Assembly: GCF_018873765.1 (NCBI RefSeq)
Contig: NC_057925.1
Span: 12,039,568 to 12,103,567, forward strand
Reading direction: 5' to 3'
Length of the DNA: 64,000 nucleotides
Origin: Telopea speciosissima
Taxonomy: Eukaryota > Streptophyta > Magnoliopsida > Proteales > Proteaceae
Made by a program: the position numbers and the translations under genes. The notes beneath the pieces are model-generated. The model was not told where the DNA came from. It ran no database searches and saw only the letters and a list, made by a program, of their open reading frames with translations. Within the stretch, counting starts at the first letter, position 1. The number at the start of each line of letters is the position of its first letter. This document shows, piece after piece, positions 1 through 64,000 of the stretch.

Positions 1-1534
1 TCAAATTTTCCTTGACACGTTTGCAGGTTACATAAATCTCTCTACGGCCTCAAACAAGCACCACGGGTTTGGTTTGATAGACTCAGTTCCTTCCTTCTTG
101 AAAATGATTTTGTAGGTTCAAAGACGGATACTTTTTTATTCATTTACCACAAATATGAAGGCACAATATACATTCTGATTTATGTAGACAACATCATACT
201 CACCGATACAAGTGATGCTCTTCTCAAAAAATTTCTATCAAAAATTGGCGGCACATTTTCTATCAAGGATATGGGCCCTTTACATTACTTCATTGGTATA
301 AGTGTTGAACAAATGGTCACCGACATGCATCTTTCACAATGTCAGTATATTTTAGATCTATTAGCAAGAGTGAAAATGTCAAATTGTAAGCCAATTTCAA
401 CACCAATGTCCCCGTCAACAAAGCTCACTAAATTCTCAAGGAAACCAATGGAAGACCCTACATTATATCGAAGTACCATGGGTCACCTACAATATGCAAC
501 CCTTACAAGACCGGATATTTAGTATGATGTCAACAAAGTCTATCAATTTATGCATAATCCAACAATAGATCATTGGTCAGCTGTCAAAAGAATTGTTTGT
601 TATTTAAAAGAAACTGCATCTCATGGAATAATGCTATACAGGCGCTCCAACTTAGCTTTATCAGACTATTCCGACGTAGATTGGGCTGGATGCCTCGATG
701 ATTGCAAATCAACAGGGGGCTTTGCCATCTTCATTGGTAAAAGTTTAATATCCTGGAGCTCACGTAAACAAGCAACTATTTCCAGATCAAGTACATGATC
801 GGAATATGGAGCAGTTGTAAATACCGCATCTGAACTAACATGGCTCCAATCTCTGCTCAAGGAACTGCGACTATTCATTCCGTCTCCTCTAACCCTGTGG
901 TGTGACAATGTGGGTGCAACTTATCTTACTACGAATCTAATTTTTTATGCACGCACAAAGCACGTTGAGATAGATTTTCATTTCGTCAGAGACAAGGTTG
1001 CAAAAGGACATCTAGATGTGCGGTTCATCTCAAAGATCAGTTGGCAAATATTTTTACAAAGCCTCTATCCACGCAATGGTTCAACACCTTAATCAACAAC
1101 CTCAATGTGACTAAATCCTACCTTGAGTTTGACGGGGAGTATAGGGGAGAATCTTTCTCCAATGGTTATCTCTACCAAGCAATAGCTGGAAGATAAGAGT
1201 CCTGCTCTAACAGTTATCTCAGCCAACCTAGAAGACAAGAATCCAATCAAGTAAACCCAATATAGTAGGAGGATAATATCTGATTCTAAGGAAATCAATC
1301 CTAATCTCAATCAATATCCCATTACTTTGTATAGAGGGATTCTTCCCTCAATCACCCCACCTATTAATCAACCGTCCTCAATATAAAAGGATTATAATCA
1401 CATAGAATAATACAATGGAAAGCATTCTCATCGTGGACGTAGGTTACTCTAACCGAACCACGTTAAACACTGGTGTTATCTCTCCTCTTTTCTTCCTCTT
1501 TAATTTCAATCTTAGAGTCCTATCTTATCAACCA
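1..1534 (+). mobile_element. Ty1/copia retrotransposon, 3' part (fossil)
   Basis: The 3' end of a Ty1/copia element that enters from the left edge. Positions 1-560 encode the end of the reverse transcriptase (the SLYGLKQAP motif is visible near 40-60). Positions 560-1090 encode the copia RNase H, with DWAGCLDD and a C-terminal tail typical of the family. A purine-rich tract near 1131-1139 is followed by LTR-like sequence to about 1534. The element is broken, with a few interruptions in the visible part, and is old enough that the LTR end is uncertain. The duplicated block described below starts right after it, so the element is not part of that duplication. Confidence 0.85.
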
Positions 1535-2159
1535 TGGTTTTAAAAACCAGGAATCAGATCGATGAATTGTTCGTGATTCATGCCAAGAAACCCTAGAATC
1601 TTTCAGTGTTCAGATATAAGGATCGATTCTAGGGTTCTTGAGACCAATTCTTGCCGATTTCGATCCGATCCAGATCAGAATTGGAAGGGCCTAGTTCAAT
1701 CCCTCTACAGTTTACCCAAAAAGAATTCTCCAAAACAGAAGGGACCTACTGGCATCTGGTAGTCATTAGTCAGGCCATTTTGTGCTACCCACTAGGCCAC
1801 TACAACTCATTTGGGTCCAAATCGTATTCCAAAACACCTTCCAGCAATCTTTAATCGTATCCTTCAACGTCATAAAACCAATAACTTTTATGTTTTGGCT
1901 TTAAGTGAATATAAGCGGTTGAGCAACTAAAAGAAAGATAATGACTGAAAATGGAAAATTTTGGGGAAAGAATAGAGAAATGTGGCCAACTTGAACAGAA
2001 GTAACCACTAGATTCCGAATCCTTACAAGATATACAATAATCCAATCACATTACTGTAAAATGCTCAGGTTTTTGGGTTTCAAATTTATCTTTGATGAGT
2101 TTGGTCATATGGGTTCCATAATGCTTTTAAAGCAGATTTTTTGTTACCAAGAGAGCATC
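1535..2159. other. GST upstream region with a GATC-rich repeat fragment
   Basis: Positions 1545-1690 hold a degenerate repeat rich in GATC and CGAT words (fragments also at 3118-3222, 38240-38900, 49195-49350 and 50695-50805). The rest, to the GST start at 2160, is AT-rich with no supported gene. Short open frames here are not conserved as proteins. The GST 5' UTR must lie in the last few hundred bases, but I cannot place a TATA box with confidence. Confidence 0.5.
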
Positions 2160-2964
2160 ATGAAGATGGAGGAGAAGGAAGAGGAATTGAAGCTCTTGGG
2201 AACAAAGTTAAGCCCATTTAGCTGGAGAATTATATGGGTATTGAAACTGAAGGGAATCGAATACGATTTCATAGAAGAAGATCTGAGAAACAAGAGCCAA
2301 TTGCTTCTCTCGTCTAACCCAGTTCATAAGAAAGTTCCAGTACTCATTCATGGTGGTAAAGCCATACCTGAGTCAATAATTATTCTCTTATATATAGAGG
2401 AGACATGGTTAAAGAATCCCATATTGCCCAATGACCCTTATGAGAGATCACAAGCCCTTTTTTGGGCTAAATTTGCTGATGAGAAGGTGAGGGCTTTCTT
2501 CAATTCCTAGCTAGAACTTGTTTTCATTCTTAATTTTCCTCTCTCCAAATTATATGATAAAAATTGATATGGGTTTGTTGTTCTTAATTGGTAAGTTCTT
2601 GCCGGAGATTGAGATGGCTTTCAGTTCTACTGGAGATGATCAGGTGAAAGCTGTAGAATTAGCAACAGCGGCTTTAGAAGTACTTGAAGGAGAGATTAAG
2701 GGGAAGAGATTCTTTGGAGGAGATAGAATTGGGTTTGTGGATGTTGTGGTTGGTTGGATTGCTTATTGGTTAGAGATGGTTGAAGAAGCTGCTTGTTTCA
2801 AGGTATCGAATTCCAAGAAGTTCCCTTCACTTCATTCATGGATGAACAACTTTTTGGAAGTTACTGTCATTAGGGAGAACCTTCCATCTCCTGATGATTT
2901 GCGTATTTTTTTTCATGATCTTCGGCAAGTTAAGTGTGATTCACTGACTCAAGAAATTAAATAA
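2160..2964 (+). CDS. Tau-class glutathione S-transferase (two exons)
   Basis: Probable cytosolic tau-class GST, which conjugates glutathione to electrophilic compounds. Exon 1 is 2160-2486 and exon 2 is 2596-2964; the 109-bp phase-0 intron starts GTGAGG and ends GGTAAG, at the position usual for tau GSTs (after the FWAKF..EK stretch). The spliced protein is about 231 residues, normal for the class. The thioredoxin-like N domain shows SPFS with the expected catalytic serine near residue 18, [10 protein letters not shown] with the cis-proline, and PES for the glutathione gamma-glutamyl contact. Exon 2 encodes the helical C domain with [16 protein letters not shown] chose ATG 2160 because it puts [11 protein letters not shown] at the normal distance from the N terminus; an upstream in-frame ATG at 2061 would add 33 unlikely residues. 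The 3' end carries a small tandem duplication. The paralogue at 49815 is broken near its start. Confidence 0.9.
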
Positions 2965-3046
2965 CTCTCTCGTCATTAGGGAGAACCTTCCATCTCCTGA
3001 TGATTTGCGTATTTTTTTTCATGATCTTCGGCAAGTTAAGTGTGAT
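2867..3046 (+). repeat. 106-bp partial tandem duplication at the GST 3' end
   Basis: The sequence from 2867 is repeated from 2973, with an offset of 106 bp and nearly perfect identity over about 74 bp. It spans the last codons, the stop and the start of the 3' UTR. The paralogous site near 50520-50640 has only one copy, so this arose after the segmental duplication or was lost from copy 2. A CT microsatellite borders it. Confidence 0.85.
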
Positions 3047-3927
3047 CTCTCTCTCTCTCTCTGGGTTTGTATGTATTTTAAGCTTGTAGAAGCCAATTTT
3101 TTTAAAAAAATAAAATATGGATAAATCTGTCCGATCTAGACTGATACAGGCGATCCGGATCGATATTGACTGAGAACCTGAGACCAATCCTGTATCTGAT
3201 ACGGATTCCTAAAACTTTGGACTTTACTAATGGTCCTGCTCTACTTGGGCCATTATAAGCCCACCAACCCCCTTAAGTCTTTCATAGCCATATGGACTAG
3301 AAAATTTGTGATTCATGATCCTAGCTAGGCATCAACTAAACTAGTGAAATGGTATTAAACATTAAACCACATGAGGGGAAAAGGTATCTAAGGGTATTTA
3401 TGACAATAGATGGGTTGGGTAGGCCTTTTACAAGAACCATACTTAAAGGAACTTTCTAAATGACACCTCTATAAGTGTATTTAAAATTTGATACATTCTT
3501 TAATTGCTTCTTGTATTATTCTCAAAAGGTCTTTAAAGTCAGGGATAAAAAGGATTTTCAATATTTATTTAAGAGTGACATATCATAAGTTACTATTGTA
3601 TTGCATATTTTTTGAATACATATATAAAGTGACATCATAATTTATCCTTGTTGAAAGAACAAATGTTATATACCTATAGGATAAAAAAGTAGGGTTCCAA
3701 TTAAAAAGTAGGGTTCCAATTTTATTTTTTTTGATAAACAAAGCTACAAATAATTTGGCACCTTAAAGAGGGTCAATAACAAAATCCCATACTAAAATAC
3801 CTTTTTCCCTTATTAAATTGGGCAGGTGAGCAAGCGATATATGTCCTCTCTTGCTCGTAGAGACACAATTTGTTCATTGCCAGCTCATCATGAGATATTT
3901 AATTCAAATCTTATAATTAATATATCT
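3047..3927. other. Intergenic, AT-rich; no gene seen
   Basis: Contains a CT microsatellite (3045-3062) and a GATC-rich repeat fragment (3118-3222), then AT-rich sequence without a supported coding region. It is matched by 50606-51509 with several percent divergence and small indels. Confidence 0.5.
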
Positions 3928-5143
3928 AATTATCTATTTGACTGACACCCTCACGTGGGACCTTAATCGACTTGACCAGGCTGCCCCTGGTCTTGCCCAG
4001 ATAATATCACTCATCCTTGTCTCGGGCGTCGACGACACTTGGTGGTGCACCCTGGCCAGTGACGACCATTTTAGCACTAAAAGAGCTACTAATTTTCTCA
4101 ATTCTCTTTCTACTAAGCATGATTTGTCTTCTGTCAATTGGTGGAATTTCTTTTGGAAACTTGATTTATTTCCTAAGTTTAAAATTTTTTTCTGGCGCCT
4201 ATTAAATGCAAGGATTTCAGTTAATGATATTGTGTCGAAATGGATTGAGATCAACCCCACTTGTGCTCTCTATGGTACTTGTGATGAGACCCTCCGACAT
4301 ATCTTGCTCTCATGTGATTGCGTTAAACATATCTGGACAGATGGTCCTCTGGGTCTGAGAACCGAGTTTCCAACCACCCCTCTTTGGAACATTTCTTCAT
4401 CTCTACTTTTCTTTCCTGCAGGCTCGGCAAGGGCTCACTCATTTGGTTTTTTTTCTATTTTTATAATAACTTGCTACTATATTTGGGATTTTAGAAATAA
4501 TTTACTGTTTAAGGCTACTACTCCTAGTCCATTATTATTGATGAAAAAAGTTGCTTTCTGGCTGCAAAAACTCCAAGCTGCAAATTTCTCCCACTACACT
4601 TCACCCTTCCCTATAATCAACTCTAATGATGAGGATTTCATCCCTTCATCCATGCCTGATTTACCTATTTTGGACTTTGCTGTTTTGCTATGCGTAGGGG
4701 TTGACTCCGCCAACTTGAAATCCGTAGGTTGGGCCGTTGGCATTTTGATAGGTGGCAAACTCTTTTTGGAAAATGCTGCTTTCATTAGGAAACATCATAT
4801 TTTCGAATCTAAGCTAACTGGAATTTTTAATGGACTAATTTTGGCACAAAAGAGAGGAGTGAAGCTGAAAGAAGTTTGGTGTGATGATAAATCCTTACCT
4901 GGACTTCTTCCAACTCCATCCCGATCTCCTTAGCCATACGACCTGCTGACTCTTTTTTTGCAGATATCACAACTATCTAAGGATGGTTTTTTTAGACAAA
5001 TGGATGATAAATTGGCTGAAGTCCAAGGCCCTTGTAGTTGCGAATCAGAACGTCCCTTGTATGATTGAACAGTGTACTAGTTTGCCCCCTTTTTAATTTT
5101 ATAAAATTTCCTTTCTTTCACCAAAAAAAAAAATTATCTATTT
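3928..5143 (+). mobile_element. 5'-truncated L1-type LINE tail with 12-bp target-site duplication
   Basis: The 12-bp direct repeat AATTATCTATTT at 3928-3939 and 5132-5143 flanks an insert ending in a poly(A) tract (5123-5132). An open frame at 3938-4933 encodes the C-terminal part of a plant L1 ORF2. It begins in a WDLNRL region, then has the reverse-transcriptase zinc-binding domain (PKFKIFFWRLLNARI, then a C/H cluster with ETLRHILLSC), then an RNase H-like domain. The element was cut short at its 5' end on insertion, as is usual for target-primed reverse transcription. The same insertion is present at 51510-52730, so it predates the segmental duplication. Confidence 0.92.
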
Positions 5144-5740
5144 TGGAAATTTATTTCCTTAATACATAAATATTTATTACCAAAACCACATACTTTTGAT
5201 AAGATGATCAAGACTAAGGGTGTCAATCGGTTCGGTTTCGATCATTTGGTTCGATTTTGGTTTGGTTCTATGAAATGATAATGTGATCCAAATCCGAACT
5301 AAGAACTGCCTCAGTTTTAGAATTAAATACAAATCCGAACCTACTCGGTTCGATTAGGTAATTGTTCCAATTCGGGTCTTGATACGATTTTAATTCGGTT
5401 ATATAGCTCAATTTGTATTCCTTTTGTTAAACAGTTCTACTATTTAATTGGCTTTAAATTCCCAGCAATATCTATTACTAAAAGTCCTACACATGCTCAT
5501 CTTGTATTTTTTGGTCTTACAATTTTAAATGCACACTTTGAAAATCCATTTAATTAAAAAATTATAACAGGTTGGAACTTGGAACTTGGGAGAGATGAAG
5601 AGTGTCATAGAGAATAGAGATAGTAAAACCTTTTAAAAATTATAAAAGGTTGAAACTTGAAACTTTGGAAGTTAAAGAGTTTGCTGCAACATAAGAATAA
5701 AGAAATAAAGCATTAAAGCCTAAAGGTCAACTGCCGTATT
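5144..5740. other. Intergenic with a 'GGGTGTCAAT' repeat
   Basis: Positions 5216-5420 match a common dispersed plant repeat that starts GGGTGTCAATCGGTTCGG and is rich in GGTTCGGTT words; the same type recurs near 35280-35480, 35620-35800, 39740-39960 and 52805-53000. The rest is AT-rich and without a supported gene. Confidence 0.5.
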
Positions 5741-5955
5741 AAAATACCCCCACTCCCCTTGGGATCCAGCTCCTCTCCAGCGCACTTGAACGCCCGATGG
5801 TGTCCAATGCACATCGTGCAGCTGGGGGCTTCGATCCACCCCATTGCACGCATCCCGATGCAGTGATGTATGGATCGAAACCTCCCTAGCCGGACGATGT
5901 GCGCGGGAGAGGAGTTAAATCCCTCCCGTTCCTTCATCTTCAACAAAAATACCCC
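5741..5955. mobile_element. Small inverted-repeat MITE (about 195 bp)
   Basis: Imperfect terminal inverted repeats of about 24 bp lie at 5761-5784 (GGGATCCAGCTCCTCTCC...) and 5900-5923. The sequence AAAATACCCC occurs on both sides (5741-5750 and 5946-5955), which fits a 9-10 bp Mutator-type target duplication. In copy 2 the same MITE was later split by a hAT-type insertion. It is non-coding. Confidence 0.6.
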
Positions 5956-7896
5956 ACCCCTCTCCTTTCTCTTTGCTATTGATTGACGGAAAACAACAAC
6001 AGGAGAAATCTGGATTGAAGCTGAGTGAGGTGGAGAGCAGCGAAAGAGTTAAAGGCAGAGGAAGGTCATTTGTCACCTGAGAGGCGAAAGGGCGCAGCGG
6101 CTTCCCTTCTTCTTATTCATCGTCGTTTCCACATCAAAATTCAGGATCAGAATCAGAATCAGATAATAGAAACCAGAAAGAGACGCAGAGAAAGAGATAG
6201 ACCTCACGCGCAGAACATTTTCTATTCTGGCACAGTTGATGATAACGATAATTAGTTCTACTTTTTTCCTTTGCTCTTCTAGTTCTTCCTCGCAATCCAA
6301 GTAGAAAACGCACCAAATATATTTTGCTCAATTGACTACCGATTCTGAGGAGCTCCAGTCATCCTGAGCGGCGCCACCACCTTGTCTACCAAGAAATGTA
6401 AGAAAAATCCCCAACCACCACGAGCACCTCTCCCCACTAACCCCTCTTCTCGTCTCGGTTATTTCTTCTTCTTATTTTAGTCCCTACTACCTACTGTTTA
6501 GTTTATTTTTTGCTTCTTGGTTTCTACGTTGGGTAGTCAAACTGTGTCTCTTCTTTAAACTGATATATAGCAACACATATAGTATTACATATATTAACTT
6601 GTTTATCTCCCTGAATCTGGAAGGAGCTAGAGAGATCGAGTAGATATCCTGTTTAGAAGCATTTCTCTTTCTCTGTGCTTGTTTCTACTTTCAAAATCCA
6701 ATCTGAGCTGCTCTATATCTGGAAAAGGGCAAAGGTGAGCTCAGAACCTTTTTTCCCCATCAAAATACCAATTTTCTTCTGTTATTTAGCTAATTAAGTT
6801 GAGGTTTCCAGATATTCAACTAAGCAAAGTCATTCAGGTTTTACCTCTTATTAGTTTACTTATTCTACAGATCCTTTCAATACAGTGTATGTCTCACATA
6901 TGGGCAATAATATCAAACTATTTATTGAAATCAAGGTTTAGTTCAATATTTGATAACCTTAGAGTCAGTCAATCCTACATATCAAGATGGTGATATAAGG
7001 CTTGATTTCTCTTATGCACCTATCTCTCTGCAAATATTGAGAGCCACATGTGACTGTAAATCTGAAGATGTTCTGACAATTTTAAGCATTTTATCAAGCA
7101 CAATCCAACTCCTTTAGGGTAAGAAATCAAATATATTCAAAATAACTACCAATGTGATACGAGCTAAAACAACCCACATATGAGAAAGAAAAGATAAGAG
7201 TTCCCTTAAGATCAGGAAAGGTAGTTCTAGATAAAATTATATTTGTTGGATCATTTTGAACATGTATGCTGAAAATCATTTTGGTTATCTGCTTAGCAGT
7301 GAATACTTAAAAAGGATTAAAGACTTCATTGTACATTGGTTCATCAAGTGCAAGAGTGTTTCTATTTGGGTCTTTTTTTTTTTCTGGTAATATTTTCCAT
7401 TTGGGTTCTTAATTACATAAGAATAAAAAAAAGTTAAGGCATTAATATAAATATATAGATATTTATTATAAAAAAAATTGTTTGAGGAGCTCCATGGTTA
7501 TCTTAATTTGATTTTTGTAACGACCACAGATGAATATTCAAAACAAACAGAATGTCAAAACTAGGCCTCTTTGCCTCTGTCAGTATTCATCTGCTTTAGA
7601 AATTGTTCACTGATGCTGTCCTGTTTACACTTTGAGGGTGTCCTGGAAATAGTATCAGTATTTTCCAGAATTATGAATGATATCTTCCAATTTTTGTACT
7701 TCAGGAACAGTAATGAATTGGAATCCCCAATTGATACATTTTTTTTTCTTCATATAACTTGTTTAACATGTATGACAAATAAAATGCAGTATATGGTCTT
7801 ATAGATGGTCTGTCGCGACTTTACTTTCTTCACAAAAGATGTATCTAACAATATGTTTTTCAATATTTTCTGTTTCAACTCTGAAGTGCATATACA
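5956..7896. other. BAHD upstream region; possible untranslated exons, no gene identified
   Basis: About 1.9 kb shared with 54256-56198 at roughly 99% identity. Short open frames (for example 6025-6255) lack an ATG and show no recognisable domain. Donor-like sites occur near 6398 (GTAAGA) and 6736 (GTGAGC), so an untranslated leader exon of the BAHD gene or a separate non-coding transcript is possible. Nothing coding can be supported from sequence alone. Confidence 0.4.
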
Positions 7897-9335
7897 ATGC
7901 AGAGTGTACACAGTACTTCAGCAGATATGGCTCATACTAATCCAGTGAAGGTACTGGAGCATTGCAAAATCTCTCCACCACCGGGATCTCTCGGAAACAA
8001 GATCCTTCCCCTCACCTTCTTCGACATTTTCTGGTTGCCACCCTATCCCCATGTGAAGGCCCTTTTCTTTTCTGAATATTCTTACTCTATGCACCACTTC
8101 AAAAATACCATATTTCCCAACCTTAAACACTCACTTTCCCTCACACTCCGGCACTTCTATCCTCTTTCCGGGCATCTAGTATGGTCTCAAGAATTATCCG
8201 AGCCCGAGTTCTGTTACATTGATGGAGACTCTGTCTCCCTAACCTTAGCAGAATCAGATGGTGATTTCCACCATCTCTCAGGCAATCATGCAAGAGATGT
8301 CAATCAATTCCATTGTCTTGTCCCTACGCTTACCCCGTCATCCATGGTTGATCCTGAATTTTCAATTCCACTTTTGGCTTTGCAAGTAACAGTGTTTCCA
8401 AACTCTGGCATTTGCATCGGAGTAACTGCTAGTCATGTAGCCCTTGATGCTAGGACCCTTGTCCACTTCATGAAGGCATGGGCATCAGTTTCTGAATCAG
8501 GAGTTGATTCTTTGCCACTAGACTCTGCCATTCCATAACAGGAATGTAATAAATGATCGGAAGGAGCTCAAGACGATTTACTTGAATGAGATTAAAAACC
8601 TCAGAGGAACCATTGAACAGAAAAGATCTAAGGTTTCAGACAATCATATGGTCCCATCTGACATAGTCCAGGCAACATTTGTTGTGAACCAAAACGATGT
8701 TGAACGACTGAGGCAATGGATCTTGGCTATACGTAAGAAGGATGAGGATCAGACATCAATCACCCTACCACATCTATCAACATACACTATAATTTGTGCA
8801 CACTCATGGGTTTGCTCAATTAAATCGAGATCAATCGATGGTGCTGCTGGTAAGAGTCAAGATATGGAGATCTTCCTCATTGCCATGGACTGCCGCATCA
8901 GGGATCGCCTGGATCCTCCAGTTCCAGAAACATATTTTGGAAATTGCTTGATAGGTTGTGTTGCAACAGTGAAAAGGAGTGACTTAATGGGAGAAGATGG
9001 GATCAGCATAGCAGCAGAAGCGATCACAAAGGCAATAAAGAAGCGATTGGATGATGGAGTACTGAAAGGAGCAGAGTACTTGATGTCTGAGATGAGTGCA
9101 GCAGTAACTAAGGAGCCTTTTGCAGTTGCAGGATCTCCTAAGTATAGAATATATGATACAGATTTTGGGTGGGGAAGGCCAAAGAAGTATGAATCACTCA
9201 GAGTTGGTGGGAGACTTCTCACTTTATGACTGCAAAGATGGAGAAGGCAGCCTGGAAGTTGGGGTTGCTTTCCCTAAGCTTCAAATGGATTATTTTTTTT
9301 CTCTGTTTTACAGATTTCAGCCTAATGCTGCCTGA
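7897..9335 (+). pseudogene. BAHD acyltransferase, frameshifted copy
   Basis: Paralogue of the intact BAHD gene at 56199-57641, about 99.5% identical in nucleotides. It has the same start, the HVALD catalytic motif (HxxxD family signature), the YFGNC motif and the DFGWG structural motif. Two separate 2-bp deletions relative to copy 2 break the frame: one near 8524-8530 (a CT unit lost from a CT repeat, giving a stop just after residue 210) and one near 9215 close to the C terminus. The first removes everything after the HxxxD half, including DFGWG, so no functional BAHD enzyme is expected. A short N-terminal protein of 213 residues could still be made. The low divergence means inactivation was recent, unless gene conversion has homogenised the copies or the deletions are assembly errors. 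Confidence 0.88.
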
Positions 9336-10487
9336 TAGATTGTTTTGTTCTAAGTAAAGTACATTCTCATTTCTGATGAGACTTTCTAATGGCATCTTTG
9401 GCCAAATTAATAATGTTTAAATAAAAAAAAAACTTAAGATATTCTAAGTTGAATTTCTTATGATATGGTGTGGTGGACATAAGCAAAAGCCCCCACGCAA
9501 TACATGAGTGGGTAAAAGTTTTATTGGGTAGTCTTACAAGTACTTCAGATTCAGGGAGTCTAGGTGAAGTCCACAGTTTTCATGTGTCCACCAGCCCCTG
9601 CTACAGGAGATTGGAGGTCTGGTGGGTGACAACCCCCTTGTAAGCAATTACTAGATAATAACAAGCTTGAACACATTGTTCCAACTATAATATAATCAAT
9701 TTGCTCCACTTGTAAACATTTTTTAGGAACAATAGCAACTACAAATTGATCTAATGGCACTTCTCTCTGCAGTTAGAAATCCAAGATGAGTGGAAAAAAT
9801 GAGAACCTAATTGGATTTACTCAACCAAAGTTACTGTATTTTATGGTAAATGTCTACTTGGAAGAAATGCCACCAGAAGACTAAACACTGAGATGCTGTT
9901 AAATGGCTTACTTGGGTAATCCTGTCAGGTTTAATGGTATCAAACAGAGCAACTTATCCTAGATTTAAATATTAACTAATAGTGATAAAAGTGGGTTTTC
10001 TCAGATTAGGCTGAGTAAGTAACTACACTCATAATATAATATCTTTCAGAACGTCTTCCCCACCCTCACCTTCTCTTTTGTCCAAAGTCATTCTTTCTAG
10101 TTTTGTAACCAGGCCACACAAACAGAGTGCAAGAGAGTTAAGGTTAGCAATTTCCTCTACTAAAAATACATGGATCATATTTCTCACCTAAATCAATAGA
10201 TTACTAGAAGGAGAATGGATGAAATCTCCTAGGCTGACATGACATATATGGCAAAGTAGAAGTAGAATGCAGCTCGTTTCATGAAAAAAGGGGAAGTGAC
10301 ATGAGAATAAGGCAAACAAAAACGTTCAGTTTGGAACTTTGTACACCAAAGATTCCTAATCAAAGTTATCAAGTTAGCATGATTGAAGACTAAACAAATG
10401 GCCAAGCCAAAGCAAGTGAACTGAGTACAGAGCATAATTGGTTTTTTGAAACCAACTGCGAAGACAAACCTCAAAGAGATGTAAGTA
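9336..10487. other. Intergenic; no gene seen
   Basis: The BAHD 3' UTR and AT-rich spacer. Open frames at 9560-9760 and 10229-10474 have no recognisable domain and are not supported. Positions 10288-10292 (AAGGG) are the empty target site of a solo LTR that is present only in copy 2. Confidence 0.5.
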
Positions 10488-10870
10488 GGGGTGCAAGTTT
10501 AGACCTGTCGGCCGAGCCCACCATGACTCGCCCTGAGCTTGAATAGGGTCTGGGCGGAGATATCCGGCCCTTGAGGGGTGGGTAAGGCCCGAGATTTTTT
10601 TGCCCTGAGTTAGGGTTGGGTTTGGCCCAGGGTTGACGCTTTAGGTTGAGTTCGGTCCGTCCCAGCCCGACCCTGTCTTTTTTTTCTTCTTCCTTCTTCT
10701 TCTTCTTTCTTCTTCTTCTCCCCGGCCTGGCCCAGCCCCTTCTCACCTCCCCATGATCAGGGCCATTCAAGGTCAGCCTAGCTCAGTCCTGAGAACAAGT
10801 CAGAGTTGGATTTTTCAGGCTCTGAGTCAAGATCGGGGCAGCCCTTGGCCCAACTAAGGGAAATCAGTAT
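10488..10870. repeat. GC-rich dispersed repeat, hAT-MITE-like
   Basis: Begins GGGGTGCAAGTTTAGACCTG and is full of GGCCC/GGGCC words, interrupted by a CTT-rich microsatellite (10680-10720). Related sequences lie at 35959-36760, 37620-38198, 44995-45190, 53460-54011 and 59215-59600. The copy at 53460 has clear 8-bp target duplications, so the family is probably a non-autonomous hAT group. The Lys/Arg-rich open frame here comes from the repeat. Confidence 0.6.
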
Positions 10871-11304
10871 TGGACTGGGATAAAAATTCTCTCCAATTTT
10901 TAATCTGGCAGTACCTGGCAATGCTACCTTCATTGTGCAACAAGTGGCACAAGATGATCTAATGGCCAAGAATGGTTTGCACCATTTCATGAAACTCTGC
11001 CCGTTTTGGCAATCAGATCCTCTCAAACCGAGTAGATGGCAAACCCAAAAACGAAGGAAGTAGAAAAATAAAATAAAACGCAGAAAGAAAGAAGGAAACA
11101 CTTTCAAATGGCAAGCTTCCCTCTCTCGGTTCATCTTCTTCCTTTCTTCCCATCGTTGGAGAGCTACAGAGGTTACACCAGATCTACTTTCCTTCTTATT
11201 TATCTGCAACAATGGCATTTTTTTGGGTGCTTGTCTCTTCTCTTATCTCAGTATTTTCAGGATAATGACCGATGTGAGTTCTTCGTTGGTTGTTTGCCTT
11301 CCTT

Positions 11305-12375
11305 TCATCTCCTGGGGAAGCTTGTACATGAACTTGACCTCATAGACGGGCCTTGGGTTCACCGTTCACGAAGGAGAAGTAAGCGTCCCAGAACTTCATC
11401 CCCCGCACCACCGTCCCATAGAATATACTCTATTCCGTCTTCATCGCCACCGGCACTATCCGATCACTTAGCTCTACAAAGAGCACACTAAACCTGAGCA
11501 GGAACGGTTTCGCTGATGGGTCATGGTTGACCATGTATCTTTCCTATTAATCAAATTTTCACTATCATCATCGTCTGATTTTTATCTTTGAGAATAAAGA
11601 GGAAACACCTAGATCTTTGGTCTTTATTTTCCATTGCGATTATCATCACTATAGATTCGAAACAGGATTAGTGGTTTTATCTCTGATTCTCTATTATTTA
11701 TTTGATTGTGTTCTTAAACACACTATGGAGATCCTCGCGTTTATGATTTTGTACCTATTTGAATCAAACTATTCTAACATGAATTTCCTTTCTAAGAAAT
11801 TAAATCATTACATTGAAGCAAACCCATAAGAAGACCAAAAATAAAAATTTCTCCTTCACGGATCAAAATGTACGTTTGTTAGGTGAATGACATTATTACA
11901 ATCACTACTTCTACATTTTAATTGGTCATAGAGGGACCAGAATTCAGAATTATCCCTTCTCTGTTTCATTTTCCAACCTGGTGGATGTAGCAGAAACTAG
12001 AAAACGAAACAGAATGGACACATTATTTTCGCCATTAAAATTGAATTAAATCCTAAAGTACGAACCTTGCAAAGGGACATGAAAGGGTGGTCAGACTCGC
12101 GATCTCCCAAACCCAAGATGAGGCAAATCATCGTCTCCGACCAAAACTCCGGGCTTCTTCACGAATCCAGTGGCTCTCCCAGTCTTGGGGTTTACCTTGA
12201 TCTCAGTTCCAAGCACCTTACCTCGTCCCAAGAAATCCTTCACGAACGGCTCTACCATCACAGTTCGGTTGGCAGTGACCACCACCTTTCTCTTGCACTT
12301 ACTAAACACGTTCCAACTCTTCAAAGTTTCAAAGCTTTGAAGTCTTCTGTTCTGCTTCAGAGAACTGTAAACCAT
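11305..12375 (-). pseudogene. Glycerol-3-phosphate acyltransferase (GPAT) gene fragment
   Basis: Read on the minus strand, 12375-12091 encodes the HAD-like N-terminal part of plant sn-2 GPATs: KRKVVVTANRTVMVEPFVKD, then FLG..KVLGTEI..NPKTGRATGF and KKPGVLVG. Further on, about 11540-11305, come recognisable C-terminal acyltransferase segments: [37 protein letters not shown] and KFMYKLPQEM. Land-plant GPATs of this family make monoacylglycerols for cutin and suberin. The middle of the protein, including the expected acyltransferase core motifs, is missing or unreadable, and stops interrupt the C-terminal part. It is therefore a captured, non-functional fragment. It lies inside an inverted-repeat element, and the same fragment is at 60025-61140. 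Confidence 0.82.
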
Positions 12376-12500
12376 GAACTAGGAAAGGGAAAATGGGGGA
12401 CTCTGCGATGTGAAAGTGTTTCCTTCTTTCTGCGTTAATTTTTTTTTTTTTTTTTACAATCTTTTTTCTACTTTCTGTTTTTTTTGGGTTTACCATCTAC

Positions 12501-12568
12501 TAGGGATGTAAACGGATCGGATTCGGCTCGGATAGTGCTATATCTGCATCTGCATCTGATTAGCTTTT
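12501..12568. mobile_element. Remnant of a hAT-type MITE
   Basis: Begins TAGGGATGTAAACGG and matches the left 68 bp of the complete 270-bp MITE at 61257-61526. The rest has been deleted, and the sequence continues directly into an RTE LINE tail. Confidence 0.75.
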
Positions 12569-12569
12569 G

Positions 12570-12830
12570 CCACATGGATAAGGTGGCATGGTCATGTTAA
12601 ATGAAGGCCTTTGGGTGCTCTAGTGCAAAAGAATGATTTGATTCAGATTGAAGGAACTAAAAGACCTAGGCGCAACCCTAAAATGATCTTAGGAGAAGTG
12701 ATGAGGAAAGACATGCATAGTTTAGGTCTTATCAACTATGACCTCGAATAGAACTGATTGGAGGGCAAGGATCCATGTAGCCGACCCCATTTAGTGGTCC
12801 GATGCTTTCTCCCTAGGGGAATGGAGTTCG
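12570..12830 (+). mobile_element. RTE-type LINE 3' tail
   Basis: The conceptual translation resembles the conserved C terminus of plant RTE elements: KRPRRNPKMILGEVMRKDM, followed by a decayed stretch equivalent to RIHVADP (nucleotides near 12765-12792). It is a short, broken fragment; a shorter piece is at 61668-61800. Confidence 0.7.
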
Positions 12831-13314
12831 GATTTTTTCAACCCATTGCACCTACAAGTAGGCCTACCAAACCAAATTGACTGGAGCCCCAATTGGGTAC
12901 AGTCTCTCCTACACACAAGTCATTCACGTGCACACCCAATTTGGGAACCATTAATTTCTAAGGGTGTAGGATGGAGATCCAGCTCCTCTCTAGGGAGCTC
13001 AATGCCCAGGGCACGCCCAGGGGGCATCCAAGGGTGGGGCTGTGTTGCACACATCTCGGTTCACGCCTAAGAATGTGTGCGGCACGTATAGCCCAATGGC
13101 TGGATGCTCCATGCAGACGAACTCAATTGGTAGGATGGTCTTAACGTTCCATTTTTCAAGATTAGGAATAAGAGAATTTCATTAGATGTTAGTTTTTCTC
13201 AAATCTAAAAGTTGCATGTGGTTATTGCCAGTTCCATAAGTTTAAAAGTTATTGAACTTAAGTATTAAAGCCATGGAAAATTACAAAATTTATATCTTCT
13301 TTAGAAGGACAAGA
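12831..13314. repeat. Non-coding repeat resembling the 5741 MITE
   Basis: Positions 12960-13100 share GATCCAGCTCCTCTC words and a GTGTTGCACACATC motif with the MITE at 5741-5955, which suggests a related foldback family. Flanking sequence is AT-rich with no supported gene. The counterpart is 61801-62260. Confidence 0.4.
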
Positions 13315-13810
13315 TGTTGTAGAAAAAAAAGTTCACCTAAAATGACACAGAAAAGAATGGAATCGTAAACAAACAATCACACAATCAAACACAAGGATTT
13401 ACGTGGTTCGGCAAGATTGCCTACGTCCACGGTGGGATGAGATCTGTTTTACTATCAATGCAGAAAGGGTTATAGTCGCTCGTCCTCACACCTCTCTCAA
13501 ATTAATTACAGAGAAAGAACTATCACTAAAAATTTATAGCAAAACCCAATACAAGTTATTTACTGTTTCAACATCTTGGCCTTCTCTGAGTAAAAAATAT
13601 ATAACATGGATAGGTAGTTGGAGCAAACCACTGCAGGGAAACAAATCAAAGTCAGTTCATCAAACAAAAATCATAGTTGTTACCAAAAGAGGCAACTTGA
13701 ACCTCTCTATTAACCAATGGAGTTCCTAATTGATAAAATTACGAAGGTATCCTATGTTTAACTCTTTCTTGTCCCACAAGTATTATTTTGTATAAAATAA
13801 ATGACATCAG
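13315..13810 (-). mobile_element. Copia-type solo LTR-like remnant (fossil)
   Basis: Begins TGTTGTAG and ends near TGACATCA. Around 13398-13430 it contains ACGTGGTTCGGC..GATTGCCTACGTCC, in reverse orientation the kind of sequence found near the 3' end of many copia LTRs. No clear target-site duplication was found. It is present in both duplicated blocks (62262-62760), so it predates them. Confidence 0.5.
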
Positions 13811-15210
13811 CACTCTCAAAGATATTTATAGAAAGCCACAAATCCTTAAATAGTCAACTTCTATGGGGAGACAGATATTGAAGCGCAAGCAATTCAGATT
13901 ACCTTGGAGATGATGAACTTCTCGGTGAGAAGGTAGACAGATGGTAAGGTACACTACGTAGTTTGGGGCTGAGAGCTCGACACATGGAAGATGTTAAATC
14001 AAACGGAAGACCCAAGAAAATCTCTACAGATCCAAGAGCCCATGAAGAATCTGGTGCAGACCCCTATGCAGTACACAAACCGCCACTAGGGAAAAAAAAT
14101 ATTATAATGAGAATTGGATAAAATCTTGATTTATTGATGAAAACTGAAGGAGAAAAAAAAATTTGGGCTTTTTTGTGAACACCAAATCCCAGTTGCTTTT
14201 CTCGAGAAACATAAACCAAACATGGAAATTCATTTCGTTTAATATAACAAACACTATTTACAACATATTGGGGTTTTCGTCACTCCATGAACCAAAAACA
14301 TGATAAAAGGATACTAAGCTAGACAACATGCACATGAAGAACAACTTCTAGATTAAACTATGGTATTTTAACACATAAACAACCACCTAGAAAGGCCTAA
14401 TCTTAATAGATCTCATACAATTAATTGTACCTAGATCATGCTATTTTAAAAAAAAAAATTACACCTTACCTGGATCATTCCTGAATGATCCCGTACATTG
14501 TTCCCTAACCATGGTGTTCCATCCTATGAGAAATTTTTGTGCCATGAAAACCAACTCATTTATTCGAACCTTGAATTCTTCATATTCCCTCTATATCCAC
14601 AAAATGATGCATCAGATAACCCTGATAGACTTGATAACTAGAGCATAAGATAGAGAACATGACAATCAAATATCGTAATATTCCCTCATTTTACAACAAT
14701 ATCTAATACGACCAAAATTTTGAGTCTCTATGTGACTATAGAAGAAAAGTAGTAGAATGTTACCATGAAATTGTCTAAGGAGGCTAAAAGAGAACCCTTG
14801 GAGGCAATTGTCAATACAAAATGAGGCCGAACCAAAATGTCAGCCTTTGTGGCTTTCTTCAAATTAAACACCACTTCCCTGTTCCAAAATAAGAAAAGGA
14901 TCAGGATGACTTCAATTGACATCAGATTAACCTCATTTAGTAAGATTAAAATTAGATAACCACCACTGCTAAGCATACATATTAAAATAGATAAACCATT
15001 TTCTTAAAAAAATCACCTCCAAAGAAATAAAGATCCATGGTCTACAATGAGGACTTTAGCCATGACATCCCTATCAAAAGCCCAAAAGGCTGATATAGTT
15101 TTGGAAATCATAAATGAAAAGGCTAACCTTGATAACTATTGCTTAATTTTGAGAGCAATCTCAAACGAATCGCCTCAGTCTCTTGTTGGTCAATGAATCG
15201 TCGATCACAA
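13811..15210. other. 3' flank of a receptor-kinase gene
   Basis: No supported gene. The stretch from about 14230 to 15180 is also found at 26180-27140 (downstream of the intact kinase last exon) and at 63240-64000. The open frame at 14728-14976 recurs in altered form in the other copies and has no known domain, so it is probably trailer sequence. Confidence 0.55.
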
Positions 15211-15409
15211 TTATTGTACTTCAATATCATTTAGGTCACCTAGAGTAATTTTATGAAAATGTTCCACAAGTGATGCTCGAAGAACAAGTAGCTCTTCTGA
15301 TACTTGATGTATAGTTGGGCGGGATTGTGGGTGATTGTGTAAACATGCAAGTGCTATTCTCACAATAGAAGCCACCTCCTTTGCAACCTTTTGATGTGAT
15401 GGAAACGTG

Positions 15410-17121
15410 TGTTGGACAAGTGTGTGTCCATCAAATCCGGTTCGGTCCGGTTCAACCCGGTTCATCTTTGTATTGAACATTTATACATTTTAGTTTAATA
15501 TTGTCACATGCGATATAAACTTTTTGAGCATTATGTGTCCATAAGTTATACTTAAAATGGTAGTCACGACTAGGGTTTGGGCTGGGCACCCTTATCATAT
15601 GGTCGTCGCATTGGGTATGCCTAGACATGTGATGTCAGGGTACGAATGTGAGTGCTCACATGTTTGATGTGTGCATTGGCGAAGAATCTACTTTGTCGAT
15701 TCCCTCATGTATTACTGCCAGATATAGGAAGGGATAGACATGTGTCACCGACACCCTGTACCTGAGGGAACCCTGTCACTGCAAAGTGTGATCGCATTCT
15801 TTGGTTCATCAATGACTGAGACTCAAGCGAGTCAAAGCCGGTGTTCTGGGAATGCATGAACACTTTGTGAGTGAAGAAGTTATCCAACACGGTCACCACC
15901 GCCCGATTGGGAAACACCAAGATAGAGACTATCTATGCATGGTCGGATCAGAATCTGGATCCAGTACCGTTTTGGAAATGGTTTTGCAAAATTTATTTTA
16001 CATAAAATGATACATTATTTATAGTTATTTGAAATAAAGTGTTTTATCGAGTTTTGCGGGACCCGATCGGATGCACAGACGCTCTTATATGGACATGTAC
16101 TATGGATTGGGGTTTGGCAGTACATGTGTACTTGCCCTAGATTCCATAATGCTGGTGTTGATTAGTGGGGGGGGTTGTATATGATAAATTGTTATCATAT
16201 AGGGAGTTATTTGGAATTTGCTAATTTAATTGGCTCTTTATTTAATTAATGGATTTGGTGCCAATTATAATTATCCATTAATATTTAAATAAAGAATCTA
16301 ATTAATACTTTCCCTATTAGATTCTGCTTCTTCACCTGTGTAGCACTTTGAGTTTAAACAGAACTGCCAGACTGAGAGAGAGAGAGTCAGACTCTCACTA
16401 GGGCTCTATTAAATCTATCTAGGATTTAATTAAGCCCTATTATTATAAATAGGGGACCATAAAACACAGAAGAGGGAAGCTCTCCACATTTTTGGAGCAG
16501 ACACTCTCTCTCCTACGTTTTTGGTTTCTCTCTCTCCCTCTTGTGTCACTCTTCTTCTTCTTGCTTCTCTCACCTGTGTTTGAGAGTTAGGGTTTGTGAA
16601 ACCCTAGATCTGTGCTGAGGAGTTTGAGGGCATCTGAGATTGGCGTGTAGAACCTTGGTAGTACCATTGGAGGTTCAGATCTGTTTGCTTGGAGCGCTCA
16701 TTGGAGGAAGATCCACTGTCTATTGGAGGAGCAACACTTGAGGCTCACTAGGTTAGCAGTTCTTTATTAATTCTTTTAGTTTATTGATTATTAATATTTA
16801 TGGGATGCGAAAGAAACTCGAATCGACCTTTTTCGCTGCGCATTCGAGTTAGGGATGGATCCCCCTTACCATGTGATGGACTAGGGATGAGTTTCTTCCT
16901 CCCTACTGTGATAATAAATTTTATGGGACACATGAGGGAAGGAGAAACCTTAACAGGGATGCACCAAGGTTCCCATGGGTGACCATGGGAAGCCCTAAAA
17001 ATTAAATGGGGCATCCATGGGACACCATGGGCTAACCTAGGGCGTGCAAAACCCTGAGGATAAATATCTTGGTCTCCCTAGGGAATCATGGTTTGATCCC
17101 TGGACCATTGTTTGATCAACA
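15410..17121 (+). repeat. 5' LTR of the Angela-like element
   Basis: About 1.71 kb, TG...CA. It contains the TATAAATAGGGG-type promoter box near 16445 followed by a CT-rich leader. Confidence 0.93.
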
Positions 17122-17124
17122 GTG

Positions 17125-17137
17125 TGGTATCAGAGCC
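17125..17137 (+). other. Primer binding site, initiator tRNA-Met
   Basis: TGGTATCAGAGCC lies three bases after the 5' LTR. It matches the 3' end of plant initiator tRNA-Met, the usual copia primer. Confidence 0.92.
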
Positions 17138-17404
17138 ACCTTTTCCACCCATGAATATTGAATAATTAATGGTTAATATGATTATCATGAGTGGGATGCA
17201 AGTTTGCACATGGATGGTTAGAATATGGTTGTTGAAACAACCTTCCCATGTGCACATGGGTAGTTACAAGGTTGTTAGTGTAACAACCTACCCATGTGAT
17301 GATGGATTTGGTTTGTTTTATTTATTCCAATTATTAAAGCATGTATCCAATTAAGAAGTGATTACTAATTTTATTAATTTAAAATTTTTTAATCATGTTT
17401 ATAT

Positions 17405-17690
17405 GTGGGGGGGGGGGGGAGTGCACGCTACCAAGCCTCTGCGCACACCCTCCCCCTATTGCCTGCCTATGTGCGCATTCCCTTTGCGGGTTGCTGCCTG
17501 CGGGCAGCAAGCCTACGGGCTGCAGCTTACAGGCTGCTGTCCGTGGGCAGCAAGCCTATGGGCAGCAGGCCTGCGGGCTTGGCCATGGGCTGCTGCCCGT
17601 GGGCCTTGGGCTTGCGGGCTGCGCAGGGAGTGCCTGCAGCCTGCGCAAGTGGGCTGCATGCACCCCCCTTGTTTTCCCTCCAGTTTAACT
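17405..17690. repeat. GC-rich degenerate minisatellite in the copia leader
   Basis: After a run of 12 G's, the sequence consists of variants of a unit containing GGGCAGCAAGCCTACGGGC and GGGCTGCTGCCCGTGGGC. It is much more GC-rich than the rest of the element. All three frames stay open on one strand because of composition, not coding. A different tandem array occupies the same leader position in the related short element (42235-42400). Confidence 0.75.
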
Positions 17691-20600
17691 AAAAAAAAAA
17701 AAAAAAAAGGAATTATTTTTCAAAACATAATTTCATTATTTTGTTTTGTTTTTGGAGGATGATGATGGGTGAAGAGATTCCCTCTTTACCCACTTGCGAT
17801 TAAAATTGTGATTTTAATTCATGGGCTTGGATACATGTCATCACATGTGATGTGGTGGTTCAATAATTGAAGGAATCCATGTTATAATTTTTGTTTACTT
17901 GCTTTAATGCCATGCATGAAATTATATTATGATGTGATTATGGGAATGACATTCTAATAAATGGGTGGATTGTTTATGTATGTGATACATGGGGTTATGG
18001 GTGGATGTGATGCTTCTCTCTCTTTCTCTCTCTCCCCCTATCTTTTTTATAAACAAATGTACTCCATCCCATGGGCAGCCCAAATGGTGGGTTGGTTTCT
18101 CCTTTCGGGGTTTCTTTATTATTATGGAAAGGAAAGTGTATAAAATTTTTCCTAGGTTTCCATTGTAATTTTAGAGTTAGGACTCCCAGGGCATGTTTAT
18201 GGTAATCCACATGTGGTGCTCAAAGCTTATGGAGACGCAAGTCACCTACTTTGAAGACGTGATTGGGCAGAGGAGATGATCGAGGTGTGGCATCCATGGC
18301 ATGATAAATGCACCCATAGTTATTAGTTTTATTTTTATTGGGAGGGTTCTTTAATTGCTTTTGATAAAAATGCCGCCATCCCATAATCACTCTTAATTAA
18401 TGTTGATTAATTATGTTATTTTATTCCATCCATGATATGTATGTGAGAGTTGATTAATCCCTCTTTAATCATAATACATGTATGATATGGACTAGTCTTA
18501 ATCGGTAGACATGTCCATGGCCTCTTATTAAAGATAAATATAGAGATTGTGTGATATGCCCCGCATACGCCGACAGGACATTGCCAGGACCACTGTCACA
18601 TTTATCTATATTTACCTTTATCGAGATACGTTAGGGTATGGATAGTGAGAGAGCACTACGACAGTAGGCCATCTTTCATGATTTCATGATTCTAACTAAT
18701 GCGATAGGTAAGTACATGACTTGGGTGTGTGTCAGCCGACAGGATCTGGACTTGGCACCCAGGTGGTCGAAAATATTGGAAGCCCATGAGGCGGACAGCT
18801 TAGTCCACACTACCACAGTGTGTATAATAACTCCCGACAGGGTAAGTTATGCATGCAAGGGTTGTAGGTATCCAATTCATCTTTTGGGTTATGAGGGAAA
18901 TCTAAATCATGAAAGACCATTGATGTGTGTGCTCAATTTATTATTTTCAATGGTCATTAATTAGCATGCGGTTATTTACTTGTGTATGTGTAGATTAATA
19001 TACGATGGCTGTCGTTAATTCTAATCTGTTAACATTCATTAGCGAATACAAACTTAATGGTACAAACTATGTCGATTGGTACCAGAGCATTAAGTTGCTC
19101 CTGACTGCTGAAGGACTTTACACAGTTCTAGATGAACAAGTTCTTCCTTAACCCAACCCGAACGATTTTGAGGCAAATGAAGAGATGCAAGAGTTCCTCA
19201 TGAGGGATTCCAAGGCATCACTCTATATCCTAGGATATACGCACTGCTGGGGGTAAAATGGATAAGCTTGCTGAATTGTTCAACAGGCAGTTGACACACG
19301 CACATTCTGATGCGGTGAGTCAAATCCATAACTCCAAGATGTCCCAGGTGACTCTAGTGATGGATCATGTAATGAAAATAATCAATCTGTTTGAAAAACT
19401 GGAATCCATGGGGACTGATTTCAGCCTGCGATACAAGACTGATGTGATCATAGCGTCACTCACTTCTGCCTACGCACCTTTTAGGATGTCCTACAAGATG
19501 TCCGAGAAGGAGATGGAGCTCACCGAGCTCACTAATGCACTGGTAGAAGCTGAAGCGTCCTTGAAAAAGGACAAGGCTGAGGTCAATGCAACTGCGACAA
19601 AGCCTTCTTCAAATGGGAAGAAGAAGAAAAAGGAAAGTAAGGGCAAGACCCTGAAAGCCAAGGGGGGGAAGTCTGGCAATAAAGCCAAAGGCAAATGCTT
19701 CTATTGCAAGAAGGAGGGTCACTGGAAAAGAAACTGTCGTGCTTACCTGGCAACTTTGAAAGACAAGAAGCCGGATGAAACAGAGGCTGCTAAAGAAGGT
19801 ACATGTGATGTTCACGTTCTTTCTGAGTCTAATTTGTCTTTTGAATCGACCAATTCTTGGTTGGTGGATAGTGGATCCACTGTTCACATTTGCAATGATT
19901 TGCAGGGGTTCAAGGAGACAAGGAACCTGGAAAGAAATAAAGTGCGTCTTCGGATGGGCACTGGAGCTGAGACCATGGCGTTGGCTGTGGGAACTTTTAT
20001 TTTAAATTTTAGTTCTGCTAGTTTAGTTTTAAAGGATTGCTATTATGTACCCTCTTTCAAGAGGAAGATAATTTTAGTTTCAAAACTTGTTTTGGACGGA
20101 TATAGTTTTTCCTTTAATTCTAAATTGATTATTCATTTTAATAATTCCTTTGTGGCATCCGGATATATGCAAAGTGGTTTGTATTTTTTAGATTGCCCTA
20201 TTAGAACGAATGTTGTTTCAAATGTTGATTTGAAACGGAAAGCAGCTCCAGTGAACTCAACATATCTGTGGCATCTAAGATTGGGTCACATTAATGTGGA
20301 CCGAATCAGTAGATTGGTGAGGGATGGACCCTTAGAGAGTCTGAGGGTGGAACCATTCCCCACCTGTGAGTCATGCCTTCAGGGCAAAATGATCAAGAAA
20401 CCCTTTAGCAATAAAGGTGCTAGAGCCACAGATCTGTTGGAGTTGATACACACTGACATGTGTGGACCCATAAACATACAAGCAAGATATGGGTATGAGT
20501 ACTTTATCACGTTCACCGATGATTACTCTAGATATGGTTATATATACTTGATGCGTAGGAAATCGAAAGCCTTTGATAAATTCAAAGAATTCTAAGCCGA

Positions 20601-22916
20601 GGTCGAAAGATAGCTCGATAAACGTGTCAAGTCCTTACGATCAGATCGTGGAGGGGAGTATCTATCGGATGAGTTCAAAGAACATCTCATATCCCAAGGG
20701 ATAGTTAGTCAACTAACTAATCCATGCACACCACAACAAAATGGTGTATTCGAACGACGCAATCGGACCCTATTAGATATGGTTAGGACGATGCTCACTG
20801 CTAGTGAGCTGCCTCTTTCTTTCTGGGGGTACGCTTTAGAGACGGCGATAAATATCTTGAATAGGGTTCCATCTAAGTCTGTAGCCAAGACACCCTTTGA
20901 GTTGTGGAAAGGGCGAAAACCTAGTATTCAACACCTTAGGGTATGGGGTTACATAGCACATGTGCGAAAGCAACAGACAGACAAGTTGGAATCCAGGACT
21001 TCAAGATGCTATTTCTTAGGCTACCCCAAAGGCACGATAGGCTATTATTTCTATGACCGAGTTGACCAAAAGGTCATTGTAAGTAAACACGTCACATTTC
21101 TGGAGGAAGAAATGATGACCCAGAGGTCCGAACCAGTAGTCATAAAAGAGCTATCAGATGGCTCAGAAATGTCACTTCCAGAAGTGAGACCAATTGACAT
21201 ACCCACTGAAATACCAACACCTGAGGAACCTGGACGCAGTGGGAGGACTATTAGACCACCCACCAGGCTAACTCTTTTAACCGAAGAGGAAACTGTGGAA
21301 GAGTTCCACATGGTATTGGTTGAATCGGATGATGATCCAATGATATACTTTGAGGCTCTAAAGGATGTTGATGCCACTAGGTGGCTGGAGGCAATGCGCT
21401 CTGAAATTGATTCGATGCATTCCAACAAGGTCTGGACTCTAGTCGATCCACCACTTGGCGTCAAGCCAATTGGATGCAAATGGATCTTCAAGAGGAAGAA
21501 GGGTGCATATGGAAAGGTCGAAAGATTCAAAGCGAGACTGGTGGCAAAGGGCTATACCCAGAAAGAGGGTATAGACTATGAGGAAACCTTTTCACCAGTA
21601 GCGATGATGAAATCCATCAGGATTTTATTGGCTATCGCAGCACACTTTGATTATGAGATCTGGCAGATGGAGGTGCAGACTGCATTTCTAAATGGGTTCC
21701 TTCAAGAGGAAATCTACATGGAACAGTCAGAGGGGTTCTCTTCCTTGGAGGAAGAAAGAAAGGTGTGCAAATTACAGAGGTCCATTTATGGGCTGAAGCA
21801 GGCTTCCAGGAGCTGGAACATCAGGTTTGATAAATCAATCAAATCGTTTGGTTTTGATAAAAAACATGGATGAACCATGCGTTTACAAGAAGATCAGTGG
21901 GAGGGCAGTATGTTTTCTTGTTTTATACGTAGATGACATATTGCTGATTGGTAACGATGTAGGATTCCTTTCATCAGTAAAACAGTGGTTATCCACAACG
22001 TTTTTGATGAAAGACCTTGGTGAAGCTAGCTATATCCATGGGATCAAACTCGTAAGTGATCGCCAGAAAAGGATGCTAGGCTTGTCACAAGCTACCTATA
22101 TAGACAAAGTCCTGGCCAGATTTAGTATGGAGAACTCCAAGAGGGGAAGTGTTCCCTTCAGACATGGAGTCAGTCTTTCCAGATCTCAATGTCCTCAGTC
22201 TTAGACAGACATTGAAGAGATGAAGAGGATTCCCTATGCCTCAGCAGTAGGGAGTCTTATGTACGCTATGTTGTGTACGAGGCCGGACATTTGCTATGCA
22301 GTAGGTATGGTAAGTCATTATCATTCTAACCCTGGACGTGTCAAGAATATCCTCAAGTACTTGAGAAGGACTAAGGAATATTTCATGGTTTTTGGATCTG
22401 ATCAGTTGTCAGTATTGGGATACACAGATTCGGATTTCCAAACTGACAAGGATGACAGAAAATCCATGTCCGGGATGGTATATCTAATGGGTGGAGGTAC
22501 CATTGTGTGGCGGAGTGCGAAACAAAAGTCTACAGCCGATTCTACTATCGAAGCAGAATACCTTGCAGCTTGTGATACAGCAAAAGAAGGTGTTTGGCTG
22601 AGGAAATTCCTATCAGATTAGGAGGTAGTCCCTGATCTTGTCAAGGGCCCTATTCCCCTGTTATGTGACAACAGAGGGGCCATTGCACAAGTTAAAGAGC
22701 CTAGGGCTCATCAAAGGAACAAGCACGTGCAGTGGAAGTATCACCTCATCAGAGAGATTATCCAGCAGGGTGACGTGAGTATCTCCAAAGTGGACACAAC
22801 TGAAAATGTGTCTGATGCCATGACAAAGTGTTTGTCACCAGGAGTGTTTGAGAAACACATGGAGGGCATGGGTTTAAAATGTATGGGGAATTGGCTTTGA
22901 TGTACAAGTGGGAGAT

Positions 22917-24627
22917 TGTTGGACAAGTGTGTGTCCATCAAACCCGGTTCGGTCCGGTTCAACCCGGTTCACCTTTGTATTGAACATTTATACATTTTAG
23001 TTTAATATTGTCACATGCGATATAAACTTTTTGAGCATTATGTGTCCGTAAGTTATACTTAAAATGGTAGTCACGACTAGGGTTTGGGTTGGGCACCCTT
23101 ATCATATAGTCGTCGCATTGGGTATGCCTAGACATATGATGTCAGGGTACGAATGCGAGTGCTCACATGTTTGATGTGTGCATTGGCGAAGAATCTACTT
23201 TGTCGATTCCCTCATGTATTACTGCCAGATTTAGGAAGGGATAGACATGTGTCATCGACACCCTGTACCTGAGGGAACCCTGTCACTGCAAAGTGTGATC
23301 GCATTCTTTGGTTCATCAATGACTGAGACTCAAGCGACTCAAAGCCGGTGTTCTGGGAATGCGTGAACACTTTATGAGTAAAGAAGTTACCCAACACGGT
23401 CACCACTGCCCGATTGGGGAACACCAAGATAGAGACTGTCTGTGCATGGTCGGATCAGAATCTGGATCTAGTACCGTTTTGAAAATGATTTTGCAAAATT
23501 TATTTTACATAAAATGATGCATTATTTATAGTTATTTGAAATAAAGTGTTTTATCGAGTTTTACGTGACCCGATTGGATGCACAGACGCTCTTATATGGA
23601 CATGTACTATGGATTGGGGTTTGGCAGTACATGTGTACATGCCCTAGATTCCATAATGATGGTGTTGATTAGTGGGGGGTTGTATATGATAAATTGTTAT
23701 CATATAGGGAGTTATTTGGAATTTGCTAATTTAATTGGCTCTTTATTTAATTAATAGATTTGGTGCTAATTGTAATTATCCATTAATAATTAAATAAAGA
23801 ATCTAATTAATATTTTCCCTATTAGATTCTGCTTCTTCACCTGTGTAGCACTTTGAGTTTAAACAGAACTGCCAGACTGAGAGAGAGAGAGTCAGACTCT
23901 CACTAGGGCTCTATTAAATCTATCTAGGATTTAATTAAACCCTATTATTATAAATAGGGGACCATAAAACGTAGAAGAGGGAAGTTCTCCACGTTTTTGG
24001 AGCAGACACTCTCTCTCCTGCGTTTTTGGTTTCTCTCTCTCCCTCTTGTGATCTCTCTTCTTCTTCTTGCTTCTCTCACCTGTGTTTGAGAGTTAGGGTT
24101 TGTGAAACCCTAGATTTGTGCTGAGGAGTTTGAGGGCATCTGAGATTGGCGTGTAGAACCTTGGTAGCACCATTGGAGGTTCAGATCTGTTTGCTTGGAG
24201 CGCTCACTGGAGGAAGAACCACTGTCTATTGGAGGAGCAACACTTGAGGCTCACCAGGTTAGCAGTTCTTTATTAATTCCTTCAGTTTATTGATTATTAA
24301 TATTTATAGGATGCGAAAGAAACTCGAATCGACCTTTTCCGCTGCGCATTCGAGTTAGGGATGGATCCCCCTTGCCATGTGATGGACTAGGGATGAGTTT
24401 CTTCCTCCCTACTGTGATAATAAATTTTATGGGACACATGAGGGAAGGAAAAACCCTAACAGGGATGCACCAGGGTTCCCATGGGCGACCATGGGAAGCC
24501 CTAAAAATTAAATGGGGCACCCATGGGACACCATGGGCTAACCCAGGGAGTGCAAAACCCTGAGGATAAATATCTTGGTCTCTCTAGGGAATCATGGTTT
24601 GATCCCTGGACCGTTGTTTGACCAACA
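22917..24627 (+). repeat. 3' LTR of the Angela-like element
   Basis: About 1.71 kb, preceded by a purine tract (AAGTGGGAGA, near 22906-22915) that serves as polypurine tract. Confidence 0.93.
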
Positions 24628-24795
24628 ACGTGAGTCTTGGATCTAACACGTCCCTTATTAACATCTTTTGACCAACTAGTGATGTTAAAGATCAGATGAG
24701 CTCCTCTGGATGTGTTCCCAAGATTGTTTCCAATGCCACTACTCCAAAACTATATACATCACACTTCTTAGTTAAAACCATAGTGTAAGCAAGCT

Positions 24796-26175
24796 CTGCG
24801 AGGGAATAAAGAAAGGGGCATAGTGAAAATGTGTGAGGAGGACAACAAAAAAGTTCTGGAATATAAATAAGTTTCTACAATGTATTTTAAATGATGGATA
24901 TGGTAGAACATGGTCTATATCAGATGCCAATTTTAAAGCTCAAATTCAGTTATCTCAATAATCCATGTGCTCTCTTGACATGCCATGTGGCAAAAGTAGG
25001 GCATGCCTGAAAAACTCTATAGATGGGACTGCTTAGCTAGAAATTCTGGTCCATTTAATCAATGCTATTTTTTTTTTTTTGGGGGGGGGGGGGGGGTGTG
25101 ATATGATTTCTATATCAAAATATAAAACATTAAATGGTAACTTCATCCCATATGTCTTTCCCAATCAAATATAAAACATAGAAAAATGAGATATCAATTT
25201 TGGCAAACTTGGTTTAATGGTAACAAATACAAAGTAAACATTAAATACATATTGGGACAATATGGAAGAGATGGGACCTTAGACTAGAGATTACCAACAG
25301 GAGACCCACTAGTGCAGTTGGGTGGAGCATGGTGCAGTAGAGTCCAAGGTCCCAAGAGTTCTAAATCTCAAGCCTCTTGCTCCTCAACGTACTCACCTTT
25401 ATCCCCCTTTGTCCCTCCTTATCCCCTCTGTACCTTCAAAAAGAAAAAAAAAATGGAAGTATAGAGATTAATTACCAAGGATAATACTACCCATCCAACA
25501 ATCGGTGTGATCAAATTACCCGCAAGCCAACCTCCCTTCCCCACCCCTCCCCCCCAAAAAAATAAAAAATAAAAAAAACAACATGAATTAAAGGGCCCTT
25601 TCCATCTTTGAGGATAGTTATGTATATGGCCCTTGACTCCCCCTTGCCAAATCATTTTAATTTCTTGGCTTAGAGTTCTAAAACTTTGGGCATTCTAAAA
25701 ATAATTGTAGCTATTATAACTTATTTTTAATTCAATAGGAAATCACAGTAGTGGTAGGGATACCTATTTTCTGTATAAAAATTTGGAAAAAGATAATAAT
25801 TTATTACAAAATATAATAGGGCAACTTACGAACTATAGCAAAGATTCTTTTTTACTTCAAATGAGTAATTTCATTGTTCTATTTTATTTTCCCCCCATTA
25901 TACGTCTGAAATCCTTTTGTTTACATTAGGTTTTTGCCCAATTTCTTTATGAACACCAAGAAAATTAAAGGGTATATAAGCAATCTATGATATCCTTCAG
26001 TTTTCTTATTGAATTACTCAATTAAATAAATTATTTTGTACTCATCTTAATTTATATAATTCACTAGCTTAAGTAAAATAGAATCTAAAAACTATTTCTT
26101 GATGAAAAATTTAAGAATTTATTAGGTAACATATAAATATCATAACAATAAGATGTGGCAACATTCAACCTATTT
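24796..26175. other. Duplicate of the receptor-kinase intron (3' part)
   Basis: No coding region. It matches 27508-29121 plus 30902-30930 of the intact kinase intron, including the GCCATGTGGCAAAA-type block near 24980 (compare 28080). Positions 26131-26145 are the uninterrupted target of the LINE found at 29122. Homology to the intron ends near 26175, where kinase 3'-flank sequence begins; this is the duplication junction. Confidence 0.8.
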
Positions 26176-27145
26176 ATCAAATTTTCTACATATTGGGGTT
26201 TTCCCTAGTTCATGAACAAAAGGATACTAAGCTAGACAACATTCTCATGAAGAACACCTTCTAGATTAAATTATAGTATTTTAACACATAAACAACCAAT
26301 GAGAATGGCTTAATCTTAATAGATCTCATACAATTAATTCTACTTAGATCATACTTTTTTTTTTTTTTTAAATAACACCATACCTAGTTCATTCCTGGAT
26401 GATCCCGTAGATTGTTTCCTAACCATGGTGTTCCATCCTGCGAGAACCTTTTGTGCCATGAAAACAAACTCATTTGTCCGAACCTTGAATTCTTCATATT
26501 CCCTCTGTATCCATGAAATGATGCATCAGATAACCCTGATAGACTCGATAACTAGAGCATAAGATAAGGAACATGATAATCAAATATCATAACATTCCCT
26601 CATTTTACAAAAATATCTAATACGACCAAATTTGAGTCTCTATGTGACTACAGAAGAAAAGTGGTCGAATGTTACCATGAAATTGTCTAAGGAGGCGAAA
26701 AGAGAACCCCTTGGAGTCAATTGTCAATACAGCATAAGGCTGAAACAAAAGGGCAGCCTTTGTGGCTTTATTCAAATTAAAATACCACTTCCCTGTTCCA
26801 AAATAAGAAAGGGATCAGGATGACTTAAATTGACATAAGAAAAACCTCATTTAGTCAGATAAAAATTAGGTAACCACCAATTCTAAGCATATTTATTAAA
26901 ATAGAGAAATCATTTTCTTAAAAAAAAAAATCACCTCCAAAGAAATAAAGATTCATGGTCTACAGTGAGTACTTCAGCCATGACATCCTCATCAAAAGCC
27001 CAAAAGGGTGATATAGTTTTGGAAATCAGAAAAAAAACCGTGCAAATAAGAAAAGGCTGACCTTGATAACTATTGCTTAATTTTGAGTGCAGTCTCAAAC
27101 GAATCGCCTCAATCCCTTGTTGGTCAAATGAATCATCGATCACAA
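26176..27145. other. 3' flank of the intact receptor-kinase gene
   Basis: Corresponds to 14230-15210 and 63240-64000. AT-rich; open frames at 26632-26823 and 26931-27143 lack recognisable domains. The kinase 3' UTR is expected in the part nearest 27145. Confidence 0.6.
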
Positions 27146-30100
27146 TTATTGTACTTCAATATCATTTAGGTCACCTAGAGTAATTTTATGAAAATGCTCC
27201 ACAAATGATGTTCGAAGAACAAGTAACTCTTCTGATACTTGACGCATAGTGGGGCGGGATTGTGGGTGACTGTGTAAACATGCAAGTGCTATTCTCACAA
27301 CAGAAACCACCTCCTTCGCAACATTTTGATGTGATGGAAAGATGAGTCTTGGATCTAACATGTCCCTTAATAGCATCTTTTGACCAACTGATGATGTTAA
27401 AGATAAAATGAGCTCCTCTGGATGCCTTCCCAAGATTGTTTCTAATGCCACTACTCCAAAACTATATACATCACACTTCTCAGTTAAAACCATACTGTAA
27501 GCAAGCTCTGCGAGGGAATAAAGAAAGAAGCTTGGTGAAAATGTATGAGGAGGACAACAAAAATGTTTTAGATTAGATACAAGTTTCGACAATATATTTT
27601 AAATGATGGATATGATAGAGCATGGTCTGAATTTATCAGATGTCAATTCCAAAGCTCAGATTCAGTTATCTCAGTAATCCATGTGCTGTGTTTTTAATCA
27701 TTAATCTTTTGATGTTTGTTTACCTAAGAAACAAATCTGTTGATGCTTCATTTTTTTACTGGGCTAACTCCGTGAGGCTGAAACTTCACATGTGAATAAG
27801 GGACCTTAGGGTGTCCACCCCACCACAAAATTTGGGTCCCATCCAATAGGGCACGTGGCAAAAAAAGAGTGGCTCATGCAGAGAAGTTGCTCTCCATGAC
27901 TTTGAAGGAAACTTGTGCCCAACAATCCTCCATTACTAATGAGTATTAATAGTGGATTTTGACACTAGTGTTTGCATACTACCCACATCAGAAGATAAAT
28001 TTCATCATGTGTTAAAATAAAGTTTCAAATAGGATTGGGGGATCATAGGTCCACTTGTTCACAAAGATAGTCTTTCTGACATGCCATGTAGCAAAACTAG
28101 GATGTGCCTGAAAAACTTTGCAGATGGGGCTGCTTTGCTTGAAATTCTGGTCCTTTTAGTCAGTGCAATTTTTTTTTGGGGATATGATTTGTATATAAAA
28201 AATAAAACATTAAATGGTAACAAATACAAAGTAAACATCAAATGCATATTGGGCCAATATGGAAGAGATGGGACCTTAGACTAGAGATTACCAAGACGAC
28301 AACTGCTAGTGTAGTTGGGTGGAGCATGCCACAGCAGAGCTCAGGGTCCCAAGAGTTCTCAATCTCGAACCTCTTGTTCCTCAACGTACCATTTATCACC
28401 CTTTTCCCCCCATTATCCCCTCTGCAACTTCAAAAAGGAAAAAAAAAGAAAGTATAGAGATTACCAAGGATAATACTACCCATCCAAAAATCGGTGTGAC
28501 CAAATTACCCAAGAGCCCACCTCCTCTCCCTCCCCCTGCAACAAAAAAATATATATAAAAATTCAAGGGGCTCTTTCCATGTTTGAAGATAGGTCTGTAT
28601 GTGCCCCTCGACGACTCCTCACCAAATTCTTTTAATTTCTTGGCCTAGACTTCTAAAACTTTGGACATTCAAAAAAGAATTGTAGCTATTGTAACTTATT
28701 TTTAATTCAATAGGAAAGCACAGTAGTGCTAGGGGTACCAATTTCCAATATAAGAATTTGGAAAAAAGATAATATTTTATAACAAAATATAATAGGGTAG
28801 CTTACGAACTATAGTAAGGCTTCTTTTTCACTTCAAACGAGTAATTTCATTGTTCTATTTTATTTTTCCCCCTTTATACTTCTGAATTCCTTTTGTTTGC
28901 AATAGGTTTTTGCCCAATTACCTTACAAACACCAAGAAATTCAAGGGTATCTAAGCAATCTATGATATCTTTTAGTTTTCTTATTGAATTACTCAATTAA
29001 ATAAATTATTTTGTACTCATCTTAATTTATATAATGCATTAGCTTAAGTAAAAACGAATCTAAAAATTATTTATTGATGGAAAATTTTAAGAATTTATTA
29101 GGTAACATATAAATATCATAATAGACTCCTTTGTAAGGCCTTACTTTGTAAGCTTTGTTGGCTGATCAAATCAGACTCCTCTAGGATGGGCAAATTTCTT
29201 TATGTGAGATTCACTTCCAAGGGCCACATAAAAAAATCACATCAATTCCTCATCAACTATTTGGTTAGGAATCAAGAAAATGTGGGCTTTCGCTTCTGCG
29301 CACGAATCTTAGATCATAGGCGATGGTTCCAAGATTTGATTTTTAGCATGATAACTGGTTAGGCGAAGAATCTATTGCAGTCCGTTCAGGTCTCCCTACT
29401 TCAATCTTTAAATCATTTGACACCTGCCTTTCAAGATTTATTGTGCAATCCCAATGACTTTTTTCTGCAGTTTCTTCTCCCTTCTCGAAACAGAGTTTTA
29501 CAGACGCATCAAATATCAAACTTCCATCAATAACTGTGGATGCTATGAGGGTCTGGACGCTATCCAAGATGGGAAATTTCATAGGGAAGTCAGCTTGGGA
29601 AGGCATTAGTCAGCCGCTAACAAAATTTCATGGCACGCCATGGTTTGGGCAAAATTTTTACACCCATGACAATCTTTATTTGGTTGGCGTTTGATGCATG
29701 TTAAATTGCCAACTGACGTGATGATTTCTCAAAGAGCTGTTCCGATAGTTTCTCATTGTTGTTTATGCCTGCACGCTATTGAAATTCAACGTCATATTTT
29801 TCATGAGTGCTCATTCTCTTTGAAGGTATGGCGGGACTTCCTTTCTTTGTTCCAGATGGTGTGGCCGAATAAATCTTCGATTATGGATTTATTAGTCTGG
29901 TGGAAAGAAAAATCAAATGCTATCTCTCTTTCAAGTGTATGGCAGGCTGGGTTCATTTTGGTGGCTTATCACATATGGCAGGAGCGGCATAAGTGACGTT
30001 TTGAAATCTTTCTAGTACTGTTATGCGCTTCATTAAATTGGACCACAAAGATGCTTCAACCTGCATGCATTGCAAAATCCGATCCTTTCAAGACCTGGTA

Positions 30101-33100
30101 CTTGCTCGACAGATCGGTGCCACCTTCCAGAAGTCTAAGTCCTGCCATATTATTGAAATAATATGGAGGAAGCCGGAGGAGTAAACTCAACATAGATGGA
30201 TGTTCTATGGGAAATCCAAGTCATTCAAGTGTTGCAGGTATTTTTCAGAATTCTCAGGGCATTCCAACAGGCAGTTTCTCTATTTATTTGGGGATTTTGA
30301 CAAATTTCTTCGTTGAGTTCTCAGCTTTCTTCTTTGGAGTCCAAATGACTAGGGATAAAAATATCAACCTTCTTTGGGTTGAGGGAGATGCTGAAGCGGT
30401 GATTATGTCAATAAAGAATGGCAAGATCCCGTGGGAGTTCAAGCAAAAATGGTTTGATGTGGTGAATTATCTTCTAGCTATAACATGGCAAATAACCCAT
30501 AGCTATAGAGAGGCAAATACAATGGCAGATCTATTGGCTAAAAGGATTGCAACAATTCAGGTGTCTCATTGTTGGGTAGATTCTCCAACTTTCGTCCATT
30601 ATGAGATTGAATGGGACCTGCAGGAAAGAAGTCGGTTTCACTTTGCTCAAGGCTGAATTCTATCACTTCGAGTTTGGATTAGTCTATTTCTCTAGAACCC
30701 TGTTGATGGCCATGCCAAAGGTGTGGTTCTAGAGTAATAGCTCTAATCTCTTTTGCTCCTCTAAGGTTACCTACCGAAGAGGATTTGTTTTGGGTTTTCT
30801 ATGGATTTTCCCTTTTGGGGACTTCTGATCTTGTAATTATTCCTATATTTTAATACACATTTTTTGCTGATCTTTAGCGCAAAAGAATATAAATATCATA
30901 ACAATAAGACGTGACAACATTCAGCCTATTGTTCTAAAATGATTGTAAATAAAAGAAACTAAAAAAAAAATTACCTAAGTTTTGAATTTTGATGTGTGTC
31001 ACCATTCATCCTAATAATCTAAAAGAATTGCAATCCAAAGCAACTAACATACATTTTTCTCTTACTGAAGTTTAGTTGATTGTGTATTAGATCATTCAAA
31101 TTTTGAATAAGATGTTTATCAAATTATGATAATTGTGCTTCCACTTGGAATCGAAGATATGAGGTAGAAACACATTTAAATTTTTTTTTCCTTTCTTGAT
31201 ACTATGACAACAAATGCTTGAATGACCCAATTTAGCAAAAAAAATCCAAAGTCTTAAATAATGAAGTGAAAATAAAGAAATCATGATAAACAACAATAAA
31301 AGCATAGTATATAGTGGTAGTAAATTTAAATACCTGGAGCAATATATCCATGAGTTCCTTTAAGTGACGTCCAATTAGATGAGTCTGGCTTTAATAGTCT
31401 TGCAATGCCAAAATCAGATACACGAGCCTCGAGTTCCAAGTCCAGCAATATATTTTTGCTTGAAATATCCCGATGAATTATTGGTAGAATAAAATCATGG
31501 TGCAAGTAAGACAAAGCATTGGCCACACTTTTAATGGAATTTACTCTTTTCACCCAATCGAACTCCACAGCCTCTGCTTGATTGCTCAATATACGTGCTA
31601 AGCTTCCTTTTTCCATGTACTCGTAAACAAGAAATGTGCACCGTGGGTGAGAGCAAAATCCATAAAGTTTGACAATGTTTCGATGCCTTATTTCTGTTAA
31701 CACACGTATTTCATTCCCAAAGCTTTCCTCAGTCACTATTGTCGTGCCTTCTAATGGATGGAACTTCTTCAAGGCTACTACATGGCCTGTAGGTAGCACT
31801 GCTTTGTAAACACTCCTAGAATTCCCATTTCCAATGCAATATTTGGCATCAAAATCCTCTGTTGCTTTTATAATGTCCTCAAAAGCAATCTTTCCATCGA
31901 AATCCCATATTGAAAAAATATTGCCATGGTTTCTTCTTGTTGCTTCTATATTTTCTTTTTTTGCTTTTTGTTGCATGAGGAAAAGGACACCAACAATTGC
32001 AAATGCAAGGAACACAGTTCCTATCAAAGAAGCAACGATGGATATGATGACTTTGTGTCCATTTTTTTTCGATCCCTTGCTTGTATGAGATTGATGGCAG
32101 GGGATTAGACCTTGAAGTTCACCACATAACCCTTTATTGTTTCTAAATGCTTGTGGTGAAGCAGCATTTCTGAAAACCCTATTGTTAGGAACAACACCCT
32201 CCAACTCATTATGGGAAAAATCAAGAGATATTAAGCTAACCATCTCTATGAGAGAAAGGGGTATCGAGCCTGTGACCATATTGTGGGATAGATTCAAAAT
32301 TACCAACTTTATCAACTTTCCAAGTTGTGGTGGTATTAGTCCACTAATTGAGTTATGACTAAGGTCCAATTGAGCTTGTAGGGATACCAGATCACCAATT
32401 TGAGATGGAATGCTTCCATTCAATGAATTCTGGCTCAAATTTAATGAAAAAAGTTTGGAGCATTGACAAAGCTGAGCCGGAATTGATCCAATTAGCCTAT
32501 TTGCTGAGAGGTCTAGACTTTCCAAACTGATTAATTTTCCGATTTCAATTGGTACGTGCCCTGTAATCTGGTTGTCACTTAAATTCAAGCGGAGCAAAGT
32601 GGATAAGTTACCAAGTTCCGTTGGTATTTCTCCAACAAGTTTGTTGGAAGAAAGGTCAAGTTGTCCAAGTCGAGTTAAATGGCCAATCTCAGGTGGTATC
32701 TTCCCACTAATAATATTTCCAGAAATCTTTAGCACTGACAAATTCTTACATTCTCCCCAGTTTGGTGAGAGCTCACCATAGAGTCTGTTAAAACTCATGT
32801 CAATGAGATAAAGATGTGGATGTACATCAAAACTGTCAGTTATATTTCCAACAAATAGGTTATTGTTAAGTCGAACTCTTGTTAAACTTGTGCAATTTCT
32901 AAAGTCTGGAATAGGACCCAGGAGACTACTGTTAAAAACCGCTAATATTTGAAGTGATCGTCCTTGGCACATTTGTTTTGGTAAACTTCCAAAAAATTGA
33001 TTGTTATCCAAAGCGAGTACCTCTAGTTTACTTAAGTTAGCTAGAGAACGAGGGATTGGACCGCTGAGTTTGTTCTGACCTAGTGATAAAAAAATCAGAT

Positions 33101-34179
33101 TCGCCATATCTCCAATTTCTGAAGGCACCGGACCAGAAAATTCATTCCCACGCAAATAGAGATCCTCTAGCTTACTTAAGTTAGCTAGAGAACGAGGGAT
33201 TGGACCCGCTGAGTTTGTTCAGACCTAGTGTTAAATCAATCAGATTCTGCAGATCTCCAATTTCAGAAGGCAACGGACCAGAAAATTCATTCTCACGCAA
33301 ATAGAGATCCTCTAGCTTACTTAAGCTAGCAAGAGAACGAGGGATTGGACCGCTGAGTTTGTTCTGATTTAGTGCCAAACCAATCAGATTCTCCAGATCT
33401 CCAATTTCTGAAGGTATTGAACCACTGAATTCATTGGAATGCAAATATAGATATTCGAGGTTGGTTAAATTAGCTAGGACAGGGGGGATCAAACCAATGA
33501 ATTTATTCCAACCTATTGATAATACAACCAGATTTTTCATACTCCCTATTTCTAAAGGAATATTGCCACTGATTTCATTGGCATGGAGGTATACGAAGCG
33601 AAGGCTGCTTAAATTACTCAAGGTGAGAGGCAGAACGCTGGAAAGATTATTAAAGGAGAGATCGAAGTGGGTGAGCTTGGAGAGGCTACCAATATGCATT
33701 GGTATGGGTCCTGTGAGTCCATTGAGGCTGAGATTGAGACGGAGGAGATTGGGAAAAGAAGAGAAGGTCAAGTTATGAAGCGTACCTTGCAGCTCTGCTT
33801 TCGGAAGGCTTATCTCAACCACACTACTTCCGACTTTGTTGCAAGTTATGCCAAACCAGTTGCATGGTGAGATTGCTGATGATGATGAAGCGGCATTAGT
33901 AGTATTTGTGTTGGGAGATGGTGATGTAGTAGTAAGCTTCCAAGAACCGAGAGCTGCAACGGAGTAGTTTAGAAGGCTGGCTTTCCATTTGAGGAGAGCC
34001 TCTGCTTCACTTGACAGCTGATCAGAGACGACCAGCCTTGATTCACTACTAAACGCAGTAGAGGAACTGAAGAAGCTCACAAGGCAAAGAAACGCTACAA
34101 CGGTCGGAAAGAAGAATAACAACGGAGGAGTTGTCAGAGATCGAGTAGAAGGAGTGTTGGTTGTGGTGGAGTAAGCCAT
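27146..34179 (-). CDS. MIK2-like LRR receptor-like kinase (two exons, one frameshift)
   Basis: Plasma-membrane receptor kinase of the MIK2-like group; Arabidopsis MIK2 senses small secreted peptides, and the ligand here is unknown. Exon 1 is 34179-31334 and the last exon 27507-27146, joined across a 3.8-kb GT-AG intron that restores GYIAPELAYSM. Total length implies about 1068 residues, near the MIK2 length. Visible: a hydrophobic N-terminal signal, LRR N-terminal domain ([19 protein letters not shown]), about twenty LRRs, a transmembrane helix ([20 protein letters not shown], near residue 715-735), then a kinase with [19 protein letters not shown] (RD type), SDFGIA and the APE segment. The P-loop reads GNGNSRSV, lacking the usual third glycine. 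One extra base in a C run at 33205-33207 shifts the LRR frame, so this is a recent pseudogene or an assembly error. The neighbouring partial duplicate suggests a tandem receptor cluster. Confidence 0.82.
29107..30901 (+). mobile_element. 5'-truncated L1-type LINE in the receptor-kinase intron
   Basis: A 15-bp direct repeat ATATAAATATCATAA at 29107-29121 and 30887-30901 flanks a 1.77-kb insert, in opposite orientation to the kinase gene. It encodes decayed reverse-transcriptase C-terminal sequence, the zinc-binding domain ([20 protein letters not shown], near 29755-29820) and an RNase H domain ([12 protein letters not shown], then VEGDAEAV and [12 protein letters not shown], to about 30560). 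The frame is broken in several places. The empty site at 26131-26145 in the duplicated intron shows it came in after that duplication. Confidence 0.92.
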
Positions 34180-34265
34180 GGATGGGTGATACCTCCCTTA
34201 CGATGTTGGTTGGTTGATTGGTTGGTTCGCACTTTGCTCATATGTGAAAAGACCTTTTGTTTCAT

Positions 34266-34282
34266 TGCCAATTTATAGACGT
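34266..34282 (-). promoter_or_regulatory. Probable TATA box of the receptor kinase
   Basis: On the minus strand CTATAAATTGG lies about 90 bp upstream of the kinase ATG (34177-34179). This spacing suits a short 5' UTR. A similar but degenerate stretch occurs near 44290-44480 without a gene. Confidence 0.5.
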
Positions 34283-35958
34283 CCTGTTGTTTTGAAAAAG
34301 TCCTATCGATTTTTATTTATTTATTTTTTGCTTTAATAAAAATCTCTTAATTAATTAACGAGGTCAGTCAGCGAAAGGGATTTCCCATTTGGGTTTGTTT
34401 TTCCACATGTACCTTTAATTCACTTCTCTTTCGTTGTGGGGAAAGGATCCTATCTGTATCTGTGCCTTATTGTGGAAAAACTTTTGGTTATTCTGTCCCA
34501 ACTCCCAGGAAGGAACGTGAGAATAAAGTAATCTCAATCCAACGATAACCACGTGTCATTCTGCGGTTTGAAAAGATTTATTTTATCTGTAACACATATT
34601 ATTAGATGGGTGCGGCTGGTTATAATTAAGAAGGTTACAAATAGATTTTATAATCGGACTTACATGTCTTTTAATATAACTGTTATAACAATTTATGTAA
34701 GGACAATTAGTGTAACTTCACATAAAAAATAATCAAGTGACTATATTATTTATGTTTCTTTGAATTAAAAGGATAAAATAAGAAATGCATAATCAATTTT
34801 TAGTTTTGAATAGGACATTCTCCCTGAGTTACAAATAGATGACCGCTGGAGGTTGTGACTTTAAATGCTCATCTAACTTCTCAATTTTTTATTTGTTTTA
34901 TCCTCTATATAAATGACAGCGGCCGTAAATGACATTCACTTTATAACTAGGGTAGGGATTAGCTGGGCCTTGTGGCCTTAAATGCTCACCTAACCTAGCA
35001 AATGGCAACAAGTCTTTTTATTGGACGGCAAAAAAATTGGTCTTCGTTGTTAATAACTAGGGTAGGGATTAGCTAGGCCTTGTGGCCTTAAATGCTCACC
35101 TAACGTCTTAGTTTTTTTATTTTTTTCATCCTCTATATAAATGACAGATGTACTCTATATGGCTTTAGCAAATGGCAACAAGTTTTCTACCAAAAAAAAA
35201 AAAATAGCAACAAGTTTTTTTATTGGACGGTGAAAAAATTGGTCTTTGTTGGTTTAACTCAAGCTCATGTCTTTTTTATGGGGAGTGATGTCAATTTTCA
35301 TCCCTATTCAATTAGATCGATTGACACGGACAGGTTCAATTTGTTTGGTTTGGGGTTTTATGAAATTAGTTGTAACCGATATTAAACCAATTTCATCCAA
35401 ACCGTAAAATCCGAACCAAAACAAACTAAAACCCATAAAAGGTTACAAAAAAAAAAAAAAGACAAGCCTGATCAAAATCGGACCGAACTAACTAATTATT
35501 ACTCTTACTTTAGATGCACTGAACCTATAGCACTTCACACACAGGCTGTGCTTTCAGCTATTTCTTGTACAAACTTGATTTCTTGGTTGAGAAAATAAAC
35601 CCATTTCCAAGGTTCAATCCTAGGGGTATCAATAAGTCAGTTTGGGTTGGTTTTGATTCGGCTGAGTTGATTATGGTGTGGGAATGGAAAATCCAAAATC
35701 AAACCAATAAAGAAAGTTCGGTTTCATGTTGTATTGATTTCTTGTATCTGTTTGTTACTAGGATCAACTTTGGTTTCGGTTCGATTTAAATTCGATTTAA
35801 TATACATATTTATACAAAACTATGAAAAAAAAATTCAACAAATAGAAATTTTTTGCTACTAGTCAAATGTGCAAATGTGTCGAGTAGGTGTTCTAAGATA
35901 CAACTATCCCTAACATTGCACTAGTATCCTACAAAATTAATGCATCATAGAAAAATCT
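34283..35958. repeat. Receptor-kinase upstream region with an irregular tandem duplication
   Basis: No gene seen. Positions 34857-35060 and 35060-35260 share blocks (TAGGGTAGGGATTAGCT, AAATGCTCAYCTAAC, CCTCTATATAAATGACAG, TTATTGGACGG) in changed order and spacing, showing local duplication with rearrangement. From 35280 to 35480 and 35620 to 35800 lie fragments of the GGTTCGGTT-rich dispersed repeat. Confidence 0.6.
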
Positions 35959-36760
35959 AGGGGTTCAACCGGTCCTAGTTGGGCCGGATTTTTTCAAACC
36001 CCAACCCTAAGTCCCTTTAGCCCAGTCTTGAACCCTAAGTCGGGCTGGGATATTGCTGCCCAAGCTCAACCCAACCTTGTCTAACCCTAATTGATGTTGA
36101 TTGGGACAGGCTGGCTTGGGTTGGCCCTGAGAATCTTTTTTTTTTTTGTTGTCATTTTTTGGCTAGGTAATTATGTCACACTAGCCCTTTTATAATTGAA
36201 TGTATGACATTATAATGGCAAAAGGTTATGTGCACGGTCCTATCCCCCCCACTAAGGGGGTCAAAATGACTTAAATTGATAAACCCCCTATTGACACTTC
36301 GTAACCCATTCCCTCTCATACGACATTGCATGAAAACCACCCCATGTTATTATTATTAGGGCAAGAGATCGTTAGTTGGTTGTATTGCACATGCAGCAAT
36401 GTAAGGGCCAATGAGAGTGTACCCCTGGGCATATCAACTTAGATGTCATTTTTTATTTCAGGGGGGTAGAGCAGTACTTTTGTGTGCTCCTATGTTTGCG
36501 TGCAGTAGCCATGGGATCAGGTACCATACTTTTTCCCCCTTGTTATTATGATAAGTATGATCTTATTATTTATACTAATAATATCGTACATGGCTATACT
36601 GGGCTGGGCTCAATTCAAGCCCGGCCCAACCCTACTTGAACCTCCAAAGCTCAATCCTAACCCATCTCGGGGGCTGAAAATCTTAGCCCGGGGCTTATCG
36701 ACCGCAAGATAGGCTTTGGAAAAATCAGGTTTGACGGGCAAGTTGGAGATTCCTAGGAAG
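35959..36760. repeat. GC-rich hAT-MITE-like repeat, interrupted
   Basis: Starts TAGGGGTTCAACCGG, with GGCCCAAGC/AGCCCAACC words, and resumes at about 36595-36756. The middle (about 36200-36560) is unrelated sequence that looks like a later insertion. Ends are degraded. Confidence 0.5.
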
Positions 36761-37446
36761 AAAAAAAAACCTACGTTTTAAGCGGAACAAAATAAAGAAT
36801 CTACAGCTTTTTGCAAAATGTCAAATGTACTTGTTGCCGTAGGAAACTGACCGGGCTGACGTGGATGAACACTCCTACAAGGCTAGGAAGCATAGAACAT
36901 AAGAGAGCACCCGAGCAAACTACAAGGGAGACTCTCTGATGCTTAAGTTAGGTTCCCAAACAAAGATACGAATTTTTGCAAAGTAATTGCGCAAGAGAAT
37001 AGAGATTAATCGATCCCCTTAGCTAGGTGTTGGTCTTTGTATTTATAGGGTAAGAGTTTGTTATCCCACCAAAAGTCAGTGTTGGGAGTCCAGCATTGGT
37101 AGGCTGACTCCCCCATGGAAGGTGAATCTTTGTAGGAGTCTAATATGGTAGGAAATTATCATGGGGGATCCTGGAGGGAAAGTCCTAAAAAACGTATATG
37201 TATCTGTTTAGGATATCCGTATATGATTAGAGGGTTTCTTGATCCAATTCAGATAATTTGGAACACACTTTATCCGATTCGAATAGATATCCAATTAATA
37301 ATTATAAAATTAACTAGCTAATGATTTTGCAGACTCTTGAAGATTCGACTGATTATAGAGAACGAGGATAAGAGCTTGGACAACTGAGAAACTTGGATGA
37401 GAGTGAATCGTATCTTGCAAGGAAGGAAGGTCTAGGTTACAAAAGT
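36761..37446. other. Unassigned repeat-like stretch, possibly an LTR remnant (fossil)
   Basis: Contains GGAGACTCTCTGATGCTTAAG near 36930 and a TATTTATAGGG box near 37042, a combination seen in the promoter half of some plant LTRs. No ends, primer site or coding domain were found, so the family is unknown. Confidence 0.35.
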
Positions 37447-37556
37447 CAAGGATGTAAACAATTACTCAAAAAATTGAATTCAATTTGCATCTATCTGATC
37501 AGGAGATATCCTGATCCAATCACATCCTATCCGTGGTTGATCTATTTACATCTCTA
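37447..37556. mobile_element. Short hAT-type MITE
   Basis: Left end GGATGTAAACA and right end TTTACATCTCTA match the terminal repeats of the 270-bp MITE at 61257-61526. The internal 90 bp are different or deleted. No clean 8-bp duplication is visible. Confidence 0.5.
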
Positions 37557-37619
37557 GGATTATCCAACGTTGATTGAGATATCACAAACTTGGTTTTAAA
37601 ATCAACCATGGAGAGGCGA

Positions 37620-38198
37620 AGGGGTGAAACAGGGCCAGGTTGGGCCAGGTTTTTTAAAACCTTAGCCCAACCCTGAGTCCTCTCAATTCAACTCAAGCCC
37701 AACTCGACCATAGGTTGGCCTGAAATATCTCAGCCCAGCCTAGGCCGACCTTGATCGACCCTAGTCGGGCTGGGTTAGCCCTGATTGGCTAGTCTCATGT
37801 GATTGGGTATTGATTTGTTTCATACTCAATTGACTACTAGACTTTTCTTTGGGTTAAAAATCTTAGCCCAATCTTGAAAGTTTAAATACTTTTGTTCAAT
37901 AGATAATTAGCCTTCTTTTTTTTGGTTTTTTTGGAGGGGGGGGGGGGAAGGAGGGGGTAAACCAATATATAATTAGATACGAAAGAAAATTTGCAAAATG
38001 TAATCAATAAATTGTAAAGCATAACCTAACACAGGGCGGGCTAGGTTGGCCTTAGCCCAAGGCCTCAACCCTTAGCCAGACCTTGACCCCGGCCCTAAAA
38101 ATTAAATCCTAACCCACCTTCAGGGTTGAAAAATCCAGCCCAGGCTCTATTCCAGCTAGGACGGGCTTGGGTCAACGAGTCCAAACTTACACTCCTAG
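37620..38198. repeat. GC-rich hAT-MITE-like repeat
   Basis: Starts GGGGTGAAACAGGGCC and ends CCAAACTTACACTCCTA, similar to the ends of the better-preserved copy at 53460-54011. A 12-G tract near 37937 lies inside. Confidence 0.55.
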
Positions 38199-39970
38199 AA
38201 CGATGACACTCTTGATATGAGAGGAGGCATATGGAGTGGTACATAGGGCTTTAAAACGAGGAATCGAACAATGCCTATTTCGATCCGCTATCTGAATAGG
38301 TTTGGAAAAGCTTAGAATAGGTGCAAATACATGGTTTGAGGAATCGGTATCGGACCAGATCAATCGATTCGTATCGATATTGCTGGAGATCGATACCGTT
38401 CTTGACTGATCCCATATCGATTGATCGGTATGGACAAGAGTTAAAAATATATATATTTTTAAAAAAAAAATAAACATAATCAATCCAGACCTATACGAAC
38501 CAATCTGGATCAATACCGGAAGAGACTGATATCAATACCGATTCCGATTACTAAAACCATACTTAGAGATGATATTCCATCGATTATAGTGTTTTTATCC
38601 AGGAATTGGTCGTATCGAATCTTTAGAAATCATGATCAGTGATTGCTGATTTCAATTCGAATAAGGTGATTCGCTGATCCAATTCTGATTCTTCAAACCA
38701 ATATTTGTAATCTCAGATCGGATCGGATCCATATCGATCGATTTTGGCTAGATCGGATTGGTATAGGCCGAGACCAATCCCGATACTGATCCACCTGTAT
38801 TGACAAGAGTAAAAAGGTAAAACAAAAATCAGGGGCAAAAGTGTCATATTTACCGAGTTTGGGGGATCCCAATCCGATCCAGCCGATTACAAACCTTACA
38901 TCAAACCCTAGTGGTACACTATTCCGATGTGTTGGGGAAAGGCAAAATTAGTTTCCTATTACAAATGTAATTTGTTATGGACAAGGGGTGTGTTTGAAAT
39001 ATAAAATCTGATTGGAGCTAATTTATAATAGAAATCATTCAGGTCATAAACAACGAATAATAAAAAAATCCTGTCATAATGTGTAAATTGTAAGAACTAT
39101 CTTCTTCTGTTTTTTTGGTAAGAAGAGAACTATCTTCTTCAACCTTAGATTCGGGAAATCATCATGATTGTTGGAGAATGGGGTTGACCGTTGATCGGTC
39201 AGGTCAAGCAAACACCTATGATTAAATTATTTTAATACCCTTAAAGTACATTAAGATTTTGATATCTAATTTCTTTGCTTATGTCATGCACTTTAAGTGA
39301 AATGATGTACCCCAAAAGATAAGAAACCCAACAATAGTACACCTTGGGCCAAAAAAAGAGATTACAAGTTATGTTGTAACCGGACTGGTTACAAACAGCT
39401 TTACCCTTATTAGATAACGTGAAAACTCGTGGCTGAGGATTACATAACTTTAGTAACCATGGATCAAAACAGGCTATGCTATCGTATATGCCACCGATAG
39501 GACATTCACACAAGCAATTCACTCTCTTATGATTACATTTTTTGGGATCTATGCATAAATCAACAAATATGATGGAAGGAATTTTTTTTTCCTCTGTGCA
39601 TTTATCTAATTACTCCATTAAATTGGTTTCATCCAACAAAATGGATGAAATAAAACCTACTGATCTTTTCCCATATTAAACTTCTTTCCAGCTTACTCCT
39701 CAATCCCGGTGCTTCCTGTCATACCCGTTGGCAGGAGTGAGGGTGTCAATAGGTTTAATTCGGTTTGTAATTGATTATTGTTATATGGTATATTATCAAT
39801 GTGTTTTGATTTGTTGTTGGGTTTTTTTTTTTTTTTTTTGTTATTTGGTTTGTAATTGATTTAATTGATTTTATTCAATTCATAATGAATTCTTTTGGGC
39901 TTAAGTAATTTTATCTCAATTGTATTCAATTTAACGATTTATCAGTTCTATATAGTTAATTTCTTTACTA
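38199..39970. other. Repeat-rich spacer; no gene seen
   Basis: From 38240 to 38900 there are two head-to-tail blocks of the GATC/CGAT-rich family (words such as GATCGGTATCG, ATCCGATC). Positions 39740-39970 are a GGTGTCAAT/GGTTT-rich repeat into which the short copia element inserted. The open frame at 39241-39522 has no recognised domain. Confidence 0.5.
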
Positions 39971-42900
39971 GTTCCTGTTATTCAAACAACGGTCCAGGGA
40001 TCAAACCATGGTTCCCTAGGGAAACCAATATACAGAAAAATTAGGGTTTTGCACGCCCTGGGTTATCCCATGGTGTCCCATGGGAGCCCCTTTAATTTTT
40101 AGGGTTTCCCATGGTCGCCCATGAGAACTCTGGTGCATCCCTATTAGGGTTTCTCCTTCCCTATTGTGTCCCATAAAATTAATTATCACAATAGGGATGG
40201 AGAAATTCATCTCTAGTCCATCACATGGCAAGAGGGATCCATCCCATACTGAAATGCGCAGCAGAAATAAATCGATTCGAGTTTCTTTCGCATCCTATAA
40301 ATATTAATAATTAAATAACCGAAGGAATTATTAAAGAACTGCTAACCTGGTGAGCCTCAAGTGTTGCTCCTCCAATAGATAGTGGTTCTTCCTCCAGTGA
40401 GCGCTCCAAGCAAACAGATCTGAACCTCCAATGGTGCTATCAAGGTTCTACACGCCAATCCCAGATGCTCTCAAATTCCTTAGCACAAATCTAGGGTTTC
40501 ACAAACCCTAACTCTCAAACACAAATGAGAGAAGCAAGAAGAAGAAAAAGAGAGATCACAAGAGGGAGAGAGAGAGACCAAAACGTAGGAGAGAGAGTGT
40601 CTACCCAAAACGTGGAGCACTCCTTCTCCCTTCTACGTTTTGGTCCTCTATATACAATAATTTGAATTAATTAAATCCTAGTAGGATTTAAAAAAATTCC
40701 CAGTGAGAGTCTGACTCTCTCTCTCTTTGTTTGGCAGTTCTATTTAAACTCAAAGTCCTTCAAAGGTGAAGAAGCAGAATCTAATAGGAAAATTGTTAAT
40801 TAGATTCTTTATTTAATTATTAATGGATAATTACAATTAGCACCAAATCCATTAATTAAATAAAGAGCTCATTAACTTAGCAAATTCCAAATAACTCCCT
40901 ATATGATAACTATTATCATATACAACCCCCCCATTAATCAACACCATCATTATGGAATCTAGGGCATGCACACATGTACTGTCAAACCCCAATCCATAGT
41001 ACATGTCCATATACGAGCGGCTGTGCATCTGATCGGGTCCCGTAAAACTCGATTAAACACTTTATTTAAAATAACTATAAATAATGTATTATTTTATGTA
41101 AAATAAATTTTACAAAAATCATTTCCAAAACGGTACTGGATCCAGATTATGATCCGACCATGCACAGACAGTCTCTATCTTGGTGTTCCCCATTCAGACA
41201 GTGGTGACCGTGTTGGATAACTCCTTCACTCACAAAGTATTCACGTATTCCCAGAACACCGGCTTTGACTCGCTTGAGTCTCAGCCATTGATGAACCAAA
41301 GAATGCGATCACACTTTGCAGTGACAGGGTTCCCTCAGGTATAGGGTGTCGGTGACACATGTCTATCCCTTCCCTAACGTATCTAGATAGAGGTAAATAT
41401 AGATAAATGTGTGACAGAGATCGTAGCAATGTCCTGTCGGCTTATACGGGGTCATGTCACACACTTTCTACATTTATTTTCAATAGGAGGCCATGGACAT
41501 GTCTACTAGTTTAGACTAGTCCATATCAGACATGTATTATGAATAAAGAGGGATTAGTCAACTCTCACATATCATGGACAGATTTAAACATTCATAATTA
41601 ATCAATATTAATTAATAGTGATTATGGGATGATGGCATTTTTATTTAGAAGCAATTTAGAAACCCTCCCAAATAAAAATAAAAACTAATAACTTTGGGTG
41701 CATTTATCATGCCATAGATGCCACGCTTCGATCATCTCCTCCTACCGATCACGTCTTCAAAGTAGCTGACTTGCATCTCCATAAACTTTGAGCGTCACTT
41801 GTAGATCACCATCAACATGCCCTGGGAGTCCTAACTCCTCTAAAATTACAATGGAAACCTAGGAAAAATTATATACACTTTCCTTTCCATAATAATAAAG
41901 AAACCCCGCATGGAGAAACCAACCCACCATTTGGGCTGCCCATGGGGTGGAGTACATTTGTTTATAAAAAAGATAGGGGGAGAGAGAGAAAGAGAGAGAA
42001 GCATCACATCCACCCATAACCCCATGTATCACATACATAAACAATCCATCCATTTATTAAAATATCATTCCCATAATCACATTATAACATAATCTCATGC
42101 ATGGGCATTGTTAAAGCAAGTAATAAAAATTAACATGGATTTTCTCAATTATTGAATCACCACATCACATGTGATAACACGTATCCAAACTCAAAAATTA
42201 AAATCATATTTTAATTGCAAGTGAGTGGAGGGAGAGATCCCTTCACCCATCTTCATCCTTTAATACCAAAAATTCTATTTTTCCCGTAGGCAATAGCCAC
42301 TGGCACCGTAGGCAAAATTGACTAGCACCGTAGGCAATAGCCATTGGCACCATAGACAGAATTGATTGACATCGTAGGCAGTAGCCCAAAAAAATATGCA
42401 AATGGGCAGGAAAAAAGGGGGAGGGGCGCTCCCCCCCCCCCCCATACAATCATGATTAAAAATATTTAAATTTAAAAATTAATAATCACATCTTAATAGA
42501 TACATGTTTCAATAATTGGAAATAACAAACAAATAATCAAATCCATCATCACATGGGTAGGTTGTTACACTAACAACCTTGTAACTACCCATGTGCATAT
42601 GGGAAGGTTGTTACAACAACCATAATTTTAACCTCCCATGTGCAACGTGCATCCCACTCATGAAAATCATATTAAACTATTAATTATTCAATATTCATGG
42701 GTGTGAAAGGTGGCTCTGATACCACACTGTTGTTTAAACAACAGTCCAGGGATCAAACCATGGTTCCCTAGGAAAACCAATATACAAAAAAATTAGGGTT
42801 TTGCACGCCCTGGGTTATCCCATGGTGTTCCATGGGAGCCCCATTAATTTTTAGGGTTTCCCATGGTCGCCCACGGGAACCCTGGTGCATCCGTATTAGG

Positions 42901-44098
42901 GATTCTCCTTCCCTATTGCGTCCTATAAAATTAATTATCACAATAGGGATGGAGAAATTCATCTCTAGTCCATCACATGGCAAGAGGGATCCATCCCATA
43001 CTGGAATGCGCAGCGAAAATAAATCGATTCGAGTTTCTTTCGCATCCCATAAATATTAATAATTAAATAACTGAAAGAATTATTAAAGAACTGCTAACCT
43101 GGTGAGCCTCAAGTGTTGTTCCTCCAATAGACAGTGGTTCTTCCTCCAGTGAGCGCTCCAAGCAAACAGATCTGAACCTCCAATGGTGCTACCAAGGTTC
43201 TACATGCCAATCCCAGATGCTCTCAAATTCCTCAGCACAAATCTAGGGTTTCACAAACCCTAACTCTCAAACACAGATGAGAGAAGCAAGAAGAAGAAGA
43301 AGAGAGATCACAAGAGGGAGAGAGAGTGTCTGCCCAAAACGTGGAGCACTCCTTCTCCCTTCTACATTTTGGTCATCTATATATAATAATTTGAATTAAT
43401 TAAATCCTAGTAGGATTTAAAAAAATTCCTAGTGGGAGTTTGACTCTCTCTCTCTCTTTGTTTGGCAGTTCTGTTTAAACTCAAAGTGCTTTAAAGGTGA
43501 AGAAGAATCTAATAGGAAAAGTGTTAATTAGATTCTTTATTTAATTATTAATGGATAAATACAATTAACACCAAATCCATTAATTAAATAAAGAGCCCAT
43601 TAACTTAGCAAATTCCAAATAACTCCCTATATGATAACTATTATCATATACAACTCCCCCCCACTAATCAACACCATCATTATGGAATTTAGGGCATGTA
43701 CACATATACTGTCAAACCCCAATCCATAGTACATGTCCATATACGAGCGTCTGTGCATCTCATCGGGTCCTGCAAAACTCGATTAAACACTTTATTTAAA
43801 ATAACTATAAATAATGCATTATTTTATGTAAAATAAATTTTGCAAAAACCATTTCCAAAATGATACTGGATCCAGATTCTGATCCGACCATGCACAGACA
43901 ATCTCTATCTTGGTGTTCCCCAATCGGGCAGTGGTGACCGTGTTGGATAACTCCTCACAAAGTGTTCACGCATTCCCAGAACAACGGCTTTGACTCACTT
44001 GAGTCTCAGTCATTGATGAACCAAAGAATGCGATCATACTTTACAGTGACAGGGTTCCCTCAGGTATAGGGTATCAATGACACATGTCTATCAGTTCC
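39971..44098 (-). mobile_element. Short non-autonomous relative of the Angela-like element (fossil)
   Basis: A 4.1-kb element on the minus strand, flanked by the 5-bp direct repeat GTTCC (39971-39975 and 44094-44098). LTRs are about 39976-41367 and 42728-44093. The tRNA-iMet primer site is the complement of 42712-42724. The internal region corresponds only to the leader of the larger element (its 17122-18640), so gag and pol are absent. Both LTRs lack the first 300 or so bases of the large element's LTR and start at the same internal point, so the LTR itself is shorter. It is a deletion derivative that must have moved with proteins supplied in trans, and it carries no coding region. Confidence 0.85.
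42235..42400. repeat. Degenerate tandem array in the leader of the short copia element
   Basis: About five imperfect units of roughly 28-30 bp containing CACCGTAGGCAATAGCCA variants. It occupies the same leader position as the GC-rich array at 17405-17690 in the large element, but the unit sequence differs. Confidence 0.65.
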
Positions 44099-44279
44099 AA
44101 TTTAAACGATTTTGTTCGATTTTGGGTAAATAATTTCAGTTCAAAATTAACATGGTTATATGTTTTGCCACTGTTTATATCACTCTGATTCAGCAAATTG
44201 GTCAACAGCTACTTTTGCATAATGGATAGCACCGTTTGATATTTTCTAGGGAGAAAGAACGTTAACCGATGCTTCACTA

Positions 44280-44480
44280 GGAATAGCGACCACGCCTCAC
44301 TTACGTTGTTGGTTGGTCCACACATTGCAATGTATTATTGCTAAATTCTAAACGTTTTGTATAGTCGTTCTGTAGTCTTAATCCTGAGTCCTATCGATTT
44401 TTATTTTTCCTAAAAATCTCTTCATGAAGTCAGTCAGCGAAAGGGATTCATTTGGAAGGGTTTGTTTTTCACGCTCGAGG
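44280..44480 (-). other. Orphan receptor-kinase promoter-like sequence
   Basis: Resembles 34190-34420, just upstream of the intact kinase: GTTGGTTGGT, TCCTATCGATTTTTATT, AAATCTCTT and GTCAGTCAGCGAAAGGGATT occur in the same order and spacing. No kinase coding sequence follows on the expected side, where the short copia element begins within 200 bp. It is probably the remains of a deleted receptor-kinase paralogue. Confidence 0.65.
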
Positions 44481-45526
44481 TTGGCTCTATCTCTCTTTAT
44501 GCGTGAGGAAAACGTAGCTGCAAGTCAGTTAAGGGTCCCCCCTATTAGTAAGTAGTCTTGAATGCTCTCTCCTTGTGTGACCCATCGAAAGATACTTTGG
44601 GCCCCCTAATACAGATATGATTTCAATACAAGTGGGCAAACACAGGGGCCATGCAAAATGACCTTCACACCTTCGGGATAGTCTACCTTTTCTATAAAAT
44701 ATATGGTTTTTTTTTTTTTTTTTTGTTTCTGGTGTTCAGGTCTGTATGGGGTTTTATCATGTATCTATTTAGGTCTGGTTTTCAATTTTGTTATGATTTC
44801 TGGTCAATCAAGTTTGATCCAATTTTCAATTAGTTTCATAATACCCCAAATTGAAACCAGACCAATAAGAAATTGGTTCGCTTTGAGTTTGTTCGATCAG
44901 TTTGACTGATTTGGTTTTGTTTTTTGATTTCCTATTGTGGAGACTCATACAAACTATAACGTTGGGTAAATATCTTAATTCTACTAGCTAGGGGTGCAAG
45001 TCTGGCCCTGTTGGCCCTGACCTGCCCTGAACCTGAATAGCATCTGGGCTGAGTTATTTGGCCCTGCAGACGGGTCAGGGCTGAAAATTTCTGGCCCTGA
45101 GTCAGGGTCAGGTCAGGCCAGGATTGAGGCCTCGGACTAGGCCTGGCGCGGCCCGGCCCGGCCCGACCCTGTTATAAGTTATACTATAAAATAGGGTGTC
45201 AATGATAATTCCGTAATCATAACAACCAAATAGTCACATATTAGTAACCTAACAGACAAATAGGAACTTACTATCAAATTTTTAACCAAACAACCCCTTA
45301 TGAGTAACGTCAATGTCAAAAAAACAAAAAACCTCTAACCCATAGCACCGCATCCAAACAATCTCTAAAGAGACACTTAAAACATAACATGGGCTTAAGT
45401 GAACCCACTGTGATGGGTTTGGGCACATTGGGCCAAGTCCAGATAGACTGGGCTAGGCTCGGGTTTTGTATGGACTTGGTGTTGGGCTCACTGGACCTAA
45501 AATAAAACAAGGTTTTAATTTTTCAG
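44481..45526. other. Spacer with a GC-rich MITE-like fragment
   Basis: Positions 44995-45190 belong to the GC-rich family (GGGGTGCAAGTCTGGCCCTG start). The rest is AT-rich and without a supported gene. Confidence 0.5.
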
Positions 45527-47304
45527 GGGTTTTTAACAAATGTCCCTCATAAAATGTCCATTTGTCCAAATGCCCCCTTGTAATTTTTCTAATTGTAAAT
45601 TCTTCCTTACTTTCAAAACATTGTAGCATTTTGGTCCAATCCATTAGAATGGAACGTTAGAGGTTAGTTTCAGGGAATCTAATGACCAAAATGCCCTTAT
45701 GATGAAAACCAACCAAAATTAAAGAGTAAAGTTACCAAATTACCCTCATCTTCCCCAAATAATTTAGGTTTGAAACTGAAACCTAAACGATTCCACAAAT
45801 TCGAATTGCCGCTGCTAATCGATTTTAATTCAGCAATTGTTCTAAAAGTTAACTTCCATTACTAAGCTCGGCAATTGTTCTGCAACTATATTGCTCATCA
45901 TCTCCGCCTGCAGATCTCAAAATCACCACCTCTTCCGACCACTGAAAAGGGATTCAAAACATGAATACGACCCCAATAGCTCTTTCCTTTCTTCTACCAC
46001 TCTTCACCTTCCATCATTTTTCTGTTTTGAATTCTTCCTAAACTGGGTCTAAACGTTTTTGCCAGATTTTCTGATTAGGCAGAAGCACATATCCATAAAT
46101 TAGCAAATTCGAATTTGGGAATAACTTTGAAGGAAAATGAAGAAAAATGGATGTAATTCAATCAGCATTACAAATTTTTTTTTGGGATGGGGTGAATTTG
46201 GTTATGAAAATCTTGGTAATGGAACGAATTAATTCCGGTATTGCACAAATTCATTCTATTTTTTTTTGTTTTCTAAAATCCCAACCCAGCCGAACCCATC
46301 TCGATATCCATTAAATCCCTCCAACCCATCTCTCTGCAACTCATCTTCCAAACCCTAGTTATCTCTTCTCTCTTGGCAAAAGTACAGTTGGAATCCATAA
46401 TCGGAGACCAGCTCCCGAAAGTTCCATGCCTTTCCTCCCTATCGTTCTTTTCAAACACTCAAATTTAGGGCATCCAATGACTAGAATATAGAATACAGAT
46501 TTCAATTGGATAAGAAACAGAGAAACAAAATGGGGGAGAACGAGAGGAGAGGATCAGGGAACCGAATCACTTATATTAATTTGCATTCTCAATTGGATTA
46601 GATTAACTTAACGAGGTCAAGAGAAAGGTACAGAGACCACTCGGGATAAAGATTACTTATTGCTTTTAGAGGGATAAAGATGGCGGAGGGGCAGAGCAGT
46701 TCTTCGTTAAAAGCCCAAACAATTGCTGAGGTTCAGTTGAGGTTGATGATGACGAAGAAGGAGATGGTCTGCAGGGTCTTCGCCTGAATCTGACTTCAAC
46801 GAGCCTCCATGGGATGAAACAGAGAAGTTCATATTGCAGGAGTACCCATCATGGAGATCGATTGGGCTTGGAAGATGAGTTGCAGGGCTGAGTGTTAATG
46901 AGGGTAATTTGGTAATTCTACCATATCAAGGGCATAATGGTCAAAAGAGTCCAACCGTTTGCACATAATGTTCCACTTTCCATTCTAACGGATTGGACCA
47001 AAATGCTACAATGTTTTGAAAGTAAAGGGAATTTACAATTAGAAGAAATTGTAGATCGATTGGGCTTGGAAGATGAGTTGCAGGGCTGAGTGTTAATGAG
47101 GGTAATTTGGAAATTCTACCATATCAAGGGCATAATGGTTAAAAGAGTCCAACCGTTTGCACATAACGTTCCACTTTCCATTCTAACGGATTGGACCAAA
47201 ATGCTACAATGTTTTGAAAGTAAAGGAAATTTACAATTAGAAAAAATTGTAGGAGGCATTTGAATAAATGGGCATTATTTTTAGGGGGCATTTGTCAAAA
47301 ACCC
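45527..47304. mobile_element. Mutator-like element with long inverted ends (A)
   Basis: Left end GGGTTTTTAACAAATGTCCC and right end (read inwards) GGGTTTTTGACAAATGCCCC begin inverted repeats of about 180 bp, which include a shared block around ATTTTGGTCCAATCC. No transposase is seen. Short open stretches inside (for example SDFNEPPWDETEKFILQEYP near 46793-46850) could be captured host sequence, but I cannot assign them. No clean 9-bp target duplication was found. Confidence 0.65.
46855..47250. repeat. 198-bp tandem duplication in the right end of element A
   Basis: Two units, 46855-47052 and 47053-47250, both starting AGATCGATTGGGCTTGG and nearly identical. Each includes inverted-end sequence, so the right end is effectively doubled. 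Confidence 0.88.
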
Positions 47305-47305
47305 A

Positions 47306-48302
47306 AATTTAAAAGGGTAAATGACACTTGGGATACCAAACATGAAACATTTGATGAAATTACATGTTGGATACCCAACGTTTGAAATCCTTTCACTTGA
47401 GACTACGTTTCATATTTTGTTGTTTGGTTTGAAGTATCTCATGTCTCCTAATATGTTGTTTGAGGTGCCTAACTTTTGTATAATCCTGATTTTACCCCTC
47501 CCCTATCGACTCCCTCGTCCCGCCACCCTTCTCCCTCACCTGCAAACCCAATCCCACCCCTAATCGTGACCCCATCCCTATCTTCTCCTCTGCATAACCC
47601 ACCCCCCTTGTTACAATCTCCACATCCACTCCACCCCTGCTGCAACACCTCTGGCCAAACTTACATAAATGACCAGGCACAATTTGGAACAAATTCTCTT
47701 CCCAATTAAATGCCAATCCCTCACTTCACTCCAAACTCCACATGGCCTTAGACAAAAAAATTAGATCCCAACGATACACCAAGATATTCAAAATTGACAA
47801 ATATTTCACTTCAACCTCAACCTTTGCCTCCCAATGATTCGTTCGATCTTGAATCAAAAACTGATAAACCTGTGAACCGATCCTATCCCACATAGCAGAA
47901 CTAACTGCAAATATCTTGTAGGAAGTGTTCCCCTAACTCATTTAGCCAGTACTCAGAGTCCAAATCATAAGCAACATGGGAGGAAATATACTCTCTGAGC
48001 TTGAGTGAAAAGGTTTAACACAACAATTAATGGAACCCTTTTATTCTTTGGCGTTAGAACGAGACCCTCATGCGAGCCGTTGCCGCCTCTGTTTTCTCTG
48101 CAGGCATGACCCTTTCCATCCCAACATCAACCACTACAATAGCAGCGGTGGCTGCGGTAGCTGGGGCGATGGTGGAAGAGATTGGGGTATAATTGGAAAT
48201 ATAAAAATAGGTATCTCAAATGTAATTTCACAAACATTAGGTATTCAATGTAAAATTTCTCAAAACATTAGGTAACTCAAGTGTCATTTACCTAATTTAA
48301 AA
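47306..48302. mobile_element. Mutator-like element with 9-bp target duplication (B)
   Basis: AATTTAAAA at 47306-47314 and 48294-48302 flanks a 979-bp element whose ends are inverted (GGGTAAATGACAC and GTGTCATTTACCT), with related inner blocks to about 90 bp. No transposase. The minus strand from about 48005 to 47780 has protein-like stretches (SSHVAYDLDSEYWLNELGEH; KIFAVSSAMWDRIGSQVYQF) in two frames, suggesting a captured host-gene fragment that I cannot identify. Confidence 0.8.
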
Positions 48303-48379
48303 ACAAAACATGGCCAATTGTTAGAAAAATGTCTATATATTTACGTGTGACCAACACATGGTATCCGAATTACAAAAGT

Positions 48380-48830
48380 CAGATAATCAAGGTGTGGAGC
48401 AAAGTCATTGTGTCTTACATGCAACGGACAAGGCCCTCCGTGGCTCCGAGCTATGATCAACCAAGCTGTTAATCTCTCTTAGAATATGGGAGAAGGTGCA
48501 AGAAGATAGAGAAGAACTCAGATCTAATATGTCTTGCACAATGGAGTAAGAATCATCCGAGGGGGATTTGGAATACGGCCTGATAGAAGGCCCACCTGGT
48601 CTGAGTTGTCCAATTCCACCATGACAAATTGCAGACCAGCTGAGATGCCTTGCGGAAGACCACGCACGTAGAGCCAACGCTTCTTCTCCCTGCAGCACTG
48701 AGAAGAAGTGAGAAGGTTCTAAAACTGCTGTTATGGGATCGCTGTCAGAATTTCGGATGATGAAGCCGAGCCTCATCTTTCCCCTGGTCATGGCTGTAGG
48801 AAAGAAGTTTGTTGGGGTTGGGCCTTACAG
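48380..48830 (-). mobile_element. LINE RNase H fragment
   Basis: A minus-strand open frame of 128 codons (48791-48405) resembles the RNase H-like domain at the end of plant L1 ORF2: GFIIRNSDSDPI, then EEALALRA and HILREINSLVDH. Neither a poly(A) nor a target duplication was found. A fragment only. Confidence 0.6.
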
Positions 48831-49197
48831 AACTCTTCAAAGCTTGCATCTGCTTGGCAAGGCCAATTATCATTATGACTCTATTTATGATAGCTTCAGA
48901 GAATGTTGTTGAAATAATTCTTACAATTTAACCTTGAAAGACTTTTAAAGTCACATGTTTGGTCCGCTATTTAAATCCCTTTCTCATAAATGGCTGCAAC
49001 AGGCATGGTGCAACCCCGCATGGAGGATTTGGAGCGTGTTGTGATGCTCTTTTTCCACGTGATCCCCTTGGGATTATTGCACCATAGTATTTATCTTTCT
49101 CATAATTGGGATCTTTTGATACTCTAGGAAACTTAGATGATGACTCAAGTTACTATTTTGTGAAGCATACTATACATTCTTAACCAAAATTTCAAAA
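48831..49197. other. Spacer before duplication copy 2; no gene seen
   Basis: AT-rich sequence with no recognisable domain. Homology to copy 1 begins at about 49198. Confidence 0.5.
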
Positions 49198-49814
49198 AAT
49201 CAGGAATCAGATCGATGAATCGGTTGTGAACAATCCTGATTCTGATAGATCGACACCGTCGATTCATGCCAAGAAACCCTAGAATTGCCAAGTATTCAGA
49301 TCTAAGGACCAATTCTTGCCGATTCCGATCTGATCTGGATCAAACTTGGAGTACAGTTTACCCAAAAAAGAATTCTCCAAAACAGAAGGGACCCACTGGC
49401 ATCTGGTAGCCATTAGTCAGGCCATTTTGTGCTACCCACTAGGCCACTACAAGTCTACAACTCATTTGGGTCCAAATCGTATTCCAAAACTCCTTCCAGC
49501 AATCTTTTATCGTATCCTTCAACGTCATAAAACCAATAACTTTTATGTTTTGGCTTTAACTGAATATAAGCAGTTGAGCAACTAAAAGAAAGATAGTGAC
49601 TAAAAATGGAAAATTTTAGGGAAAGAATAGAGAAATGTGGCCAACTTGAACAGAAGTAACCACTAGATTCCGAATCCTTACAAGATATACAATAATCCAA
49701 TCACATTACTGTAAAATGCTCAGGTTTTTGGGTTTCAAATTTATCTTTGATGAGTTTGGTCATATGGCTTCCATTATGCTTTTAAAGCAGATTTTTTGTT
49801 ACCAAGAGAGCATC

Positions 49815-50605
49815 ATGAAGATGGAGGAGAAAGGAAGAGGAATTGAAGCTCTTGGGAACAAAGTTAAGCCCATTTAGCTGGAGAATTATATGGGTATTGA
49901 AACTGAAGGGAATCGAATACGATTTCATAGAAGAAGATCTGAGAAACAAGAGCCAATTGCTTCTCTCGTCTAACCCAGTTCATAAGAAAGTTCCAGTACT
50001 CATTCATGGTGGTAAAGCCATACCTGAGTCAATAATTATTCTCTTATATATAGAAGAGACATGGTTAAAGAATCCCATATTGCCCAATGACCCTTATGAG
50101 AGATCACAGGCCCTTTTTTGGGCTAAATTTGCAGATGAGAAGGTGAGGGCTTTCTTCAATTCCTAGCTAGAATTTGTTTTCATTCTTAATTTTCCTCTCT
50201 CCAAATTATATGATAAAAATTGACATGGGTTTGTTGTTCTTAATTGGTAAGTTCTTGCCGGAGATTGAGATGGCTTTCAGTTCTACTGGAGATGATCAGG
50301 TGAAAGCGGTAGAATTAGCAACAGAGGCTTTAGAAGTACTTGAAGGAGAGATTAAGGGGAAGAGATTCTTTGGAGGTGATAGAATTGGGTTTGTGGATGT
50401 TGTGGTTGGTTGGATTGCTTATTGGTTAGAGATGGTGGAAGAAGCTGCTTGTTTCAAAGTATGGAATTCCAAGAAGTTCCCTTCACTTCATTCATGGATG
50501 AACAACTTTTTGGAAGTTCATGTCATTAGGGAGAACCTTCCATCTCCTGATGATTTGCGTTCTTTTTTTCATGATCTTCGGCAAGTTAAGTGTGGGATTC
50601 ATTGA
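49815..50605 (+). pseudogene. Tau-class GST, copy 2, frameshifted at its start
   Basis: Paralogue of the GST at 2160-2964, with exon 1 at 49815-50142, the same 109-bp intron and exon 2 at 50252-50605. One extra A near 49830 puts the ATG at 49815 out of frame; translation from it stops within about 20 codons. The correct frame has a stop just upstream and no ATG anywhere else in exon 1, so a normal protein could only come from a non-AUG codon such as the TTG at 49843. The catalytic [14 protein letters not shown] and PES residues and the C domain are otherwise preserved, and the C terminus differs slightly (VKCGIH). It is probably a recent pseudogene; an assembly error is the alternative. Confidence 0.8.
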
Positions 50606-51509
50606 CTCAAGAAATTAAATAACTCTCTCTCTCTCTCTCTAGGTTTGTATGTATTTTAAGCTTGTAGAAGCCAATTTTTTTTTAAATAAAATATGGATAA
50701 ATCTGTCCGATCTAGACTGATACAGGCAATCCGGATCGATATTGACTGAGAACCTGAGACCAATCCTGTATCTGATACCGATTCCTAAAACTTTGGTCTT
50801 TACTAATGGTCCTGCTCTACTTGGGGCATTATAAGCTCACCACCCTCCTTAAGTCTTTCATCGCCATATGGACTAGAAAATTTGTGATTCATGATCCTAG
50901 GCATCAACTAAACTAGTGAAATGGTATTAAACATTAAACCACATGAGGGAAAAAGATATTAGACATTAGACCACATGAGGGGAAAATGTCTCTAAGGGTA
51001 TTTATGACAATAGATGGGTTGGGTAGGCTTTTTACAAGAACCATACTTAAAGGAACTTTTTAAATGACATCTCCATAAGTGTATTTAAAATTTGATACAT
51101 TCTTTAATTGCCTCTTGTATTATTCTCAAAAATCTTTAAGTCAGGGATAAAAAGGGTTTTCAATATTTATTTGAGAGTGACATATCATAAGTTATTATTG
51201 TATTGCATATTTTTCGAATACATAAAATGACATCATATTTTATCCTTGTTGAAAGAACAAATGTTATACACCTAAAGGATAAAAAAGTAGGGTTCCAATT
51301 TTTTTATTTTATTTTATAAACAAGGCTACAAATAATTTGGCACCTTAAGAAGGGTCAATAACAAAATCCCATACTAAAATACCTTTTTCCCTTATTAAAT
51401 TGGGCAGGTGAGCAAGCTATATATGTCCTCTCTTGCTCCTGGAGACACTATTTGTTCATTGCCAGCTCATCATGAGATATTTAATTCAAATCTTATCATC
51501 AATACATCT
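50606..51509. other. Intergenic, matches 3047-3927
   Basis: AT-rich, with a CT microsatellite and a GATC-rich fragment (50695-50805). No gene seen. A short local duplication (ATTAAACCACATGAGG-like words at 50932 and 50967) is specific to this copy. Confidence 0.5.
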
Positions 51510-52730
51510 AATTATCTATTTGACTGACACCCTCACGTGGGACCTTAATCGACTTGACCAGGCTGCCCCTGGTCTTGCCCATACAATATCCCTCATCCTT
51601 GTCTCAGGAAGTCGATGACACGTGGTGGTGCACCCTGGCCACGATCCGTTTTAGCACTAAAAGAGTTGCTAATTTTCTCAACTCTATCTCCACTAAGCAT
51701 GATTTGTCTTCTGTCAATTGGTGGAATTTTTTTTGGAAACTTGATTTACTCCCTATGTTTAAAAATTTTTTCTAGCGTGTATTAAGTGTAGGAATTTCAG
51801 TTAAGGATATTGTGTCGAAATGGATTGAGATCAATCCCACTTGTGCTCTCTGTGGCACTTGTGATGAGACCCTCTGGCATATCTTACTCTCCTGTGATTG
51901 GATTAAACATATCTGGGCAAATGGTCCTCTGGGTCTCAGAATCGAGTTTCTCAACCACCCATCTTTGGAACATTTCTTCTTCTCTACTTTTCTTTCCTGC
52001 AGCCTCGACAAGGGCTCACTCATTTGATTTTTTTCTGTTTTGATAATAACTTGCTATTGTATTTGGGATTTTAGAAACAATTTACTGTTTAAGGCTACTA
52101 CTCCTAGTCCATTATTATGGATGAAAAAAGTTGCTTTCTGGCTGCAGGAACTCCAAGTTTCTCCCCCTACACTTCACCTCTCCCTGTAATCAACTCTAAT
52201 GATGAGGATTTCATCCTTTTATCCATGCCTGATTTACCTATTTTGGATTTTGCTGTTTTGCTATGCGTAGGATTTGACTCCGCCAATTTGAAATCCACGG
52301 GCTGGGCCGTTGGCATTTTGATAGGTGGCAAACTCTTTTTGGAAAGTGTTGCTTTCATTAGGGAACATTATATTTTGGAATCTAAGTTGACTGGCATTTT
52401 TAATGGACTAATTTTGGCACAAAAGAGGAGAGTGAAGCTGAAAGAAGTTTGGTGTGATGATAAATACTTGCCTGGACTTCTTCCAACTCCATCCCGACCT
52501 GCTGACTCTTTTTTTGTAGATATCACAACTATCTAAGGATGTTTCTTTCAGACAAATAGATGATATCAGCATGTTAAATTGGCTGAAATCCAAGGCCCTT
52601 GTAGTTGCTAATCAGAACGTCCCTTGTATGATTGAAAAGTGAACTAGTTTGCCCCCTTTTTAATTTTATAAAATTTCCTTTCTTTCACAAAAAAAAAAAA
52701 AAAAAAAACAAAAAAAAAAATTATCTATTT
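51510..52730 (+). mobile_element. 5'-truncated L1-type LINE tail, copy 2
   Basis: Same insertion as 3928-5143, with the AATTATCTATTT repeats at 51510-51521 and 52719-52730 and a long A-rich tail (52688-52720). Here the open frame is broken: a frameshift near 51605, a stop in the FWRLL region near 51776, and another shift near 51950. This copy has decayed further than copy 1. Confidence 0.92.
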
Positions 52731-53329
52731 TGGAAATTTATTTCCTTAATTTAATACATAATTATTTATTACCAAAATCACTTACTTTTTATAAGATTAT
52801 CAAGACTAAGGGTGTCAATCGGTTCGGTTTTGATCATTTGGTTCGATTTTGGTTTGGTTCTATGAAGTGATAGTGTGATCCAAATCCGAATCGAGAAGTG
52901 CCTCAGTTTTAGAATTAAAGCCAAATCCAAACCTACTCGGTTCGATTGGGTTATTGTTCCAATTCGGGTCTTGATACGATTTTAATTCGGTTATATAACT
53001 CAATTCCCATTCCTTTTGTTAAACAGTTCTACTATTTGGCTTTAAATTCCCAGTTACCAAAAGTCCTACACATGCTCATCTTGTATTTTTGGGCCTTACA
53101 ATTTTAAATGCACACTTTGAAAGTTCATTTAATTAAAAAATTATAAAAAGTTGGAACTTGGAATTTTTGGAGAGACGAGGAGTCATAGAGAATAGAGATA
53201 GTAAAACCTTTTAAAAATTAGAGAAGGTTGAAACTTGGAACTTCGGAGGGTAAAGAGTATCCTGCAACATAAGAATGAAGAAATAAAGCATTAAAGCCTA
53301 AAGGTCAACTGTCATACTAAAATACCCCA
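52731..53329. other. Intergenic with GGTTCGGTT-rich repeat
   Basis: Counterpart of 5144-5740; the repeat lies at about 52812-53000. No gene seen. Confidence 0.5.
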
Positions 53330-53451
53330 CTCCCCATCCAGCTGCTCTCTAGTGCACTTGAGGTGTCCTATGCACATCGTGCGGTTGGGGGGCTTAGATC
53401 CACACCACCGCATGCATGCTGGTGCAGTGGCGTGTGGACCGAGACCTCTCT

Positions 53452-54019
53452 AGCCAGACTAGGGCTACAACAGGGTCGGGTTGGGCCTGGCTTTTTAAAA
53501 CCCTAGCCCAACCCTGAGTCCCCTTAGCTGGGCCTAGGCCCGCCCTGACCCTAACTTAGGGCCTAAATACCTTGACCCTAACCCTGACCCTGACGGGCCA
53601 AGCCCAACCCAAGCCCGCCCTGATTGGGGCTTGGCCTAATGGCCCTAGCCCTACAGTAATTAAATTAAAATAACAATTCTAGAGAAGATGTGAAAGAGGA
53701 GGCTTGAACCCAAGACCTTTCGATAACAATTGATTTTTTCACAACACAAACGGCCAAGTGCCCTATGCACTTGTTTATATTAGTAATAGTTTCTATTTTT
53801 TAATAAATAAAGAAATTTCTTCAGTGCCAAAATCAGGATAAAAAATCAGGGTCAAAATCAGGGTCGGGCTGAGCCCGAGGTCTCAACCCTGACCCTGACT
53901 CAGGGCCAGGAATTTCTGGTCCTAACCCGCCCTCAGGACCAGAAATCTTAGCCCAGGCCCTGTTCGGGCTCAGGTCAGGTTCGGGTCGACAAGGCCAAAC
54001 TAGCAGCCCTAAGCCGGAC
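53452..54019. mobile_element. hAT-type MITE, 552 bp, with 8-bp target duplication
   Basis: The element at 53460-54011 starts TAGGGCTACAAC and ends TAGCAGCCCTA, with short inverted ends. It is flanked by AGCCAGAC (53452-53459) and AGCCGGAC (54012-54019), an 8-bp duplication with one difference. Copy 1 has the single empty site AGCCGGAC at 5888-5895. The interior is GC-rich with GGCCC/GGGTC words and no transposase. It sits inside the older MITE equivalent to 5741-5955. Confidence 0.9.
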
Positions 54020-54069
54020 GATGTGCGCGGGAGAGGAGTTCAATCCCTCCCGTTCCTTCATCTTCAACT

Positions 54070-54255
54070 AAAATACCCTGGATCTTCATCGCCCCAGTAC
54101 TGGGGCGGTCAAGTGTCATCATGCGGCTGGAGCACCAGCCATGTGTGCACGGTGGGGCCCACTGTGCACACATGGCGGTGCCCCAGCCGCATGATGCGCA
54201 CTTGACCGCCCCCAGTACCCCCAGTACTGGGGGCGATAATTTTACAAAATACCCC
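54070..54255. mobile_element. Foldback (Mutator-like) MITE, about 166 bp
   Basis: Between AAAATACCCT (54070-54079) and AAAATACCCC (54246-54255) lies a near-complete palindrome with arms of about 65-75 bp (ATCGCCCCAGTACTGGGGCG... and its complement) around a centre near 54150-54165. Copy 1 has an uninterrupted AAAATACCCC at 5946-5955. A transcript would fold into a long hairpin. Confidence 0.85.
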
Positions 54256-56198
54256 ACCCTTCTCCGTTCTCTTTACTATTGATTGACGGAAAACAACAAC
54301 AGGAGAAATCTGGATTGAAGCTGAGTGAGGTGGAGAGCAGCGAAAGAGTTAAAGGCAGAGGAAGGTCATTTGTCACCTGAGAGGCGAAAGGGGGCAGCGG
54401 CTTCCCTTCTTCTTATTCATCGTCGTTTCCACATCAAAATTCAGAATCAGAATCAGATAATAAAAACCAGAAAGAGACGCAGAGAAAGAGATAGACCTCA
54501 CGCGCAGAACATTTTCTATTCTGGCACAGTTGATGATAACGATAATTAGTTCTACTTTTTTCCTTTGCTCTTCTAGTTCTTCCTCGCAATCCAAGTAGAA
54601 AACGCACCAAATATATTTTGCTCGATTGACTACCGATTCTGAGGAGCTCCAGTCATCCTGAGCGGCGCCACCACCTTGTCTACCAAGAAATGTAAGAAAA
54701 ATCCCCAACCACCACGAGCACCTCTCCCCACTAACCCCTCTTCTCGTCTCGGTTATTTCTTCTTCTTATTTTAGTCCCTACTACCTACTGTTTAGTTTAT
54801 TTTTTGCTTCTTGGTTTCTACGTTGGGTAGTCAAACTGTGTCTCTTCTTTAAGCTGATATATGGCAACACATATAGTATTACATATATTCACTTGTTTAT
54901 CTCCCTGAATCTGGAAGGAGCTAGAGAGATCGAGTAGATATCCTGTTTAGAAGCATTTCTCTTTCTCTGTGCTTGTTTCTACTTTCAAAATCCAATCTGA
55001 GCTGCTCTATATCTGGAAAAGGGCAAAGGTGAGCTCAGAACCTTTTTTCCCCATTAAAATACCAATTTTCTTCTGTTATTTAGCTAATTGAGTTGAGGTT
55101 TCCAGATATTCAACTAAGCAAAGTCATTCAGGTTTTACCTCTTATTAGTTTACTTATTCTACAGATCCTTTCAATACAGTGTATGTCTCACATATGGGCA
55201 ATAATATCAAACTATTTATTGAAATCAAGGTTTAGTTCAATATTTGATAACCTTAGAGTCAGTCAATCCTACATATCAAGATGGTGATATAAGGCTTGAT
55301 TTCTCTTATGCACCTATCTCTCTGCAAATATTGAGAGCCACATGTGACTGTAAATCTGAAGATGTTCTGACAATTTTAAGCATTTTATCAAGCACAATCC
55401 AACTCCTTTAGGGTAAGAAGTCAAATATATTCAAAATAACTACCAATGTGATACGAGCTAAAACAACCCACATATGAGAAAGAAAAGATAAGAGTTCCCT
55501 TAAGATCAGGAAAGGTAGTTCTAGATAAAATTGTATTTGTTGGATCATTTTGAACATGTATGCTGAAAATCATTTTGGTTATCTGCTTAGCAGTGAATAC
55601 TTAAAAAGGATTAAAGACTTCATTGTACATTGGTTCATCAAGTGCAAGAGTGTTTCTATTTGGGTCTTTTTTTTTTTTTTTTTTTTCTGGTAATATTTTC
55701 CATTTGGGTTCTTAATTACATAAGAATAAAAAAAAGTTAAGGCATCAATATAAATATATAGATATTTATTAAAAAAAAAAATTGTTTGAGGAGCTCCATG
55801 GTTATCTTAATTTGATTTTTGTAAGGACCAAAGATGAATATTCAAAACAAACAGAATGTCAAAACTAGGCCTCTTTGCCTCTGTCAGTATTCATCTACTT
55901 TAGAAATTGTTCACTGATGCTGTCCTGTTACACTTTGAGGGTGTCCTGGAAATAGTATCAGTATTTTCCAGAATTATGAATGATATCTTCCAATTTTTGT
56001 ACTTCAGGAACAGTAATGAAATGGAATCCCCAATTGATACATTTTTTTTTTTCATATAACTTGTTTAACATGTATGACAAATAAAATGCAGTATATGGTC
56101 TTATAGATGGTCTGTCGCGACTTTACTTTCTTCACAAAAGATGTATCTGACAATATGTTTTTCAATATTTCCTGTTTCAACTGTGAAGTGCATATACA
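54256..56198. other. BAHD upstream region, copy 2
   Basis: About 99% identical to 5956-7896. The same donor-like sites are present and no coding region is supported. A T-tract near 55668-55686 is longer than in copy 1. Confidence 0.4.
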
Positions 56199-57641
56199 AT
56201 GCAGAGTGTACACAGTACTTCAGCAGATATGGCTCATACTAATCCAGTGAAGGTACTGGAGCATTGCAAAATCTCTCCACCACCGGGATCTCTCGGAAAC
56301 AAGATCCTTCCCCTCACCTTCTTCGACATTTTCTGGTTGCCACCCTATCCCCATGTGAAGGCCCTTTTCTTTTCTGAATATTCTTACTCTATGCACCACT
56401 TCAAAAATACCATATTTCCCAACCTTAAACACTCACTTTCCCTCACACTCCAGCACTTCTATCCGCTTTCCGGGCATCTAGTATGGTCTCAAGAATTATC
56501 CGAGCCCGAGTTCTGTTACATTGATGGAGACTCTGTCTCCCTAACCTTGGCAGAATCAGATGGTGATTTCCACCATCTCTCAGGCAATCATGCAAGAGAT
56601 GTCAATCAATTCCATTGTCTTGTCCCTACGCTTACCCCGTCATCCATGGTTGATCCTGAATTTTCAATTCCACTTTTGGCTTTGCAAGTAACAGTGTTTC
56701 CAAACTCTGGCATTTGCATCGGAGTAACTGCTAGTCATGTAGCCCTTGATGCTAGGACCCTTGTCCACTTCATGAAGTCATGGGCATCAGTTTCTAAATC
56801 AGGAGTTGATTCTTTGCCACTAGACTCTCTGCCATTCCATAACAGGAATGTAATAAATGATCGGAAGGAGCTCAAGACGATTTACTTGAATGAGATTAAA
56901 AACCTCAGAGGAACCATTGAACAGAAAAGATCTAAGGTTTCAGACAATCATATGGTCCCATCTGACATAGTCCAGGCAACATTTGTTGTGAACCAAAACG
57001 ATGTCGAACGACTGAGGCAATGGATCTTGGCTATACGTAAGAAGGATGAGGATCAGACATCAATCACCCTATCACATCTATCAACATACACTATAATTTG
57101 TGCACACTCATGGGTTTGCTCAATTAAATCGAGATCAATCGATGGTGCTGCTGGTAAGAGTCAAGATATGGAGATCTTCCTCATTGCCATGGACTGCCGC
57201 ATCAGGGATCGCCTGGATCCTCCAGTTCCAGAAACATATTTTGGAAATTGCTTGATAGGTTGTGTTGCAACAGTGAAAAGGAGTGACTTAATGGGAGAAG
57301 ATGGGATCAGCATAGCAGCAGAAGCGATCACAAAGGCAATAAAGAAGCGATTGGATGATGGAGTACTGAAAGGAGCAGAGTACTTGATGTCTGAGATGAG
57401 TGCAGCAGTAACTAAGGAGCCTTTTGCAGTTGCAGGATCTCCTAAGTATAGAATATATGATACAGATTTTGGGTGGGGAAGGCCAAAGAAGTATGAATCA
57501 CTCAGAGTTGGTGGGAGACTTATCTCACTTTATGACTGCAAAGATGGAGAAGGCAGCCTGGAAGTTGGGGTTGCTTTCCCTAAGCTTCAAATGGATTATT
57601 TTTTTTCTCTGTTTTACAGATTTCAGCCTAATGCTGCCTGA
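56199..57641 (+). CDS. BAHD acyltransferase, flavonoid/phenolic-glycoside malonyltransferase-like
   Basis: Single-exon gene for a 480-residue BAHD acyltransferase, the usual length. These soluble enzymes transfer an acyl group from a CoA thioester to an alcohol or amine. The catalytic motif HVALD is at residues 180-184, YFGNC at 347-351 and the structural DFGWG at 423-427. The N terminus has LPLTFFDIFWL. YFGNC and the overall layout place it with anthocyanin/flavonoid-glycoside aromatic acyl- and malonyl-transferases; donor and acceptor cannot be told from sequence. The second methionine, at residue 11 (56229), starts MAHTNPVKVLEHC, which fits the family start better than M1, so the true protein may be 470 residues. 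No TATA box could be assigned with confidence. Its copy at 7897-9335 is broken. Confidence 0.93.
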   Translation: MQSVHSTSADMAHTNPVKVLEHCKISPPPGSLGNKILPLTFFDIFWLPPYPHVKALFFSEYSYSMHHFKNTIFPNLKHSLSLTLQHFYPLSGHLVWSQELSEPEFCYIDGDSVSLTLAESDGDFHHLSGNHARDVNQFHCLVPTLTPSSMVDPEFSIPLLALQVTVFPNSGICIGVTASHVALDARTLVHFMKSWASVSKSGVDSLPLDSLPFHNRNVINDRKELKTIYLNEIKNLRGTIEQKRSKVSDNHMVPSDIVQATFVVNQNDVERLRQWILAIRKKDEDQTSITLSHLSTYTIICAHSWVCSIKSRSIDGAAGKSQDMEIFLIAMDCRIRDRLDPPVPETYFGNCLIGCVATVKRSDLMGEDGISIAAEAITKAIKKRLDDGVLKGAEYLMSEMSAAVTKEPFAVAGSPKYRIYDTDFGWGRPKKYESLRVGGRLISLYDCKDGEGSLEVGVAFPKLQMDYFFSLFYRFQPNAA

Positions 57642-58591
57642 TAGATTGTTTTGTTCCAAGTAAAGTACATTCTCATTTCTGATGAGATTTTCTAATGGCA
57701 TCTTTGGCCAAATTAATAATGTTTAAATAAAAAAAACCTTAAGATATTCTAAGTTGAATTTCCTATGATATGGTGTGGTGGACATAAGCAAAAGCCCCCA
57801 CCCAATACATGAGTGGGTAAAAGTTTTATTGGTTAGTTTTACAAGTACTTCAGATTCAGGGAGTCTAGGTGAAGTCCACAGTTTTCATGTGTCCACCAGC
57901 CCCTGTTACAGGAGATTGGAGGTCTGGTGGGTGACAACCCCCTTGTAAGCAATTACTAGATAATAACAAGCTTGAACACATTCTTCCAACTATAATATAA
58001 TCAATTTCCTCCACTTGTAAACATTTTTTAGGAACAATAGCAACTACAAATTGATCTAATGGCACTTCTCTCTGCAGATAGAAATCCCAGATGAGTGGAA
58101 AAAATGAGAACCTAATTGGATTTACTCAACCAAAGTAGCTGTATTTTATGGTAAATGTCTACTTGGAAGAAATTCCACCAGAAGACTAAACTATGAGATG
58201 CTGTTAAATGGCTTACTTGGGTAATCCTGTCAGGTTTAATGGTATCAAACAGAGCAACTTATCCTAGATTTAAATATTAACTAATAGTGATAAAAGTGGG
58301 TTTTCTCAGATTAGGCTGAGTAAGCAACTACACTCATAATATAATATCTTTCAAAACGTCTTCCCCACCCTCACCCTCTCTTTTTTCCAAAATCATTCTT
58401 TCTAGTTTTGTAACCAGGCCACACAAACAGAGTGCAAGAGAGTTAAGGTTAGCAATTTCCTCTACTAAAAATAGATGGATCATATTTCTCACCTAAATCA
58501 ATAGATTACTAGAAGGAGAATGGATGAAATCTCCTGGGCTGACATGACATATATGGCAAAGTAGAAGTAGAATGCAACTCGTTCATGAGAA
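57642..58591. other. Intergenic; BAHD 3' flank
   Basis: Counterpart of 9336-10287 with about 2-3% differences by eye. No supported gene. Confidence 0.5.
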
Positions 58592-59018
58592 AAGGGTGTC
58601 ATGTATGTCTCGAATTCTTGGACCCGTTTCGAAGAATGACCCACTCCGATAGTTTTTGGTGGCAACCCGAATGGAATTTTTTTCTGAGATTTGTGATGGT
58701 AGCAGAGGGCTTGGGCCGATGGATCGACCTAGATCCGATGGAGGAGTATTTATGTTCCTTACCCGCTTTATTGTAAGGAGTGTGTAAGATTTGGGGTTTT
58801 TCATTCTAGGGTTTTTGGGTGAGAGTTGCAGCGCCGTTTTGGGTGTTCTTGAGATCTCCATTGTAATCTGTCTCCGTTTTACATAGTGAATCATCTTCGT
58901 CTTCGCTCGCGGACGTAGCACACCATACTGGTGTGTGAACCACATTATATCTCTGTGTCCTCTTGTTTTGTTCTTGTTTCTATTTGCTGTTTTTGTTGGT
59001 GTTTGCTATAACAAAGGG
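58592..59018 (-). mobile_element. Copia-type solo LTR (fossil)
   Basis: A 417-bp sequence (58597-59013) starting TGTCAT and ending ATAACA, flanked by the 5-bp duplication AAGGG (58592-58596 and 59014-59018). Copy 1 has the single site at 10288-10292. It contains the ACGTAGCACACC/GTGTGTGAACCAC type of block found near the 3' end of copia LTRs; by that criterion the LTR may in fact read on the plus strand. It is a single LTR left by recombination and holds no coding sequence. Confidence 0.88.
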
Positions 59019-59214
59019 GAAGTGACATGAGAATAAGGCAAACAAAAACGTTCAGTTTGGAACTTTGTACACCAAAGATTCCTAGTCAAAGTTATCAAGT
59101 TATCATAATTGAAGACTAAACAAATGGCCAAGCCAAAGCAAGTGAACTGAGTACACAGCATAATTGGTTTTTTGAACCAACTGCGAAGGCAAACCTCAAA
59201 GAGATGTAAATAGG

Positions 59215-59600
59215 GATGCAAGTTTAGACCTGTCAGCCGAGCCCACCATGACTTGCCCTGAGCTTGAATGGTCTGGGCTGAGATATCCGGCCCCTGAGGG
59301 GTGGGTAAGGCCTGGGATTTATTTGCCCTGAGTCAGGGTTGGGTTTGGGCCACGGTTGAGGCTTTAGGTTGAGTTCGGTCCGTCCCAGCCCGACCCTGTC
59401 TTCTTTTTCTTCTTCCTTCTTTCTCTTCTTTCTTCTTCTTCTCCCCGGCCTGGCCCAGCCCCTTCTCACCCCCCCATGATCAGGGCCAATCAAGGTCAGC
59501 CTGGCTCGGTCCTGAGAACAAGTCAGAGTTGGGTTTTTCAGGCTCTGAGTCAAGATTGGACCAGCCCTTGGCCCAACTAAGGGAAATCAGTATTGGACTG
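59215..59600. repeat. GC-rich hAT-MITE-like repeat, copy 2
   Basis: Counterpart of 10488-10870, with the same GGGATGCAAGTTTAGACC start and CTT-rich microsatellite. Non-coding. Confidence 0.6.
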
Positions 59601-60024
59601 GGATAAAAATCCTCTCCAATTTTTAATCTTGCAGTACCTGGCAATGCTACCTTCATTGTGCAACAAGTGGCACAAGATGATCTAATGGCCAAGAATGGTT
59701 TGCACCATTTCATGAAACTCTGCCCGTTTTGGCAATCAGATCCTCTCAAACCGAGTAGATGGCAAACCCAAAAACGAAGGAATAAGAAAAATAAAATAAA
59801 ACGCAGAAAGAAAGAAGGAAACACTTTCAAATGGCAAGCTTCCCTCTCTCGGTTCATCTTCTTCCTTTCTTCCCATCGTTGGAGAGCTGCAGAGGTTACA
59901 CCAGATCTACTTTCCTTTTTATTTATCTGCAACAATGGCATTTTTTTGGGTGCTTGTCTTTTCTCTTATCATAGTATTTTCAGGACAATGACCGACTTGA
60001 GTTCTTCGTTGGTTGCTTGCCTTC

Positions 60025-61140
60025 CTTTCATCTCCTGGGGAAGCTTGTCCATGAACTTGACCTCATAGAAGGGCGCCTTGGGCTCATGAAGGAGAAGTAA
60101 ACATCCTAGAACTTTTTCCCCTGCACTGCCGTCCCGTAGAATATACTTTGTTCCGTCTTCATCGCCACCGGCACTATCCGATCACTTAGCTTTGCGGAGA
60201 GCGCATTGAACCTGAGCAGGAACGGTTTCGCTAATGGGTCATGGTTGACCATGTATCCTTCCTGTTAATCAAATTTTCACCATCATCATCGTCTGAATTT
60301 TATCTTTGGGAATTGAGGGGAAACACCTAGATCTTTGATTTTTGTTTTCCGCTATGATTATCATTACTATGGATTCGAAACAAGGTTAGTGGTTCTATCT
60401 CTGATTCTCTATTATTTGTTTGATTGTATTCTTAAACATCCTATGGAGATCCTGGCTTTTATGATTTTGTCCCTATTTGAATCAAACTATTCTAACATGA
60501 ATTTCCTTTATAAGGAACTAAATCATTAAATTGAAACAACCCAGAAAACCAAAAATAAAAATAAAAATAAAAATTTATCCTTTACGGATCAAAATGTAGG
60601 TTTGTTAGGTGAATGACATTATTACAATCACTACTTCTACTTTTTAATTGGTCATAGAGGGACCAGAATTCAGAATTGTCCCTTCTCTGTTTCATTTTCC
60701 AACCTGGTGGATGTAGCTGAAACTAGAAAACGAAACAGAATGGACACATTATTTTCGCCATTAAAATTGAATTAAATCCTAAAGTACGAATCTTGCAAAG
60801 GGACATGTAACGATCTCCCAAACCCAGGATGAGGCAAATCATGGTCGGTGAATTCCTATTTCCTTCAATAGAGCCAATTTCTTCAGCTCTCAGACTAACA
60901 CTTCGGGCTTCTTCACGAATCCAGTGGCTCTCCCAGTCTTGGGGTTCACCTCGATCTCCGTTCCAAGCATCTTGATCCCTTATCTCCTCCCAAGAAATCC
61001 TTCACGAACGGCTCTACCATCACAGTTCGGTTGGCAGTGACCACCACCTTTCTCTTGCACTTACTAAGCACGTTCCAACTGTTCAAAGTTTCAAAGCTTT
61101 GAAGTCTTCTGTTCTGCTTCAGAGAACTGTGAACTATGAA
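60025..61140 (-). pseudogene. GPAT gene fragment, copy 2
   Basis: Same captured fragment as 11305-12375. On the minus strand the N-terminal HAD-like part (CKRKVVVTANRTVMVEPFVK) lies at about 61060-60990, and the GRATGFVKKP part at about 60935-60905. The C-terminal segments (LLRFS, VPVAMKT, KFMDKLPQEM) lie between 60230 and 60030. Small indels separate the pieces, and extra sequence follows the KKP block where copy 1 continues PGVLVG. Not functional. Confidence 0.75.
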
Positions 61141-61248
61141 CTAGGACAGGGAAGATGGGGGAGTCTCTGCGATTTGAAAGTGTTTCCTTCATTCTGCGTT
61201 ATATTTTTAATCTTTTCTCTACTTTCTATTTTTTTGAGTTTACCATTA

Positions 61249-61534
61249 CCATCTACTAGGGATGTAAAGGGATCGAATTTGGCTCGGATAGTGCTATAGT
61301 TGCACCTGCATCCGATTAGTTTTTGAACGGATTCAGATAGTGCTAAACGGATACGGATATGGATACAGATCAGATATTTTATTCGTTTACATGTAAATAT
61401 AGCTTTTCGGATAATTATAGCCTATCCATATCCGCATCCGTTTAGCTTTCGGACAGATTCGGATAGTGCTAAACGGATACAGACATGAATACGAAAACGG
61501 ATTTCGGCTATTCATTTACATCTCTACCATCTAC
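61249..61534. mobile_element. hAT-type MITE, 270 bp, with 8-bp target duplication
   Basis: CCATCTAC at 61249-61256 and 61527-61534 flanks an element with ends TAGGGATGTAAA and TTTACATCTCTA. The interior consists of repeated GGATACGGATATGGAT/AACGGATTCGGATAGTGC-type words. It sits in the right arm of the Pack-MULE-like element. A truncated copy at the same place in copy 1 (12501) shows that it predates the segmental duplication. Confidence 0.92.
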
Positions 61535-61667
61535 TCGGGTTTTAGAGGATCCAGTTGCCAAAACGAGTAGAGTTTCATGAAATGGTTCAAACCATTCTTG
61601 GCCAATTAGTTCATTTTGTGTCACGTGTTGCACAATGAAGGTAGCACTTGCAGGTACTGTCAGATTA

Positions 61668-61800
61668 ATGCATAGCTTAGGCCTTGTATCAAGTATGATC
61701 TCGAATAGAGCTGATTGGAGGGTAAGGATCCATGTAGCCGACCCCATTTAGTGGTCCGATGCTTCCTCCCCAGAGGAATGGAGTTCGGATTTTTTCAACC
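61668..61800 (+). mobile_element. RTE-type LINE tail, truncated
   Basis: Matches 12708-12840 only (from ATGCATAGCTTAGG onward), including the GATCCATGTAGCCGACCCC block equivalent to RIHVADP. About 140 bp present in copy 1 are missing. Confidence 0.65.
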
Positions 61801-62260
61801 CTTTGCACCTACAAGTAGGCCTATCAAACCAAATTAAATGGAGCCCCAATTTGGCACAGTCTCTTCTACGCACAAGTCATTCACGTGCACACCCAATTTG
61901 GGAACCATTAATTTCTAAGGGTGTAGGATGGGGATCCAGCTCCTCTCCAGGGAGCTCAGCGCCCAGGGGGCATCCAAGGGTGTGATTGTGTTGCACACAT
62001 CTCGATTCATGCCTAGAAATGTGTGCGGCACAGCCCAATGGTTGGATGCTCCATGGAGACAAGCTCAATTGGTAGGATGGTCTTCACGTTCCATTTTTCA
62101 AGATTAGGAATAAAAGAATTTCATTAGATGTTAGTTTTTCTCAAGTCTAAAAGTTGCATGTGGTTATTGCCAGTTCCATACGTTTAAAATTTATTGAACT
62201 TAAGTATTAAAGCCTTGGAAAAATTACAAAATTTATATCTTCTATAGAAGGACAAGATGA
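61801..62260. repeat. Non-coding repeat, counterpart of 12831-13314
   Basis: Contains the same GATCCAGCTCCTCTCC and TTGCACACATCTCG words. No gene seen. Confidence 0.4.
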
Positions 62261-62760
62261 CGTAGAAAAAAAAGTTAACCTAAAATGACACAGAAAAGAA
62301 TGGAATTGCAAATAAACAATCACACAATCGAACACAAGGATTTACGTGGTTCGGCAAGATTGCCTACGTCCACGGTGGGATGAGATCTGTTTTATTATCA
62401 ATGCAGAAAGGGTTACAGTCGCTCGTCCTCACACTTCTCTGAAATTAATTACAGAGAAAGAACTATTACTAAAAATTTATAGCAAAACCCAATACAAGTT
62501 ATTTACTGCTTCAACATCCCGGCCTTCTCTGAGCAAAAAAAATATAACATGGATAGGTAGTTGGAGCAAACCACTGCAGGGAAATAAATCAAAGTCAGTT
62601 CATTAAACAACAATCATATTTGTTACCAAAAGAGGCACCTTGAACCTCTCTATTAATCAGTGGAGCTCTTAATTGATAAAATTACGAAGGTATCCTATGT
62701 TTAACTCTTTCTTATCCTTCAAGTATTATTTTGTATAAAATAAATGACATCATCAGCACT
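62261..62760 (-). mobile_element. Copia-type solo LTR-like remnant, copy 2 (fossil)
   Basis: Counterpart of 13315-13810, with the same ACGTGGTTCGGC block. It was present before the duplication. Confidence 0.5.
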
Positions 62761-64000
62761 CTCAAAGATATTTATAGAAAGCCACAGATCCTTAAATAGT
62801 CAACTTCTATGGGGAGACAGATATTGAAGCGCAAGCCATTCAGATTACCTTGGAGATGATGAACTTCTCGGTGAGAAGGTAGACAGATGGTAATTAAGGT
62901 ACACTATGCAGTTTAGGACTGAGAGCTCGACACATGGAAGATGTTAATTCAAACGGAAGACCCAAGAAAATCTCTACAGATCCAAGAGCCCATGAAGAAT
63001 CTGGTGCAAACAATCTGGAGCAGACCCCTATGCAGTACAAAAAGTGCCACTGGGGAAAAAAATTATTGTAATAAGAATTGAATTAAGTCTTGATTTATTG
63101 GTGAAAATTGAAGGAGAAAAACAAAAAGAAAACAAAAATTAAAAAAAATAAAAAATTTTGGGCTTTTTTGTGAAGACCAAATCCAGTTGCTTTTCTTGAG
63201 AAATATAAACCAAACATGGAAATTCATTTCTTTTAACATAACAAACACTATTTTCTACGTATTGGGGTTTTCCTCACTCCATGAACCAAAAACATGACAA
63301 AAGGATACTAAGCTAGACAGCATGCTGATGAAGAACAACTTCTAGATTAAATTATGGTATTTTAACACATAAACAACCACCTAGAAAGACCTAATCTTAA
63401 TAGATCTCATACAATTAATTGTACCTAGATCATGCAATTTAAAAAAAAAAAAAAATAACACCTTACCTGGATCATTCCTGAATGATCCCATACATTGTTC
63501 CCTAACCATGGTGTTCCATCCTGTGAAAAATTTCTGTGCCATGAAAACCAACTCATTTATTTGAACCTTGAATTCTTCATATTCCCTCTATTGATGCATC
63601 AGATAACTCTGATAGACTCGATAACTAGAGCATAAGATAGGGAACATGATAATCAAATATCATAACATTCCCTCATTTTACAACAATATCTAATACGACC
63701 AAAATTTTTAGTATCTGTGTGACTACAGAAGAAAAGTAGTAGAATGTTACCATGAAATTGTCTAAGGAGGCAAAAAGAGAACCCCTTGGAGTCAATTATC
63801 AATACAAAATGAGGCCGAAACAAAATGTCAGCTTTCGTGGCTTTCTTCAAATTAAACAGCACTTCCCTGTTCCAAAATAAGAAAAGGATCATGATTACTT
63901 CAATTGACATCAGATTAACCTCATTTAGTAAGATTAAAATTAGATAACCACCAATGCTAAGCATACATATTAACATAGAGCAATCATTTTCTGAAAAAAT
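62761..64000. other. Receptor-kinase 3' flank, continuing past the window
   Basis: From about 63240 it matches 14230-15000 and 26180-26900, the sequence downstream of the receptor-kinase last exon. No coding region is supported. By homology a further kinase last exon is expected just beyond the right edge. Confidence 0.55.

Follow-up and report, generated by a model that had tools for sequence, protein, structure and literature searches.

The duplicated block and its surroundings

The window analyzed here is a stretch of 64,000 nucleotides of Telopea speciosissima DNA (C10:12039568-12103567, C10 being contig NC_057925.1) that holds two copies of a block carrying a predicted tau-class glutathione S-transferase (GST) gene and a predicted BAHD acyltransferase gene (Table 1). 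A BLASTN comparison of the window with itself placed the two blocks in direct orientation as five collinear pieces of 87.3 to 98.2% identity, so that they are true duplicates, as an earlier note on this DNA had proposed. Lying 47 to 48 kb apart, they are tightly linked. A further copy at about 8.2 Mb on the same contig matches 48663-49078, just to the left of copy 2, and finds nothing in 1-1575, to the left of copy 1, which indicates that copy 2 has kept the older left flank.

Table 1. Features of the duplicated block and of related copies. Plain numbers are window positions; other positions are given by contig.
Feature	Position	Strand	Details
Block copy 1	1575-15011	+	GST, reverse-transcriptase remnant, BAHD, downstream repeats; BLASTN vs 49261-63999
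Block copy 2	49261-64000	+	Homology runs on beyond window end; BLASTN
GST copy 1, open	exon 1 2160-2486, intron 2487-2595, exon 2 2596-2964	+	231 aa
GST copy 2, broken	49815-50605	+	Exon bodies about 49815-50142, 50252-50605; exon 2 end counted from translation
BAHD copy 1, broken	7897-9335	+	2-bp deletions after 8522 (in CT repeat) and after 9216
BAHD copy 2, open	56199-57641	+	480 aa; Pfam PF02458, 2.4e-51
Low-divergence tract, probable gene conversion	5946-10285 (partner 54246-58591)		Segment scan
Copia LTR retrotransposon	15410-24627	+	1.7-kb LTRs, 96.4% identity; Copia gag and RVT_2 domains; in copy-1 flank
Third block	C10, about 8.227-8.233 Mb		3.9 Mb from window blocks; open BAHD and GST fragment
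Open BAHD	C10:8230485-8231918		90% identity to copy 2; query residues 1-477 of 480, no stop
GST fragment	C10:8227071-8227225		155 bp
Inverted BAHD, broken	C10:12030910-12032343		Four stops
GST pseudogene	C7, 19.995 Mb		Close to window GST, 80% DNA identity

The Copia element is flanked by a 5-bp target repeat, ACGTG. It interrupts the flank of copy 1, whereas the corresponding flank of copy 2, past the window end, is uninterrupted and has no Copia insertion; the element therefore inserted after the block had been duplicated. A related LTR sequence lies inverted at 39975-44101. Sequence from the downstream end of the block recurs locally (14256-15405 and 24631-29121) and again past the window end, and a direct repeat of 203 bp with 97% identity occupies 46852-47252. 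Between the blocks, on the minus strand, is an LRR receptor-kinase-like gene in two frames (33181-34179 and 31326-33155, together 31326-34179), whose kinase match breaks off early, at position 166 of the 263 in the profile; the gene may carry a frameshift or be divided by an intron.

The GST pair

GST copy 1 carries the Pfam domains GST_N and GST_C, and its best relatives of solved structure are plant GSTs, several of them named tau class or GSTU, which argues for placing the predicted protein in the tau class. In copy 2 the ATG is followed at about 49830 by an extra A (an A run of 2 versus 3 between the copies), and the ATG frame ends at a stop after 20 codons. A search for a rescuing start found no ATG ahead of exon 2: directly upstream the GST frame is closed by a stop codon, and exon 2 holds the first Met in that frame. 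The open frame of copy 1 is the reason for treating the extra A as derived; outgroups gave no polarity at this site, the matches of the C7 pseudogene and the 8.2-Mb fragment beginning only at residues 52 and 62. Copy 1, unlike copy 2, has 80 bp beyond the stop codon (2965-3044) that partly repeat the 3' end of the GST.

The two GST copies differ by 7 synonymous changes over 137.8 sites and 6 replacement changes over 513.2 sites (Fisher p 0.009). Constraint thus acted on the protein through much of the period after duplication, and copy 2 probably acquired its start lesion recently. Residue 134 is Glu in copy 2 and in all 23 paralogs that have a residue at this position (among 34 loci supplied, some of them identical pairs), and Ala in copy 1. 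The word working, for copy 1, describes an open frame that encodes a putative enzyme. The replacements are not all on copy 1, because copy 2 has an unusual Trp at residue 180 (0/23 paralogs) where copy 1 has Ser (4/23). At residue 199 the residues of both copies are absent from the paralogs.

The BAHD pair

BAHD proteins have the motifs HxxxD and DFGWG. The translation of BAHD copy 2 contains HVALD and DFGWG along with the transferase domain, which supports its assignment as a putative BAHD acyltransferase, and its nearest solved structures are a malonyltransferase (2xr7), an acyl transferase (2e1t), and an anthocyanin 5-aromatic acyltransferase (7dev). At neither deletion site of copy 1 does length vary among the other three sequences (copy 2, the inverted pseudogene, and the 8.2-Mb copy), which places the origin of both deletions in copy 1. 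When polarized by the 8.2-Mb copy, the four replacements that separate the pair (codons 85, 194, 200, and 292) all fall on copy 1, a distribution that is not significant (p 0.125) and in which codon 200, where the 8.2-Mb copy differs from both, was placed by the single base that separates copies 1 and 2. With 3 synonymous changes over 333.8 sites and 4 replacements over 1094.2 sites, constraint on the pair is likewise not significant (p 0.36).

The earlier note had read the GST as open in copy 1 and broken at its start in copy 2 by one extra base, and the BAHD gene as the reverse, with two 2-bp deletions in copy 1 and a full 480-codon frame in copy 2. Both descriptions were accurate, coordinates included, and the frames and lesions support gene-by-gene decay in opposite blocks.

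Mosaic divergence between the blocks

Divergence is far from even along the blocks. The copies differ by substitution at 2.14% of sites over 1708-3050, which includes the GST, 7.54% over 3190-5873, 0.94% over 5946-9482, 3.12% over 9483-10282, 6.60% over 10284-12500, and 5.96% over 12719-15011. A segment scan of 1708-15011, minus the poorly aligned 12501-12718, picked out 5999-10258 (1.18% inside versus 6.02% outside; LLR 97.3 versus at most 11.5 in 200 permutations), and on transversions only it picked out 5974-9407 (LLR 36.8 versus a largest permutation value of 10.1). These permutations of sites ignore clustering of rates along the block, the outer parts of which are partly transposon-like and richer in transitions. 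At each edge the tract meets an indel difference: copy 1 has a gap near 5944 at one end and a gap of 421 bp near 10286 at the other.

With the 8.2-Mb copy as outgroup, compared over 10 collinear segments from which stretches common to it and copy 2 only were excluded, the between-copy difference divided by the outgroup difference gives 0.06 to 0.13 for the 6 segments within the tract. The 4 segments outside it, which are short (83 to 441 sites), give 0.32, 0.55, 0.91, and 0.39. One 8.2-Mb match at the tract edge, 10263-10485, pairs positions off the collinear line. The difference in ratio between inside and outside reveals a local excess of similarity beyond that expected from a slow rate. Synonymous change differs as well between the GST pair (7/138 sites) and the BAHD pair (3/334; p 0.008). 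The tract is best read as the product of gene conversion or an equivalent exchange, and conversion would seem the likelier of the two.

The low divergence of the GST region is only partly explained. Constraint reaches the exons but not the sequence upstream of the GST, which differs by 2.43% (the non-coding sequence upstream of the BAHD gene differs by 1.13%), and an account with a single tract leaves a remainder.

Further copies in the genome

Genome-wide searches covered one assembly of 822.9 Mb in 1287 contigs. Two of the four close BAHD copies are open, as is one of the four GST copies or remnants. The earlier note had concluded that one working gene of each kind remains. This fails for the BAHD gene, which has a second open copy, and holds at most for this lineage of GSTs: no other close open GST besides copy 1 was found among the matches listed, while the genome holds 77 GST_N matches spanning all GST classes. 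Stops lie inside 6 of these 77 matches and inside 11 of 61 BAHD matches genome-wide. The BAHD count ignores introns, so that some stops may be intronic, and its 11 matches do not stand for 11 loci, since BAHD copy 1 accounts for two of them and another two overlap on C7. Among the matches listed there was no near-identical alternate allele outside C1-C11, the one match on C110 being a distant GST at 68%.

On C7 (C7:19994500-20078000), about 72 kb separates the GST pseudogene from a small cluster of BAHD genes at 20.07 Mb. An ancestral linkage of GST and BAHD genes there was considered and dropped, because the C7 GST has 80% DNA identity to the GST in the window and the C7 BAHD genes have 41 to 45% protein identity, so the two did not come from one event.

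A probable history of duplication, conversion, and decay

We consider it probable that the locus records the ordinary nonfunctionalization of genes made redundant by a direct block duplication, together with later gene conversion. A block with a tau GST and a BAHD gene would have been duplicated to the two sites in the window, the older copy lying 3.9 Mb off, and the copies would then have diverged to about 6 to 7.5% across most of their length. After the duplication the Copia element would have entered the flank of copy 1, and a 4.3-kb stretch with the BAHD gene would have been homogenized between the copies, to about 1%. From a comparison of raw divergence, this homogenization appears to be later than the Copia insertion. 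Two 2-bp deletions would subsequently have hit the BAHD gene of copy 1, and the long-constrained GST of copy 2 would have lost its start frame through one inserted A. The history is built on the frames, the derived BAHD deletions, the mosaic divergence, and the constraint on the GST pair, all of which are observed; it takes the lesions to be real and fixed in the plant, as we infer, and supposes that the open copies are functional.

The main rival is assembly or polishing error, above all for the one-base GST lesion. If at least one of the three small indels were absent from the plant, one or both gene pairs would be open in both blocks. A single A in a short A run is a common type of long-read error, which is the form the GST lesion takes, and the body of GST copy 2 still looks like a constrained gene. 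The BAHD tract is 98% identical between the copies, so that short reads can map ambiguously, and of its 8 small indels 6 are non-coding, 5 of these being 1-bp or in a T run. Both BAHD indels, however, are 2-bp and outside homopolymers, though one is in a short CT repeat, and indel errors would not be expected to place all four BAHD replacements on copy 1, small as that number is. On balance we regard such an error as unlikely but worth taking seriously. We give roughly half that weight to an account without conversion, in which the BAHD gene and its surroundings evolve slowly or were separately duplicated at a later date. In favor of this account, the BAHD gene is coding, and its flanks are in part transposon-like and show more transitions. 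Yet the non-coding sequence upstream of the BAHD gene is nearly as similar between the copies even though the segments lie 7 to 14% from the outgroup, the outgroup ratio changes from inside the tract to outside, and the collinearity of the blocks is unbroken across both tract edges.

The earlier note also saw in this pattern a case of divergent resolution, able to produce lineages or alleles that lack one enzyme. On that reading populations would differ in the functional block, and crosses would give plants lacking an enzyme. Divergent resolution is the loss of the same gene from different copies in different lineages, as set out in PMC5896889. Complementary lesions are indeed present here, but they affect two different genes, each broken once, within a single genome and in tightly linked blocks, which is no demonstration of it. 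Divergent resolution also calls for there being no other open copy, and the BAHD gene has one at 8.2 Mb. The reciprocal arrangement is itself of little surprise, because with one loss per pair the losses fall in opposite blocks in half of cases. The 0.94% difference in the BAHD tract is close to the heterozygosity of Telopea, given as 0.76% in PMC13080361, so the BAHD lesions may not predate the alleles of the species and might be segregating to this day. Even so, we consider divergent resolution in this sense highly improbable. A related and speculative possibility, to which we give low probability, is that the pair has been caught in the middle of resolution, with BAHD states that segregate and are copied between the blocks by conversion. 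The tau GST and the linked BAHD gene, which is close to anthocyanin and malonyl acyltransferases, would then form a small pigment or phenolic module whose readable halves lie in different blocks; the tau class has known members in anthocyanin transport.

Comparison with known systems

Ordinary duplicate decay with conversion is an already-known process. Similar decay of tandem duplicates occurs in the large enzyme families of plants, tau GST and BAHD among them, with one member frameshifted and open paralogs elsewhere; the present case differs in that two adjacent genes lost opposite copies. The tract resembles those left by ectopic gene conversion between tandem repeats, with low divergence and sharp edges that end at indel differences. 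A search of the literature on Telopea and glutathione S-transferase returned nothing on topic by title. In Mimulus, according to PMC5896889, degenerative mutations, a 1-bp insertion among them, likewise affect one of two copies of pTAC14; two species there carry the functional copy of this one gene at different loci, and the hybrids show lethality. Unlike Mimulus pTAC14, the Telopea case involves one genome, two different genes, and linked blocks.

Complementary broken genes in one genome are thus weak evidence for incompatibility, and extra copies, linkage, the 50% chance expectation, and gene conversion should all be checked before incompatibility is inferred. Should the lesions prove to segregate, the locus would offer a practical natural example in which to time gene loss against conversion.
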